This document shows, in pieces, positions 1 through 54,838 of a DNA stretch of 54,838 bases; position 1 is the stretch's first letter, and each line of letters opens with the position of its first letter. A program made the position numbers and the translations under genes. The DNA is from Eubacteriales bacterium (GTDB lineage: Bacteria; Bacillota; Clostridia; Lachnospirales; Lachnospiraceae): positions 1 to 54,838 of the forward strand of contig JAUNPS010000032.1 in assembly GCA_030536575.1 (NCBI GenBank), given 5' to 3'. Below the pieces are notes generated by a model. It searched no databases, was not told where the DNA came from, and worked only from the letters and a program-made list of their open reading frames with translations.

Positions 1-780
1 TAGGCCCTGTTCTATGCCTTGTTTCAAACCTTTTTCTAATCCGCGCTGCATAGCCCTCCTTTCCGCTTCTTCTATCTCGTCTTGAAACAACTCTCGAATA
101 AAACTATCCATGCTCTCTTCCTCCTTAAACATTTCATAATTTGCATCAACAACAGCCCTAATGACCGATTCATATAAACGGTTTCGGTCATGTTTTTGAT
201 ATTCCGAAAACAGCTTGTCCACCAGAGAAGCACTCTCCAGATGATCAGTCAGGCTTCTCAGCCACGGGTTCTCCTCTTCCAAAAGCATCTCCGTCACAAT
301 AAACTGAATCGGAATCCGATCTCCTTTCACATAATAGATGCCTGGTTCGACCGCCTCGGTCTCATAGCCCAGTTCTTCCCGAAAATACTGGAACAATTTC
401 TCCGGATAGTGACTGCCTACCATCGTAATCGTCAGCTCCGTGATCGGGATACGGTTCTCTCCCGGCGCATCCGCCTTATAAAAGTAGGTGTAACCGTATA
501 TCTTAAAGAAATCGTCAACACCCATATAGTCTTTCGGACTCTTGTACTCCATAATATTGTACTTTCGAAAAATTCTTCCTATGTTTTTAAAAATCGGCAG
601 CTCTTTTTCCTTCTTGATGATCAGCGTGTCCATTCGCATGGGCTTTGTTCCAAGCTGATGCTCACTCTCAAAGATCAGATTCTCCGCTTCCTCTGCCAGT
701 TCGATCTGAATTCCTGCGAAAAATGCAGGATGCCACTGAAGCGCCTTTCTCGCCTTCCGCTTTTTTCGCTCTTCTTCCAT
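1..780 (-). CDS. Rpn/PD-(D/E)XK nuclease-family protein, 3' end outside window
   Basis: This frame stays open for 260 codons from an ATG at 780 to the window edge, so the C-terminus is missing. A GGAGG lies about 6 nt upstream of the ATG. The N-terminus is basic (MEEERKKRKARKALQ). The block RMDTLIIKK (about residues 50-58) followed by NIMEYKSPKDY (about 75-85) has the D...ExK spacing of the PD-(D/E)XK nuclease fold. It resembles the Rpn-type 'recombination-promoting nuclease / putative transposase' proteins that are numerous in Lachnospiraceae and related bacteria. The visible C-terminal part is highly charged and ends in a repetitive QRGLEKGLKQGIEQG segment, also typical of that family. The role of these proteins in clostridia is not settled; they may act on DNA as mobile or defence-related nucleases. 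The gene is single, with its own promoter about 180 bp upstream. Confidence 0.75.
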   Translation of the reverse strand, partial: MEEERKKRKARKALQWHPAFFAGIQIELAEEAENLIFESEHQLGTKPMRMDTLIIKKEKELPIFKNIGRIFRKYNIMEYKSPKDYMGVDDFFKIYGYTYFYKADAPGENRIPITELTITMVGSHYPEKLFQYFREELGYETEAVEPGIYYVKGDRIPIQFIVTEMLLEEENPWLRSLTDHLESASLVDKLFSEYQKHDRNRLYESVIRAVVDANYEMFKEEESMDSFIRELFQDEIEEAERRAMQRGLEKGLKQGIEQGL

Positions 781-805
781 CCAAAACCTCCTTTGATTCC
801 GTTTC

Positions 806-834
806 CAGGAGGTTCCGCTTATCGGAAACTCCTG
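806..834. repeat. Inverted repeat in the leader of the nuclease gene
   Basis: CAGGAG-g-TTCCG pairs with CGGAA-a-CTCCTG around a 5-nt loop. It lies just upstream of the ribosome-binding site of the minus-strand nuclease-like gene, between that gene and its promoter. It could fold in the leader RNA. There is no T-run, so it is not an intrinsic terminator. Confidence 0.5.
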
Positions 835-959
835 CTGTAAATGGGATTTCAAGCATGAATTTTCCGATAATAAGATGTGATTTCAGAACGCCGGCCGACA
901 CCTTTCGACAGGTTTCGAGCAGAACCGACACGGCAAAATAGAAAAATATGCTTTGTTTT

Positions 960-988
960 ATTATAGCATTGCAAAGTAAAACTGTAAA
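960..988 (-). promoter_or_regulatory. Sigma-A-type promoter for the nuclease-like gene
   Basis: Read on the minus strand, TTTACA (988-983) and TATAAT (965-960) are separated by 17 bp. Transcription would start near 953, giving a leader of about 170 nt that contains the inverted repeat at 806-834. The rest of 781-1042 shows no gene. Confidence 0.65.
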
Positions 989-1042
989 GTTCTTTTTTTA
1001 AAAAATTCTCGTTCTGTCTGAACAGTATCGTCCAATCTTCTC

Positions 1043-1071
1043 TTGCAAGAACCGCCATTGTCAGTTATAAT
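1043..1071 (+). promoter_or_regulatory. Sigma-A-type promoter for the cyclophilin gene
   Basis: TTGCAA (1043-1048) and TATAAT (1066-1071) are separated by 17 bp. The predicted start is about 50 nt before the ATG at 1127. This also argues against a longer reading frame starting at 1043, which would begin inside the -35 box. Confidence 0.75.
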
Positions 1072-1126
1072 AGACCCATCCGCAGTCTGCGGCCGACACG
1101 TCAAGAAAGAAAGGAAGAAACCAAAC

Positions 1127-1648
1127 ATGGCACAGAACCCAATCGTAACCATTACCATGGAAAACGGCGACACCATGAAAGCCGAGTTATACCCGGAAAT
1201 TGCACCAAACACTGTAAATAACTTCATCAGCCTCGTAAAGAAAGGCTTCTACGACGGCCTGATTTTCCACAGAGTCATCGAGGGCTTTATGATCCAGGGC
1301 GGCTGCCCGAACGGCACCGGCATGGGCGGCCCCGGCTACTCCATCAAAGGAGAATTTCTCCAGAACGGCTTCCCCAATTCCTTGCAGCACACGCCGGGCG
1401 TCCTCTCCATGGCCAGAGCCATGCATCCCAATTCCGCCGGCTCCCAGTTCTTCATCATGCATGAAACCTCCCCGCACCTGGACGGCTCCTACGCCGCTTT
1501 CGGCAAGGTAGCGGAAGGCCTGGATGTGGTGAATAAAATCGCCGGAACCGCTACGGATTACCAGGATCGTCCTTTGAGTCCCCAGGTGATCCGCTCCATG
1601 ACCGTGGAAACCTTTGGCGTGGAATATCCGGAACCGGAGAAATGCTGA
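1127..1648 (+). CDS. Peptidyl-prolyl cis-trans isomerase, cyclophilin type
   Basis: The 173-residue protein is a full-length single-domain cyclophilin that interconverts cis and trans prolyl bonds during protein folding. The catalytic segment FHRVIEGFMIQGG (about residues 48-60) carries the active-site arginine. It is followed by the substrate-binding blocks GPGYSIKGEF, LSMARAMHPNSAGSQFFI and LDGSYAAFGKV. There is no signal peptide, so it should act in the cytoplasm, like PpiB. The start at ATG 1127 is chosen because the family begins here and a GAAAGGAAG purine-rich site precedes it. An upstream in-frame extension would overlap the promoter. The gene is monocistronic and ends before a strong terminator at 1734-1763. 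Confidence 0.95.
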   Translation: MAQNPIVTITMENGDTMKAELYPEIAPNTVNNFISLVKKGFYDGLIFHRVIEGFMIQGGCPNGTGMGGPGYSIKGEFLQNGFPNSLQHTPGVLSMARAMHPNSAGSQFFIMHETSPHLDGSYAAFGKVAEGLDVVNKIAGTATDYQDRPLSPQVIRSMTVETFGVEYPEPEKC

Positions 1649-1733
1649 TCTTTTCGCTGCACCCTGCTTCGATTCGAACGAAGTAGGTGCCGTCAGGGCT
1701 TGGCTATCCGGTGTATTACGCGCATAAATACAG

Positions 1734-1763
1734 AAAAGGCAGGCTGCACGCCTGCCCTTTTTC
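1734..1763. terminator. Bidirectional intrinsic terminator between cyclophilin and aldolase genes
   Basis: A perfect 7-bp stem, GGCAGGC/GCCTGCC (1738-1744 and 1750-1756), with a 5-nt loop is flanked by AAAA on the left and CTTTTTC on the right. It can terminate the plus-strand cyclophilin transcript and, in the other direction, the aldolase gene ending at 1773. Confidence 0.85.
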
Positions 1764-1772
1764 TTTATTTCT

Positions 1773-2624
1773 TTAAAATGCCTTCCCGTCACATCCGCAT
1801 ACTTTCATTCTGCCCTTTACCAGCTCCGTCACGGCCGCCATTCCGACTTTCCCAAGAGCCTTCGGATCAAAGGTGTCCGGCTTTTCCGCCAGAAGCTTCT
1901 TGCCCGCGCCCGTATAAGCGGCGCGCAGCTCCGTCGCAAAATTCACTTTACAGATCCCCCGTTTTACGCAATCGCTGACGTCTTCATCCGTCAAGCCCGA
2001 AGCCCCGTGCAGTACCAGCGGGATATCCACGACCTTCCGAATCTCTGAAAGACGCTCTTTATCCAGTACCGGAGTGCCGATATAGAACCCATGTGCGGTT
2101 CCGATCGCCACCGCCAGAGAAGTGATTCCCGTCCGCTCCGCAAACTCCTTCGCTTCCTGGGGATCGGTATTCGTGTCTGCATCTGCCTCCAGATCGTCCT
2201 CTTTCCCGCCTACTTTTCCAAGTTCCGCTTCTACCGGGATACCGGCGGCCAGTCCTACATCTGCCACTTTCTTGCTGACTGCAATGTTCCCTTCGAAGTC
2301 TTCTTTCGAACCGTCGATCATGACGGAAGTATAACCGGCCTTGATGGCCTGAACAGCCAGTTCGAAGCTGCTGCCGTGATCCAGGTGTAAGCAAACCGGT
2401 ACGCTCGCCTTTTTCGCCTCTGCGGCAACGATGGCGGCATAGGTCTCCAGCGTGCCGTATTTCACGGTCGACGGCGTGGTCTGCAGCATGACCGGAGCCT
2501 TTAACTCCTCAGCGGCTGCGATGACCGCTTTCACCATTTCCATGTTTTCCACATTAAAAGCGCCTACGGCATAGCCGCCTTTCTGGGCTTTTTCCAGCAT
2601 TTCTTTCGATGTTACTAAGGGCAT
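1773..2624 (-). CDS. Class II ketose-bisphosphate aldolase (fructose- or tagatose-bisphosphate)
   Basis: This 283-residue protein is a class II, zinc-dependent aldolase that splits a ketose 1,6-bisphosphate into dihydroxyacetone phosphate and glyceraldehyde 3-phosphate. HLDHG places the catalytic aspartate at D82 and zinc ligand histidines at H80/H83. Further conserved blocks are SVMIDGS, EAELGKVGGKED, AIGTAHGFY (second zinc histidine) and LHGASGL (third). The length and N-terminus (GGYAVGAFNVENMEM) fit the short GatY/KbaY/FbaA branch, so substrate preference between fructose and tagatose cannot be fixed from sequence. A GGAGGAATC site precedes ATG 2624. It is a single gene with its own promoter and an operator-like palindrome. 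Confidence 0.93.
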   Translation of the reverse strand: MPLVTSKEMLEKAQKGGYAVGAFNVENMEMVKAVIAAAEELKAPVMLQTTPSTVKYGTLETYAAIVAAEAKKASVPVCLHLDHGSSFELAVQAIKAGYTSVMIDGSKEDFEGNIAVSKKVADVGLAAGIPVEAELGKVGGKEDDLEADADTNTDPQEAKEFAERTGITSLAVAIGTAHGFYIGTPVLDKERLSEIRKVVDIPLVLHGASGLTDEDVSDCVKRGICKVNFATELRAAYTGAGKKLLAEKPDTFDPKALGKVGMAAVTELVKGRMKVCGCDGKAF

Positions 2625-2746
2625 AATCTGATTCCTCCTGTTTTTTAGGCTCCTGGGTTACTCAGTGACGGCAGACCGGACAACACGTAATCCTGCCAGG
2701 CCGGGTGCTCTTTTTCCTTCGTCCGCCTGCGTAATTTCTAACCCCG

Positions 2747-2775
2747 ATTATACGCCAGAATTTTCATTTTGTCTA
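2747..2775 (-). promoter_or_regulatory. Promoter for the aldolase gene
   Basis: On the minus strand TAGACA (2775-2770) and TATAAT (2752-2747) are separated by 17 bp. The leader to the ATG at 2624 is about 115 nt. The -35 box lies inside the palindrome at 2762-2787. Confidence 0.65.
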
Positions 2776-2787
2776 CACAAAATGAAA
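2762..2787. promoter_or_regulatory. Operator-like palindrome over the aldolase -35 region
   Basis: Two perfect 11-bp arms (TTTCATTTTGT and ACAAAATGAAA) flank a 4-bp centre. The repeat covers the -35 element of the aldolase promoter and sits between it and the end of the nfo gene. It lacks a T-run for termination, so a repressor or activator site is the more likely reading. Confidence 0.5.
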
Positions 2788-2795
2788 CGGTTCGC

Positions 2796-3641
2796 TCATT
2801 TTTCTCCGCTGCCGGATGCGGCATCCCGGAGCAGTGCAATCTCCTCCGCCCATCCTGCGTCGTCATTGGGCGTCTCCAAAACAAACGGAAGGCCCTGCAG
2901 CGCCGGATGCCGCGCGACTGCCTTCAAAGCCTCCAGGCCAATGCATCCTTCTCCGATTTTCGCATGGCGGTCTTTATGGCTTCCCAGCCCGTTCATGCTG
3001 TCATTGATATGGACTGCTTTCAGCCGCTCCAGGCCGATCTTCTGATCGAATTCTTCGATAACCTGATCCAGACTACCCACAATGTCATAGCCGCCGTCCC
3101 AAATGTGGCAGGTATCCAGGCAGACGCCCATTTTCTCCGAAAGCTCCACCCGGTCTAAAATTGCCCGGATCTCTTCGAAATTCCGCCCTACTTCCGAGCC
3201 CTTTCCGGCCATGGTCTCCAGGAGAACTATGGTGGTTTGCTCCTGTTTCAGCGAATGGTTCAGAAGTTCTGCAATCAGGCGGATTCCTTCCTCGCTGCCC
3301 TGTCCCACGTGGCTTCCCGGATGGAAATTGTAATAATTGCCGGGCGTATATTCCATGCGTGCCAAGTCCTCTGCGAAAGCGCGGAATGCAAAGTCCCGCA
3401 CCTCTGGCTTTGCGCCGCAGGCATTCAAAGTATAGGGCGCATGGGCCACAATTTTCCCGAATTTGTGCTCCTCCGCCAGCTTTAAAAATTTTTTGACGTC
3501 TGTTTCGTCGATTGGCTTTGCATTTCCGCCCCGCGGGTTCCGTGTAAAAAATGCAAAGGTGTCTGCGCCAAGCTTCAGCGCCTGTTTTCCCATGGCTTCA
3601 TAGCCTTTCGCAGATGATATGTGGCTTCCTATGTAAATCAT
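2796..3641 (-). CDS. nfo: Endonuclease IV (AP endonuclease)
   Basis: The 281-residue protein is deoxyribonuclease IV, which nicks DNA 5' to abasic sites during base-excision repair using a trinuclear zinc centre. Family signatures are all present in order: [87 protein letters not shown] and LETPNDD. They supply the zinc-binding His, Asp and Glu residues. The start is ATG 3641, which has GGAG 7 nt upstream and matches the family N-terminus. A longer in-frame extension to 3725 is rejected. The length is normal. It is transcribed alone and ends just before the aldolase promoter. Confidence 0.95.
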
Positions 3642-3764
3642 TCTTAACTCCTTTCGTTTTCTTTCTTCTATCACGATTCGCGCCTTCGGCATTTGCTGCT
3701 GCTCTGCGGCTATTGTGACCGTCATTCGCCGCTCGCCGATAAGAAGAAAGCTTCCTGTGCGCTC

Positions 3765-3793
3765 ATTATATCATAGGAAGCATTGGGTTGCCA
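3765..3793 (-). promoter_or_regulatory. Probable promoter for nfo
   Basis: A perfect TATAAT lies on the minus strand at 3770-3765. The matching -35 position (3793-3788) reads TGGCAA, a weak match. It is divergent from, and adjacent to, the plus-strand promoter at 3818-3846. Confidence 0.4.
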
Positions 3794-3817
3794 GCCTGCA
3801 TTTTCTTTCGAAAATAC

Positions 3818-3846
3818 TTGGCATGGAACAGCCTGGCATTTATAAT
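3818..3846 (+). promoter_or_regulatory. Promoter for the GDSL esterase gene
   Basis: TTGGCA (3818-3823) and TATAAT (3841-3846) are separated by 17 bp, with the start codon about 35 bp downstream. Confidence 0.7.
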
Positions 3847-3881
3847 GAACTTAATGAAGGGATTTTGAAGGAGAAATGCGT

Positions 3882-4484
3882 ATGAACCGACTCGTTTTCC
3901 TCGGTGACAGCATCACCGATTCGAACCATCTCTGGCTCGCCGACGGCCGCGGCCTGGGAGATGGCTACGTGCATTACCTTGCAGAAAAGTTAGAAGAAAG
4001 GGAGCCGTCGATCCGCATCTGGAACAAAGGGCAGGATGGTTTTACGTCCGCGGCGGTTTTACGCTCTCTGGATTTTAATTGCTTGAAACTGCGTCCGGAT
4101 ACGGTAAGCCTGCTCATTGGGGTCAATGATGTGGCTGTGGCAAAAAGCGGGACTGGTTCGCTGGAATCTTTAGGGTTTCGGGAGCAGATCCATGAAATTT
4201 TGGAGCGGATCTTGGAATGCGGTACAGAGCGGATTTTCTGTATGGGGCCTTTTCTGTTTTCTTCGCCCCAGAAATTTTGCTCCTGGTTTCCGGATATTAA
4301 AAAAGCGGAAGATTTATTCTGGCAGGAGGCCGAGTTCTTCCATCTTCCGTTTCTGCCGCTTCATGAGACTTTAAATCAGGCTGCCGCGCAGTTTGGCATA
4401 CACGCAGTCACAACGGACGGGATTCATTTAACGTCTCTGGGCCATCAGCTCCTCGCGGAACTCTGGATGGCGCATTTTCTGTAA
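3882..4484 (+). CDS. SGNH/GDSL-type esterase
   Basis: The roughly 200-residue protein is a small SGNH-hydrolase. Block I FLGDSITDS carries the nucleophilic serine, IGVND is the block III oxyanion asparagine region, and DGIHLT supplies the catalytic Asp and His of block V near the C-terminus. Members hydrolyse acyl or acetyl esters on lipids, sugars or peptidoglycan; the substrate is not evident here. No signal peptide is seen, so it is probably cytoplasmic. Two ATGs are possible. ATG 3882 is preferred because AAGGAG (3868-3873) stands 8 nt away, whereas ATG 3876 is only 2 nt from it. It converges on the ribosomal operon terminator. Confidence 0.9.
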   Translation: MNRLVFLGDSITDSNHLWLADGRGLGDGYVHYLAEKLEEREPSIRIWNKGQDGFTSAAVLRSLDFNCLKLRPDTVSLLIGVNDVAVAKSGTGSLESLGFREQIHEILERILECGTERIFCMGPFLFSSPQKFCSWFPDIKKAEDLFWQEAEFFHLPFLPLHETLNQAAAQFGIHAVTTDGIHLTSLGHQLLAELWMAHFL

Positions 4485-4528
4485 TTCATAGGGCAAAAAT
4501 GTTCTGCAATCGATATCATCCTGGATGC

Positions 4529-4561
4529 AAAAAGGCTGCCGGAAACGAAAATCCAGCAGCC
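4529..4561 (-). terminator. Intrinsic terminator after rplQ
   Basis: On the minus strand, a 9-bp stem (GGCTGCTGG/CCGGCAGCC, one G-U pair) is followed by TTTTT. It ends the rpmJ-rplQ transcription unit. Confidence 0.85.
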
Positions 4562-4573
4562 TCTCATTTTCTC

Positions 4574-5110
4574 TTATACCAGCTCGATCAATACTTCCAT
4601 CGCGCCGTCACCACGACGCTGGCCGATCTTCACGATTCTGGTGTAACCGCCATTGCGGTCTGCATACTTCGGAGCGATCTCGGTAAACAGCTTGTCTACC
4701 ATGTCTACTTCCTTGGTGTTTTTCTTCTTTCCGGCAGCTTCGGTCGGAACTTCTTTTACCGGGTACAGAACCTTCAGCATCTGTCTTCTTGCGTGCAGTC
4801 TGGAGGGCGCGTCTTTCTTGATCTCTTTCTGTACTTCATCGTATACGGTTACTTTCTTGCCGTCTACAACTTCTTTTACGCGCTTGCCGTCTTTGTCCTT
4901 GCGGGCAACTTTGGCGGTAACGGTAACGGTTTCGTAGTTGTCTTTTTCACGAACCGCCATCGCGATCAGGCCTTCCGCAACTTTGCGGATTTCTTTTGCC
5001 TTCTGCTCGGTGGTGCGGATTTTTCCGTGATATAAAAGAGCGGTAACCTGACTGCGGATCAGGGCCTTTCTCTGGCTTGCAGTTCTGCTAAGTTTTCTAT
5101 AACCTGCCAT
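4574..5110 (-). CDS. rplQ: 50S ribosomal protein L17
   Basis: L17 is the last gene of the operon. It starts [21 protein letters not shown], the family N-terminus, with an AGGAAAAAGAA purine-rich site just upstream; the in-frame extension to 5137 is rejected. The protein has 178 residues, clearly longer than the roughly 115-130 residues of most L17. The extra material is a Lys/Glu/Val-rich insertion at about residues 65-125, between the conserved AVREKDNYE region and the [14 protein letters not shown] core. Long L17 forms occur in some Clostridia, so this is probably lineage-specific rather than an error. Confidence 0.96.
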
Positions 5111-5190
5111 TTTCTTTTTCCTCCATTTGTGGAACACTCCGGAATGCTCTTCGGGCTTACTTCCGGAATGCTTTGTTTTCCATAAATTGT

Positions 5191-5283
5191 GATTATTCGT
5201 CGCTGGAATCCAGCGGAACCTTCCCGAACGTTAGCAGTTCGGGAAGTATCACCCTATCGACTATTCGTCGCTGGGATTTAGCT
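5191..5283. repeat. Near-duplicate of the rpoA 3' end plus a hairpin in the rpoA-rplQ gap
   Basis: The rpoA end at 5263-5280 (ATTCGTCGCTGGGATTTAGC on the plus strand) is repeated with 3 mismatches at 5194-5213 (ATTCGTCGCTGGAATCCAGC). Read on the minus strand, the copy again spells a tail ending SSDE-stop. Between the copies is a perfect 9-bp hairpin, TTCCCGAAC/GTTCGGGAA (5221-5229 and 5237-5245), with a 7-nt loop and no T-run. The hairpin could attenuate transcription or stabilise mRNA between rpoA and rplQ. Confidence 0.6.
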
Positions 5284-6220
5284 GTAACCCCAACTCTTTC
5301 AACTTCCCTAATACTTCTTCCAGGGATTTTCTTCCCAGATTCCGAACCTTCATCATATCGTCAGAGGTTCTGTTGCACAGTTCCTCAACGGTATTGATCC
5401 CGGCCCGTTTCAGGCAGTTGTAGGAACGAACCGACAGCTCCAGCTCGTCGATGTTCATTTCCAATACTTTTTCTTTCTCGTTATCTTCTTTCTCGATCAT
5501 GACTTCTGCAGATTTCGCATTCTCTGACAGGTCGATGAACAGATTCAGATGTACGCTTAATACCTTTGCTGCCAGGCTGACTGCCTCATCCGGAGCCAGC
5601 GTGCCGTTCGTATAGACATCAAGGGTCAGCTTGTCATAATCGGTAATCTGACCGACACGGGTATTTTCCACGCTCAGATTTACGCGCTCAACCGGTGTAT
5701 AGATCGAATCCACCGCGATCACGCCAATCGGCATGTCCTCCGTCTTACCCTTCTCAGCGCTTACATAACCTCTGCCTTTGGTAATGGTCAGCTCCATGTA
5801 CAGCTTGCTGTCAGCGCCGCCGTTTAACGTGGCAATGACCTGATCCGGGTTCAAAATCTCGATATCCTGATCCGCCTGGATGTCGGCGCCGGTCACAACG
5901 CCTTCCCCTTCGAATTCGATATAGGCAACCTTGGCTTCGTTTGTCTCACTGGAGTTTTTGATGGCCAGCGATTTGAGGTTCATAATAATTTCAGTGACAT
6001 CTTCCTTAACACCAGGAATGGAACTGAATTCATGCAGTACACCTTCGATTTTTACCTGGCTGACAGCGGCTCCCGGCAGCGAAGAGAGCATAATTCTCCG
6101 CAGAGAATTTCCCAGAGTTGTACCATAGCCTCTCTCCAGCGGTTCACAGACAAATCTTCCGTATTTTTTATCCTCTGAAATTTCAGCTATCTCAATTTTC
6201 GGTTTGTTAAAATCGAACAC
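5261..6220 (-). CDS. rpoA: DNA-directed RNA polymerase subunit alpha
   Basis: The 319-residue alpha subunit is complete. The N-terminal assembly domain (about 1-230) includes [20 protein letters not shown]. An acidic linker (about 235-250) leads to the C-terminal domain (about 250-315) with [21 protein letters not shown] and [13 protein letters not shown], the helices that contact UP-element DNA and activators. The start is GTG, with an AGGAGGGG site 7 nt upstream, and the product begins [10 protein letters not shown]. It lies between rpsD and rplQ, as in nearly all Firmicutes. Confidence 0.98.
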
Positions 6221-6275
6221 TTCTATGCCCCTCCTTTTGGGTTTCCATGGTTTGAGGGTAACGATCTCACTTTAA

Positions 6276-6869
6276 TTATTTGGAATACAGCTCGACGATC
6301 AGCATTTCGTTTACCGGAACGTCGATGGCTTCTCTTGCCGGAGTTTCCTTTACGGTGCCTTTCAGGTTTTCCTGATCCGCTTCCAGCCATTCCGGAACCA
6401 GTCTTGCGCCGGTTACTTCCAGAATGTCTTTGTATCTCTGAGAGCCTTTGGCTTTTTCTTTGATTTCGACAACGTCGCCTGCTTTTACCAGGTAGGACGG
6501 AATGTTTACGCATTTGCCGTTTACCAGGACGTGCTTGTGGTCAACGATCTGTCTTGCTTCTTTTCTGGTTCTGGCGAAGCCCAGACGGAAGATGACGTTA
6601 TCCAGTCTGGTTTCCAGCATAACCATCAGGTTTGTACCGGTCATGCCCGGCATTTTTTCCGCTTTTTCGTAGTAGTTGCGGAACGGTTTTTCCAGAACGC
6701 CGTAGATGAATTTTGCTTTCTGTTTTTCTCTGAGCTGTAAGCCGTACTCGCTTACTTTCCGGTTTGCTCTTTTTAATTCTCTGGTAGATTTTTTATCAAT
6801 GCCCAGGTAGATCGGATCTAAGCCCAGGGATCTGCATCTTTTAAGAACAGGAACTCTGTTTACTGCCAT
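6276..6869 (-). CDS. rpsD: 30S ribosomal protein S4
   Basis: The 197-residue protein is the primary 16S rRNA-binding protein S4, which in many bacteria also represses its own operon. The N-terminal domain is followed by the S4 RNA-binding domain (about 87-150, ETRLDNVIFRLGFARTRKEARQIVDHKHVLVNGK). Only one cysteine is present near the N-terminus, so this is the zinc-free form rather than the four-cysteine form. GGAGG precedes the ATG, and spacing to rpsK is 16 bp. Confidence 0.98.
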   Translation of the reverse strand: MAVNRVPVLKRCRSLGLDPIYLGIDKKSTRELKRANRKVSEYGLQLREKQKAKFIYGVLEKPFRNYYEKAEKMPGMTGTNLMVMLETRLDNVIFRLGFARTRKEARQIVDHKHVLVNGKCVNIPSYLVKAGDVVEIKEKAKGSQRYKDILEVTGARLVPEWLEADQENLKGTVKETPAREAIDVPVNEMLIVELYSK

Positions 6870-6885
6870 CTTTTTATCCTCCTAA

Positions 6886-7281
6886 TTAGACTCTTCTGCG
6901 TTTTGGCGGGCGGCAGCCGTTGTGCGGCACCGGGGTTACGTCACGGATGCTGGTTACTTCCAGGCCGCATGCCTGAAGTGCACGGATCGCTGCTTCACGT
7001 CCGGAACCCGGACCTTTTACCATAACGTCTACAGTCTTAAGACCATGAACAAGAGCTGCTTTGGTAGCAGTTTCTGCTGCCATCTGAGCTGCATACGGAG
7101 TAGATTTCCTTGAACCTCTAAATCCCAGACCACCGGCACTTGCCCAGGATAATGCGTTTCCTTCTGCATCGGTCAGGGTGACGATGGTGTTATTGAAGGA
7201 CGACTGGATATGTGCCTGTCCGCGTTCAACGTTTTTCTTTACGCGCTTTTTTGTCACTTTTTTCGCAACTTTTTTAGCCAT
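6886..7281 (-). CDS. rpsK: 30S ribosomal protein S11
   Basis: The 131-residue protein is S11 of the 30S platform. A lysine-rich N-terminal tail ([16 protein letters not shown]) precedes the conserved core: [47 protein letters not shown], and the C-terminus [17 protein letters not shown]. Length and gene order (rpsM-rpsK-rpsD) are standard. Confidence 0.98.
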
Positions 7282-7317
7282 ATTAAACTAACCTACTTTC
7301 TCGAATTATCTTCCTAT

Positions 7318-7686
7318 TTATTTTTTCTTGTTAGCAACAGTTCTCTTCGGGCCTTTTCTGGTTCTGGCGTTGGTCTTGGTCTTCTGACCACGAACCGGAA
7401 GGCCTTTACGGTGACGGATACCTCTGTAGCATCCGATTTCCTGCAGTCTCTTGATGTTCAGCGCAACTTCTCTTCTCAGATCACCTTCTACGGTGTATTC
7501 GGAGTCGATGACGTCACGGATTCTGGATACTTCTTCGTCGGTCAGATCTCTGACACGGGTATCCGGATTTACGTTTGCTTTTTCCAGGATTTTTCCTGCG
7601 CTTACTCTACCGATTCCATAGATGTAAGTTAAGCCGATTTCTACACGTTTTTCTCTTGGTAAGTCTACACCAGCAATACGAGCCAT
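7318..7686 (-). CDS. rpsM: 30S ribosomal protein S13
   Basis: The 122-residue protein is S13 of the 30S head. It begins [26 protein letters not shown] and ends in the basic tRNA-contacting tail [18 protein letters not shown]. The start at 7686 has GGAGG about 6 nt upstream and matches the family; an upstream in-frame extension is noncoding. A 326-bp gap separates it from rpmJ, longer than usual. Confidence 0.97.
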
Positions 7687-8012
7687 GTATTTTTCCTCCA
7701 CTTTTCTGTAAGACAGCGCAGTTTTGCAGCCCGTGCGGGATGGCACGTCTGAAATGTTGTGCGAAATTACGCTTCTTATATTATATTGTCCCAAATTGAG
7801 GCTGCGTGAATGGGATTCCGCAACCCAGCCGGAATACGGTACGCTTCCGGCCTTTCCGTATCATCCCGGTATGATGGATGATCCGGTACTTAAGCAATAT
7901 ACGACGAATCGGTAAACGAATAATCATATATTGTTATCAGTATGACAACACCGCCTGGTGGTTCATACTGCAGCCGCATCAAAGTTTACACATAACAGGT
8001 TTTCGTGGGGGA
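7687..8012 (-). other. Long structured spacer between rpmJ and rpsM
   Basis: No gene is seen in these 326 bp. It holds a 7-bp perfect hairpin GCCGGAA/TTCCGGC (7828-7834 and 7845-7851). A larger hairpin at 7938-7970 has arms CAGTATGA/TCATACTG and an inner CACC/GGTG. A minus-strand TATAAT near 7780 lacks a good -35. Neither hairpin has a T-run. The spacer may be a leader for autoregulation of rpsM-rpsK-rpsD-rpoA, for example by S4, but that is inference. Confidence 0.4.
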
Positions 8013-8126
8013 TTAGCCCTGGCGCTGTTTGTGTTTCGGGTTTTCACAGATGATTCTGATACTGCCCTTTCTCTTAATGACTTTGCACTTTTCGCAAATT
8101 GGTTTAACAGATGAACGAACCTTCAT
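8013..8126 (-). CDS. rpmJ: 50S ribosomal protein L36
   Basis: A 37-residue protein is encoded from ATG 8126, with AAAGGAGG about 7 nt upstream. It begins [21 protein letters not shown] and ends [11 protein letters not shown]. The ligand set C11, C14, C27 and H32 identifies the zinc-binding form of L36. In most Firmicutes rpmJ directly follows infA; here infA lies 20 kb away at 28051-28269. Confidence 0.97.
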
Positions 8127-8209
8127 GGTAATCCTCCTTTCCTGCTTTTGCACCCTTTTGGGCATATTAAGGCACAAAAAAATAAGCCTTCACAAAAAGT
8201 TCGACTCAC

Positions 8210-8256
8210 ATTATAGCACGCATTTATTGGATTTGCAAGGGTTTTTTTGTATTTTT
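8210..8256 (-). promoter_or_regulatory. Strong promoter with UP-like element for rpmJ-rpsM-rpsK-rpsD-rpoA-rplQ
   Basis: On the minus strand TTGCAA (8238-8233) and TATAAT (8215-8210) are separated by 17 bp. Immediately upstream is an A-rich tract. The 23 bp at 8234-8256 are identical to 40989-41011, the same position in the rpsJ promoter. The leader to rpmJ is about 75 nt and holds a small AAGGC/GCCTT hairpin. This promoter lets the distal ribosomal genes be expressed independently of the proximal operon. Confidence 0.85.
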
Positions 8257-8285
8257 CGGGTGCACGGGGCGGCGGGATCGGTACT

Positions 8286-8659
8286 GTTCACGCCTGCGCC
8301 AATCTTGAGTATTTTTTGCCACGTAATCATAACCGGACGCCACCGTGCCGTCGAAAACCTTTCGGGGAACGGGGCAACGTCATCGCCAAACTTCCCCTAA
8401 CTGCGACTAAGACGCTCAGGAGAGCCTTCCTACTTCATGCGCCCTGCCATGCGAGCATGGTATCCGATTCACCGGAAAGCCTTAGGAAGGGCGATCTCGA
8501 CATTCTTCCTTGCCGTGTACGGCACGCCTGCATCTCCGTTGGAAACGGAGATGTAGGTGAAGTGCGTCCCTCGAAACACGTCCCCGAAATCTTTCCGCCT
8601 TCCCGATGGCTGCATAATCGCGGACTGGCAAGCACCGAAAAGCTGACGGTGGTGTGAAC
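8286..8659 (+). ncRNA. Large structured RNA, copy A (possible raiA-like class)
   Basis: The region has no credible protein-coding frame but shares three long blocks with 22963-23241: 21 identical bases at 8364-8384, 19 at 8391-8409 and 19 at 8568-8586. A closing stem pairs 8286-8294 with 8651-8659 (one G-U). An inner stem CGGGGA/TCCCCG pairs 8363-8368 with 8581-8586. Several extra hairpins lie in the middle, such as CATCTCCGT/ACGGAGATG. Wobble pairs are allowed on the plus strand but become A-C mismatches on the minus strand, so plus is the likelier sense. The size and dense conservation suggest a known large class such as raiA, but this was not verified. It lies between the island and the rpmJ promoter. 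Confidence 0.6.
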
Positions 8660-8694
8660 CGCGGGCGGGCGGAATCCGCCGCCCCGCGCGCTGC

Positions 8695-9546
8695 TCACCC
8701 TTTCACCGCTCCCAGCGTCACACTCGCTAAAAACTTATCCTGGAAAAGCAGGAAAATAATGATGAGCGGTATCGTAACGATCGTACATCCGGTCAGTACC
8801 AGTTCCCATGGAACCGCGTATAGGTTATCGCCAACGCTCAGTTTTGGAAGGATGACCATGATCGGGAGGTATTCGGTTTTGGAGATAAACATTTTTGGAA
8901 GGAGGTATTCGTTCCATTTGGAGAGGAAGACCAGGATTGCCAGGGCGCCGTAGACGGGTTTGGAAACGGGCGTCACGATTTTCGTGAAAATTGTCCACTG
9001 GTTCGCGCCCTCGATCCGGGCGGATTCGATTAGGGCATCGGGGATTGTCTCCATATTTTTCCGGAACATGAACATTGCAAAGACGTTCGCAATTCCGGTG
9101 ACGATCTGTACGCGGTAGGTATTCAGCCAATGGATGCGGGAATACATCAGGTACAGCGGCGTCAGGTTCAGTTCCTGGGGAACCATCATGGTCATCAGGA
9201 ACATGACGAACAGGATATTTTTTCCGGGGAAAGTGAATTTCGCGAAGGCGTACCCGGCCATGGCCGCCAGCACGATTGCGATCAGCGTGTAGACCGTGCT
9301 GACAAAAAGCGAATTCAGATAGGTACGCATGATCGTCCCGGAATTGTAATTCCAGAGGCTGACGTAGTTTTCCAAGCTCCAGGTTTCCGGCAGGCTTACG
9401 GAGTTATGCAGAAGCTCAGCGCTGGATTTGAAGGAGCCCATCACCATAATATAAACTGGAAACAGGCTGATGAATCCCCAGAAAAGCAGGATTGCGTGGG
9501 TAACGACCGCGATGGGCTTGATCTTTTTCCGTTTTCGTTTCTTCAT
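8695..9546 (-). CDS. Carbohydrate ABC transporter permease (MalG/AraQ type)
   Basis: The 283-residue membrane protein has six predicted transmembrane segments. Its ATPase-contacting EAA loop reads ALIESARIEGANQWTIFTKIVTPVSKP at about residues 178-204, matching the EAA---G---------I-LP pattern of sugar permeases. The C-terminus SVTLGAVKG is typical of MalG-type subunits. With the 9543-10415 subunit it should form the channel through which a sugar bound by the 10474-11745 protein enters. Its ATG overlaps the preceding stop codon by 4 nt (ATGA), so the two subunits are translationally coupled. It is the last gene of this transport operon. No ATPase gene is encoded nearby. Confidence 0.92.
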   Translation of the reverse strand: MKKRKRKKIKPIAVVTHAILLFWGFISLFPVYIMVMGSFKSSAELLHNSVSLPETWSLENYVSLWNYNSGTIMRTYLNSLFVSTVYTLIAIVLAAMAGYAFAKFTFPGKNILFVMFLMTMMVPQELNLTPLYLMYSRIHWLNTYRVQIVTGIANVFAMFMFRKNMETIPDALIESARIEGANQWTIFTKIVTPVSKPVYGALAILVFLSKWNEYLLPKMFISKTEYLPIMVILPKLSVGDNLYAVPWELVLTGCTIVTIPLIIIFLLFQDKFLASVTLGAVKG

Positions 9547-10415
9547 CCGTCTTCACCTCCCAGAAGCTTCATTTCGACCAGGGTAATGGCCAGGATAATG
9601 ATTACCAGGAACCACCCCGCCGCGGAAGCCATCCCGAAGTTTCCTCCGTAGACATTCGTCGTAATCAGGTTAATATAAGGAGCCAGCGACAGCGACACTT
9701 CATTATTTGAGAGCAGGGTATTCGGCTCCGTATAGAGCTTCAGCGCCCCAATCGCATAGGTGATAAAGGTCAGCATAAACGTCGGTTTCATCAGCGGAAT
9801 CAGCAGATAACGCAGGCGCTGCCAGGGCCCCGCCCCGTCCACAATCGCCGCCTCTTCCACATCCTCGCTCACCGTCGTCAGCCCGGCCAGGAAAATAATA
9901 AAATACCATCCGATCCCCCGCCAGGTAATCAGGGCCACCACCGGCCATCTTTCATATTTCACATTCGTCAGGAACGGGATATCCGTCCCCAGCATCTGGT
10001 TGATCACACCCACATCCCCGGCGAAGATCAGCTTAAATACCAGCGCCGACGCCACCACCGCACAGATCTGAGGCATGAAAATAATCGGTTTATAAAAGTT
10101 CTGGAACCTCTTTACGGTTTTCGACCGCATGGTAACGGCCAGCAAAAAGGCGATCACCATCGTCGGCACAAAACTGAAGATAAAATAAAACAGCGTATTT
10201 TGCAGGCATTTCCACATTGTCCGGTAAGTCAGCAGGCTCTTGTAGTTCGAAAGCCCCACAAAAGTTGCCGTGCCATACCCTTTATATTTGTAAAAACTCA
10301 GGACAAACGAATAGATTGCAGGAAACAGAAACGTCACCACATAAATCAGAATAAACGGCAGCAGAAACAGATACGGCGTTAAAATCCCTTTTCTCTTTTT
10401 CTTCCCCCTTTTCAT
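9543..10415 (-). CDS. Carbohydrate ABC transporter permease (MalF/UgpA type)
   Basis: The 290-residue membrane protein begins with a basic cytoplasmic N-terminus (MKRGKKKRKG) and has six predicted transmembrane helices. The EAA loop VEEAAIVDGAGPWQRLRYLLIPLMKP (about residues 194-219) defines the sugar-permease family. The start is ATG 10415 with GGAGGTG 5 nt away; an upstream in-frame TTG has no site. It pairs with the following MalG-type subunit. A hairpin at 10439-10460 separates it from the binding-protein gene and may lower its expression relative to that protein. Confidence 0.92.
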   Translation of the reverse strand: MKRGKKKRKGILTPYLFLLPFILIYVVTFLFPAIYSFVLSFYKYKGYGTATFVGLSNYKSLLTYRTMWKCLQNTLFYFIFSFVPTMVIAFLLAVTMRSKTVKRFQNFYKPIIFMPQICAVVASALVFKLIFAGDVGVINQMLGTDIPFLTNVKYERWPVVALITWRGIGWYFIIFLAGLTTVSEDVEEAAIVDGAGPWQRLRYLLIPLMKPTFMLTFITYAIGALKLYTEPNTLLSNNEVSLSLAPYINLITTNVYGGNFGMASAAGWFLVIIILAITLVEMKLLGGEDG

Positions 10416-10438
10416 CCGTCCACCTCCTTTTTTCAAAC

Positions 10439-10460
10439 GGCCCTGCTAAAAAACAGGGCC
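10439..10460 (-). terminator. Intercistronic hairpin between binding-protein and permease genes
   Basis: A perfect 7-bp stem GGCCCTG/CAGGGCC with an 8-nt loop lies right after the solute-binding protein gene. On the minus strand the stem is followed by GTTTG and then A residues, so it is a weak terminator or an mRNA-stabilising structure. That is the usual arrangement for making more binding protein than permease. Confidence 0.55.
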
Positions 10461-10473
10461 GCCGTTTCATGCA

Positions 10474-11745
10474 TTATTGATAAGGATTCCCAATCTGGTT
10501 TTTCAGATCCGCATCCGCCGACTCCAGCGCCGCATCCAGCTCCAGCGCGCCGTCCAGATACTGGGTCAGGTAATCGCCGATAATCGTCAGCTCCTGGGAA
10601 GAGCAGGGATTGTACGGGTAAACGCTGAACACTTCCAGGGCTTCGAAATAGCCGGACATGTCGCCGAAATAGTCGCTGTTCAGGTAATGCTCGTCTTCCG
10701 CCGCGGATTTCAGAGGCGGAATCTTTCCGGTACGGTCATAAATGGCCTTCTGGATCTCCGCATCACAAGCATATTTCGCCAGGACTTCCGCCGCCAGCTC
10801 CGCATGGGGCGCGTTTTTCGGAATGACCCAGATTCCGCCGCCGGATTCACTTCCTGCCGCAATCTCTTCCGGCCAGGGCGCTACCGCCCATTTCCCGGCG
10901 TTTTCCGGCGTCCAGTTGATCAGATGGTCTTTCATCCAGCCGCCCAGAAGCTGGGAAATCAGCGTGTCGTCAGAGAAGGCTGCCTGCCAGTCCGCGCTCC
11001 ATTCCACAATGTCGGAAAAAGCGCCGCTGTCTTTCAGCTTTTTCAGGTTTTCGAATGCTGCCCGCACGCCTTCGTCCTCCGCACAGTGGTAATTTCCTTC
11101 TTCGTCGCAGAAGGTGCCGCCCGTTGCGCAGAGCATCATGGTCAGGTCATAATTGTTCAACGGGGTGCCGTAGTTTTCCAGATAGCTGTCTGGATAAGTC
11201 TCGCTGATCGTCTGTGCCGCCGCAATGAAATCGTCCATCGTCTTCACTTCCGCTACATCGATACCGCATTCCTCGAAAATATCGGAACGGTAGAACCAGA
11301 TTTTCGGCTTGATCTCATGGATGGCCGCATAGTAGACACCATCGTAGGTCATCAGCTCTTTGGCCGCGTCGATAATATCCTCTTCATAAGGCGCAATGGC
11401 CGTTCCCAGGTCATACAGCACGCCCGCCGCCGCGAATTCCGCAAACTGTGTATAATTCAGGCGGATCATATCCGGAAGTTCTTCCCCGGAGGCCAGCATC
11501 AGCCGGAAGCGCTCCGCCACATCCGCGTCGCCGGAGCCGCCCAGTTCCACGGACAGTTCGATGCTATCGGCGTATTCCGGGCTGTTTTCCAGGAAAATGT
11601 CATTGTTCGGGACATAGTCGTCGATGCTGCCCCACACCATCATACGCAGTACGGTCTTTTCCTCCGCAAAGCCAGTGGTTCCTGCTGCAAGGCCTGCCGT
11701 CAGGGACATTGCCGTAATGAGTGCCATGATTTTTCGTTTTTTCAT
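10474..11745 (-). CDS. Extracellular sugar-binding protein of ABC transporter (family 1)
   Basis: The 423-residue protein is a family 1 extracellular solute-binding protein. An N-terminal signal peptide (MKKRKIMALITAMSLTAGLAAG) ends with a likely signal peptidase I site at GFA-EEK. The mature part shows typical features such as VLRMMVWGS at the start of lobe 1, a methionine-rich MLASGEELPDMIRLNYTQ segment, and GGWMKDHLINWTPENAGKWAVAPWP. No cysteine is present in the signal region, so it is not an ordinary lipoprotein. How it stays at the surface is unclear. The start is ATG 11745 with AGAGGAAG upstream, overlapping the NHL gene by 4 nt. The ligand is unknown; the neighbours suggest a sugar or sugar acid. 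Confidence 0.9.
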   Translation of the reverse strand: MKKRKIMALITAMSLTAGLAAGTTGFAEEKTVLRMMVWGSIDDYVPNNDIFLENSPEYADSIELSVELGGSGDADVAERFRLMLASGEELPDMIRLNYTQFAEFAAAGVLYDLGTAIAPYEEDIIDAAKELMTYDGVYYAAIHEIKPKIWFYRSDIFEECGIDVAEVKTMDDFIAAAQTISETYPDSYLENYGTPLNNYDLTMMLCATGGTFCDEEGNYHCAEDEGVRAAFENLKKLKDSGAFSDIVEWSADWQAAFSDDTLISQLLGGWMKDHLINWTPENAGKWAVAPWPEEIAAGSESGGGIWVIPKNAPHAELAAEVLAKYACDAEIQKAIYDRTGKIPPLKSAAEDEHYLNSDYFGDMSGYFEALEVFSVYPYNPCSSQELTIIGDYLTQYLDGALELDAALESADADLKNQIGNPYQ

Positions 11746-12695
11746 GCGTTCTTCCTCTCTTTCTGTTTGAAATCATCACATCGTTTTAACTGAAACAGGG
11801 AATCTTCCCCGTTGTCAATTCGTCCTAAATAGAGATTTCCGTCCCGATCCGCTCCGATGGAATGGATATTCCCGAAACAGCCCGGATAACCGATTTCTCC
11901 GATCTGCCGTCCGTCCAGATCCAGTATCCGCACACATCCGTCCCCGTCGCACAAATACATTTGCGCTCCAAAACCGCATACTTCGGAAGGATAGCCCACG
12001 TCCTCGATTCTGGTCAGATACGTTCCTTCTTTGTCATAAATCTGTACCAGGAAATTTTCCCGGTCGCAGATCCACAGCCGCTCTTTTGAATCAATGGCAA
12101 TGGAATGGGGAAGCCGGAATTTTCCCGGTTCCCGTCCTGGCCCGCCCCAGGTGCGGAGCAAGGTTCCTTCCGCCGTAAAGCGGTGGACTGCCGTGTTCCC
12201 GTACCCGTCCGTACAGTAGAGGTCGCCCCAGGGGGCCTGCACCATGCGGGTCGGCCGGTTGAAGGGGGCTGCTGCCTGTTTGTTCGTGTACAGGTCGTGG
12301 GGCCAGCGGACGGACGGGTCATAGCCGCTGTCGCTCGCGACGCCTTTTTCGCCCAGCATTCCCAGCACCTTTCCCTGCGCGTCCAGATGGTAAACGACGC
12401 AGTTTGGGTCGTCGCAGATCCACAGGTTTCCTTCCAGATCCACCGTCAGCCCGTGGGTACGCGCGAAATTCAGCTCGGCCCCGAAGGTTCGGATGCAGGT
12501 TCCGTCCCGGTCAAACACGCAGATCGGATATTTCACCGAACGCGTAGACACGTACAGGCACCCGTCCGGATGTTCCGCAATGCCGCTGACGGCCCGGTTC
12601 TCCATGTCTGCGGGCCATTTCGCCCAGTCCCGCTGAAGTTCAAATATAAATTCACCGCTGCAAAAAAGCACTCGGCATGCTCCGCTTTTCTCCAT
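11742..12695 (-). CDS. NHL-repeat six-bladed beta-propeller protein
   Basis: The 317-residue protein consists of repeated propeller blades with NHL-like signatures: SGIAEHPDGCLYVSTR, HGLTVDLEGNLWICDDPN, GDLYCTDGYGNTAVHRFTAEG, HSIAIDSKERLWICDRENFLVQIYDKEG and HSIGADRDGNLYLGRIDN. Such propellers act as sugar lactonases, lyases or binding scaffolds. Here it lies between an HpaI-type aldolase and the sugar-binding protein, which favours a role in sugar or sugar-acid metabolism. No signal peptide is visible. ATG 12695 has GGAGGG 5 nt upstream; the upstream in-frame TTG is rejected. It overlaps the next gene by ATGA. The function is inferred only. Confidence 0.8.
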   Translation of the reverse strand: MEKSGACRVLFCSGEFIFELQRDWAKWPADMENRAVSGIAEHPDGCLYVSTRSVKYPICVFDRDGTCIRTFGAELNFARTHGLTVDLEGNLWICDDPNCVVYHLDAQGKVLGMLGEKGVASDSGYDPSVRWPHDLYTNKQAAAPFNRPTRMVQAPWGDLYCTDGYGNTAVHRFTAEGTLLRTWGGPGREPGKFRLPHSIAIDSKERLWICDRENFLVQIYDKEGTYLTRIEDVGYPSEVCGFGAQMYLCDGDGCVRILDLDGRQIGEIGYPGCFGNIHSIGADRDGNLYLGRIDNGEDSLFQLKRCDDFKQKERKNA

Positions 12696-12718
12696 ATTTC
12701 CCTCCAAGCCTTCCGGCT

Positions 12719-13486
12719 TTAAAATTCACGCAGCCGCTCCAGATTTCCCTTCAGCCCCTCTGCCAGAATCCGCGCATCCTGCCCGAACACCGCCCACTGG
12801 ACGCCCCGGCTCTTCACATCCGCCGCATCTTCTGCCGTCGCGCCGATGGCCGCGCCCACATAGTAGCCTTTTTCCCTTGCTCGTTTGCAGATATCGCCAA
12901 AAACCTGATCCAGGTCATAATCTTTCCCGCTTCCGATAATCGAGCGTCCCAGGTCGGCCCGCCCGATAAAGAACGAATCAAAGCCTTTCTGGTCTAAAAT
13001 TTCATCCAGATTTTCGTAACCTTCCACAGTCTCGATCTGCCCGACTTTAAACACCTTCGTGTCCGCGGATGCAATGTAAGCGTCTTCCGCATCCAGCCCA
13101 TAGCGGATCGCCCGAATCGGCCCCTGCCCCCGCACGCCGCCCTGGTCGGGATAAAGGCATGCCTGAATCTCCTCCCGCGCAATCTCCACATTATTCGTAA
13201 ACGGGAAAATCACGCCGTCCGGCCCCATATCCAGGATCGCTTTCATCTGCGTCCGGTCAGCTCCCGGCACCCGCACAAAGGCCGCGCACCCGGTTCCCTG
13301 AGCCGCCATAATATGATGCAGGATCTCCTGGCGGCCAAGGGGCGCATGCTCCGCGTCGATCCAGACGAAATCATATCCCGCATACCCCGCCATCTCCGAT
13401 ACGGCCGGGTCAGCCATGGTCAGGAAAAAGCCTTTTACGAGCTTGCCTTCTTCCATTTTTTTCTTCAATGCCGCTACTCTGTCCAC
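12719..13486 (-). CDS. HpcH/HpaI-family class II aldolase (2-oxo-3-deoxy acid type)
   Basis: The roughly 255-residue protein belongs to the HpaI/RhmA class of metal-dependent pyruvate aldolases, which cleave 2-oxo-3-deoxy acids to pyruvate and an aldehyde. Seen in order are FVWIDAEHAPL (catalytic His), FVRVPGADR, ILDMGPDGVIFPF, RAIRYGL, GQIETVEGYENLDEIL (metal-binding Glu) and FFIGRADLGRSIG (metal-binding Asp). The start is uncertain. GTG 13486, with AAAGGA 10 nt upstream, is preferred over GTG 13495, which nearly touches that site. It is the first gene of the operon running to 8695. It implies that the imported compound is degraded through a keto-deoxy acid. Confidence 0.88.
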   Translation of the reverse strand: MDRVAALKKKMEEGKLVKGFFLTMADPAVSEMAGYAGYDFVWIDAEHAPLGRQEILHHIMAAQGTGCAAFVRVPGADRTQMKAILDMGPDGVIFPFTNNVEIAREEIQACLYPDQGGVRGQGPIRAIRYGLDAEDAYIASADTKVFKVGQIETVEGYENLDEILDQKGFDSFFIGRADLGRSIIGSGKDYDLDQVFGDICKRAREKGYYVGAAIGATAEDAADVKSRGVQWAVFGQDARILAEGLKGNLERLREF

Positions 13487-13546
13487 AATTCTCACGTCCT
13501 TTTCTGTTTGATAAGTACAGTTTACCGCATTTACAGCGCAGACAAA

Positions 13547-13568
13547 ATATGATAGAATTCTTATATTC
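13547..13568. promoter_or_regulatory. Imperfect palindrome in the divergent control region
   Basis: The 22-bp sequence is centred on GAATTC and has AT-rich, partly symmetrical arms. It lies between the start of the minus-strand aldolase operon and the plus-strand regulator gene. This makes it a candidate binding site for the neighbouring AraC-type regulator. No clear consensus promoter is seen in 13496-13668, which fits activator-dependent expression. Confidence 0.3.
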
Positions 13569-13668
13569 TCGAAAATATTACGATTTCCGGATTTTTCTTA
13601 TTAATTTTGCATAGGATTCCACACTTTTTATCCACTGTGCAATGCATTTTTGACAAGGAGCATTCCCC

Positions 13669-15171
13669 ATGAATATCCAATTATTGATCGTAGACGACGA
13701 AAAACTGACGAAAGAAGGGCTGACAAATTACATCGACTGGGCCTCCCTTGGTGTCACCCAGGTGCGCGCGGCCTCCAACGGCGCCGAAGCCCTGGAACTC
13801 GTCCGCAGCTTCACCCCCGACATCCTGCTGACCGACGTCAAAATGCCCCATATGGACGGCATTACCCTGGCCCGGCACATCCGGGAGCTTTACCCGGACT
13901 GTAAGCTGCTCTTTTTAAGCGGCTACGCCGATAAGCAGTACCTGAAATCCGCCATCGACCTGAAGGCGGAAACCTACATTGAAAAACCCGTCATCCTGAA
14001 CAATGTGGCGCTCACCGTTTCCAAGGTCATTCAGGCCGTCGCCGCTGAAAAGCAGGCCCTGGAACGCCAGACTCTCCGGGATGCTTCCCTGAGCGAGACG
14101 AAAAAAATCGTGCACATTGACCTGGTACAGGAACTGATTTCCCCGAACTTAGACTGGGAGGCCTTTAAAAAGAAATACATTCCGACCTATTTTACCTGGC
14201 AGGACAATGCATCCTATGCCGCTGTCTGCATCCGCCTGCATCATTGCATGGATTTTCGTGCCGGGAAGCAGGCCTGCCACGCCCTGAATCAGTTTCTTCT
14301 TGAGAAGCGTCTTTTCGCCGACCATGAATTTTTCCTGGGATTTCTGGAAAATAACTGCCCGATCCTGCTTACCAGCGTCACGTATCTGGCTGTTCTTCAC
14401 GGAGTTTTGAACCAGGTGCGGGAATATGTGAAGAAGGAATGGGGATTCGATTCCACGGTTGCCATTGGGCCGACGGTTCACCGGCTGGCCGATCTTCGGA
14501 GCAGCTACGAGATTGCGTCCGGAAATCTGGAATACCAGCACATGTATTTCAATTACCAGTCGATCCTGGACTGCCATTTTGCGCTGGAGGAAAAGCCTTC
14601 GCCGGAGGAGCTGTTTGCCAGACGCACTTATTCGCTGGACTCTCTGGAACAGCTTTTTCAGACCCTGCGCGCGGAACATTACACGGATATCCGTCATATA
14701 AAGCAAAAGCTTTATGAACTGTACGCCGCCACCTGTCTGGGAATCCCCCTCACCTGGGAGGAATTCCAGCTCTACACCCTTCAGGATTATGCCCAGATGA
14801 TCTGCTACGGCATGTCGAATCTGGAAGACCTGAATCATTTGGAGCAGTATCATAAGCAGATTCAGAAGTCCATCCGCTTTATGCTTCAGAATTATATGCA
14901 TGCGGATTTGAATATCCGAACCATTGCGGAAGAGGCCGGGCTGTCCCCGAATTATTTCTGCTCCCTGTTTAAGCAGAACACCGGCGTCACGGCCAATGAG
15001 TATCTGCTGAATATTCGAATGGGAAAAACGTGTTTTTATTTGAAGCATTCGGATTTAAAGCTTTATCAGATTGCCGATCAGGTGGGAATTCCGGATGCCA
15101 ATTACCTGAACACGCTGTTTAAAAAACGTTACGGACAGACGCCGACGCAGTACCGCCGCAGCCGTCCATGA
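13669..15171 (+). CDS. YesN-type response regulator with AraC DNA-binding domain
   Basis: The 500-residue regulator has an N-terminal receiver domain (about 1-125) with the acidic pocket VDDEK and phospho-acceptor D56 in LLTDVKMPHMDG. A long middle region follows. The C-terminal AraC-type double helix-turn-helix (about 400-500) includes IRTIAEEAGLSPNYFCSLFKQNTGVTANEYLLNIRM and QIADQVGIPDANYLNTLFKKRYGQTPTQYR. Together with the kinase encoded next to it, it should activate the adjacent transporter operon when an extracellular sugar is sensed. ATG 13669 has an AAGGAG site. The kinase start lies 9 nt after the stop, so the pair is one transcription unit. Confidence 0.94.
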   Translation: MNIQLLIVDDEKLTKEGLTNYIDWASLGVTQVRAASNGAEALELVRSFTPDILLTDVKMPHMDGITLARHIRELYPDCKLLFLSGYADKQYLKSAIDLKAETYIEKPVILNNVALTVSKVIQAVAAEKQALERQTLRDASLSETKKIVHIDLVQELISPNLDWEAFKKKYIPTYFTWQDNASYAAVCIRLHHCMDFRAGKQACHALNQFLLEKRLFADHEFFLGFLENNCPILLTSVTYLAVLHGVLNQVREYVKKEWGFDSTVAIGPTVHRLADLRSSYEIASGNLEYQHMYFNYQSILDCHFALEEKPSPEELFARRTYSLDSLEQLFQTLRAEHYTDIRHIKQKLYELYAATCLGIPLTWEEFQLYTLQDYAQMICYGMSNLEDLNHLEQYHKQIQKSIRFMLQNYMHADLNIRTIAEEAGLSPNYFCSLFKQNTGVTANEYLLNIRMGKTCFYLKHSDLKLYQIADQVGIPDANYLNTLFKKRYGQTPTQYRRSRP

Positions 15172-15180
15172 GGAATGCCT

Positions 15181-16950
15181 ATGAAGACAAAATTTTTTCA
15201 GAGTTTTACATTTCGTATTTTTGTTGTGACAAGCCTGATCATTTTTCTGTCGCTGGTTTCGCTTACCGCGCTGAACTGCTACACCACCGCCCGCCGGGAG
15301 ACCAGCCAGCAGATTCACTCCGGCACAAATACGCTGAACCAGACGGCTTCGTTTATCCAGTACCGGGTGCATGCCATTGAAGGCATTATGAATGTGATCT
15401 GCTATGATGAGACGATTCAGACGGTGCTTTCTTACCGGAATGAATATTATAGTAAGAATATCGCCAATTGGAATATCCATACTACGAATTGCCGGGAAAT
15501 TCTGTATAATTCGTACACGACGGACAATATCGATGAAATCCGGCTCTATTCTTCGTCCGGCCCGGCATCTTTTGAGGAGACGAATGAGTTTAAGCGGCTT
15601 TCTTCCGCCACGCAGACGGAATGGTACGAGCGTTTAAACAGCTCGGAGGAGTCCAGCCTGTGGCTGCCCGGCAATTTTTTTGACGATGGGGCCGACCATA
15701 TTCTTTATGTGAAAAAAATTGCGGATCTGCAGCGGCTGGGAAATTATCTGGGGTATGTCACCGCATCGATTCCGGTGGCGAAGATCGCGGACATTGTGGA
15801 TCAGGGCGAGCTGACGGTCAATACCTGCCTGGTTGTGATGAATTCGCACGATGAGATCATTGCCTCCACAAATAACCTGTTTGAGGAAACCTCCGATGTC
15901 CGGACGCTGATCGAGTCCGGCGGGCTGGGGGACAGCGACGCGCTGACGCAGACGGCGTATCGCGGGGAACAGTATCTGATGGGATATCGGGACATTCCCA
16001 ACAGTGACTGGGTTCTGGTGATGATGGTTCCGTATCGGGATGTGTTGGCGACGATCTGGCGGTTTTTGAAGCAGATGATCCTTTCGGTGGGGCTGGTGAT
16101 CCTGATCTGTCTGCCGATCATGTATAAGCTTTCGGAGTCGCTGAATTCGCGGATTGTGATTCTGAAGGATATGATGCAGCAGTCTTCGGCGGGGAATTTC
16201 CTGACGGAGCCCATTGAGAACGGGCGGGATGAGATCGGGGAGCTGACGAACAGTTTTTATCAGATGCAGACGAAGATTTCGAAGCTGGTGGAGGATCAGT
16301 ACCGGCTGGGGTATGAGATTAAGGATTTGGAGTTTCAGGTTTTGCAGTCGCAGATTAATCCGCATTTTCTGTATAATACGCTGGATATGATTCACTGGAT
16401 GGGACTGAAGCATCATTGCATCGAGGTATCGGAGGCGGCGGGGATGCTGGGGGAATTTTATTCGCTGAGCCTGGGGCATGGGGAGACGATCGTGCCGATT
16501 CTGGACGAGCTGCGGCATATTCAGGCTTATGTGCATATTCAGAATATGCGGTTTGAGAACCGGATCACGTTTTTTAATGAGGTGCCGCCGGAGTTGTATG
16601 ATTACTATATGATTAAGATTGTCTTGCAGCCAATTGTGGAGAATGCGATCAGCCATGGGATTTTGGAGCGGGAGGATGAGACGGGAACGATTACTGTGCG
16701 GGGTGAGATGGAGGGGAAGGTGATCCGGCTGTCTGTTTCGGATAATGGAGTTGGGATTCCAAAGGAGCGGCTGGAGAAGATTTTGGAGAAGGATGCGCAT
16801 CAGAAAAAGCATGGGTATGGGGTTTGGAATATTCATCAGAGGCTGAGGCTGGCTTATGGGGAGGGGTTTGGGCTGGCTTATCAGAGCGAGGTTGGCGTGG
16901 GGACGACGGTGACAGTGACTTTGCCGGCGATGGGGAAACCGGAGGGGTGA
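15181..16950 (+). CDS. YesM-type sensor histidine kinase
   Basis: The 589-residue membrane kinase has a first transmembrane helix at about 10-35 and a large extracellular sensor domain (about 36-290). The second helix (about 295-315) is followed by a HAMP linker. The His-kinase motif QSQINPHFLYNTLDMIHW has the phospho-accepting H395. The ATPase domain has IVENAISHGIL (N box) and VSDNGVGIPKERL (G1). This is the LytS/YesM class that pairs with YesN regulators. ATG 15181 is preferred because AGGA lies 6 nt upstream; ATG 15175 abuts it. Codon choice shifts towards G-rich codons in the last third. Confidence 0.93.
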   Translation: MKTKFFQSFTFRIFVVTSLIIFLSLVSLTALNCYTTARRETSQQIHSGTNTLNQTASFIQYRVHAIEGIMNVICYDETIQTVLSYRNEYYSKNIANWNIHTTNCREILYNSYTTDNIDEIRLYSSSGPASFEETNEFKRLSSATQTEWYERLNSSEESSLWLPGNFFDDGADHILYVKKIADLQRLGNYLGYVTASIPVAKIADIVDQGELTVNTCLVVMNSHDEIIASTNNLFEETSDVRTLIESGGLGDSDALTQTAYRGEQYLMGYRDIPNSDWVLVMMVPYRDVLATIWRFLKQMILSVGLVILICLPIMYKLSESLNSRIVILKDMMQQSSAGNFLTEPIENGRDEIGELTNSFYQMQTKISKLVEDQYRLGYEIKDLEFQVLQSQINPHFLYNTLDMIHWMGLKHHCIEVSEAAGMLGEFYSLSLGHGETIVPILDELRHIQAYVHIQNMRFENRITFFNEVPPELYDYYMIKIVLQPIVENAISHGILEREDETGTITVRGEMEGKVIRLSVSDNGVGIPKERLEKILEKDAHQKKHGYGVWNIHQRLRLAYGEGFGLAYQSEVGVGTTVTVTLPAMGKPEG

Positions 16951-17126
16951 GGCTCCGGTTTGCGGTGCGCCGGGTGCGGGCGGCCAAAGTGCGCCGGGAC
17001 GGGACGGCATGCGCCAGAATTCCCGGTTCGAGAGGTGCAATTTGAATGCGGGTGCGCCGGGCACCCGGTTTGTGGGCACAGCGTTGGCCGGATGCCGGAC
17101 GAAGCGGTTCGCGAATTGCGCCGGGA

Positions 17127-17618
17127 CTACTCGTTAAAGAGAAATTGGCTGAAAAAGGCCGCCTTGTTCTCGCCCAGCCAGTAGGGCATCTGACAGGCTT
17201 CAGCCATTTTAGCGGCGTCGACGCAGTAGGCGGACATACAGGCGCTTTCTTTCGTCGGGCCTGCACTCATGACCAGGCCTGTGACGCCCTGCGCTTCCAT
17301 GGCGGCCACGACGGCGCTGGTCATTTGGTTATGGCGGTGCTTCATGGCCAGGATGGCTTTCCCATCATTAAAATCCACTTCGCAGACGGTCTGCATGATG
17401 AAGGCGGTTTCGTAGGCTTCGGCGCGCTGCTGCATCTCGGCGACGGTGCCGCATTTGGGCGGGCAGTTGGGAAGCTTATCGTAGTTGCCGCAGAGGTTGT
17501 CCGCGCAGTATTTCCGGTATTCCGGCACGAAAACCAGGTCTTTGACCGGAAGGAAGGCGGTGCGGGCGAAACCCTGGGCTTCGGCGAGGGTCGTCAGTTG
17601 TTCTCTGATAGATTGCAT
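17127..17618 (-). CDS. DUF2284 cysteine-rich putative metal-binding protein
   Basis: The 163-residue protein matches the DUF2284 family. The hallmark cysteine cluster is YCADNLCGNYDKLPNCPPKCG at about residues 38-58, with further cysteines in CEVDF and in ACMSAYCVDA near the C-terminus. Such a pattern suits an iron-sulfur or other metal centre. The biochemical role of the family is not known to me. The start at 17618 has AAAAGGAGG close upstream. It has its own consensus promoter, so it is expressed apart from the sugar operons on both sides. The 16951-17126 gap before it contains only GC-rich sequence with four TGCGCCGGG-like repeats. Confidence 0.8.
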   Translation of the reverse strand: MQSIREQLTTLAEAQGFARTAFLPVKDLVFVPEYRKYCADNLCGNYDKLPNCPPKCGTVAEMQQRAEAYETAFIMQTVCEVDFNDGKAILAMKHRHNQMTSAVVAAMEAQGVTGLVMSAGPTKESACMSAYCVDAAKMAEACQMPYWLGENKAAFFSQFLFNE

Positions 17619-17649
17619 AAAATTCCTCCTTTTCCAAACGTTTTGTTTT

Positions 17650-17678
17650 ATTTTAGCACTGGATGGAGGTTTCTGCAA
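17650..17678 (-). promoter_or_regulatory. Promoter for the DUF2284 gene
   Basis: On the minus strand TTGCAG (17678-17673) and TAAAAT (17655-17650) are separated by 17 bp. The predicted start lies about 25 nt before the ribosome-binding region. Confidence 0.65.
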
Positions 17679-17767
17679 TGCTTACTGGCAAACCCTTTTC
17701 GTACTACGCCGAATTCGCTGAACTCTTCCGGGAGCCTTCGTGCTATGCTCGAAAGTTCCCGGCAATC

Positions 17768-18733
17768 TCACGGATTCACCACATGAACCGGCGCTCCCTC
17801 CAGGAACGCCTTCAGGTTTTCCACCGAGCAGTCCATGATGCGCTTGCGGCTCTCCAACGGGGCCCAGGAAATATGCGGTGTCAGAATGCAGTTCGGCGCA
17901 GTCAGGAGCGGATTGTCCGGCTTGATCGGTTCGGTAGAAACGACATCCAGCCCCGCGGCGGCGACTTTCCCGGCCTTCAGCGCTTCGGCCAGGTCAGATT
18001 CCACCACAAGCTGACCCCTGGCGTTGTTGATCAGGATCACGCCGTCTTTCATTTTCGAAATGGTTTCGTTACTGATGAGTCCGGTATTTTCCGGGGTCAG
18101 GTTACAATGCAGGACGATGACATCCGATTTTTCGAGCAGCGTATTCAGAGAAACATATTCGCCGATTTGCCTGCCGGAGTCGTTCGGGAAAATATCATGA
18201 GCCAGGATATGCATGCCGAGCGCCTTCGCAATGCGCCCGGTAGCTTGCCCGATCCTCCCAAACCCAATAATTCCCATTGTTTTGTTTTCCAGCTCAATGA
18301 GCGGATAGTCCCAGAAACACCAGTCGGGATTCGACGCCCAGCGCCCCCCTTTGACAGCCCCGTCGTGATGGCCGATATGATGGCATGCCTCCAGAAGGAG
18401 GGCAATGGCAAACTGGCTCACGGAAGCGGTTCCATAAGCAGGCACATTGGATACCGGAATCCCTTTTTGCCGGGCATACGCCACATCAACGACGTTATAA
18501 CCGGTGGCAAGCACACCAATGAACCGGAGATTTGGCGCACTGTCCAAGACCTGTTTCGTAATCGGCGTTTTATTCGTAAAGATAATTTCGGCGTCTCCGA
18601 TGCGGTCGATGGCCTCTTTTTCGTCGTTCGGGCTTGTCCGGTCATAAACGGTCAGGTCGCCGAAGGCTTCCAGCCCTTTCCAACTTAAATCTCCGGGGTT
18701 TTCTGTGTACCCGTCCAGAACTATGATTTTCAT
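17768..18733 (-). CDS. D-2-hydroxyacid dehydrogenase (glycerate dehydrogenase-like)
   Basis: The 321-residue protein is an NAD-dependent D-isomer-specific 2-hydroxyacid dehydrogenase. The Rossmann motif is MGIIGFGRIGQATGRIAKALGM (about residues 152-173). The catalytic arginine is in INNARGQLVVES, the glutamate in GLDVVSTEP and the histidine in LTPHISWAPLESR. The TPHISWAP pattern is closest to glycerate and related hydroxypyruvate reductases. It probably interconverts a 2-hydroxy acid and a 2-oxo acid made during breakdown of the imported sugar. GGAGGATAC precedes ATG 18733. It follows the isomerase gene by 16 bp and is likely in the same operon. Confidence 0.92.
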   Translation of the reverse strand: MKIIVLDGYTENPGDLSWKGLEAFGDLTVYDRTSPNDEKEAIDRIGDAEIIFTNKTPITKQVLDSAPNLRFIGVLATGYNVVDVAYARQKGIPVSNVPAYGTASVSQFAIALLLEACHHIGHHDGAVKGGRWASNPDWCFWDYPLIELENKTMGIIGFGRIGQATGRIAKALGMHILAHDIFPNDSGRQIGEYVSLNTLLEKSDVIVLHCNLTPENTGLISNETISKMKDGVILINNARGQLVVESDLAEALKAGKVAAAGLDVVSTEPIKPDNPLLTAPNCILTPHISWAPLESRKRIMDCSVENLKAFLEGAPVHVVNP

Positions 18734-18749
18734 ACTATGTATCCTCCTT

Positions 18750-19646
18750 TTAGTCTTCCAGCATAGCCCATGCCCGTCTCAGCACGCGCTTTGTGTTTGC
18801 AAGAATAATGTCCGGTTCTTCGTCGCCGAAAGGCGACACTTCCATGGAGAGCACCAGGGGCGCCTGGGGGCGGAAAAAACCTTCCTCTTTCAGGACGCGC
18901 AGGTAATCCAGCAGTTCTTCCGTGTCATTGGCGCTGTTGGGGAAGCCGAATCTGGGATGTTTGTCGCCGAATGCGTCGCATCCTTCTTTTATAACCGCAT
19001 TTCCGAAATGCAGGTGCGTAATATAGGGCCGCAGGGTCTGAATCACGAACCGGGAGGTTTCATAGGTGGTTGGGAAGTGGCTCAGGTCAACCAGCAGTCC
19101 GAAATTCGAATGGGTCGTGCGCAGATCCGCCGCGAATTTTGCGGCCAGCGGGGCCGGGCCGATCAGTGCCGCCTTGTCGAGATCGTAATCGAAAACTTCC
19201 AGTTCTACGTTCATTCCTTTTTGTCCTGCATAATCGCAGACAGCTCTGGTAGTTTTTAAAAGCTGTCGGTACTGCTGTTCTTTTGTCTCCGGCTGCCATT
19301 TTCCAGACAAAAAGGCGATGCCTTTCGCCCCCAGATAAGCAGCTTCGTCGACGGCTTCGAGCAGGGTAGCTTCTGCCTGTTTTCTCTTTTCTTCGTCCAG
19401 GTCATTGGGATTCAGGCTGGGGCCAAGGAGTCTTGGCTGGGCTCCATAGCACACTTTTAAGTGAGACTGGGCCAGCAATTTCCGGCACGCTTCCCGCGAC
19501 GCGTCGTCCGGGCAGCGGCAGACCTCTACCGCCTGGAAAAAGTCGTCTTTCGCGATCCGGCGAATCACTTCTTCCTGTGGAACTCCCGGATAGGACATCC
19601 AGGTTATGGTGCCGACCTGGAAATATTTTTCAATGAATTCTCTCAT
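18750..19646 (-). CDS. Sugar phosphate isomerase/epimerase (xylose isomerase-like TIM barrel)
   Basis: The 298-residue protein has the AP-endonuclease-2/xylose isomerase-like TIM-barrel fold. The likely metal-binding quartet is Glu in VELEVFD, Asp/His in LLVDLSHFP, His in THLHFGNA and Glu in LSMEVSPFG. These positions match the sugar isomerase/epimerase group, where a divalent metal polarises a keto-sugar. The exact substrate cannot be told. It starts at ATG 19646 with AAGGAG upstream, and is followed at 16 bp by the dehydrogenase gene. This suggests consecutive steps in one catabolic route. Confidence 0.88.
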   Translation of the reverse strand: MREFIEKYFQVGTITWMSYPGVPQEEVIRRIAKDDFFQAVEVCRCPDDASREACRKLLAQSHLKVCYGAQPRLLGPSLNPNDLDEEKRKQAEATLLEAVDEAAYLGAKGIAFLSGKWQPETKEQQYRQLLKTTRAVCDYAGQKGMNVELEVFDYDLDKAALIGPAPLAAKFAADLRTTHSNFGLLVDLSHFPTTYETSRFVIQTLRPYITHLHFGNAVIKEGCDAFGDKHPRFGFPNSANDTEELLDYLRVLKEEGFFRPQAPLVLSMEVSPFGDEEPDIILANTKRVLRRAWAMLED

Positions 19647-19805
19647 GGTTTAAATCTCCTTTTCTCTTTTTGTACCGGAACGGCCGCGGACATGCACTGA
19701 CTCAAATCCGCCAGCACTTCAAAACCGGCGTTTCGCAGAGTCAAATCCGCGCCGGGCTGCGGCGCAGGCGGATACCAGCCATATTTCCGCGCGGCCGCGG
19801 CGCTC

Positions 19806-21500
19806 TCACGCCTCCTCCTCAAACGGAATCCGCAGCTCCACCACTGCTCCTCCGCCTTCCCGCGCCCGAAAAGCCACCCCTGCTTCCTCCCCATACAGCA
19901 TCCGCAGCCTGGCATGCACATTGCGCATCCCGATATGCTTTTCCGCAAAAATAATCTCCATGCTACTGCTCGCAACATAATGCTCCAGGCACTCGTTTAG
20001 CCGCCGCTCCTCTTCCTTTGCCAAAACATTGCCCGTATTCTCCACGCTCACCAGAATCCCCCGCTCCGTCCTCCGGCTCCGAATCCACAGGCTCCCGCCC
20101 CCGCTCGCATTCTCCAGCCCATGGGAAACCGCATTCTCCACAATCGGCTGCAAGATCATCTTCGGCACCACCGCCTGCTCTGTCTCCTCCCCAATCTCAT
20201 ACGCGATGGCAATCCGCTCCCGGAAACGCACCTTCATAATCCTGCAATAATTCCGCACGCATTCCAGCTCCTGCTCCAGCAGCACAAACTTCTCCCCGCC
20301 AAGGCTGTAGCGCATGATCGACGCCATTGCCACCACAATCTCCGAAATCTCTTTTTCCTGATGCGCCGCCGCAATCCCATTGATGCAGTTCAGCGTATTG
20401 AACAGAAAATGCGGATTAATCTGAATCTGCAATGCGATAAGCTCCGATTTCTGCTTTTCCATTTTCGTCCGGTAAATCATCTCTTTCGCTTTTATCAGAT
20501 GGCTGCTGGTGGCTTCCAGCTCGTTCAGCATCTCGTTGATGCCGTTTCCGATTTGGAGCAATTCATTGTGGGTCTGCAATTCCAGCCGCTGGTGGTTCTC
20601 GTATTCGAAGGCATAGGATTTCATAAATTCCGCAATCGTCGTGATCGGATCGGTCATATTTTTGATGATCAGCTTCGCCATAATGACCGTCCAGGCTGCG
20701 AACGCCAGCAGCACCAACACCGCAATTTGCAGGAAACTCAGGAACTGTGCGCTGGAATAATATTTTCGCCCCTTCCCCACAATATCCCAGTTCAATTCCT
20801 CGATGTGAAGGGAAATCTCCGGCCCATAGATGCTTTCCGCATCGCCTTCCTGCACATTCGTGGCCAGAATCTGCTGATTTTCGTCCACAATCTGATACCG
20901 GTCCGAAGGGTTGACCTCCTTCAGGAAATTTTTCAGCACGTCGATTTCATACACCACAATCGTGTAGTACTGCCCACTCTTGGAACTGGACACCGACCGC
21001 TGGTAATAGAGATATTCCTGCTCCCCGGTTTCCTCATTGTAAAAATTCAGGTGCGAAAATTTCGCGTCCGGATGTTCCCCCAGGTACGCCTGGACGGCAT
21101 AGAGCGTCTGGTAGCTGCAGGATTCGATCCCGAAGACCAGATGTTCAAAATTCGTCAGGACAATCCCGGAAATGTTTTCGTTGCTGGCATTTAAAATGTC
21201 CAGCATATCCTTGAGGTCGCTCGCCGTCCGCGTCATTTCGGATAAATCCCTGGTGTTGGAAATGCGGAGCATCAGGCCGTTGTAGGCGGCCAGACTGGCG
21301 GCTTTTTCAATTTCGTTCTTGTAATTGACCACTTCGGAGCGCAGGATTTCCGCGGTTTCTTTCACATTCCGGTTAATCTGGGACTGATTCGTCAGAACCA
21401 GATAAATCAGACAGAGGATCAGTGAGAGCAGCACCACAAGGTTCGACCCCCAGGCAAGCCGCTTCACCTGATGCTTTAAAGTGTGATTTCGGTATCTCAT
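19806..21500 (-). CDS. YesM-type sensor histidine kinase, second pair
   Basis: The 564-residue membrane kinase is similar in plan to the one at 15181-16950. A transmembrane helix WGSNLVVLLSLILCLIYLVL lies near residues 16-36, then an extracellular sensor region to about 250, then a second helix with FLQIAVLVLLAFAAWTVIM. A HAMP-like linker leads to IQINPHFLFNTLNCINGI with phospho-acceptor H364. The ATPase domain has QPIVENAVSHGL but a degenerate G box (VSVENTGNV instead of DNG). The start at 21500 follows an AGGGA site; a longer extension overlapping the regulator gene is rejected. It probably senses the ligand handled by the 24571-27853 transporter. Confidence 0.92.
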   Translation of the reverse strand: MRYRNHTLKHQVKRLAWGSNLVVLLSLILCLIYLVLTNQSQINRNVKETAEILRSEVVNYKNEIEKAASLAAYNGLMLRISNTRDLSEMTRTASDLKDMLDILNASNENISGIVLTNFEHLVFGIESCSYQTLYAVQAYLGEHPDAKFSHLNFYNEETGEQEYLYYQRSVSSSKSGQYYTIVVYEIDVLKNFLKEVNPSDRYQIVDENQQILATNVQEGDAESIYGPEISLHIEELNWDIVGKGRKYYSSAQFLSFLQIAVLVLLAFAAWTVIMAKLIIKNMTDPITTIAEFMKSYAFEYENHQRLELQTHNELLQIGNGINEMLNELEATSSHLIKAKEMIYRTKMEKQKSELIALQIQINPHFLFNTLNCINGIAAAHQEKEISEIVVAMASIMRYSLGGEKFVLLEQELECVRNYCRIMKVRFRERIAIAYEIGEETEQAVVPKMILQPIVENAVSHGLENASGGGSLWIRSRRTERGILVSVENTGNVLAKEEERRLNECLEHYVASSSMEIIFAEKHIGMRNVHARLRMLYGEEAGVAFRAREGGGAVVELRIPFEEEA

Positions 21501-21517
21501 GGGCGTCCCTGCTTTCT

Positions 21518-22933
21518 TTACACGGCGTTTGGCGAAATGCCGAAGTATTTTTTGAAAACTTTGCAGAAATAATAGCTGTCGCTGAAGCCAGTTTTTTCGG
21601 CGACTTCGCTGACGGTGGCGTCGCTGCACTGGAGCATTTCCATCGCTGCTTCCATGCGCATGGCCATCAGATATTCGGAAAAGGTTTTTCCGGTGACTTT
21701 TTTGAAAAGTTCGCTGCAATAGGACATATTCAGGAAAAACATTTCCGAGAGCGTTTTCAGCTGGAGCGGTTCGGCGTAATGCGCGTCTACGTAATTCAGC
21801 ATTTTCTGGAAATGTTCGTTTCCGCTGACGATTCCTTTTTTCTCGGTTCCCAAAAGCTGGCCTATGAGGTTCTTTTCCAGGGTATCGAAGAAGTTCCGGA
21901 TGCCTGGGAAGGAATGCAGAATTTTTCCGATGGTTTCCATCTTCTTTCGCTGGGGAAGGAGGAGGTTATAATTTCGGATCAGGGTGTTGCGGATATCGTC
22001 CAGCAGAAATTCAACGCAGTCGAGTCCCAGCGTCCTTTCCCGAATGCCGTTCTGGATTTCGCCCAGAAGCTGGCGGATCTGGTCGATCCGTTTTCCGGTG
22101 ATGGCCATCCGGAGTTTTCCGGAGTACAGGCGGAAATAGTTCTGGCCGGAGGGCTGATAGATTTCCAGGCATGGGGGGTTTTCCAGGAACCAGCCGGCCG
22201 CGGAGGTTCGGGCTTCCGTGATGGCGTGTTCGATCATTTCCCCCAGGATAAAGGGACGGCTGATTCCTACGTAGCAGGTTTCTTTTACCAGACGGGCGCC
22301 GAATTCTACGAGTTCTTTTTTGCGGCTGCTCTGGTATTCCGTCACGATCAGGAAGTCTTGCTCTTCTTCCCGAAAAACCAGGAACTCTGCGCCTTTTTGT
22401 TCAAGCATCCGGTCAATGTTCTGTTTGTGGGTGATTTTCCGGATTCGGACTGCCGCGATACGCAGTACGGTGTTGGCGTGGAAGCGATCCAGACGCCGGA
22501 TGGTTTCCAGAAGGCGGGAGGTGTCCCCAAGAAGCGCGGTGTCGGAGCTGAAGCGTTCCTGATCCAGGATTTCCCGCAGTTTTTCCAGGAAGGCGTCCAT
22601 TTTGCTGCTGTCGAGGGGTTTCAGGAGGTATTCGTAGACGCCTTTGCGGATGGCTTCCTGGGCGAGAGGGAATTCTGCGTAGCCGCTTACGATGATAAAT
22701 TTGCAGGCCAGGCCTTCCTGGCGGATGCGGTCGAGCATGCCGAAGCCGTCCAGGCCGGGCATTTTGATGTCGCAGAAGACCACGTCCGGGTGGATTTCCC
22801 GGATTTTTTCCCACGCCTGAAACGGGTCTGTGGCGGAGCAGGCCACCGCAAACCCGTGTTCTTCCCATTGGAAGGAGGCTTCCAGGCTGGCAAGCCCCCA
22901 TTCTTCATCGTCGACTAAAACCACTTTATACAT
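21518..22933 (-). CDS. YesN-type response regulator with AraC DNA-binding domain, second pair
   Basis: The 471-residue regulator has a receiver domain with VDDEEWGL and phospho-acceptor D55 in VVFCDIKMPGLDG. The AraC-type C-terminal domain (about 370-470) includes LKTLSEMFFLNMSYCSELFKKVTGKTFSEYLMAMRMEAAMEM and VSEVAEKTGFSDSYYFCKVFKKYFGISP. It precedes its kinase by 17 bp. The second large RNA lies directly upstream (22963-23241), so the mRNA leader must run antisense to, or through, that element. Confidence 0.93.
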   Translation of the reverse strand: MYKVVLVDDEEWGLASLEASFQWEEHGFAVACSATDPFQAWEKIREIHPDVVFCDIKMPGLDGFGMLDRIRQEGLACKFIIVSGYAEFPLAQEAIRKGVYEYLLKPLDSSKMDAFLEKLREILDQERFSSDTALLGDTSRLLETIRRLDRFHANTVLRIAAVRIRKITHKQNIDRMLEQKGAEFLVFREEEQDFLIVTEYQSSRKKELVEFGARLVKETCYVGISRPFILGEMIEHAITEARTSAAGWFLENPPCLEIYQPSGQNYFRLYSGKLRMAITGKRIDQIRQLLGEIQNGIRERTLGLDCVEFLLDDIRNTLIRNYNLLLPQRKKMETIGKILHSFPGIRNFFDTLEKNLIGQLLGTEKKGIVSGNEHFQKMLNYVDAHYAEPLQLKTLSEMFFLNMSYCSELFKKVTGKTFSEYLMAMRMEAAMEMLQCSDATVSEVAEKTGFSDSYYFCKVFKKYFGISPNAV

Positions 22934-22962
22934 GCTGCATCTGTCCTCGTCTGCTAGTTTCG

Positions 22963-23241
22963 TTCCTGTTCACGTGCCTCTTTCATTTTTTCTATATTTC
23001 GATAGCCGAACGCCACCGACTCAGATGAAAATCTTCCGGGGAACGGGGCAACGTCATCATCAAGCTTCCCCTAACTGCGACTAGGACACTCAGGAATGCC
23101 TTCGTGCCCAAGTCTTAGTAAGGGGCGATCTCGATTCTTCCTAATAACGCCCCTCGAAACACGTCCCCGGCCGCTTTCCATCTTCCCTGGCGGCTGACTT
23201 TGAAATCAAGTTCGTCATCACAGCCGGCACGTGAACAGGAA
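22963..23241 (+). ncRNA. Large structured RNA, copy B (possible raiA-like class)
   Basis: This fills almost the whole gap between the 430-residue protein gene and the regulator gene. A perfect 16-bp closing stem pairs 22963-22978 with 23226-23241. Inner stems are 23036-23042/23164-23170 (CCGGGGA/TCCCCGG), 23080-23087/23112-23119 (one G-U) and 23121-23127/23148-23154 (AGGGGCG/CGCCCCT). It shares three blocks of 19-21 identical bases with 8286-8659, while the peripheral hairpins differ. Strand choice follows wobble pairs and an AGAT-GAAA-ATCT tetraloop. No clear promoter or T-run was found. The class is not confirmed. Confidence 0.6.
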
Positions 23242-23242
23242 T

Positions 23243-24535
23243 CTAGTTTACCAGTTCGATTCCGCTCCTGCGCATCCCCTCTTTTATGCTGTCCAGCAGG
23301 GCATAGGTCGCGCCGTCATAATGTCCCAGGGACAGGCCGTCGATTCCCAGGGTGGAAAAGACGTTGATGGCTTCCATCAGGAGCTCCGGCGTGGAGTTCG
23401 GCCGGGTGGACAATGCGCCCAGGATGGGCTTTTCGAAGCCGATCCCGCGCCGGATTTTCAGGATATTGTTCTGCTTTTTCCGGAAATGATCGGGCGCGCC
23501 GAAGTGTTCGCTGTAGTCGGAGTCCCGCACGGAATCCAGGTAGGGGCCCAGGCGTGAAAAGTCGATTCCGGCCAGTTCGGGGTAGGTTAAATAGTTGTTG
23601 TAGCGAAGTTCCGCTTTGGGGTTGGCGCGCTTGACTTCCCGGTGGATTTCCTGGAAGAGTTCTGTTATACATCTTACCCGGAATTCCAGCCATTGATACA
23701 GGGATGGGTTTTCCAGGAGGAATCCGGTCTCGGTCAGGTCGCTTCCCAGAAGCAGGTGCTGTTCCATGACGCGTTCGTTTGCGCCGTGGGTGACGGCAAT
23801 GCACAATTTATGGAGCTCCTTTAAGTCGAACACGATCTTGTCCCAGTCGTATCCCCAGGAGAGGGCTTTTTTGCGGCAGTTTTCGCAGAAACAACCTCCG
23901 GTCAGAGCGCCAAGGAGGTGCCCGATGCGGTTTTGCGGATCTTTTTCCTTCAAAAACCATGGCGGGGCCACAGGCTTTCCTTCATTAAAGACCATCATGC
24001 AGGTCTGGATGAAGTCCACGTCGTGATTCTTGACGGAATCGTAGAAGATGGCTTTCAGGTATTCCCGGACGTCAGGGTGGTTCGAGCAATAGAACATGGG
24101 GATACGCTGTCCGGTGATATCCTGCTGGAAGACGTCCGGAAATTCCCGCTCGGCGTAGGCGACGTCGAAAAGGGTGTGGGAAATCTCGATCCCGGTTTTC
24201 AGGTTCAGTTTCCTGGCATAGGTGGTCAGGTTGTCCAGCCAGTCCTGATTTTTCAGGAAATCCCGGTCGGAATAGATGGGTTTCATCCGGGTATTCCGGA
24301 AGTTTGCTTCGTCCATCCGGTAATAGACGCGGCTGTCCTCCGGGAGGTAGTATTTCCGGACGGGGTTCAGGGTGTAGAACAGGCTGGTGAGGGGCCGTTT
24401 CTCTTTATGCATGATCCCGACAAGGTAAACGCTGTTTACCCCTGCGTGTTCCACCACATCGTTTACGCATTTTTCCACTGTCCGGTCAGCCAGATCCCAG
24501 GGATACAGGCTGGAAGCAATTTCTTTTATATACAT
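23243..24535 (-). CDS. Uncharacterised TIM-barrel protein, glycoside hydrolase-like
   Basis: The 430-residue protein begins MYIKEIASSLYPWDLADRTVEKCV and has the segment order of a (beta/alpha)8 barrel related to uncharacterised glycoside-hydrolase-like families. Notable blocks are IPMFYCSNHPDVREYL, a cysteine motif GCFCENCRKKAL (about residue 210), KAELRYNNYLTYPELAGIDF and ILGALSTRPNSTPELLMEAINVFSTLGIDGLSLGHYDGA. The FCxxCR block occurs in several barrel hydrolases that bind zinc. There is no signal peptide, so it would act on imported material in the cytoplasm. Its place just after the binding-protein gene supports a role in processing the imported glycan. The function is unknown. Confidence 0.6.
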   Translation of the reverse strand: MYIKEIASSLYPWDLADRTVEKCVNDVVEHAGVNSVYLVGIMHKEKRPLTSLFYTLNPVRKYYLPEDSRVYYRMDEANFRNTRMKPIYSDRDFLKNQDWLDNLTTYARKLNLKTGIEISHTLFDVAYAEREFPDVFQQDITGQRIPMFYCSNHPDVREYLKAIFYDSVKNHDVDFIQTCMMVFNEGKPVAPPWFLKEKDPQNRIGHLLGALTGGCFCENCRKKALSWGYDWDKIVFDLKELHKLCIAVTHGANERVMEQHLLLGSDLTETGFLLENPSLYQWLEFRVRCITELFQEIHREVKRANPKAELRYNNYLTYPELAGIDFSRLGPYLDSVRDSDYSEHFGAPDHFRKKQNNILKIRRGIGFEKPILGALSTRPNSTPELLMEAINVFSTLGIDGLSLGHYDGATYALLDSIKEGMRRSGIELVN

Positions 24536-24570
24536 AGTTTACTCCTTACGGCAAATGCGGCAATGTTTTT

Positions 24571-26037
24571 TTACTGAAACGATGCATAATGCTCCGCAAA
24601 CTCCTGAAACGCCTCCTGGAACTCCGGCATTTCCCTAAGCGATGCCTGATACTCCTTAAACTCCTCAATCGTAATCTGCCCGGAAACCGCCTTCGTCTCC
24701 ATCGCATCGAAATCATCCTGATATTCCGTCCAGGCCGCACTCCAGGTCGGCGACTGAAGCACCTTCCACCAATCCATCAGCTCGTCCGCGCCAAAGTCAT
24801 ACAGTACCGACATGATTTCCCGCGTCTCATCATTGTATTCCTTCGACGCCGCTTTGGAATCCACCTTCGCCCATTCGTTTGTGGCGCAGATGAAAGCCTG
24901 CATACAGGAGTTGGTCACTTCGTCGTTTCCGGCATCGGTGGACACCACATTGCCATCATCATCGTAATTCCAGTGATAACCTTCCACGCCGTAGTTCAGC
25001 ATATTATAGCTTTCTTCCGCACAACATGCATCCAGGAATTTCAGAATTTCCGGAACCTGTTCCTCGCTCACATTCTTCGAGATCAAAAGCCCGCCAAAAT
25101 ATCCCAAATCCCAGTAGCCAGCCGTTCCGGCCTCGCCTTTCAGGTAAGGAACCATGCTCACCGACGCATCCTCGCTGTACTGGCTATGGATATTTTCGTT
25201 TAAGTCATACCGATGCCACGCATTTTTAAACAAAGAACCGCTGATTCCGGTGGTAAAATACTCTTCCTGCTGGCTGGTTCCGATCAGCGTATACTCCGAT
25301 GGCAGAACGCCCGCCGCATACATTTCCGCATACCACGCCACCATATCCGCATAAGCGTCCGTCAGCTTCTCCTGGATCAATCCGCCGTTCTCATCTTCCT
25401 GCAGGTCAAACACCCCAAACGCCCCGCCAAAATAATACGTCGTCGACGAGAAAGGCACGAACCCCACATCTACCAGGCCTGCATCCACCATCTGCTTCAT
25501 CGCATCGCCAAATTCCTCAATCGTCTCCGGCAGCGCAAGCCCAAGCTGATCCAGCAGATCCTGCCGAATCATCATACAGCAGTCCAGATTTCCCCTGGTC
25601 TTTGGCACCAGATAAATCGAACCGTTCACCTTCGCATAATTCCACGCGTCCGCATTCGTGGCCGCCAGATTCGGATATGCGCTGAAATCCCCCAGAAACT
25701 CCGTCAAATCCCAGAAATATCCCTCCTCAATGGCATTCTGCACCACCGCGTTCGTGATATCCGTACGCTCCACGATATCCGGAAGCGAATCTGACAGGAT
25801 ATTCAGGGACAGCTTTTCGTAATAATTGTCCGAATTAATCCAGTCCACGGTGTAATCCACATTCAGGGCTTCCTCGATATTCGCCCAATACTGCCCATCC
25901 TTCGCAGGAGCCGTATTGTACTCCATCGCCATGCCCGTCACTTCCAGCGGCGCACTCTCCTCAGCCATTCCCCATGCGCCAAAGGCAAGGGACGTCCCAA
26001 ACGCCAAAACCATTGCTAATGCTGCTCGTTTCCTCAT
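24571..26037 (-). CDS. Extracellular sugar-binding protein (LplA-like)
   Basis: The 488-residue protein is a family 1 solute-binding protein related to LplA-type components. The signal peptide MRKRAALAMVLAFGTSLAFGAWG ends at a likely GMA-EE cleavage site and has no lipobox cysteine. The mature region includes YWANIEEALNVDYTVDWIN, LSDSLPDIVERTD, YAKVNGSIYLVPKTRGN and a tryptophan-rich C-terminal part. It should bind an oligosaccharide outside the membrane and pass it to the LplB/LplC-like permeases encoded just upstream. The gap to the permease is 45 bp. A GAAAGGAGAAAAAG site precedes ATG 26037. Confidence 0.9.
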   Translation of the reverse strand: MRKRAALAMVLAFGTSLAFGAWGMAEESAPLEVTGMAMEYNTAPAKDGQYWANIEEALNVDYTVDWINSDNYYEKLSLNILSDSLPDIVERTDITNAVVQNAIEEGYFWDLTEFLGDFSAYPNLAATNADAWNYAKVNGSIYLVPKTRGNLDCCMMIRQDLLDQLGLALPETIEEFGDAMKQMVDAGLVDVGFVPFSSTTYYFGGAFGVFDLQEDENGGLIQEKLTDAYADMVAWYAEMYAAGVLPSEYTLIGTSQQEEYFTTGISGSLFKNAWHRYDLNENIHSQYSEDASVSMVPYLKGEAGTAGYWDLGYFGGLLISKNVSEEQVPEILKFLDACCAEESYNMLNYGVEGYHWNYDDDGNVVSTDAGNDEVTNSCMQAFICATNEWAKVDSKAASKEYNDETREIMSVLYDFGADELMDWWKVLQSPTWSAAWTEYQDDFDAMETKAVSGQITIEEFKEYQASLREMPEFQEAFQEFAEHYASFQ

Positions 26038-26082
26038 ACTCTTTTTCTCCTTTCTATCAAAACGTATGTCCTACGTTTTTTC

Positions 26083-26946
26083 TCAGCCTTTCACCGAACC
26101 CACCATAACGCCTTTCACGAAATGCTTCTGCAAAAACGGATACACCACCACAATCGGCAGCATAGCCAGCACCACTGTCGCATACCGGATCAGCTCCGAC
26201 GGAACCTTTTCCACATCAATGCTGTCCACTGCGTTGTCAATAATCAGCGTCTTTACATAAACCTGCAATGTCCGCAGCTTCGAATCATTGATATAAACCA
26301 CGGAATTAAAATACACATTCCAGTGGTACACCGCCAGGAATAAAACCAGCGTCGCCAGCACCGCCTTGGACAGCGGCAGGATAATCCGGAAAAAAATCGT
26401 CAGGTCATTGGCCCCGTCGATCCTGGCCGCCTCCTCCAGATCCGCCGGTATCCCCGCAATGGACGTCTTCGCAAGTATCACATAATAATAACTCGACAAA
26501 ACCGGAATAATCAGCGCCCACCGGCTGTTCAGAAGCCCAAACCCCTTCACCGTCAGAAACTGCGAAACAATCCCCGGATTAAACAACATGCTGGCGATTA
26601 CCATGCTAATCATAAACTTGTAGCCAGGCATATCTTTTTTCGTCAACGCATAGGCGTAGGTAAAGGTGACGCTGATACATAAGAATGTCCCCACCAGCGT
26701 GATAAACACCGTATTCAGCAGTGCTGTAACGAAAGCGTCGTTCTTCAGCACGTATGCATAGTTTTCCAGTGACAACTTTTTCGGAAACAACCGAAATTCA
26801 AACGGTACATAAACCTCCTGGGCCGTCAGCGACACACTGATAATATACAAAAATGGGACAATGCAGCACAGCGCCGCCAGCGTCACGACCAGATACGCAA
26901 TGATTTCGATGCCTGAAATCCTCTTTTTCTTCGCTTTTTTCGTCAT
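26083..26946 (-). CDS. Carbohydrate ABC transporter permease (LplC/YtcP-like)
   Basis: The 287-residue membrane protein has about six transmembrane segments and the EAA loop DLEEAARIDGANDLTIFFRIILPLSKAVLAT (about residues 180-210). It ends KHFVKGVMVGSVKG, like LplC/YtcP permeases. ATG 26946 directly follows the LplB stop (TAATATG), with AAGGAA 9 nt upstream. An in-frame ATG at 26964 inside the previous gene is less likely. It forms the translocation pore with the next entry, and needs an ATPase not encoded in this window. Confidence 0.92.
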   Translation of the reverse strand: MTKKAKKKRISGIEIIAYLVVTLAALCCIVPFLYIISVSLTAQEVYVPFEFRLFPKKLSLENYAYVLKNDAFVTALLNTVFITLVGTFLCISVTFTYAYALTKKDMPGYKFMISMVIASMLFNPGIVSQFLTVKGFGLLNSRWALIIPVLSSYYYVILAKTSIAGIPADLEEAARIDGANDLTIFFRIILPLSKAVLATLVLFLAVYHWNVYFNSVVYINDSKLRTLQVYVKTLIIDNAVDSIDVEKVPSELIRYATVVLAMLPIVVVYPFLQKHFVKGVMVGSVKG

Positions 26947-26947
26947 A

Positions 26948-27853
26948 TTAGAACATTCCTTCATTGCCTGTTTTCTTAATGGCTCTGTTTGATAAAACGA
27001 CCAGTACCAATCCCACCAAACCCTTGCACACGCTGACCGTCACGGAAACGCTGTAATTGCCCTGCTGGATTCCCTGCTGATACGCATACAGGTCAAAGGT
27101 CTGGGCAACATCCGACACAAATGTATTGCTCATCAGCATAAGCTGCTCGATCCCGGTATCCAGAACCGTCCCCAGCCGCATGATAAACATCACAACCACC
27201 GTCGGCATGATCCCCGGCAGCGTCACATGGAGGATCTGACGCCATTTGCTCGCCCCGTCCACCTCTGCCGCCTCATACAGCGTCTGGTCAATCTGGGAAA
27301 TTGCCGCCAGGTAAACGATGGAACCCCAGCCCAGCTCCCGCCAGGTACTCTGCCCGAACAGAATCCACCAGAACAGCTTTGGGTCTGTCAGGAAACTCAC
27401 TTTTTCCCGCCCGGCGGCCACCAGCAGCTTATTTACAACGCCGATATCCACGGAAAAAAGAAAGAACGTCAGCCCTGCAATGACTACCCAGGACATAAAA
27501 TGCGGCAGATACACAAGCGTCTGCACCGCTTTCTTGTACTTCTGGTTTCGGATTTCATTCAGCAAAATCGCCAGGATAATCGGCAGCGGGAAACCCAGGA
27601 ACAGATTGATGCTGCTGATCGCCAGCGTATTGCGCAGCATTTGCAGAAAATTTCGGTTCCGGAAGAAATTGATGTAATTCTGAAACCACACCCACTCGCT
27701 TCCAAAAACCCCTTTGGAGACTTTAAACTTTTCAAAGGACAGAACAACGCCCCACATCGGAAAAATTTTAAAGCATAAAAAGTAGAGCGTCCCTGGCAGA
27801 GCCAGCAAATACACATAACGGTAACGGTAAATCCGCTTTCGCAAACTTGACAT
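26948..27853 (-). CDS. Carbohydrate ABC transporter permease (LplB/YteP-like)
   Basis: The 301-residue membrane protein begins MSSLRKRIYRYRYVYLLALPGTLYF, a typical LplB N-terminus with the first membrane helix. It contains the EAA loop LYEAAEVDGASKWRQILHVTLPGIMP (about residues 200-225). It is the first gene of the second transport operon, with a strong AGAAGGAGG site before ATG 27853. The operon order is lplB-like, lplC-like, binding protein, TIM-barrel protein, followed by the regulator pair, isomerase and dehydrogenase genes in the same direction. Confidence 0.93.
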   Translation of the reverse strand: MSSLRKRIYRYRYVYLLALPGTLYFLCFKIFPMWGVVLSFEKFKVSKGVFGSEWVWFQNYINFFRNRNFLQMLRNTLAISSINLFLGFPLPIILAILLNEIRNQKYKKAVQTLVYLPHFMSWVVIAGLTFFLFSVDIGVVNKLLVAAGREKVSFLTDPKLFWWILFGQSTWRELGWGSIVYLAAISQIDQTLYEAAEVDGASKWRQILHVTLPGIMPTVVVMFIMRLGTVLDTGIEQLMLMSNTFVSDVAQTFDLYAYQQGIQQGNYSVSVTVSVCKGLVGLVLVVLSNRAIKKTGNEGMF

Positions 27854-27876
27854 GTTCCTTCCTCCTTCTTGAGGCT

Positions 27877-27960
27877 ATTTTAGCAAATATTACAAGAGAT
27901 GAACATGCACTGGTTTCGGTTTATTGGTAATTATTTTGGTTTTTTTCGAATATTTCGGTT
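27877..27960 (-). promoter_or_regulatory. Probable activator-dependent promoter of the second transport operon
   Basis: On the minus strand TAAAAT (27882-27877) lies 17 bp from a poor -35 (TGTTCA at 27905-27900). Upstream are four short ACCGAAA/ACCAAAA/ACCAAT-like repeats between 27960 and 27912. A good -10 with a weak -35 and upstream repeats suits activation by the AraC-type regulator of this island. Site identity is inference. Confidence 0.4.
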
Positions 27961-27993
27961 CTGATATTATGTATTTTGTTTACATCTGGGCAT

Positions 27994-28039
27994 AAAAAAA
28001 TTCCTGCAATGCAGCTTCTTACGCCGCACTGCAGGAATT
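27994..28039 (-). terminator. Intrinsic terminator after infA
   Basis: On the minus strand a stem of at least 8 bp (TTCCTGCA/TGCAGGAA, 28030-28037 with 28001-28008), with further inner pairs, is followed by seven T residues (28000-27994). It closes the proximal ribosomal operon right where transcription would otherwise run on to rpmJ. Confidence 0.9.
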
Positions 28040-28050
28040 CCGACCTGCTC

Positions 28051-28269
28051 TTACTTGTCTCTCCAAATAATTCTGCCTTTGGACAGATCATAGGGAGAAA
28101 GTTCAATCGTCACCTTATCTCCCGGAAGAATACGGATAAAGTTCATTCTCAGCTTCCCGCTGATATGGGCCAGCACCACATGCTTGTTTTCCAGCTCAAC
28201 CTTAAACATCGCATTCGGAAGCTTTTCCAATACCGTTCCTTCTACTTCAATTACATCTGCTTTTGACAT
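28051..28269 (-). CDS. infA: Translation initiation factor IF-1
   Basis: The 72-residue protein is IF-1, an OB-fold factor that occupies the A site during initiation. It begins [30 protein letters not shown] and includes [36 protein letters not shown] 28269 has AGGAGGATTGGA upstream; a long N-terminal extension is rejected. It overlaps the KOW gene by 19 nt, so the two are translationally coupled. rpmJ, its usual neighbour, is missing here and found at 8013-8126. Confidence 0.98.
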
Positions 28270-28568
28270 TCCAATCCTCCTGATTTTCCCTGTATCCCTT
28301 CCGGCCCATCCTCCGTATGCGCGCCGGAATACCATTTCAAAATTCTCTTCACTTCTTCGTCCGCAGCCGACTTTGGCAGCTCCGCCCTCACCTTCCGAAT
28401 CACCTGAATATGCTTCCGGTTCTTCTTCTTCGGACAAGAAACCAGTTTCAGCTTCCCGTCTGCGAGCCACACAAAGCGGTCGTCCGCATCTACGATCACA
28501 TAACAGTTCCCCTGGTCGTGCCCCGCTTTCGAGACCGCCAGCATTCCCTTTTCGATCCGCTCATCCAT
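28251..28568 (-). CDS. KOW domain-containing RNA-binding protein (L14e-like)
   Basis: The 105-residue protein begins [26 protein letters not shown], a KOW-type motif seen in a small family of Firmicutes proteins distantly like archaeal and eukaryotic ribosomal protein L14e. The second strand block is [23 protein letters not shown]. It is placed between map and infA, as in many Clostridia. The cellular role is not established but is probably ribosome- or RNA-related. GAGGT lies 7 nt before the ATG. The last 30 residues are poorly conserved and overlap the infA start. Confidence 0.88.
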
Positions 28569-28578
28569 AAAGGCAACC

Positions 28579-29334
28579 TCAATGGCTCAGAGTCAGAATC
28601 TCCGGATCTCCGTCCGTGATCAGAATCGTATTTTCATAGTGCGCGGACAGGCTTCCGTCCTCCGTCACTACCGTCCAGTCGTCGTCCAGCCATTCCACAT
28701 CCGCCCGACCCATGTTAATCATCGGCTCGATGGCCAGGGTCATGCCCGGCATCAGCCGGATTCCCTTGCGCTTCTGGGCGAAATTCGGAATCTGCGGGTC
28801 TTCATGCAGCACATGGCCAATGCCGTGCCCCACCAGCTCCTCCACAATTCCATAGCCACAAGGTTTGATAAACGCGTCGATGGCATTTGAAATGTCGTGC
28901 AGATGGTTTCCGGCTCTGGCATACTTGATGCCCTCGAAAAAGCTCTGTCTGGTGACATCGATCAGCTTCTGCGCCTCCGGCGTGACCTTTCCGACCGCAT
29001 AGGTCCTGGCCGCGTCCGAATGCATCCCGTTGTAGATCAGGCCTGCGTCAATGCTGACAATGTCGCCTTCCTTGAGAATTCGTTTCTTGTTTGGGATCGC
29101 GTGTACCACCTCATCGTTCACCGAAATGCAGAAAGATGCGGGATACCCGTTGTAATGGAGGAAGTTCGGAATGCATCCGAAGCTTCGGATTTTCTTCTCT
29201 CCCAGATGATCCAGTTCCCAGGTGGAGATTCCCGGCCTGATATTGGCCGCCAGTTCCTCGTGAACCAGCTCCAGGAGTCTTCCAGCCTCTCTCATAAGTT
29301 CGATTTCTTTCGCAGATTTAATGGATACTGACAT
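28579..29334 (-). CDS. map: Methionine aminopeptidase type I
   Basis: The 251-residue enzyme removes the initiator methionine from nascent proteins with a dinuclear metal centre. Family blocks are VSINDEVVHAIPNKKRILKEGDIVSIDAGLI (first metal Asp), DAARTYAVG (second Asp), GHGIGHVLHEDPQIPNF (His) and LAIEPMINMG (Glu), with a last Glu near VVTEDGSLSAHYENTILIT. Length and position between adk and the KOW gene are standard. It lacks an N-terminal zinc-finger extension. Confidence 0.97.
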   Translation of the reverse strand: MSVSIKSAKEIELMREAGRLLELVHEELAANIRPGISTWELDHLGEKKIRSFGCIPNFLHYNGYPASFCISVNDEVVHAIPNKKRILKEGDIVSIDAGLIYNGMHSDAARTYAVGKVTPEAQKLIDVTRQSFFEGIKYARAGNHLHDISNAIDAFIKPCGYGIVEELVGHGIGHVLHEDPQIPNFAQKRKGIRLMPGMTLAIEPMINMGRADVEWLDDDWTVVTEDGSLSAHYENTILITDGDPEILTLSH

Positions 29335-29339
29335 ATTGG

Positions 29340-29984
29340 CTACTCTCCTAAAATCCCGACGATCGCCTGGAAGACGTCCTCCATGTCAACGGTTCCGTCC
29401 ACATCCTTCAGGATTCCGGCCTTGCTGTAGTAATCGATCAGCGGCTGTGTCTGCTCATGGTACACATCCAGACGCTTCTTCACGGTTTCCGGCTTGTCGT
29501 CGTCGCGAAGGATCAGCTTTTCGCCGCAGGTATCGCAGGTGCCTTCGGCCTTCGGTGCATTGTAGACAATGTGATAGGTCGCGCCGCAGCCTACGCAGGC
29601 TCTTCTGCCGCCCATCCGGTTGATAATGTTCTCATCGGGTACGTCTACGTTAATCGCATAGTCCATTTTTTCGTTTAATTTCGCCAGGGCCGCATCCAGC
29701 GCTTCCGCCTGGGGAATGGTTCTTGGGAAACCGTCCAGCACATAGCCGTTCGTGCAGTCGTCCTGCTGTACGCGGTCTACCACCAGATCGACAACCAACT
29801 CATCCGGAACCAGAAGGCCCTGATCCATGTAGGTTTTGGCTTTTTTCCCAAGGTCGGTGCCGTTCTTGATGTTCGCGCGGAAGATATCTCCCGTGGAGAT
29901 GTGAGGAATCTGGTACTTCTCGGCAATCTTCTTTGCCTGGGTGCCTTTTCCGGCGCCCGGCGCCCCTAACATAATGATCTTCAT
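29340..29984 (-). CDS. adk: Adenylate kinase
   Basis: The 214-residue enzyme catalyses ATP + AMP = 2 [27 protein letters not shown] holds the P-loop. [13 protein letters not shown] is the AMP-binding signature. The lid carries a structural zinc site of CVGCG and CDTCG (about residues 130 and 150), as in Gram-positive adenylate kinases. The start is ATG 29984; an upstream in-frame extension lacks a site and is not conserved. It is separated from map by 5 bp. Confidence 0.98.
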
Positions 29985-30038
29985 TTCCTTATCCCGCCTT
30001 TCTTGAAATACAATTTTAGTGCACAAACCTACCTGCCA

Positions 30039-30056
30039 TTATCCGAAACCGGATAA
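30039..30056. other. Hairpin between secY and adk
   Basis: A perfect 7-bp stem TTATCCG/CGGATAA with a 4-nt loop lies in the 92-bp gap between secY and adk. No T-run follows, so it probably affects mRNA processing or stability rather than full termination. Confidence 0.4.
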
Positions 30057-30076
30057 CAGCAGATAAATCCGTACAC

Positions 30077-31393
30077 TTAATCATTTAAAAATCCCTTATA
30101 GTTGCGGACGAGCATCTGAGACTCAATCTGCTTTAATGTCTCCAGGATAACGCCGACGATAATGATAATCGAAGTGCCGCCGAAAGAAACATATGCCCCG
30201 AATACGCCGTTGAAGAAAATCGGGATCGTCACAACGATCAGAAGGCCGATCGCTCCAATGAAAATCAGGCTGTTCAGAATTTTGTTCAGATAATCCTGGG
30301 TCGGTTTTCCTGGACGGATGCCCGGAATGAAACCACCCTGCTTCTTCATATTATCGGCAACCTCAATCGGGTTAAAGGTGATCGAGGTGTAGAAATATGC
30401 GAAGAATATGATCAGCACCGCATAAAGAATATAACCGATGGAATAAATCGGTTTCGACGGGCTGAACCAGTTGTTCTGACTGAGCATACCCAGAATCGTT
30501 CCGCCTACGCCGCTGCCAACGCTCACTCCCGCGAAGGTCATGATCATAGAAGGCATGGACATCAGGGAACTTGCGAAGATGACCGGGATAACGCCTGCGG
30601 TGTTCACCTTCAGCGGAATGCAGGTTGACTGGCCGCCAACCATTTTACGTCCCTGCATCTTCTTTGCATACTGTACCGGGATCTTTCTGGTCGCATCATT
30701 CAGCAGGATAACTAGGACAATCGTCAGCAGGATAACTGCCAGAATGATCAGTGCTGCAAGACCACCCTTGGCAATGTTTTTGCCTTTGATAAAGTCTTCG
30801 TACAGGCTTACCAGATCGCTCGGTACTCTGGAAAGGATGTTAATCATCAGGACGATGGAAATACCGTTTCCGACGCCCTTCTCGGTAATACGCTCGCCAA
30901 CCCACATCAGGAATGCGGAACCGGCGGTGAGCGCCACGACTACCGTGATCACATTCAGCGCATTGAACTCTTCAATGAGTCCCTGGCGTCCGAATCCGAT
31001 CGCCATCGCTGTCGCTTCGATCAAAGCCAGACCTACGGTCACATAACGGGTAATGGCAGTAATTTTCTTCCGGCCGTCTTCCCCGTCTCTCTGCATTTCT
31101 TCCAGCTTCGGAATCGCAATGGTCAGAAGCTGAATGATAATGGAAGATGTAATGTACGGGGTAATGTTCAGCGCAAAAATAGACATTTGCTCAAAAGAAC
31201 CCCCGGTGAACGCACTGAAGAAATTAAATGCGTCACCGGACTGCTGTGCAAACCATTCAGAGAAGAAGGATCTGTCTACACCCGGAACCGGGAGCTGAGA
31301 ACCAAGTCTGACAACGATCAGCATCATAAAGGTAAAGAAAATCTTGCTCCGCAGATCCTTTATCTTAAATGCGTTTCGCAATGTCTGAAACAT
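30077..31393 (-). CDS. secY: Protein translocase subunit SecY
   Basis: The 438-residue protein is the channel subunit of the Sec translocon with ten transmembrane helices. It begins [39 protein letters not shown], and the plug/TM2 region reads GGSFEQMSIFALNITPYITSSIIIQLL. The cytoplasmic loops contacting ribosome and SecA include the GKNIAKGG and KKQGGFIPGIRPGKPT segments. Its ATG overlaps the rplO stop by one base, giving coupled translation. Confidence 0.98.
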   Translation of the reverse strand: MFQTLRNAFKIKDLRSKIFFTFMMLIVVRLGSQLPVPGVDRSFFSEWFAQQSGDAFNFFSAFTGGSFEQMSIFALNITPYITSSIIIQLLTIAIPKLEEMQRDGEDGRKKITAITRYVTVGLALIEATAMAIGFGRQGLIEEFNALNVITVVVALTAGSAFLMWVGERITEKGVGNGISIVLMINILSRVPSDLVSLYEDFIKGKNIAKGGLAALIILAVILLTIVLVILLNDATRKIPVQYAKKMQGRKMVGGQSTCIPLKVNTAGVIPVIFASSLMSMPSMIMTFAGVSVGSGVGGTILGMLSQNNWFSPSKPIYSIGYILYAVLIIFFAYFYTSITFNPIEVADNMKKQGGFIPGIRPGKPTQDYLNKILNSLIFIGAIGLLIVVTIPIFFNGVFGAYVSFGGTSIIIIVGVILETLKQIESQMLVRNYKGFLND

Positions 31394-31833
31394 TAGATCA
31401 CCTCAGCTTTTCCACCAAGCTCTTCGATCTTAGCTTTTGCACTTTCACTGAAGGCATTCACTTTCACAGTAAGCTTTTTCGTAAGTTCACCGTTGCCCAG
31501 GATCTTTACGCCATCTTTCGGATTTTTGATGATGCCGCTTTCGATCAGCAGATCGATGGTTACTTCGGTATCATTGTCAAATCTCTCCAGTGCGCTTACA
31601 TTGATGGCCTCAATGTGCAGCGTATTCCGGTTCGTGAAACCGCGCTTCGGCAGACGTCTGTATAAAGGCATCTGTCCACCTTCGAAACCGATTCTCGGTG
31701 CGCCGGAACGGGCTTTCTGTCCTTTATGGCCTTTGCCAGCGGTCTTTCCGTTTCCGGAACCGTGGCCGCGTCCTCTTCTGAAATTATTGCTGTGTTTGGA
31801 ACCTTCTGCCGGCTGTAAGTTTGATAACTCCAT
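31393..31833 (-). CDS. rplO: 50S ribosomal protein L15
   Basis: The 146-residue protein begins [44 protein letters not shown], the glycine-rich L15 N-terminus that threads into 23S r[21 protein letters not shown] follows. ATG 31833 is chosen over an in-frame GTG because AGGAGGTG stands 6 nt upstream. It lies between rpmD and secY. Confidence 0.98.
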
Positions 31834-31860
31834 GCTGTACACCTCCTTGTCAGATCTTAA

Positions 31861-32043
31861 TTAAATCTCTTCTACTTTTACTAAATGACGAACCTGAGCC
31901 ACCATTCCTTTGGTAGCGTCATTGTTCGGCAGCTCCACGCTGTGGTTCAGCTTCCGAAGCCCCAGAGCGGCTACCGTCGCGCGGTGTTTCGGGATCGCGC
32001 CGATCGTGGATTTTACTAAGGTAATTTTTAATTTGTCTGCCAT
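31861..32043 (-). CDS. rpmD: 50S ribosomal protein L30
   Basis: The 60-residue protein is L30: MADKLKITLVKSTIG, HRATVAALGLRKLNHSVELPN and MVAQVRHLVKVEE. Length, sequence and position between rpsE and rplO are standard. GGAGGT precedes the start. Confidence 0.97.
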   Translation of the reverse strand: MADKLKITLVKSTIGAIPKHRATVAALGLRKLNHSVELPNNDATKGMVAQVRHLVKVEEI

Positions 32044-32056
32044 TTTGAAGACCTCC

Positions 32057-32566
32057 TTAACCCAGAATCTCTTCTACGGATTTGCCGCGAAGTCTCGCAA
32101 CTTCTTCCGGGGATTTCATCTGTGCCAGACCGTTGAGCGTTGCCAGCACAACGTTCTGTTTGTTGTTGGAACCCAGAGATTTTGTACGGATGTTCTTGAT
32201 GCCTGCAAGCTCCAGGACGTTACGTGCCGGGCCGCCTGCGATAACGCCAGTACCTTCCGGAGCTCTCTTCAGAAGTACGGATGCGCTTCCGAATTTGCCC
32301 TGGAAATCATGGGGTACGCTCGCGTTGTCATCAAGAGCAACGGTAATCAGCTTCTTCATCGCATCTTCTTTTCCTTTGCGGATTGCTTCCGGAATTTCCG
32401 ATGCTTTTCCAAGTCCAGCGCCAACATGGCCATTTCCATCGCCTACAACCACGAGAGCTGTGAAACGGAAGTTACGACCACCTTTTACTACTTTGGTTAC
32501 ACGTTTGATTGACACTACTTTTTCAGTCAGTTCAAGCTGACTAGCATCAATGATAGTACGTTTCAT
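32057..32566 (-). CDS. rpsE: 30S ribosomal protein S5
   Basis: The 169-residue protein has the S5 double-stranded-RNA-binding domain (about 12-78: [35 protein letters not shown]) and C-terminal domain ([31 protein letters not shown]). S5 shapes decoding accuracy in the 30S body. The N-terminal tail is short ([16 protein letters not shown]). Confidence 0.98.
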
Positions 32567-32586
32567 GTGTTCTTTCCCTCCTTGTC

Positions 32587-32955
32587 CTAGAATTCAAGAC
32601 CAGCTTCTCTGGCTGCCTCTGCTAACGCTTTGATTTTTCCCTGATAGATAAAGCCGCCTCGATCAAAGACAACAGTGGTGATGCCCTTTTCCAGAGCTCT
32701 CTTTGCAATAACGGTTCCAAGATATGCTGCTGCATCAACGTTATTGGTCTTTTCCAGTTCTGCCTTTACGTCCTTCTGAAGGGTGGATGCAGACACCAGA
32801 GTGTTTCCAACTGTATCGTCAATAATTTGAGCATACATATGATTATTGCTTCTAAACACAGCTAAACGCGGTCTTTCAGCCGTACCAGCGAAACGATTAC
32901 GGATTTTTCTGTGCTTATTTTCGCGAACTTTCGTTCTGGATTCTTTACTAACCAT
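32587..32955 (-). CDS. rplR: 50S ribosomal protein L18
   Basis: The 122-residue protein binds 5S rRNA. It begins [47 protein letters not shown] and ends [17 protein letters not shown], with the [13 protein letters not shown] core block. ATG 32955 is preferred over an in-frame GTG at 32961; GGAGAG lies 7 nt upstream. Confidence 0.98.
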
Positions 32956-32972
32956 TTTCACACTCTCCTTAC

Positions 32973-33512
32973 TTATTTCTTACCAGTCTTACCAACTTTA
33001 CGTCTGATCACTTCATCAGCATACTTGATACCTTTGCCCTTGTAAGGCTCCGGAGCTCTCTTCTCTCTGATTTCCGCTGCGTATTGGCCAACTTTTTCTT
33101 TATCGATACCCTTGACAATAATCTTGTTACCGTCAACAACGGCTTCCAGTCCTTCCGGATCCATCATTTCTACCGGATGGGAATAACCCAGGGACAGAAC
33201 CAGTTTCTTGCCCTGCTTTGCCGCTTTATAGCCGACACCGTTTACTTCCAGTGTCTTTTCATATCCCTGGCTTACACCGACTACCATGTTGTGGATCAGT
33301 GTTCTGGTCAGGCCGTGGAGAGATTTCATTTTCTTCAGGTCGTTCGGACGGGTTACAATTACGTGGCCGTCTTCGACTTTGATGTTCATTTCTTCCGGCA
33401 TTACTCTTTCCAGAGTACCTTTTGCGCCTTTAACAGTTACTTTATTTCCTTCTGCAACTTCTACAGTCACGCCTGCAGGAATTACAACCGGCATTCTACC
33501 GATACGAGACAT
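32973..33512 (-). CDS. rplF: 50S ribosomal protein L6
   Basis: The 179-residue protein begins [23 protein letters not shown] and has the duplicated L6 fold. The signature [19 protein letters not shown] is near its C-terminus. L6 sits near the sarcin-ricin loop where translation factors bind. It is preceded by a 75-bp gap with a hairpin. Confidence 0.98.
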
Positions 33513-33542
33513 TGTGATTTGTCCTCCTTACTTAGATTTTCG

Positions 33543-33563
33543 GAGAAGGCAGAGAGCCTTCTC
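33543..33563. other. Hairpin between rplF and rpsH
   Basis: A perfect 8-bp stem GAGAAGGC/GCCTTCTC with a 5-nt loop lies in the 75-bp gap between rpsH and rplF, just downstream of rpsH. It lacks a strong T-run on the coding strand. Partial termination or mRNA processing within the spc region is possible. Confidence 0.45.
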
Positions 33564-33587
33564 TGTTTTCAGTATGTTGTGGGGCGC

Positions 33588-33989
33588 TTACCATACAAAT
33601 GCAAGCACTTCTCCGCCCACCTGAAGCTTTCTCGCTTCTTTATCCGTGATCACGCCCTGGTTCGTGGACAGGATCGCAACGCCCAGTCCACCCAGTACCT
33701 TCGGAAGATGCTCCTTGTCGGCATACACACGTAAGCCCGGTTTGGAGATTCTCTTCAGTCCGGTGATGATTCTTTCATTCTTATCTGCGCCGTATTTCAG
33801 CTCGATACGGATCGTCTGGAAGCTGCCGTCTTCGATAAAATCATATTTCTTAATGTATCCTTCATCCAGAAGAATGTTTGCGATGGCAATTTTCATTTTG
33901 GATGCCGGTACGTCTACGGTATCATGTTTTGCAGTATTTGCATTACGGATTCTTGTAAGCATATCTGCGATCGGATCGCTCATTGTCAT
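33588..33989 (-). CDS. rpsH: 30S ribosomal protein S8
   Basis: The 133-residue protein begins [33 protein letters not shown] and ends [22 protein letters not shown], the S8 signature. S8 binds 16S rRNA helix 21 and in many bacteria represses the spc operon. ATG 33989 has GGAGG 8 nt upstream. Confidence 0.98.
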
Positions 33990-34019
33990 TGTATTTGCCT
34001 CCTTTTCACGATTTCTGGC

Positions 34020-34205
34020 CTACCAGCTTGCTTTCTTCACGCCGGGGATCTGGCCTTTGTATGCTAATTCACGGAAGCAGATTCTGCAGATTCCGTATTT
34101 TCTCAGGTATGCGTGTGGACGGCCACAGATTCTGCAGCGGTTGTATTCTCTGGTGGAGAATTTCTGTTTGCGCTGCTGTTTGATTTTCATTGCTGTTTTA
34201 GCCAT
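34020..34205 (-). CDS. rpsN: 30S ribosomal protein S14, type Z
   Basis: The 61-residue protein is the short zinc-binding S14. CRICGRPH and [25 protein letters not shown] supply two CxxC pairs. This is the form used by most Gram-positive bacteria, in contrast to the zinc-free 89-101-residue form. Confidence 0.98.
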
Positions 34206-34221
34206 GAAAGATTCCTCCTAA

Positions 34222-34764
34222 TTATTTATGAAACGGCATATTGAACTGAGTCAGTAATTCACGGGCTTCTTCATCAGTCTTCGCGGTCGTTACGAAAATA
34301 ACGTCCATACCTCTGACTTTATCCACCTTGTCATATTCGATTTCCGGGAAAATCAGCTGCTCTTTGATACCCAGAGCGTAATTTCCTCTTCCGTCGAATG
34401 CGTTCGGATTTACACCGCGGAAGTCACGAACCCGCGGCAGAGCCAGGTTCACCAGTCTGTCCAGGAACTCGTACATTCTGTCGCCGCGCAGGGTTACTTT
34501 GCATCCGATGGCCATACCCTCTCTGATTTTGAAGTTTGCGACGGATTTTTTCGCTTTGGTAACCACAGCCTTCTGGCCGGTGATTTTTTCCAGATCTTTC
34601 ACAGCGCTCTCTAAAGCTTTGGCATTTTCTTTCGCTTCGCCAACACCCATGTTGATCACGATCTTGTCAAGCTTCGGAACTTCCATGACGTTTTTATAAC
34701 CGAATTTTTTCGTTAAAGCATCCACGATCTCGTTCTGATACTGTTCTTTCAGTCTGCTGCTCAA
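34222..34764 (-). CDS. rplE: 50S ribosomal protein L5
   Basis: The 180-residue protein binds 5S rRNA. The start is a TTG at 34764, giving [23 protein letters not shown], which matches the family. A GGAGG lies 9 nt upstream, whereas an in-frame TTG at 34773 touches that site. Conserved blocks include [33 protein letters not shown] and [19 protein letters not shown]. Confidence 0.97.
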
Positions 34765-34789
34765 CTTGTGCAACCTCCTCTCTCAAATA

Positions 34790-35089
34790 TTAATCAATCA
34801 CTTCGCCAGTTGCTTTTGCATAGCGAACTTTCTTATCGCCGTCCATCTTGAATCCAACTCTGGTCGCTTTGCCCTTGGCCAGGTACATGACGTTGGAAAT
34901 GTCGATGTAAGCTTCTTTGTTCACAATACCGCCCTGCTGGTTCTGTGCGGACGGTTTGGAATGTTTGGTAACCATGTTCACGCCTTCTACCAGAACCTTA
35001 CCGTCTTTAACTGCAAGCACTTTGCCTTCTTTGTCTTTATCTTTACCGGCGATGACTTTTACGGTATCGCCCTTTTTGATCTTCATCAT
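34790..35089 (-). CDS. rplX: 50S ribosomal protein L24
   Basis: The 99-residue protein has the KOW motif [25 protein letters not shown] at its N-terminus and then [23 protein letters not shown]24 starts 50S assembly. ATG 35089 stands 8 nt after GGAGG; the upstream in-frame GTG overlaps that site and is rejected. Confidence 0.97.
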
Positions 35090-35102
35090 GTTCGGCACCT
35101 CC

Positions 35103-35471
35103 TTATAATACTTCCGGAGCCAGGGAAACGATCTTCATGAACTGTTTCTCACGCAGCTCTCTGGCTACTGGCCCGAAAATACGGGTTCCTCTCGGGGTCT
35201 TGTCATCTTTGATGATGACAGCAGCGTTTTCATCAAATTTGATATAAGAACCGTCTTTCCGACGGGCGCCTTTTACGGTACGGACAACGACGGCTTTCAC
35301 AACATCGCCTTTTTTTACAACACCGCCTGGTGTTGCATCTTTGACCGTAGCAACAATGATATCACCAATATTCGCATATCTTCTCGTAGATCCGCCCATA
35401 ACTCTGATGCAAAGCAGTTCTTTTGCGCCAGTGTTATCAGCAACCTTCAGTCTGGTTTCCTGTTGTACCAT
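35103..35471 (-). CDS. rplN: 50S ribosomal protein L14
   Basis: The 122-residue protein begins [33 protein letters not shown] and ends [16 protein letters not shown]. It carries the L14 signature [40 protein letters not shown]. Its length is standard. Confidence 0.98.
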
Positions 35472-35492
35472 GCTGATATACCTCCTGTTTAA

Positions 35493-35747
35493 TTATTTCG
35501 CCTTCTCGATGATTTCCACGAGTCTCCATCTCTTATCTTTGGACAGAGGTCTGGTCTCCATAACTTTCACGGTATCGCCGATGCCGCACTCGTTCTTCTC
35601 ATCATGTGCTTTTAATTTATAGGTTCTCTTTACGATCTTCTTGTAAAGAGGATGTCTTACGTGGTCTTCTACTGCAACGACGATCGTTTTGTCCATCTTA
35701 TCGCTGACTACTTTCCCGGTACGGGTTTTTCTCAGATTACGCTCCAC
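35493..35747 (-). CDS. rpsQ: 30S ribosomal protein S17
   Basis: The 84-residue OB-fold protein begins [57 protein letters not shown] follows. The start codon is GTG at 35747, with AAGGAG 7 nt upstream. Confidence 0.98.
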
Positions 35748-35761
35748 GGTAGTTCTCCTTT

Positions 35762-35962
35762 CTATTCAGCCTTCTGGCTAATGACAGTCTGAATCCTTGC
35801 AATGTTTCTGCGAACCTCGCGGATTCTGCTGGTGTTGTCCAACTGGTTGGTCGCATTCTGGAATCTCAGGTTAAAGAGCTCCTTTTTCGCAGCTACTAAT
35901 TCGTCATTTAATTCTGCAGCTGATTTGTTCTTTAAATCTTCTACATACTTATTAATTTTCAC
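35762..35962 (-). CDS. rpmC: 50S ribosomal protein L29
   Basis: The 66-residue helical-hairpin protein reads [19 protein letters not shown]..., and has the signature [19 protein letters not shown]. The start is taken as GTG 35962, 8 nt after AAGGCGG, rather than GTG 35971 inside the site. It overlaps the end of rplP by 11 nt. Confidence 0.95.
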
Positions 35963-36389
35963 TGTTATCACCGCCTTCTAAGTCTGCACGAGAAACGATC
36001 TTACATTTACAGGGTAACTTATGCATGGCAAGACGAAGAGCCTCACGGGCTACATCTTCCGGAATCCCTGCCATTTCAAACAGCACACGGCCGGGTTTTA
36101 CGACTGCTACCCAGTATTCCAGGGAGCCTTTTCCGGAACCCATACGGGTTTCTGCCGGTTTTGCGGTTACGGGTTTATCCGGGAAAATTTTAATCCATAC
36201 TTTACCGCCACGTTTCGTGTAACGGGTCATAGCGATACGGGCTGCTTCGATCTGATTGGATTTGATCCAGCAGGGTTCCGTTGCAACAAGTCCAAATTCA
36301 CCCTGGGAAATGGTGTTGCCTCTCATAGCTTTTCCGGCCATGGAACCACGGAACTGTTTACGACGTTTTACTCTTTTTGGCATTAACAT
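35952..36389 (-). CDS. rplP: 50S ribosomal protein L16
   Basis: The 145-residue protein begins [25 protein letters not shown] and has the signatures [25 protein letters not shown] and [20 protein letters not shown]16 lies by the peptidyl-transferase centre. ATG 36389 shares bases with the rpsC stop. GGGAG is 9 nt upstream. Confidence 0.98.
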
Positions 36390-37045
36390 TATTTATCGCT
36401 CCCTTCCTTTGTTCCTTTAGTAGGAAGTACTTCGCCTTTGTAGATCCATACTTTTACGCCAACTTTGCCGTAGGTGGTATCTGCTTCAGCGAATCCATAG
36501 TCAATATCGGCTCTTAAGGTCTGCAGCGGAATGGTTCCTTCGCTGTAGAACTCGGTGCGGGCAATATCTGCGCCGCCCAGACGTCCGGATACGGCAGTCT
36601 TGATTCCCTTTGCGCCAGCCTTCATGGTGCGGCCCATAGCGGACTTCGTGGCACGACGGAAGGAAATACGGTTTTCAAGCTGCTGGGCGATATTTTCTGC
36701 TACAAGCTGTGCATCTCTGTCCGGTCTCTTTACTTCTTTGATATCTACAATCAGCTTCTTGTCCGTCAGTTTCTGGACTTCGGCTTTTACTTTTTCGATT
36801 TCGGCTCCGCCTTTACCGATAACTACGCCCGGTTTTGCGGTATAGATGATGACCTTCACGCGGTCAGATGCTCTCTCGATCTCGATTTTGGAAACGCCGG
36901 CGCTGTAGAGTTTCTTTTTCAGGAATGTCCGGATGTTGTAATCTTCAACCAGATAATCAGCAAAAGAGCCTTCTGCATACCATTTCGAATCCCAGTCTTT
37001 AATAACGCCGACTCTAAGGCCGTGCGGATTAACTTTCTGTCCCAT
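36389..37045 (-). CDS. rpsC: 30S ribosomal protein S3
   Basis: The 218-residue protein has an N-terminal KH domain ([29 protein letters not shown], about 62-90) and the C-terminal S3 signature. It begins [25 protein letters not shown]3 is part of the mRNA entry channel and helicase. It overlaps rplP by one base. Confidence 0.98.
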
Positions 37046-37055
37046 GCTTTACCTC

Positions 37056-37442
37056 CTACTTCTCATTCAGCACGATAGTGATATGGCTCATTCTCTTTTC
37101 GATTCTGTAAGCCCTGCCCTGTGCTCTCGGTCTGATTCTCTTCATTGTCGGTCCCTTGTTTGCGTAGCACTCTTCTACGTAAAGGTTGTCAATGTTCATT
37201 CCGTTGTTATTCTCCGCGTTTGCGATAGCGGATTTCAGTAATTTGCTGATAATTTCGGAAGCGTAGCGGGGATTGTAGGTTACAATACCAAGCGCTGTCT
37301 TCACGTCTTTGCCTCTGATGGCATCTAATACGAAGCAAGCCTTCTGGACGGACACGCGAGCGTAAGATAACTTCGCTGACGGTCTCGTATCCTTCTGTGC
37401 ATTTCTCTCTCTCTTGATCTGGGATCTATGTCCTTTTGCCAT
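37056..37442 (-). CDS. rplV: 50S ribosomal protein L22
   Basis: The 128-residue protein includes AKLSYARVSVQKACFVLDAIRGKD and the exit-tunnel hairpin ending KRIRPRAQGRAYRIEKRMSHITIVLNEK. L22 lines the nascent-peptide tunnel and is a site of macrolide resistance mutations. Length and order are standard. Confidence 0.98.
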   Translation of the reverse strand: MAKGHRSQIKRERNAQKDTRPSAKLSYARVSVQKACFVLDAIRGKDVKTALGIVTYNPRYASEIISKLLKSAIANAENNNGMNIDNLYVEECYANKGPTMKRIRPRAQGRAYRIEKRMSHITIVLNEK

Positions 37443-37470
37443 GAATGAAACCTCCTTTCAACTTCCGTTC

Positions 37471-37752
37471 TTACTTGCGGCCGGACTTCTTCTCGTCTTT
37501 GCCGTGGCCTCTGTAGGTTCTGGTAGCTACGAACTCTCCGAGTTTGTGGCCTACCATATCTTCGGTTACGTATACCGGCACATGCTTTCTTCCGTCATGT
37601 ACAGCGATTGTATGTCCAACCATCTGCGGGAAGATCGTGGAGCGGCGTGACCAGGTTTTGATCACGGATTTATCCCCTGCCGCATTCATCGCGTCTACTT
37701 TTTTCAGTAAGCTCTCGTCAGCAAATGGTCCTTTTTTCAGTGAGCGAGACAT
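37471..37752 (-). CDS. rpsS: 30S ribosomal protein S19
   Basis: The 93-residue protein begins [19 protein letters not shown] and has the signature [41 protein letters not shown]19 forms a head complex with S13. GGAGG precedes the ATG. Confidence 0.98.
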
Positions 37753-37779
37753 AGGTTCTAACCTCCTTATTCATTCCGA

Positions 37780-38625
37780 TTAATTGTTCAGTGCTTTACC
37801 GTCGCGTCTTCTTACGATCAGCTTGTTCGACTTCTTATTTTTCTTTCTGGTCTTCAAGCCAAGAGCAGGTTTACCCCAGGGAGTGGAGGGACCCGGACGT
37901 CCGATACCGGTCTTACCTTCACCACCACCATGCGGATGGTCGTTGGGGTTCATAACGGAACCACGAACGGTCGGTCTGATACCCATATGGCGCTTTCTTC
38001 CGGCCTTACCGACATTGATCAGGTTGTGTTCTGCATTTCCGACAGTGCCTACGGTTGCGCGGCAGATGATCGGAACCATTCTCATTTCACCGGAGGGCAG
38101 ACGTAAGGTTGCGTATTTGCCTTCCTTTGCCATTAACTGTGCGCCGTTTCCTGCGGAGCGAACCAGCTGGCCGCCTTTGCCCGGATACAGTTCGATGTTG
38201 TGTACCATCGTACCAACGGGGATTTCGGATAACGGCAGGCAGTTGCCGATTCTTACTTCAGCTTCCGGGCCGTTCATGACTTTCATGCCGTCTTTCAGGC
38301 CTTCCGGAGCCAGGATATAGGATTTCTCACCGTCTGCGTAGCAGATCAGCGCGATATTTGCCGTTCTGTTCGGATCGTATTCGATGCCGATGACCGTTGC
38401 CGGAACTCCGTCTTTTCTTCTCTTGAAGTCGATCAGACGGTACTGGGTTCTGGTGCCGCCGCCCTGGTGTCTTACGGTGATTTTACCCTGGTTGTTGCGG
38501 CCGGAGTTCTTTTTCAGAGATTTCGTCAGACTTTTTTCCGGTGTGAATTTGGTGATTTCAGAGAAATCGGAACCGGTCATATGTCTTCTGGAAGGGGTAT
38601 ATGGTCTATAGGTTTTGATTCCCAT
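37780..38625 (-). CDS. rplB: 50S ribosomal protein L2
   Basis: The 281-residue protein begins [24 protein letters not shown]. It contains the L2 signature around [40 protein letters not shown], with the conserved histidine near the peptidyl-transferase centre. The C-terminal tail is basic ([20 protein letters not shown]). Confidence 0.98.
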
Positions 38626-38682
38626 TGTTGTTTCTCCTTTCGAATATTACTTATCGTGCTTTCCAGCACATAGGCGGGCGGA

Positions 38683-38982
38683 TTAAAGCCCTTCGAAAAT
38701 TTCGATCTCCTTGCTGTCTTCGGTAAGGGTTACGATCGCTTTTTTCGTCTTCGCAGTTTTGCCGACCACCATGCCGCGTCTGCGCTTTTTGCCGTCCAGG
38801 TTCATGGTGTTTACGCTCTTTACTTTTGTTCCTTCGAACATTTTTTCAACTGCTTCTTTGATCTGGCTCTTGTTGGCCTCGGTGTGAACTAAGAAGGTGT
38901 ATTTCTTCTCGCTCATCGCATTCATGCTTTTTTCGGTGATCACCGGTTTCAGAATGACGTCGTAGTATTGGATAGCTGCCAT
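38683..38982 (-). CDS. rplW: 50S ribosomal protein L23
   Basis: The 99-residue protein reads [56 protein letters not shown]23 sits at the exit tunnel and docks signal recognition particle and trigger factor. Its first base is also the last base of the rplD stop, so translation is coupled. Confidence 0.98.
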
Positions 38983-39602
38983 TATGCGTACACCTCCTCG
39001 ATGGATGCAACAGCGTCTTTGGTAACGACAACCGTGCTGTATTTCATGATATCGTAAACGTTGATGGTGTTGATCTGAGCGGTTTTTACATCCGGGATGT
39101 TTCTTGCGGACAGAACAACATTCGCATCGTTGCTGTTCAGGATAACCAGGGCTTTGGATACGTTCAGGTTTTTCAGGACGTTCGCCATAGCTTTGGTCTT
39201 GATGGAATCCAGTTTCAGCTCATCCAGAACGATCAGTTTGTTATCCTGTACTCTGGAGGTCAGCGCGGACTTCAGAGCTGCTCTCTTTTCCTTTTTGTTC
39301 ATTTTCATGGTGTAGCTTCTGGGTACGGGTGCGAATACAACGCCGCCGCCGGTCCACTGGGGAGCTCTGGTTGAACCCTGTCTTGCATGACCGGTTCCTT
39401 TCTGTCTCCAGGGCTTTCTGCCGCCGCCGGATACTTCCGAACGGGTTTTGGCTTTCTGCGTACCCTGACGATTATTTGCAAGCTGGTTTACGACTGCCAT
39501 GTGTACGAGGTGTTCGTTTACTTTTACGCCGAACACTGCATCGTTCAGTTCAAGCGTGCCAACTTCTTTGCCTTCCATATTGTAAACAGATACTTGTGCC
39601 AT
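38982..39602 (-). CDS. rplD: 50S ribosomal protein L4
   Basis: The 206-residue protein begins [34 protein letters not shown] and has the tunnel loop segment [40 protein letters not shown]. In many bacteria L4 represses the S10 operon by binding its leader. A long leader is present here at 40722-40958. Confidence 0.98.
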
Positions 39603-39632
39603 CTGTAAGTTCCTCCTTTCTTAAATCAGTGC

Positions 39633-40268
39633 TTATTTACCGGATTTCACGGTTTCTTTAATGGTTACTAAAGCTTTCTTCGGTCCCGGTACAGCACCTT
39701 TCACTAAGAGAAGATTCTTTTCTGCGTCCACTCTTACGATTTCCAGATTCTGGATGGTGATTCTCTTTGCGCCCATGTGGCCCGGCATGCCTTTTCCTTT
39801 GAATACTTTACTCGGATCGGAGCAAGCGCCGTTGGAACCCTGATGACGGTGGAATTTGGAGCCGTGAGCCATCGGGCCTCTGTGCTGGCCATGTCTCTTG
39901 ATGGCGCCCTGGAATCCTTTTCCTTTGGAGATCGCGGTCGCGTCTACCTTATCGCCTGCGGAGAAGATATCGGCTTTGATTTCCTGGGCTACGGTGTAGT
40001 CTGCGCTGTTTTCGAATTTGAATTCTCTTACGTAGCGTTTGCAGCTTACGCCTGCTTTGTCAAACATTCCTTTGAGAGGCTTGTTCACCAGTTTTTCTCT
40101 TTTGTCTCCAAAACCTACCTGGACTGCTTCGTAGCCGTCGTTTTCAACGGTTTTGATCTGGGTTACGACGCAGGGGCCGGCCTGAAGTACGGTTACCGGT
40201 GTCAGCACACCATCTTCATTGAAGATCTGGGTCATTCCGACTTTTGTTGCTAAAATCGCTTTCTTCAT
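39633..40268 (-). CDS. rplC: 50S ribosomal protein L3
   Basis: The 211-residue protein begins [33 protein letters not shown]. It carries the L3 signature with [54 protein letters not shown] 141-bp gap separates it from rpsJ and holds no clear gene. Confidence 0.98.
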
Positions 40269-40409
40269 TTTTTTACCTCCTGTTTTTCTACAGCGGATTA
40301 CTTTTCAGCAATCATCCTAGTCAAACAGTCAATATAAGTGGAACTGTCGTTGCTTCTATATTAACCTTTTAGGATATGCTCTGTGTAATTAAGTTTTTTG
40401 GTGCAGGGC

Positions 40410-40721
40410 TTATTTCATCTTGATGTCGATGTAAACGCCTGCCGGCATTTCCAGTCTGGACAGCGCATCTACTGTCTTCTGGGTCGGGGCAATGATATCA
40501 ATCAGTCTTTTGTGGGTTCTCTGCTCGAACTGTTCTCTGGAATCTTTGTATTTATGAACAGCTCTTAAGATGGTAACTACTTCCTTTTTGGTGGGAAGGG
40601 GTACGGGGCCGCTCACCTGTGATCCGGTTTTCTTTACAGTTTCGATGATTTTTTTCGCAGATGCATCGATCAGCTGATGGTCGTATGCTTTTAAAGTGAT
40701 TCTCATTACTTGACTTGCCAT
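40410..40721 (-). CDS. rpsJ: 30S ribosomal protein S10
   Basis: The 103-residue protein begins [34 protein letters not shown]. It contains [39 protein letters not shown]. It is the first gene of the operon; S10 also serves as NusE in transcription antitermination. GGAGG lies before the ATG, and a leader of about 240 nt precedes it. Confidence 0.98.
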
Positions 40722-40958
40722 AAAAAAAGTCGCCTCCTATTCGCACTTTTTGGATGAAGTACGACAAGCGGTGACTGTACACTCTCCCGTGTGTATCGCA
40801 GTCTTTTAGATTCCACACGTTGTTCCTGCGCGGGGGCAGGCAGTTGTATTTTGTACAGTGACTTGTCGCCAGTTTCCAGAACTTGACATTCGCTCCACGG
40901 AAAACCTGCGGTTTTGGCCGCAGCAACCTCACGTTTCAACGCTATCAAGGTCACAACA
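40722..40958 (-). promoter_or_regulatory. Long 5' leader of the rpsJ operon
   Basis: About 237 nt lie between the predicted transcription start and rpsJ. The segment is rich in potential pairings, for example TGCGGCC/GGCCGCA-like arms near 40910-40925 and the GTGTAC/GTACAC area near 40775-40865. An open frame of 95 codons crosses it but starts upstream of the promoter start and has no site, so it is read as leader RNA. An L4-type autoregulatory leader is plausible; the structure was not computed. Confidence 0.5.
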
Positions 40959-40964
40959 CGATTG

Positions 40965-41011
40965 ATTATATAAGAAAACCCCTGCGAATGCAAGGGTTTT
41001 TTTGTATTTTT
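40965..41011 (-). promoter_or_regulatory. Strong promoter with UP-like element for the rpsJ operon
   Basis: On the minus strand TTGCAT (40993-40988) and TATAAT (40970-40965) are separated by 17 bp, with an A-rich tract upstream. The 23 bp at 40989-41011 equal 8234-8256 in the rpmJ promoter. A CCCTTGC/GCAGGGG hairpin followed by TTTT overlaps the -35/spacer and may also end the aminopeptidase transcript. Confidence 0.88.
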
Positions 41012-41022
41012 TTCAAAACACG

Positions 41023-42402
41023 TCAGATTTTTTGCAGGAAGGCCAGATAACCGCGGAAGGCTTCGTAAATATCCACCTTACTCGCCACTTCCCAGGGTGC
41101 GTGCATGTTCTGCACCGCTACGCCGCAGTCGATAACCTCCATCCCGTAGTTCGCCATAATATACGCGATGGTTCCGCCGCCGCCCTGGTCGACCTTTCCA
41201 AGCTCGCTGGTCTGCCAGGAAACATCCGCGTCGTCCAGCACCTTCCGAATCCGCGCAATGAACTCCGGATTCGCATCATTCGAACCGCTCTTCCCGGCCC
41301 GGCCGGTGTATTTATTAAAGCAAAGGCCCTGGCACATGTAAGCGGCATTATTCTTCTCCATCACTTCCGGGTAATTCGGGTCAAACGCCGCGCTCACATC
41401 GGAAGAAAGCATTCTGGAATTCTGTAAGCATCTGCGGACAGCCAGCTCACTGTACTGTCCCGCGCAGTTTAACAGCTCCGCAACCGTATTCTCGAAGAAC
41501 CGGGACTGCATTCCCGTCGCGCCCACGCTTCCGATCTCCTCTTTATCCACCAGCAGACACACGCACGTCCGCTCCGGATTCTCCAGCGCCAGCATCGCCT
41601 TATAGGACGGATACGCGCAGATCCGGTCGTCATGTCCATAGCCCATGATCATGCTGGCATCCAGCCCGTAATCTCTGGCCTGGCCTGCCGGAACCGCTTC
41701 CAGCTCCGCGGAAATAAAGTCCTCTTCTTCCAGGTCATACTTCTCTTTCAGGATTGCGAGAATCTGCTTTTTCACAGCCTCTTTCTCTTCGCCTTCCACC
41801 GGAATACTTCCTATTAAAATGTTCAGGTTCTCACCCTCGACCGCCTTCGCCGCAGTCTTCGTCATCTGATCGGCCGCCAGATGGATCAGCAGGTCGGAAA
41901 CCCCTACCACCGGATCGGCCGGGTCTTCCCCGATGACCACATTCACGACCGTGCCGTCTTTCTTCACGACAACGCCGTGCAGGGCCAGCGGCAGCGCCAC
42001 CCACTGATATTTCTTAATCCCGCCGTAATAATGCGTGTCCAGAAGGGCCAGCCCGCCGTCCTCATAAAGCGGAATCTGCTTTAAATCCAGACGCGGGGAG
42101 TCGATGTGCGCCCCCAGGAGGTTCATGCCTTTTTCCAGCGCTTCCGTTCCAATGTGGAACAGAGCCAGGGTCTTCCCCATGCACTGGGCGTAAACTTTAT
42201 CGCCCGGCGCCAGCATCCGCCCGGAAGCAATCACTTCTTCCAGATCCAGATACCCCGCGTCCCGCGCCTGGGAAATCACTTCCGCTGCGCATTCCCGTTC
42301 GGTTTTACAGTTCGATAAGAAGGTTTTATAGCCTTCGTTAAAAAAATTGATCGTCTTTCTTGCATTACTGTCGTATTTCAGCCATGCATTTTTTCGTTCC
42401 AT
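41023..42402 (-). CDS. M18-family aspartyl aminopeptidase
   Basis: The 459-residue protein is a cytoplasmic dinuclear zinc aminopeptidase of family M18, which removes N-terminal acidic or other residues from peptides. Motifs are LLGAHIDSPRLDLKQ (first metal His/Asp), VDKEEIGSVGATGMQS (catalytic and metal Glu), YGHDDRICAYPS (metal Asp region) and the C-terminal IMANYGMEVIDCGVAVQNMHAPWEVASK with the last zinc His. The start is MERKNAWLKYD at 42402, after AGGAGTG; a longer upstream frame is rejected. It has its own promoter. Confidence 0.93.
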   Translation of the reverse strand: MERKNAWLKYDSNARKTINFFNEGYKTFLSNCKTERECAAEVISQARDAGYLDLEEVIASGRMLAPGDKVYAQCMGKTLALFHIGTEALEKGMNLLGAHIDSPRLDLKQIPLYEDGGLALLDTHYYGGIKKYQWVALPLALHGVVVKKDGTVVNVVIGEDPADPVVGVSDLLIHLAADQMTKTAAKAVEGENLNILIGSIPVEGEEKEAVKKQILAILKEKYDLEEEDFISAELEAVPAGQARDYGLDASMIMGYGHDDRICAYPSYKAMLALENPERTCVCLLVDKEEIGSVGATGMQSRFFENTVAELLNCAGQYSELAVRRCLQNSRMLSSDVSAAFDPNYPEVMEKNNAAYMCQGLCFNKYTGRAGKSGSNDANPEFIARIRKVLDDADVSWQTSELGKVDQGGGGTIAYIMANYGMEVIDCGVAVQNMHAPWEVASKVDIYEAFRGYLAFLQKI

Positions 42403-42457
42403 CTGAATCACTCCTGTGTTTTCCTTTGTATAAGCAAGCTGTTCGCCTGCGTATCTT

Positions 42458-42486
42458 ATTGTAGCGCATTCCGCCTGCGCGGTCAA
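42458..42486 (-). promoter_or_regulatory. Promoter for the M18 aminopeptidase gene
   Basis: On the minus strand TTGACC (42486-42481) and TACAAT (42463-42458) are separated by 17 bp. It lies just after the end of the importer operon at 42500. Confidence 0.65.
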
Positions 42487-42499
42487 GCGCGCCGCACCG

Positions 42500-43453
42500 C
42501 TATTCCAAATGAAAACATGCAGCCAGATGGCCCTCTTCCAATTCCCGCAGTTCGGGAACCGCCTCCCGGCATTTCTGCGTACACCTGCCGCACCGCGGCG
42601 CAAACGGACACCCCTCCTGCACCTTCAGCGGGCTTGGCGGTTCTCCCTGCAGAAGCTGGACTTCCTCATCCTGCTTACAGTAAACGTCAAAAATCGAATG
42701 GATCAGCGCAATGGTATAGGGATGGCGGCACATTGCTTCCAGATGCTCACTTTCCACCAGTTCCACGATTTTTCCCATATACATGATCGCAATGCGCTGG
42801 GAAACGCTGCGCACCAGCGCCAGATCATGTCCGATAAAAATGCATCCGATGTTCCGCTCCTCCACCAGATCCACCAGAAGCTTCGCAATCTGGTTCTGAA
42901 TCGAAACATCCAGCGCCCCCGTAGCCTCGTCGCAGAGCAGAAGCTCCGGATGGATCGCAATGGCCCTGGCCACCGCCACACGCTGAAGCTGCCCGCCGGA
43001 CAGTTCATGGGGATAGCGCATCACAAAGTCCCGCGGAAGCCCTACCTGTTCCAACAGTTCCTCTGCTTCATCCAGCGCCTGCTCCTTTGGGATATGGTCA
43101 TAATTCCGCCTGGGTTCCGCCAGATACGTGCCGATCTTCATCCGCGGCGAAAAGGAGCTTAACGGATCCTGAAACACCATCTGGATATTGCGCCGGAAAA
43201 GCCGCTTTTCCTTTCCCTTGAGGGCGGTGTAGTCCACGCCGTTTAGCGTCATTGCCCCGGAAGAAACCGGAAGAGAACCCACGATCATCTTCGCGAGGGT
43301 GCTCTTTCCGCAGCCGCTCTCCCCCACAATGCCTAAAAGCTCTCCCCTGGAAAGGGTAAAGCTTACATCCGAAACGGCCCGCAGCCGCTGCTTCTTCACC
43401 GGGAATTCCTTATTTACATGGGAAACTTCCAATAAAATCTCTTTATTTTGCAA
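42500..43453 (-). CDS. ABC transporter ATP-binding protein (OppF/NikE-like)
   Basis: The 317-residue ATPase has Walker A GIVGESGCGKSTLAK, Q-loop VFQDPLSSFSPRM, signature LSGGQLQRVAVARA, Walker B LLLCDEAT and H-loop IFIGHDLAL. Its C-terminal oligopeptide-transporter domain has the cysteine cluster CPFAPRCGRCTQKC. The start is a TTG at 43453, 8 nt after GGAGG, and overlaps the previous gene by 11 nt. It is the last gene of the riboswitch-controlled operon and powers import with the OppD-like ATPase. Confidence 0.93.
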   Translation of the reverse strand: MQNKEILLEVSHVNKEFPVKKQRLRAVSDVSFTLSRGELLGIVGESGCGKSTLAKMIVGSLPVSSGAMTLNGVDYTALKGKEKRLFRRNIQMVFQDPLSSFSPRMKIGTYLAEPRRNYDHIPKEQALDEAEELLEQVGLPRDFVMRYPHELSGGQLQRVAVARAIAIHPELLLCDEATGALDVSIQNQIAKLLVDLVEERNIGCIFIGHDLALVRSVSQRIAIMYMGKIVELVESEHLEAMCRHPYTIALIHSIFDVYCKQDEEVQLLQGEPPSPLKVQEGCPFAPRCGRCTQKCREAVPELRELEEGHLAACFHLE

Positions 43454-44237
43454 ACCGTCTGCCTCCCAACTTGGGTACTGCCTCCAGCAGTTTCTGGGTG
43501 TAGGGTTCTTTTGGGTGGTAAATGATCTCGTCCCGGCTGCCAAACTCTACCATCCGGCTCTGGCACATGACGCCGATCTTGTCGGAAAGATAAGAAGCCA
43601 CGCCCATATTGTGAGTTACCAGGATGATCGTCGTCCCGTATTTCTCCCGAAGCTGCTTCATTTCGTGAACTACCTGGGCCTGGATCGTCACATCCAGCGC
43701 AGACGTGGGTTCATCCGCCAGCAAAAGCTTAGGCTGGGCGTTCATTCCCATCGCAATCCCCACGCGCTGCTTCATCCCGCCGGAAAGCTCAAAGGGATAG
43801 GAATCCATTACCCGCTCCGTGTCCGTCAGGTGCATCCGCTTCAGCATGGAAACCGCCCGTTTCCGGTACTCCTGCCGCGGGAGCTTCTCGTGAACGGCAA
43901 TGGCCTCCCCGTATTGCCTGGATATACGCTGGATCGGATCCAGCGCCGCCCCCACGTCCTGAAAAATCATCGCGATCTCCCGTCCGCGGATATCCTGCAT
44001 TTCCTGTTCGCTGGCTTTCACCAGATCCTTTCCATTAAACAGAATCTGCCCTTCCGTAATCTTTCCGCCGGGCGGCAGAAGCCCCAAGACCGCGCGGATC
44101 AGCGTGGTCTTCCCGCTCCCGCTCTCCCCCACAATGCTGACGATTTCCCCTTCCGAGACGGAAAGGGAAACCTCAGAAACCGCGGGCCTGCCGTTTTGGT
44201 AGCAGATGGTACAGTTTTTGATCTCCAGCAGGCTCAT
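43443..44237 (-). CDS. ABC transporter ATP-binding protein (OppD/NikD-like)
   Basis: The 264-residue ATPase has Walker A SIVGESGSGKTTLIRA, signature ELSGGMKQRVGIAMG, Walker B LLLADEPTSALD and H-loop LVTHNMGVA. It is shorter than usual OppD and lacks the C-terminal cysteine-rich extension found in its partner. This short form is common in NikD-like subunits. It lies 4 bp after the binding-protein gene. Confidence 0.93.
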   Translation of the reverse strand: MSLLEIKNCTICYQNGRPAVSEVSLSVSEGEIVSIVGESGSGKTTLIRAVLGLLPPGGKITEGQILFNGKDLVKASEQEMQDIRGREIAMIFQDVGAALDPIQRISRQYGEAIAVHEKLPRQEYRKRAVSMLKRMHLTDTERVMDSYPFELSGGMKQRVGIAMGMNAQPKLLLADEPTSALDVTIQAQVVHEMKQLREKYGTTIILVTHNMGVASYLSDKIGVMCQSRMVEFGSRDEIIYHPKEPYTQKLLEAVPKLGGRRFAK

Positions 44238-44241
44238 AGGC

Positions 44242-45774
44242 TTATTCGACGATCGTCCAGTCGTTGGTGATCATATAGTAGTCGATGGGGAATACGGTAA
44301 CATTGTCTACACGGCTGGTATTCACCAGGGTAATGTTATCGTCTGCGCACAGGAAGATCGTGGGGCACTCCTCGTTCAGAACTTTCTGCGCTTCCACGAA
44401 GCAGTCAATCCGGTCTTCCAGTTCAAAGGCTGCATCCAGCCGCTCCATAACCTCCTGGAATGCATCGCTGTGGAACCCGCTGTAGTTATCCGGGCCGCCG
44501 TCCGACCAGCGGTTCTTCAGATAAGACTGGCCGTCCGCGTTATTTACGGTCTGCCAGCCTGCGGCAATGAAATCGAATTCGCCGCTGTCACGGATCTCAG
44601 AGGTATTCTCCATCAGTTCGATCTCTACATGAACGCCAATTTCCTTCCACATATCCTGCATTGCCTGGTAAACAGCCGTGGATGCGTTCGAACGCAGGGC
44701 AATCGTCAGAACAAGCTCTTCGCCGTCTTTTTCCACGTAACCGTTTCCATCCGCATCTTCATATCCGGCTGCTGCCAGGTACTCCGCCGCTTTCTCCAGA
44801 TCATAGGTCTGTTCCTCGACTCCGTCCGAGCCATAGCCTACGCTGTCCGGGAACGCTTTGCCAAGGGCCGTTGCATAGCCGTTTCCGGAAATCTGCGCGA
44901 TGACGTTTCGGTCAATCGCATAGGAAAGGGCCTTTCTCAGATTCACGTCCGCGGTGGGGCGGCCTTCCCGGCAGTTCATTTCCAGGTCGCTTTCCCGCGT
45001 ACCGGTTACGCTGACCATTTCAATCTGGTCATTGCCTTCCAACTGGGCTAAGGTCGTGGCGCTGGCGCCTACCGCCACATCCAGGTCGCCGGACAGCATG
45101 GCGCTGGCCTTGGTATCGCCTGCAATGTTCTGCACGGTGATGCTCTTCACGCTGGGCGCGCCGTCCCAGTAATATTCATTAGCCACCAGCTCATATTTCT
45201 GTTCTGTCACATACTCTTCGCAAACATACGGGCCTGTGCAGACCGGCGAAGAATTATAGTCGGTCATATCTACGGTGGTGTCTACGATGATGCACATCGG
45301 CTCGGTCAGGTAGTAAACAAAGGCGCTGTAAGGCTCCGTGGTTTTAAAAATTACATTTTCCCCGTCCACTTCGATGCTGTCCAGCTTCAGGTTTCCACCC
45401 CGGCTGTTCTGGGCTGCGGTGCGTTCGATGGATTCTTTGACGGTTTCCGGAGTCAGGTCATTGCCGTTTGAGAACTTTACGCCCTGACGGATGTGGAAGC
45501 TGTAGGTCAGCTCATCGATCTGTTCCCAGGAATCGGCCAGGCACGGAACCACATCCATATTTTCATCGGCGGTCAGCAGGGTTTCGCCGATGCCGCAGCG
45601 CATGGTCGTCCAGCCGTTCCAGCCTTCCGCCGGATCAAGGCCTTCCATCCACAGATACAGCGCCACATTTAAGTGAGAATCCGACGCTTCCTCCGCCATG
45701 GCAGGGCTTGTGCAGCCAAGGGCAAGCATCAGTGCGCTCGCCGCCGCAACGCAGGTTTTCATTGCTTTTTTCAT
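44242..45774 (-). CDS. ABC transporter substrate-binding protein, family 5 (NikA/DppA-like)
   Basis: The 510-residue protein belongs to the family 5 binding proteins for peptides, nickel and metal chelates. The N-terminal signal MKKAMKTCVAAASALMLALG is followed by CTSPAMA-EEAS. A lipobox reading (LALGC) is imperfect, and AMA-EE would also suit signal peptidase I. Typical blocks are YSFHIRQGVKFSNGNDLTPETVKESIERT, FKTTEPYSAFVYYLTEP, VNLRKALSYAIDRNVIAQ and AAEYLAAAGYEDADGNGYVEKDG. Its ligand is unknown. Cobalamin-riboswitch control of the operon points to cobalt, a cobalt chelate or a corrinoid. Confidence 0.92.
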   Translation of the reverse strand: MKKAMKTCVAAASALMLALGCTSPAMAEEASDSHLNVALYLWMEGLDPAEGWNGWTTMRCGIGETLLTADENMDVVPCLADSWEQIDELTYSFHIRQGVKFSNGNDLTPETVKESIERTAAQNSRGGNLKLDSIEVDGENVIFKTTEPYSAFVYYLTEPMCIIVDTTVDMTDYNSSPVCTGPYVCEEYVTEQKYELVANEYYWDGAPSVKSITVQNIAGDTKASAMLSGDLDVAVGASATTLAQLEGNDQIEMVSVTGTRESDLEMNCREGRPTADVNLRKALSYAIDRNVIAQISGNGYATALGKAFPDSVGYGSDGVEEQTYDLEKAAEYLAAAGYEDADGNGYVEKDGEELVLTIALRSNASTAVYQAMQDMWKEIGVHVEIELMENTSEIRDSGEFDFIAAGWQTVNNADGQSYLKNRWSDGGPDNYSGFHSDAFQEVMERLDAAFELEDRIDCFVEAQKVLNEECPTIFLCADDNITLVNTSRVDNVTVFPIDYYMITNDWTIVE

Positions 45775-45826
45775 GTTCTTTTCCTCCTAAAATTCGTTTT
45801 CTATAGAAAAGCAGACGCTTTTTCTA

Positions 45827-46672
45827 TCACCATACATTTTCTTTTGGGTTCATCAGATCCTGAATGCTGTCACCCAGCAGATTGAAAATCACCACGCTGA
45901 TCAGAATGACCAGGCCGGGGAAGATCAGCATCCACGGCGCGCCGTACATATAGTTTTTCCCCTCGGAAAGCATAAAGCCCCATTCCGGCGTCGGAGGCGG
46001 GGAACCCAGGCCCAGCAGGGACAGCCCGGCAATGGTCAGCAGCTTGCCGCCGATATCCTGGAAGATGTTTACCAGCAGCGACGGAATCACATTCGGGATG
46101 ATGTAATGAAGCAGGATACGCCCGTTCGAAGCGCCGCCTAAGCGGGCCTGCTCGATGTAAACGTTGTTCTTCACACTCAGCACCAGCGACCGGCTGATGC
46201 GGGCATAAAAGGTCCAGCCGGTGAGGGACATGGCCAGAATCAGATTCGGAAGTCCCACGCCGATGAAGCTCACCAGTGCAATCGTAAAAATCGACCCCGG
46301 AAAGGCCATCAGCATATCGGAAATCCGCATCAGGATGCTGTCAAAAATGCCTCCGGAAAACCCGGCTGCCGTTCCCACCAGGATTCCCACGGCGGATACG
46401 ATTCCCGTCACCGCAAACGCGATCAGGAGCGAGCTTTTTCCGCCGTGAAGGATGCGTGAAAAGATATCCCGTCCTAACTGATCCGTTCCAAAGATATATT
46501 CCCGGCAGGGCGCCTTCAGCATGTCCGTATAATGGCATTCCAGCGGGTCATAGGGCGCGATCACGCCTGCAAACAGGGCAAACGACACAAACACCAGGGC
46601 CAGCGCCATCATTACCCAAAACTTTATCCACGCTTTTTTCATGGCGGGGGTCATTTTTCGTTTTCGTTTCAT
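45827..46672 (-). CDS. ABC transporter permease (OppC/NikC-like)
   Basis: The 281-residue membrane protein shows APCREYIFGTDQLGRDIFSRILHGGKSSL near its first extracellular part and the inner-membrane component motif YIEQARLGGASNGRILLHYIIPNVIPSLLVN. It ends LLGDSIQDLMNPK, as in OppC/NikC. ATG 46672 overlaps the previous stop by ATGA; an upstream frame inside the preceding gene is rejected. Confidence 0.93.
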   Translation of the reverse strand: MKRKRKMTPAMKKAWIKFWVMMALALVFVSFALFAGVIAPYDPLECHYTDMLKAPCREYIFGTDQLGRDIFSRILHGGKSSLLIAFAVTGIVSAVGILVGTAAGFSGGIFDSILMRISDMLMAFPGSIFTIALVSFIGVGLPNLILAMSLTGWTFYARISRSLVLSVKNNVYIEQARLGGASNGRILLHYIIPNVIPSLLVNIFQDIGGKLLTIAGLSLLGLGSPPPTPEWGFMLSEGKNYMYGAPWMLIFPGLVILISVVIFNLLGDSIQDLMNPKENVW

Positions 46673-47613
46673 TTCTGCGCCATCCCCCTTCTGATCCGCG
46701 GATCGATAAAGGAATAGGAAATATCCACGAGCAGATTGACAATGACGTAGATAAATCCCATCCACATGGTATACCCCTGGATCAATGCGTAATCCCTGGC
46801 GCTGATGGCCGTGGTGCACACCTGGCCGATCCCGTTCCAGCTAAAGACGGTTTCCACAATCATGGTTCCGCCCAGCAGGCCGCCAAAGGACATGCCCAGC
46901 ATGGTCACGACTGCCAGCAGGGAATTCGGCAGGACGTGCAGAAAAATGATTCTCTTTTTGCTGACACCTCTCGATTTACAGCCGGTTATGTATTCTTCAC
47001 TTAACTGTTCGACCATCACCGCACGGATTCGCCGGATGTAGGAGCAGCTCATCCCAATGGACAGGGTAATCGTCGGCATGATGATGTGCTTCCAGGAGGA
47101 AGAACCCGCCACGGGCAGCCATCCCAGATTCACCGCGAAGATCCAGATCAGGATCATGCCGAACCAGAAGCTTGGCATGGAGACGCCGATAAAGGACAGG
47201 AAACGGATAATATAATCCGCCGTTTTATTTTTGTAAACCGCAGAGAGGATTCCCAGCGGGAAGGAAATCAAAATCATGGTCACGAAGGAGGTGCAGGCAA
47301 GAGCTACCGTATAGGGCAATTTCTGTGAAATCACTTCTTTGACTGGTTTATTGTATTTCACGGATGTTCCGAAATCTCCGTGCAGAATCACGCCTTTGAT
47401 CCAGTCCGCATACTGTACGAAAAAGGGCCTGCTCGTGCCGTACTGTTCTTCCAGCTTGGCGATGGTTTCCGGGTCGTGGCCGCCGCCCATGGAAGATACC
47501 AGCTCTTCCACCGGGTCGGAGGGGAGCAGGTAGGTCAGGCCGAAGGTCAGGATCGAAAGGCCGAACAGGATGATAACCAGGGATACCAGCCGTTTTCCGA
47601 TCATTTTAGCCAT
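46669..47613 (-). CDS. ABC transporter permease (OppB/NikB-like)
   Basis: The 314-residue membrane protein begins MAKMIGKRLVSLVIILFGLSILTFGLTYLLPSDPVE and has EEYITGCKSRGVSKKRIIFLHVLPNSLLAVVTMLGMSFGGLLGG, typical of OppB/NikB. It ends DISYSFIDPRIRRG. ATG 47613 lies 8 nt after GGAGG, and the gene overlaps the methyltransferase end by 8 nt, so the operon is tightly packed. Confidence 0.93.
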   Translation of the reverse strand: MAKMIGKRLVSLVIILFGLSILTFGLTYLLPSDPVEELVSSMGGGHDPETIAKLEEQYGTSRPFFVQYADWIKGVILHGDFGTSVKYNKPVKEVISQKLPYTVALACTSFVTMILISFPLGILSAVYKNKTADYIIRFLSFIGVSMPSFWFGMILIWIFAVNLGWLPVAGSSSWKHIIMPTITLSIGMSCSYIRRIRAVMVEQLSEEYITGCKSRGVSKKRIIFLHVLPNSLLAVVTMLGMSFGGLLGGTMIVETVFSWNGIGQVCTTAISARDYALIQGYTMWMGFIYVIVNLLVDISYSFIDPRIRRGMAQK

Positions 47614-48355
47614 TGGGAATCCTCCGCTTTTCCGCCGCAATGAGAAAGCCCATCGGAAGTTCTCCGCCACGGATCGTCACGTGAATATCCCGGAAGCCAA
47701 GGCTTACCAGTTCCTGAAAATCCCACTGGGGCCTTCTTGCATAGCTCATCGGAAGGTCTTTGGCGATTTCTTCGATCACGGAAAAGTCCACATGATCGAC
47801 ATTGTGCTTCCCGTGAAGGCCGCCTTCGGTTTCCCGGCGCTTTCGCTGTTCTTCCACAAATTTTTCGTGCTGGGCGGCGTACTCTTTGTCATGATGATAG
47901 AGATACATATTTCCGTCGTCTATGAGGAGTTTTCCGCCAGGGCGCAGAACCCGGTACATTTCCTGGTAGGCTTTGGCCGGGTCATCCAGGTTCCAGAGGA
48001 CGTTGCGCGATACGACTGCGTCGAAACTCTCGTCCGCAAAGGTGAGATTCTGCGCGTCCATCTGAAGAACGTTCACGTCTATGCCAAGGGCTGCGAAGCG
48101 TTCTTGGGCCTGGGCTACCATCTGGTCGGAATAGTCGATGGCTGTGACGCGGTGGCCCAGTTTAGACAGGATGACCGGAAAGAATCCGGCTCCTGTGCCG
48201 TCGTCCAGGACTTCCGCGCATTCCCCTGGGATCTGTTCCCGGAAAATCTGTTCCCAGCGTTTTCCTGCGTCGGTTTCCAGTTCTTCCGCGACGGCCAGGG
48301 AAAAGCCGTTTGCGCGTTTGTTCCAGTAGTCTTTGATTTCATCGATGTGTGCCAT
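47606..48355 (-). CDS. Class I SAM-dependent methyltransferase
   Basis: The 249-residue protein has the Rossmann-like methyltransferase fold. Motif I is VLDDGTGAGFFPVILSKLG, the acidic residue is in VTAIDYSDQM, then MDAQNLTFADESFDAVVSRNVLWNLDDP and LRPGGKLLIDDGNMYL. It is the first gene after the cobalamin riboswitch and terminator and is co-transcribed with the importer. The acceptor is unknown. A metallophore, a small ligand or a corrinoid-related compound would fit the context; this is inference. AGGAGG precedes the ATG. Confidence 0.88.
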   Translation of the reverse strand: MAHIDEIKDYWNKRANGFSLAVAEELETDAGKRWEQIFREQIPGECAEVLDDGTGAGFFPVILSKLGHRVTAIDYSDQMVAQAQERFAALGIDVNVLQMDAQNLTFADESFDAVVSRNVLWNLDDPAKAYQEMYRVLRPGGKLLIDDGNMYLYHHDKEYAAQHEKFVEEQRKRRETEGGLHGKHNVDHVDFSVIEEIAKDLPMSYARRPQWDFQELVSLGFRDIHVTIRGGELPMGFLIAAEKRRIPNG

Positions 48356-48457
48356 GTTTCCCTCCTATTTTTATTATCTCCAGGCGGTCAGGATGCCGCG
48401 GCCTGGGCAGCCCATGCCGGGCGAGGGCTGCGGAAAGATCAGCGCTGATATCCACGC

Positions 48458-48495
48458 AAAAAGCCGGTGTATTGCTGTACGCACAATACACCGGC
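48458..48495 (-). terminator. Intrinsic terminator of the riboswitch expression platform
   Basis: On the minus strand a perfect 12-bp stem (GCCGGTGTATTG/CAATACACCGGC, 48495-48484 with 48474-48463) is followed by TTTTT. It lies between the cobalamin aptamer and the methyltransferase gene, the right place for ligand-controlled termination. Confidence 0.9.
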
Positions 48496-48546
48496 AAAGT
48501 CTTTGTCGTCAGGTCCATTGTACTGTGGCTCGCAGTAAATGAGACA

Positions 48547-48705
48547 CGCTTCGGGACTGTATTCTGACTCTGGCATCCTCGCTTCCTTCGCCTTCCCAGG
48601 TTTACCCAGTGGCATTTTAAGAAGGAAACTCCTCCAACACAGCAACGGCATTGTACGGGAATCTCACCCGTTTCCATAAGCAAAGCGCTTATATATCCCG
48701 AAACG
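48547..48705 (-). promoter_or_regulatory. Cobalamin riboswitch
   Basis: The minus-strand RNA has the cobalamin-aptamer core: GGAAACGGGTGAGATTCCC, then GCCGTTGCTGTG, the purine-rich GGGAAGGCG...GAAGCGAGGATGCC and the B12-box region CAGAGTCAGAATACAGTCC. A 10-bp closing stem P1 (CGTTTCGGGA/TCCCGAAGCG, one G-U) pairs 48705-48696 with 48556-48547. The B12-box end differs slightly from the usual ACCTGCC ending. It sits behind a good promoter and before an intrinsic terminator, so high cobalamin should stop transcription of the methyltransferase-importer operon. Confidence 0.88.
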
Positions 48706-48729
48706 TTCGTTTTTATTTAATTGGGTTTT

Positions 48730-48758
48730 ATTATACTCCTTTTTTAAAATCCGGTCAA
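48730..48758 (-). promoter_or_regulatory. Promoter for the cobalamin-riboswitch operon
   Basis: On the minus strand TTGACC (48758-48753) and TATAAT (48735-48730) are separated by 17 bp, starting about 20 nt before the aptamer. Confidence 0.8.
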
Positions 48759-48780
48759 TTCCTCAAAAAATATTTCACTC

Positions 48781-48809
48781 TTGAAATTGCAGAAGCAATA
48801 TGATATATT
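48781..48809 (+). promoter_or_regulatory. Promoter of a small plus-strand RNA
   Basis: TTGAAA (48781-48786) and TATATT (48804-48809) are separated by 17 bp. It is divergent from the riboswitch promoter and points towards the small RNA ending near 48912. Confidence 0.6.
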
Positions 48810-48815
48810 AAAAAT

Positions 48816-48912
48816 ACAAGGAGAAAACAACCGCCCACAAAGTGGTTGACCTCCCAGGTAGTAAAATAAGCCTACTTGCACCGGTCAAGATACAAGGTAG
48901 GCTTATTTATTT
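48816..48912 (+). ncRNA. Small RNA, candidate antitoxin of a type I system
   Basis: An RNA of about 95-100 nt is predicted from the promoter at 48781-48809 to a strong hairpin with 12-bp arms AAATAAGCCTAC/GTAGGCTTATTT (48864-48875 and 48897-48908). The hairpin can terminate in both directions. The RNA converges on and overlaps the 3' end of a tiny minus-strand reading frame, as in txpA/RatA-like pairs. The CCGCCCACAAAGTGG element near 48831-48845 forms a short stem. Confidence 0.5.
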
Positions 48913-48951
48913 GCGCTTATCTTTACCATCTAGGTAAGTAAGCAACGCCAT
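48907..48951 (-). CDS. Tiny hydrophobic peptide, possible type I toxin or its remnant
   Basis: A 14-residue frame, MALLTYLDGKDKRK, starts at ATG 48951 and has an excellent GGGAGGT site 9 nt upstream. A hydrophobic start followed by a charged KDKRK tail resembles the C-terminal half of holin-like/Fst-type toxin peptides, which are usually about 30 residues. In the same frame the residues upstream of the ATG (LLFLGGNFL) are also hydrophobic but lack a start. A single-base change in a run of seven A residues (48980-48986 on the plus strand) would join it to a longer frame. It may be a decayed toxin. Confidence 0.35.
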   Translation of the reverse strand: MALLTYLDGKDKRK

Positions 48952-49095
48952 TAGGAAATTACCTCCCAAAAACAATAGATTTTTTTACAAAAGCTTCCAT
49001 GTTTGAAAGGAAAGGAGACTTCCCTGAACCGTAAAGCATCACATTCTTACGTCCCTGAGCAGCTAAGTACTCAGGGACTGTCCAAATAGTAACCA

Positions 49096-50919
49096 TCACT
49101 TCCGTATAACTTTTACATTGCTTGCAAAAGCGTCCTCTGCAATTTTCGTCCCCTTAGGAACCTCCACCTCTTCCAGATAGAAACAATCAAAGGCGTCCTC
49201 CTCGATCGTTTTAAGTCCCTTTGGAAATTTGACCGACTTCAGATAGGAATACTTAAAAGCTCCTTTTCCAATCGTCCGCACGCTGGACGGCAAGGTGACG
49301 GATGTAAGCGTCCGATTAAAATAAAAGGTATACTCCCCGATCTCCTTGGTTCCGCTGGCAATGGAGCATTTCCCCTTTGGAATCGCCACTGACATAAGCG
49401 TTTTTGTCATTGCTTTATTATAAATCACGCCATCTTTAAAGGCATACGTTTTATTGGCCGAATCAATCGAAAAATTCGTCAGATTCGGAGAGGAAAAAAA
49501 CGCAAAGAGACTCATTTCTGTCACACTTTTCGGAATATGTAAGGTCTTTAGTTTGTCACATCCCTGAAAAGCACCTAGCTCAATCGTTGTGATGGTATCC
49601 GGCAGCACGACTTCTTTTAACGCGGATTTAAAAGCAAACGCTTCCTTTCCGATAGTTGTCACTGGTACTCCCTCATACGTGGCTGGCACTTCGAACTTCG
49701 AGCCTGTCCCAAAATAAGAAACCAGTGTTGCATATTCGCCGCTGTCTGTCTTTGTGATCCTGTAATATGCAGGCGTATTGTATTCACTGATATGATAATA
49801 GCGCGGCGCTTCCATAGCAATTCCCGTCTCAGCAATATAGTATTTCGATCCGATTTTCACTACGGCATTTACATGGCCGTTTCCAGCCCCGGAATCCATT
49901 CGTGCATTTCTGCTGTATGCAGTTAGCCCGACTTTTTCACACATTCTTATTACCAGACTGGTACTTGCAATACAGTCTCCGCCGCCGGTGATTACCATTG
50001 ACGAAGAACCTGCGTAGATTGCGTCATAGTTAAAGCTTGCGACATACTTACAGATTGCTTCCAGCTTCTCATAGCCGCTCATCCCGGATTTTATATTTGC
50101 TTTGATATACTCGTCAATTTTCTTGTCGGAATAAAGGTACGCATAATTTTCTACATTCGCAGTAATTTTGTAGAAACGGCCGTTTGCACTGACGAAAACC
50201 AGCATCTGCCCCTCTTCGTTCCCCCCTGCTTCCTCAGCCAGCGTCGATAATGCAATTCTCTGCAGTCCTTCCGCATCTTTGTAGATATCAGAATCCATAT
50301 CTCCGGATACTTCCCCGGTCTTCGATACTTTCATCTTCGTCCCTTGCACCACAAAGACGGTTCCGCTTCCTCCCGTCATCTTTACCTTATAAGTAGATTT
50401 ATATTTTGACGGCATGGAAATAAATTTTTCAGCCCATTCCGGCAGGTAGTAGACCGTAAACGCCGACGTATCAACATGGGTAAATGTCGACAATTTATAA
50501 GTGCGCTCCATGGAGCCGGTCTTTGTCTGCGCAGTCGGGAAATCAAAAATCCGCGACCATTTTCCATAAACACGTTTTCCATTCACGGTTTTATACATGC
50601 AGACCTTCACGTAATAAAGCTGACCGGCCTTAAGGTTTGGAATCTTCGCCGTGCTCTTTGCGTTCTTGAGATATTTCACTCCCGCTACCGCCTTGACAGA
50701 ATAGTTCGGAACCTTTTTAAGCTGCGCATAATTGGTAGAATAGGCATAGACGTATTTTACATTTTTTGTGTTATTGCAGGTCAGGCTCAAAGAATTTTTG
50801 CTGCTTTTCACCACCACCGTTTTTACCGTGCCCGGCCGTTTCACAGCTGCCTCCGCCGGCAGAACTGCCAGCATACACAGCATCATAAATAAAATTGCCA
50901 GAATTCCTTTTTTCTTCAT
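49096..50919 (-). CDS. Secreted transglutaminase-like and leucine-rich-repeat (BspA-type) protein
   Basis: The roughly 607-residue protein begins with a signal peptide, MKKKGILAILFMMLCMLAVLPAEA. A fibronectin-III-like region follows (about 25-130; PGTVKTVVVKSSKNSLSLTCNN). A transglutaminase-like core comes next: ICKYVASFNYDAIY, GGGDCIASTSLVIRMCEKVGL (catalytic Cys) and GHVNAVVKIGSKYYIAETG (His, then an acidic residue). The C-terminal half has BspA-type leucine-rich repeats such as TIGKEAFAFKSALKEVVLPDTITTIELGAFQGCDKLKTLHIPKSV. It is probably secreted and acts on or binds surface or host proteins. No sortase motif is seen. GGGAGGTG precedes ATG 50919. An 8-bp hairpin TCCCTGAG/CTCAGGGA lies downstream (49052-49077). 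Confidence 0.88.
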   Translation of the reverse strand: MKKKGILAILFMMLCMLAVLPAEAAVKRPGTVKTVVVKSSKNSLSLTCNNTKNVKYVYAYSTNYAQLKKVPNYSVKAVAGVKYLKNAKSTAKIPNLKAGQLYYVKVCMYKTVNGKRVYGKWSRIFDFPTAQTKTGSMERTYKLSTFTHVDTSAFTVYYLPEWAEKFISMPSKYKSTYKVKMTGGSGTVFVVQGTKMKVSKTGEVSGDMDSDIYKDAEGLQRIALSTLAEEAGGNEEGQMLVFVSANGRFYKITANVENYAYLYSDKKIDEYIKANIKSGMSGYEKLEAICKYVASFNYDAIYAGSSSMVITGGGDCIASTSLVIRMCEKVGLTAYSRNARMDSGAGNGHVNAVVKIGSKYYIAETGIAMEAPRYYHISEYNTPAYYRITKTDSGEYATLVSYFGTGSKFEVPATYEGVPVTTIGKEAFAFKSALKEVVLPDTITTIELGAFQGCDKLKTLHIPKSVTEMSLFAFFSSPNLTNFSIDSANKTYAFKDGVIYNKAMTKTLMSVAIPKGKCSIASGTKEIGEYTFYFNRTLTSVTLPSSVRTIGKGAFKYSYLKSVKFPKGLKTIEEDAFDCFYLEEVEVPKGTKIAEDAFASNVKVIRK

Positions 50920-50970
50920 AACTCGCACCTCCCAGACCTCCATGACCCGTTTGCGGGACATTTTATTTTT

Positions 50971-50999
50971 ATTTTACAGTCGGTGGAAACGCTTGTCAA
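50971..50999 (-). promoter_or_regulatory. Promoter for the secreted repeat protein, with a cre-like site
   Basis: On the minus strand a consensus TTGACA (50999-50994) and TAAAAT (50976-50971) are separated by 17 bp. The plus-strand sequence TGGAAACGCTTGTCA (50984-50998) over the -35/spacer is close to a CcpA cre site, suggesting catabolite repression. The cre reading is tentative. Confidence 0.7.
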
Positions 51000-51011
51000 C
51001 AAAAGAAAAGA

Positions 51012-51040
51012 TTGAATCCCACCCCATTATCCGCTATAAT
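51012..51040 (+). promoter_or_regulatory. Promoter for the GNAT-methyltransferase operon
   Basis: TTGAAT (51012-51017) and TATAAT (51035-51040) are separated by 17 bp, with ATG 51091 about 45 nt beyond the predicted start. Confidence 0.7.
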
Positions 51041-51090
51041 GAATTCCATGAACCGTACCGGCTGATCTGGCCTGAAAGGAGAATCCATAC

Positions 51091-51921
51091 ATGAACCGGG
51101 AAGCATACATGAAACTCATCGAAGAAATCTCACTGAACGCCTGGCCCTCCCACAAAATCGAACTCTACGACGGCTGGCTCATCCGCTTCTCCCACAACTA
51201 CACCCACCGCACCAACAGCGTCGAACAGGTCGGCACCCCCTTAATCCCCATCGAGGAAAAAATCGCCTACTGCGAAGCCATGTACGCGAACTACCACACC
51301 CCCTCGATCTTTAAGATTAACCCCCTCCTGGACCCCTCCTTCGACCGCCTCCTGGAAGAAAAAGGCTACGAGATCCAGCACGTGACCGAAGTCATGACCA
51401 TGAACCTGGAGCGCCTAAACGCCTGGGAGCCCCTCTCCGCCGAATACGAATACTACGGGCGGAATTCCGGCCTGCCCTCCTGCGTCTACTACCCCGGCGA
51501 CATCATTGTCCAGCTCCGGGATCGTATCGTGGACGAGTGGATCACCTCCCTCTTCCGCTTAAACGGCACGACGAATCCCACTCTGCGCCGGATCGTCCCC
51601 TCCATGTACAAAGCCATTCCGAAGGAAACCATTGTCGCCTTCGCGGAGATCGACGGACGCATGGTCGCCTCCGGCCTTGGCATCCTGGATCGGGGCCACG
51701 TGGGCCTTTACGCCATTTACGTGGACGCGAGCTGCCGCCACAAAGGCTTCGCCCGCGCCATCTGCAGTACGATCCTGACCGAAGCGAAAAAGAAGGGCGC
51801 AGACCATGCTTACCTCCAGGTCGTACAGGGAAATACCTTTGCAAAGGAGCTTTACGCCTCCCTCGGTTTTCAGGATTTTTATACATACTGGTTCCGCGCC
51901 AAGGAACTGACGAAAGGATAA
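51091..51921 (+). CDS. GNAT-family N-acetyltransferase
   Basis: The 276-residue protein has an N-terminal region related to a GNAT-like fold and a clear C-terminal acetyltransferase domain (about 150-276). Motif A is GLYAIYVDASCRHKGFARAICSTILTEAKKKG, where RHKGFA is the acetyl-CoA pyrophosphate loop. Motif B is AYLQVVQGNTFAKELYASLGF. The two-part size is typical of GNATs with a duplicated fold. The substrate is unknown. AAGGAG lies 9 nt before the ATG. It is followed after 4 bp by the methyltransferase gene. Confidence 0.9.
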   Translation: MNREAYMKLIEEISLNAWPSHKIELYDGWLIRFSHNYTHRTNSVEQVGTPLIPIEEKIAYCEAMYANYHTPSIFKINPLLDPSFDRLLEEKGYEIQHVTEVMTMNLERLNAWEPLSAEYEYYGRNSGLPSCVYYPGDIIVQLRDRIVDEWITSLFRLNGTTNPTLRRIVPSMYKAIPKETIVAFAEIDGRMVASGLGILDRGHVGLYAIYVDASCRHKGFARAICSTILTEAKKKGADHAYLQVVQGNTFAKELYASLGFQDFYTYWFRAKELTKG

Positions 51922-51925
51922 CGTT

Positions 51926-52783
51926 ATGTGGATAGCAAATCAATGGAACGATTATGAAGTCATCGACACCTCCAAGGGCGAAAAGCTGGAACGCTGGGGC
52001 GATTACCTGCTGATCCGCCCCGATCCCCAGGTCATCTGGGACACCCCGAAAACCCACCGGGGCTGGAAAAAGCCGAACGGCCACTACCACCGCAGTAAAA
52101 AAGGCGGCGGCGAATGGGAATTTTTCGACCTGCCGCAGCAGTGGGACATTCATTATAAAACTCTCACCTTTAATCTGAAGCCTTTCAGCTTCAAGCATAC
52201 CGGCCTCTTCCCGGAGCAGGCCACGAACTGGGACTGGTTCTCTGAGAAAATCCGAACTGCCGGACGCCCGGTGAAAGTGCTGAACCTCTTTGCTTATACC
52301 GGGGGCGCGACCTTGGCCGCAGCGGCGGCGGGCGCTTCCGTGACCCATGTGGATGCCTCCAAGGGCATGGTAGGCTGGGCGAAGGAAAACGCCCGTTCCT
52401 CCGGACTGGAAGAAAAGCCCATCCGCTGGATCGTGGACGACTGCGTGAAATTTGTAGAGCGGGAGATCCGCCGCGGGAACCACTACGACGGCATTATTAT
52501 GGACCCGCCTTCCTATGGGCGCGGCCCGAAAGGGGAAATCTGGAAAATTGAGGATATGATCCATCCGTTGGTGAAGCTCTGTGCGCAGCTTCTCAGTGAC
52601 GACCCGCTGTTTTTCCTGATTAATTCCTATACCACCGGGCTTGCTCCGGCTGTTCTCACGTACCTGATTGCCACGGAGCTGAAATCTTTTGGCGGAACCG
52701 TGGACTCGCAGGAAGTGGGACTGCCTGTCAGCAGCAATGGGCTGGTGTTGCCCTGCGGCGCATCCGGACGCTGGGAGCGCTGA
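51926..52783 (+). CDS. Class I SAM-dependent methyltransferase, RlmI-like without PUA domain
   Basis: The 285-residue protein resembles the catalytic part of RlmI/RlmK-type 23S rRNA methyltransferases. Motif I is LNLFAYTGGATLAAAAAGASVTHVDASKGMVGWAKENARSSGL. The catalytic DPPSY block (IIMDPPSYGRGPKGE) follows. No N-terminal PUA domain is present, so the RNA or other target may differ from RlmI. It is probably co-transcribed with the GNAT gene. Confidence 0.88.
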   Translation: MWIANQWNDYEVIDTSKGEKLERWGDYLLIRPDPQVIWDTPKTHRGWKKPNGHYHRSKKGGGEWEFFDLPQQWDIHYKTLTFNLKPFSFKHTGLFPEQATNWDWFSEKIRTAGRPVKVLNLFAYTGGATLAAAAAGASVTHVDASKGMVGWAKENARSSGLEEKPIRWIVDDCVKFVEREIRRGNHYDGIIMDPPSYGRGPKGEIWKIEDMIHPLVKLCAQLLSDDPLFFLINSYTTGLAPAVLTYLIATELKSFGGTVDSQEVGLPVSSNGLVLPCGASGRWER

Positions 52784-52803
52784 AAACCGCATAACCTATT
52801 TTT

Positions 52804-52830
52804 GCTGGCCCTGATTCGGGGCCAGCTTTC
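52804..52830 (+). terminator. Intrinsic terminator after the GNAT-methyltransferase operon
   Basis: A perfect 8-bp stem GCTGGCCC/GGGCCAGC (52804-52811 and 52819-52826) with a 7-nt loop is followed by TTTC. The T-tract is short, so it may be moderately efficient. Confidence 0.65.
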
Positions 52831-52858
52831 TCACGTCTGCATCTCCAGGCCTGCGCCT

Positions 52859-54574
52859 TTACACCGCCGCCTCCGCCTTCACCTGCCTCTCCTCCTTCTC
52901 AATATCCGCAATCTCATCCATCCGCAGCTCCTCCGACAGAATCTCCGCCGCATTCAGCGTACAATTTCCCATCCGCTCCAGCCCGCCAAGCACCGCCGAA
53001 AACAGAATCGTAAACTCCGGCCTGCACTTCTGCTTCTTCAGCCGCTCCACATGGTTCTTCATCAGACTCACTTCCAGCTCCCGGATCTCTTCCTTCTTCT
53101 CCGCCACGCCATTGATCACCGCTGCGTCGCCCACCCGCAGCGCATTCGCACATTGCGTCAGCATATCTTCAATATATTCCATCCCCTCTTCAATCTCATG
53201 CTGCGCCTCCTTCGAAAAGCGGTAGCCCTTCTCCTGATGCACCTTCGCCACGTTCGCAATCTCCAGGCTGTTCTTCGCCACACGCTCCATCTCATCCATC
53301 ACCGTCATGTAAGCGGCAGCCCTGCGCGCCTGCGACTCCGTGTAAACCCCGCTCGCCATCCGGGACGCAATATACTTCACAGCCTGCTCCTGAATCTCCT
53401 TCACAACTGCAACCTGGCTCTCTGCCTTTTCCTGCAATCCCACATCCTGCTGCAAAAAAGCCGTCTTTGCCTGTTTTGTCAGCTCCTTCACCATCCTCGT
53501 CACCCGCATCACCTCTTTCCGGATCAGATGCAGAGACACCGTCGGCGCAGTAATCGCCGGATCAATATACTGCAGTCCGGCCGCCGCTTCCTCTTTCTCC
53601 TCATCCCCCGGCACCAGGAACATCACAATCTTCACCATCAGCCAGATCAGCGGCAGCCAAATCAGCGTATTCACAATATTAAACGTCGTATGCGCATTCG
53701 CGATCTGCCTGGAAATCACATCGATCTCATTCCCCTTTGGCGAAATCCACTCCACAAACTTCGCAAACCAGGGAATGATCCAAAGAAACAGAAAACTTCC
53801 GCTGATATTAAACACACTGTGCGCCACCGCTGTCCGCTTCGCATCCTTGGACTGTCCGATGGTCGCCAGAAGCGCCGTGATCGTGGTTCCAATATTGTCC
53901 CCCAGCAGAATCGGAATCGCACCCGTAAGCCCAATAATACTGGAAACGCCGTCCGCCGCAGGCTGCATTGCAAAATTCTGAAGCACTGCAATCGTCGCCG
54001 AACTGCTCTGCACCACCAGCGTCATCAGCGTACCCACCAGCACGCCCAACACCGGCACATGGGATACCCGCTCGATCAGACTCGTAAACACCGGGCTGGA
54101 CGCCAGCGGCTTCATGACGTCTCCCATTGTAATAATCCCGACAAACAACAGGCCGAATGCGAAAATCGTCTGCCCGATATTCTTCGCTTTCTCCGATTTC
54201 GCAAAGAAAAAGACCACAAACCCGACAAAAACAATCGGCCAGATAAAATCATTGATCTTAAACGCAATGATCTGCGCAGTCATCGTCGTCCCGATATTCG
54301 CGCCCAGAATCACCGAAATTGCCTGGGGAAGCTGCATCAGCCCCGCGCTTACAAAACCAATCACCATAACGGTCGTCGCGCTGCTGCTCTGGAGCACGCT
54401 CGTCACCAGCGCCCCCGCCAGAACCCCCATGATCGGATTCTTCGTCAGCACGCCCAGAATCGTTTTCATTTTCTCGCCCGCTGCCTTCTGCAGCCCTTCG
54501 CTCATCATGTTCATTCCGTAAATAAATACGGCCAAACCGCCCAGCAGTCCGGTAATGGTCTTAAATGTCTCCAT
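52859..54574 (-). CDS. Na/Pi cotransporter family protein with PhoU-like C-terminal domain
   Basis: The 571-residue protein has two inverted Na/phosphate symporter repeats within about eight membrane helices (1-310). Each carries the QSSSA motif: VTSVLQSSSATTVMVIGF and LVVQSSSATIAVLQNF. The cytoplasmic C-terminal part (about 340-560) is helical and PhoU-like, with paired bundles such as MTVMDEMERVAKNSLEIANV. It imports phosphate with sodium; the PhoU-like part may regulate it. ATG 54574 has an AGGAGAGAAG site. A Pho-box-like array lies on the other side of its upstream region. Confidence 0.92.
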   Translation of the reverse strand: METFKTITGLLGGLAVFIYGMNMMSEGLQKAAGEKMKTILGVLTKNPIMGVLAGALVTSVLQSSSATTVMVIGFVSAGLMQLPQAISVILGANIGTTMTAQIIAFKINDFIWPIVFVGFVVFFFAKSEKAKNIGQTIFAFGLLFVGIITMGDVMKPLASSPVFTSLIERVSHVPVLGVLVGTLMTLVVQSSSATIAVLQNFAMQPAADGVSSIIGLTGAIPILLGDNIGTTITALLATIGQSKDAKRTAVAHSVFNISGSFLFLWIIPWFAKFVEWISPKGNEIDVISRQIANAHTTFNIVNTLIWLPLIWLMVKIVMFLVPGDEEKEEAAAGLQYIDPAITAPTVSLHLIRKEVMRVTRMVKELTKQAKTAFLQQDVGLQEKAESQVAVVKEIQEQAVKYIASRMASGVYTESQARRAAAYMTVMDEMERVAKNSLEIANVAKVHQEKGYRFSKEAQHEIEEGMEYIEDMLTQCANALRVGDAAVINGVAEKKEEIRELEVSLMKNHVERLKKQKCRPEFTILFSAVLGGLERMGNCTLNAAEILSEELRMDEIADIEKEERQVKAEAAV

Positions 54575-54716
54575 TTCTTCTCTCCTGTATGTGGATTTCC
54601 ATCAGTTCAAACGCTTCTATTATAAAGAAGGTTTCCCAAATCCATTTCAAGACAATGTAAAATCTGTGTAAAGTTTTCGATTATTTTTCCAAATATTTTG
54701 GAATTTTATCCATAAT

Positions 54717-54765
54717 TTAACAAAAACTTAACCCAAGGTTCACGGGTGTTTGACAGCTATATAAA
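54717..54765 (+). promoter_or_regulatory. Pho-box-like tandem repeats and -10 for a gene beyond the window
   Basis: Four hexamers, TTAACA (54717), TTAACC (54728), TTCACG (54739) and TTGACA (54750), are spaced exactly 11 bp apart, the pattern of PhoP/PhoB binding repeats. A TATAAA (54760-54765) follows. The likely target is a phosphate-starvation gene to the right of the window. It could also influence the divergent Na/Pi gene. Confidence 0.6.
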
Positions 54766-54776
54766 GTGAAAAGTGC

Positions 54777-54807
54777 TCTCAGGCCGCATTATTCCTGAGA
54801 TTTTTTT
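54777..54807 (+). terminator. Terminator-like hairpin just after the Pho-type promoter
   Basis: TCTCAGG/CCTGAGA (7 bp) with a 10-nt loop is followed directly by seven T residues. It begins only a few bases after the predicted transcription start. It is either a leader attenuator or the end of a very short RNA. Confidence 0.6.
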
Positions 54808-54838
54808 GTCAAATTTATCGTTGCATTATATAGTATTA

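Follow-up and report, generated by a model that had tools for sequence, protein, structure and literature searches.

The S10-spc-alpha string of ribosomal protein genes is a standard textbook example of a conserved gene order. In the locus described here sugar genes lie within that string, between infA and rpmJ, which raises the question of how the string came to be broken at this point and how the break is tolerated.

A ribosomal string parted by sugar uptake genes

The window (the whole 54,838-nucleotide stretch of DNA analyzed) is an entire contig of a 100-contig draft genome from the Lachnospiraceae. The host is a gut-type bacterium. We identified infA (28051..28269, minus strand; Pfam eIF-1a, PF01176, E 8e-28, and translation) as the end of the upstream S10-spc half and rpmJ (8013..8126, minus strand; translation) as the start of the downstream alpha half, with a gap of 19.9 kb between them. 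Downstream of rpmJ, rpsM (7321..7686, minus strand; translation and homologues), rpsK, rpsD, rpoA and rplQ follow in order, and upstream of infA the spacing is normal through map, adk, secY, rplO, rpsE, rplR and rplF, which is as far as it was measured. Non-ribosomal genes thus separate conserved operons that have otherwise retained their order, with normal spacing at all other joints measured, from rplQ to rplF. The sequence-only reading had described about 20 kb of sugar genes parting infA from rpmJ in an otherwise standard ribosomal order, and was right on both points.

Domain searches also bore out its description of the cargo as two ABC sugar importers, two YesM/YesN pairs and sugar-acid enzymes. 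The infA-side half of the island, module B (17768-27853), encodes on the minus strand two ABC permeases (26948-27853 and 26083-26964; PF00528), a solute-binding protein (24571..26037; phmmer to extracellular solute-binding protein family 1, E 8e-8, without a Pfam match), a 430-aa protein of unassigned family (23243..24535; no match in Pfam, NCBIfam or PDB sequences), a YesN-type response regulator (21518-22933; PF00072 and PF12833), a YesM-type histidine kinase (19806-21719; PF06580 and PF02518; the listed ORF overlaps the YesN ORF), a xylose-isomerase-like TIM barrel (18750-19646; PF01261) and a D-2-hydroxyacid dehydrogenase (17768-18733; PF02826/PF00389), the last two with NCBIfam matches below cut-offs only. 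In the rpmJ-side half, module A (8695-16950), YesM (15175-16950; PF06580, PF02743, PF02518) and YesN (13669-15171; PF00072, PF00165) are on the opposite, plus strand. They are followed on the minus strand by an HpaI/GarL-type aldolase (12719..13495; PF03328, with HpaI/GarL equivalogs below cut-off), an NHL/SMP-30-like beta-propeller that is a possible lactonase (11742..12707; PF01436, PF08450), a solute-binding protein (10474-11745; PF13416) and two permeases (9543-10436 and 8695-9546; PF00528). A YesM kinase, a YesN AraC-type regulator, a solute-binding protein and two permeases are adjacent, as in a YesM/YesN-type sugar uptake locus. No ABC ATPase was found among the scanned island proteins. 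We predict that the cargo serves the uptake and breakdown of a sugar acid or glycoside, controlled by two YesM/YesN systems.

The base composition of the island is native (GC 0.525, compared to 0.533 in 20 other stretches of the same genome). We found no integrase, transposase, recombinase or conjugation families in the scanned island ORFs (E up to 0.001), no tRNA genes in the window, and no exact 10-20-base stretch common to 27851-28060 and 8101-8700 that could represent flanking direct repeats.

Age and growth of the split

All three members of the genus that were returned, i.e., the window and genomes G001 and G002, are split, and they form a supported clade in a tree of loci. The split in G002 rests on genes on different contigs, with a minimum distance. 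In G001, module A occupies the infA-rpmJ interval of a single contig, collinear with the window at 73-75% DNA identity. At the protein level, the identity to G001 is 83-91% for the solute-binding protein and permeases at the same locus, 82% for the aldolase, 72% for the beta-propeller, and 77 and 74% for YesN and YesM. Module B was not found at the G001 locus. Because all three genomes are split and module A is in place in G001 too, the sequences indicate that the split predates the divergence of the three and that the cargo grew by accretion.

Comparison of the infA-rpmJ junction in these close relatives thus speaks for a real split, as both relatives share it, and does not uphold a recent single insertion. 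The sequence-only reading had proposed one 20-kb island. Two complete uptake modules do lie side by side, and close relatives of the solute-binding protein at 10474-11745 (E up to 1e-60) were detected in only one of 119 other family genomes, drawn without G001 and G002, where they are encoded elsewhere on the chromosome; both observations would suit one recent, horizontally acquired sugar island in an otherwise stable string. However, the half-island common to G001 is in place there, which contradicts this reading, while the infA-side half is not, and G002 is split as well. The lack of an integrase, a tRNA or an exact 10-20-base repeat between the junctions, and a GC content equal to that of other samples, also argue against it, and we consider it improbable.

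The island/rpmJ junction carries a miniature inverted-repeat transposable element (MITE) of ~0.38 kb (8278..8661, minus strand, ends approximate), with terminal inverted repeats GTTCACAC..GCCAGC, many dispersed copies and no transposase gene inside. An 87-aa ORF at the element (8435-8698) has no Pfam match. Copies occur in at least 40 places in the genome; among the 40 of 95 candidates that were scored, the best has 91% identity over 277 bases, none is identical, and no clear target-site duplication was seen in the copies displayed. A search of Rfam for this repeat returned a single match at chance level, and that identity was rejected in favor of the MITE. Genome G028 contains short, weak matches to the inner part of the element. 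The claim that the junctions lack an integrase, transposase or tRNA therefore needs qualification: no integration signature was found, but a mobile element is present on the rpmJ side. We searched for the MITE in G001 and G002 and found it in neither, yet both are split, so it probably does not mark the insertion event. More likely, the element arrived after the split and did not bring it about.

A repeat that occurs at least 40 times in a 100-contig draft, once at one of the junctions, could have joined a chimeric contig during assembly or binning. We regard such an artefact as hardly credible, given that no scored MITE copy is identical and that module A lies between infA and rpmJ on a single G001 contig. 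Moreover, a 20-kb split occurs within an 863-kb contig of G280, a genome that is 100% complete in 20 contigs.

Recurrence of the break in Lachnospiraceae

We asked how often infA and rpsM are more than 2.5 kb apart. This was the case in 18 of 122 informative Lachnospiraceae genomes, of which 18 seven are scored by a minimum distance because the genes are on different contigs (G002, G029, G031, G091, G109, G148 and G123), and in none of 123 outgroup genomes (0/29 from other families of the order and 0/94 from other families of the class; Fisher p 1.8e-6). The smallest splits counted were 2.8-3.1 kb (G023, G084 and G151), and distances of 1.1-1.9 kb were scored as not split (G018, G024, G028, G114, G173 and G209). 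Left out were family genomes in which one gene is absent (G003, G008, G022 and G044) or the contig ends are uninformative (G042, G102, G140 and G225), nine class genomes without a gene, and three with the genes on different contigs (G353, G329 and G320). InfA was searched for in 80 of 154 added genomes, chosen before InfA positions were known; the other 74 are outside the count. At a lower threshold, gaps of >1 kb were found between rpmJ and infA in 9 of 53 loci (window included) and only once in 699 cases at the 12 remaining joints between rplQ and rplF, so the breaks are concentrated at one of 13 joints. The sequence-only reading had taken infA-rpmJ-rpsM to be among the most stable gene strings; in Lachnospiraceae, infA-rpmJ is instead a weak joint. 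The seam is open outside the family too, in G331 and G338.

On a tree of 101 loci, with 33 rows labeled split and 51 labeled intact, 19 state changes are needed, 13 of them forced by supported branches. A locus was called split here when infA and rpmJ were at least 1 kb apart on a single contig or, on separate contigs, by their minimum distance; L087 carries this label although InfA was not found in its genome, and L094 and G197 are one genome (identical coordinates), as are L082 and G140 (InfA coordinates). The split state is clustered by lineage, as shuffled labels gave a mean of 26 changes and only 1 of 500 shuffles was as low as 19. The tree alone does not distinguish gain from loss of the split state. 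Given the outgroups, none of which exceeds 2.5 kb, we infer that contiguous loci became split, i.e., that the split is derived relative to a contiguous ancestor.

In the window and 17 other same-contig cases both halves retain order and strand around an insert of 1.2-32 kb. The contents of the inserts are largely unrelated. At E up to 1e-15 and identity of at least 35%, with G280 and three ORFs without coordinates excluded, cargo is shared within the genus pair, between L103 and L089, and in one 101-residue match between G001 and G194, with nothing else in common. No integrase, transposase or recombinase was detected in 70 cargo ORFs scanned from other genomes (of ~116 predicted; E up to 1e-8). 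A site-specific mobile element that targets this joint could account for one seam having been opened many times, but we consider it very unlikely, as neither these 70 ORFs nor the island in the window encode a recombinase family and no module is common to the cargoes.

Rearrangement is a more serious alternative. The spc and alpha halves may have been separated by an inversion, a translocation, or a duplication followed by asymmetric loss (SNAP), in which case the supposed cargo would be native chromosome, as its GC content would suggest. In Lachnoclostridium An138, infA is followed by 92 kb on its contig and the alpha genes are on another contig, and the corresponding figures are ~112 kb in the genome of L106 and 65 kb in G091. 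SNAP has also been proposed for the same cluster in passages of PMC8046335. However, one inversion would not give the retained order and strand, with inserts of only 1.2-32 kb, of the 18 same-contig cases. The genome of the window has a single InfA and a single RpsM match, thus no duplicate is left. We view rearrangement as a possible but rather unlikely explanation.

Approximately 101 of 115 cargo ORFs are co-directional, a count that is not corrected for leading-strand bias and is approximate because the ORF caller missed the YesN at 21518-22933 and kept a doubtful ORF (17127-17678). Of the five single-contig inserts of >15 kb examined, four (window, G001, G015 and G280) contain carbohydrate-transport genes, a proportion that has no background-frequency control. 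In the fifth, that of G194, genes for solute-binding proteins are accompanied by those for ABC exporters and radical-SAM enzymes. It is conceivable, though doubtful, that the seam is a favored landing place for carbohydrate-uptake loci, selected via the ribosomal neighborhood. If so, early replication and high dosage near ribosomal genes in fast growth would couple sugar uptake to growth rate.

Promoter-like sequence before rpmJ and a proposed two-unit model

In the window, infA is followed by an intrinsic terminator (27990..28050, minus strand), a long hairpin and then a U-run (-33.8 kcal/mol, z -7.15). A simple terminator scan did not pick up this hairpin. We identified a promoter-like sequence for rpmJ and the alpha genes at 8210..8238 (minus strand; TTGCAA-N17-TATAAT, 10/12 consensus matches). 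Between rpmJ and rpsM there is an S4-Clostridia ribosomal leader (7791..7856, minus strand; RF03140, 41.1 bits against a gathering threshold of 37.5). This leader was rejected as a general trait of the downstream unit, as the threshold was reached in only 4 of 16 sources, some of which are without the region.

The sequence-only reading had ascribed tolerance of the break to the infA terminator and the rpmJ promoter, and only the second generalizes. A terminator 3' of infA was detected in 9 of 49 intact loci and in 7 of 38 loci counted as split, which include some contig-end cases of uncertain state; a general infA terminator was thus dropped as the cause of tolerance, and in most split loci transcription could continue into the cargo. 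By comparison, rpmJ is usually preceded by a promoter-like sequence in split and intact Lachnospiraceae alike. Among family loci, 21 of the 30 split and 35 of the 48 intact ones scored at least 9.5 (3% of shuffles), and 27 of 30 and 44 of 48, respectively, scored at least 8.5 (7.4% of shuffles), leaving split loci L068, L127 and L131 and intact loci L047, L050, L051 and L085 below 8.5. These are consensus matches rather than mapped transcript starts, and the counts are without L078 (poor rpmJ match), L061 (33 bases upstream) and three loci of uncertain state. For 14 junctions from the 29 outgroup genomes of the order, infA and rpmJ are separated by 16-88 bp with no promoter-like sequence inside, and when the 220 bases before rpmJ were considered, infA coding sequence included, one of the 14 reached 8.5.

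In combination, these results suggest that two transcription units probably make up the Lachnospiraceae ribosomal supercluster, with their border in the infA-rpmJ interval. As a separate promoter-like sequence precedes rpmJ, DNA inserted between infA and that promoter would interrupt no essential transcript, assuming, as we do from sequence, that the promoter is active and insertion neutral. A promoter dedicated to the downstream genes is probably why the seam opens repeatedly, which would make the promoter the cause and splitting the effect. Different lineages would then have acquired unrelated metabolic genes in the seam, most of them co-directional, or lost the linkage entirely. The cargo presumably entered through ordinary recombination or rearrangement, with no dedicated integrase involved. 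The window would be the case of one genus, with an old split, accreted cargo (module A shared with its sister, module B not) and a MITE beside rpmJ. We assign a probability of roughly 0.78 to this explanation of the repeated, unrelated inserts and of the accreted old split in the window. Two class outgroups in which infA and rpmJ are 1.35 and 1.69 kb apart have scores of 11.5 and 11, and their promoter-like sequences fit the model independently.

In this large family, one defined joint of a conserved string yields again and again. A promoter in front of rpmJ is the likely permissive change. It is visible in unbroken relatives, missing in tightly spaced outgroups and present in two opened outgroups, and this distribution makes the question of what keeps operons together testable by comparison. 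The order to compare is an internal promoter gained first and linkage lost later. In practice, infA-rpmJ adjacency is unsafe as a check of assembly quality in Lachnospiraceae.

Comparison with known systems

YesM/YesN-linked ABC sugar uptake loci occur in Firmicutes, and the window has the same neighbors (YesM, YesN, a solute-binding protein and two permeases), twice. Its content is therefore ordinary and its location alone unusual. The alpha genes are known as a stand-alone unit: a rpoA-rplQ-rpsD-rpsK-rpsM cassette is separate from the rest in ~53% of genomes studied (PMC9514032). That work reports operon statistics over many prokaryotes; the word "lachnospiraceae" is absent from it, and its passages on the cassette do not mention the infA-rpmJ seam or its fill.

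Insertion between operons of the cluster is published, whereas for the infA-rpmJ seam we found no description: we recognized no account of recurrent splitting there in Lachnospiraceae in searches of open-access PMC papers. The closest likeness is in PMC8046335, passages of which report that unrelated metabolic genes (e.g., nrdHEF and ilv-leu) enter the borders between operons of the S10-spc-alpha cluster, that later events may fully separate these operons, and that 77 of 115 rearrangement events were traced to gene insertions. That study covers Gammaproteobacteria and Bacilli, and the word "clostridia" is absent from its main text. Both there and here, unrelated genes occupy operon borders of the same cluster. 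Unlike the insertions in those passages, however, the ones reported here repeatedly break a single border, infA-rpmJ, in one Clostridia family, in which the promoter-like sequence is also present in unbroken relatives.

The infA–rpmJ interval of the window and its junctions

The window forms contig C53 of a 4.81-Mb draft genome in 100 contigs, and 19.9 kb separates the end of infA (28051) from the start of rpmJ (8126). A sequence-only reading had described standard gene order on both sides of this gap, which holds for the genes we measured, and an island of two ABC permease sets with solute-binding proteins, two YesM/YesN pairs and catabolic enzymes, which our searches recovered. The enzymes are an HpaI/GarL-type aldolase, a 2-hydroxyacid dehydrogenase and a xylose-isomerase-like TIM barrel; a beta-propeller protein, possibly a lactonase, is also encoded. 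Any substrate assigned to this cargo is a guess from the enzyme classes. One 430-aa island protein (23243-24535) had no family match in Pfam, NCBIfam and PDB-sequence searches. That reading had seen no integrase, transposase or tRNA target at either junction; the tRNA search of the window gave no tRNA, and zero integrase or transposase families occurred among the island ORFs scanned. Outside the island, a xylose-isomerase-like protein is encoded downstream of rplQ (2796-3725), and a Cobalamin riboswitch (RF00174, 73.5 bits, 48537-48716, minus strand) precedes genes for a methyltransferase and an SBP_bac_5-type ABC importer.

The proposed infA terminator and separate rpmJ promoter were both recovered as predicted signals: a long hairpin followed by a U-run 3′ of infA (-33.8 kcal/mol, z -7.15), and a promoter-like TTGCAA-N17-TATAAT at 8238-8210 upstream of rpmJ. 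Two ribosomal leaders were recovered, S4-Clostridia in the rpmJ-rpsM gap and S10-Clostridia before rpsJ (40863-40947, minus strand), where the latter is expected. The two junction regions have no exact stretches of 10-20 bases in common. Overlooked in the sequence-only reading was a repeat at about 8278-8661, between the last permease and the promoter-like sequence of rpmJ, with 67 matching rows at 40 or more places in this genome (40 of 95 candidates scored). Its terminal inverted repeats (GTTCACAC..GCCAGC) gave 39 exact pattern matches versus 0 with a reversed control, and its inner blocks are optional, being present in some copies only. Judged by its sequence, the element is a modular MITE of ~0.29-0.42 kb (TIRs GTTACWGTTCACAC..GCCAGC), found in the window and in at least 39 other places in the genome. 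The MITE was not found, at the sensitivity used, in G001 and G002, the other two returned members of the genus.

Recurrence of the split within Lachnospiraceae

Thirteen joints were measured in 80 loci of named relatives and in the window. The rpmJ|infA joint exceeded 1 kb in 9 of the 53 loci having both genes, and the remaining twelve joints did so in 1 of 699 cases, namely adk|secY in Catenibacillus scindens DSM 106146 (L077, 1.17 kb). In six further loci (L067, L068, L074, L087, L091 and L106) the 10-kb flank before rpoA is complete but lacks infA. For L067 the gene was located 11.4 kb ahead of rpmJ, with both on one contig; for L068 a 249-kb contig carries infA, followed by 92 kb, and a separate 82-kb contig carries the alpha genes.

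Counting as split the informative genomes with infA and rpsM more than 2.5 kb apart, we found 18 of 122 in the family (7 of 43 and 10 of 77 in two samples, and G280, one of two further genomes); in 11 the two genes share a contig, and for the other 7 the distance is a minimum spanning separate contigs. The same criterion gave 0 of 29 genomes in the other families of the order (maximum 1.63 kb, the gap there being rpmJ-rpsM) and 0 of 94 in those of the class (maximum 2.02 kb). Fisher's test of 18/122 versus 0/123 gives p = 1.8e-6, a guide only because the genomes are non-independent. An open infA|rpmJ joint is not exclusive to the family: two genomes from other families of the class, G338 (L188) and G331 (L189), have 1.69 kb and 1.35 kb between the genes. 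One joint further down, rpmJ|rpsM has a 1.5-kb gap in L019 (G057), from another family.

A tree built from 101 loci, with 33 rows split and 51 intact, needs 19 state changes, of which the starred branches force 13. Since shuffled states required a mean of 26 changes, and only 1 of 500 shuffles was as low as 19, the split state is partly inherited. The tree does not orient the changes between splitting and rejoining; given contiguous outgroups, our reading is that most were splits. It gives events rather than a rate, as split rows of the genome sample were added deliberately.

Age of the split and origin of the cargo

G001 and G002 group with the window in a supported clade. In G001, 32.6 kb lies between infA and rpsM on a single contig; in G002, 40 kb downstream of infA is without rpsM, which is on a separate contig. 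Window positions 8693-16927 are collinear with the infA-rpmJ interval of G001 at 73-75% DNA identity, and the infA-side part of the window island has no counterpart in that interval. G001 carries an extra 11.5 kb towards rpmJ, with genes for a lacto-N-biose-type phosphorylase, an alpha-amylase, a lactonase and a Dus homologue. The infA-adjacent genes of G002 differ in kind (e.g., a Y-family polymerase, a MATE transporter and a glycosyltransferase). As all three are split, with one part of the cargo collinear and another unshared, the comparison of close relatives suggested earlier for dating the junction indicates, on sequence grounds, a split older than their divergence and cargo altered later. 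The solute-binding protein gene of the collinear module in G001 (L005:18383-19660) reads as two ORFs inside one tblastn match, either a pseudogene or a sequence error.

Across 18 same-contig cases, approximately 101 of 115 predicted ORFs are co-directional with infA. Pfam scans of 70 of the ~116 cargo ORFs outside the window matched sugar importers, YesM-type kinases, glycosidases, a glycyl-radical enzyme, an NIL-domain/NlpA-type ABC importer, BspA-type LRR proteins, acyltransferases, pyrroline-5-carboxylate reductase, a subtilase, a VanW-like protein, radical-SAM enzymes, a TRAP transporter subunit and a chemoreceptor; recombinases were absent from the matches at E up to 1e-8. When cargo proteins were compared all against all (E up to 1e-15, identity at least 35%; G280 left out), sharing was confined to the genus, to L103 with L089, and to one 101-residue match between G001 and G194. 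With so little in common between loci and no recombinase among the ORFs scanned, a shared mobile carrier is unlikely. The ribosomal neighborhood could possibly have influenced the choice of cargo.

Rearrangement of native chromosome, instead of insertion, is a serious alternative, because the GC content of the island (0.525 versus 0.533 in 20 other stretches of the genome) is native and the two halves are at least 65 kb apart in some relatives.

A predicted promoter at the seam

In 14 outgroup junctions from the 29 genomes of the order, the gap between infA and rpmJ measures 16-88 bp and lacks any promoter-like sequence, and 1 of the 14 has a match scoring at least 8.5 within 220 bases before rpmJ, infA coding sequence included. 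In the family, such scores of at least 8.5 precede rpmJ in 44 of 48 intact and 27 of 30 split loci (7.4% of shuffles), and scores of at least 9.5 in 35 of 48 and 21 of 30 (3%). G338 and G331 have strong promoter-like scores of 11 and 11.5, 96 bases before rpmJ, and are two further cases pairing an open joint with a predicted promoter. A terminator after infA was found in 9 of 49 intact loci and in 7 of 38 counted as split (including contig ends of uncertain state), and thus is not a general condition.

We propose that the downstream (alpha) unit gained independence in the family through the predicted promoter before rpmJ, which would have left the seam free for insertion or for loss of linkage. 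For Bacilli and Gammaproteobacteria, PMC8046335 proposes that a few genes enter the inter-operon space and later events part the operons; our reading for Lachnospiraceae would agree with that proposed sequence of events.
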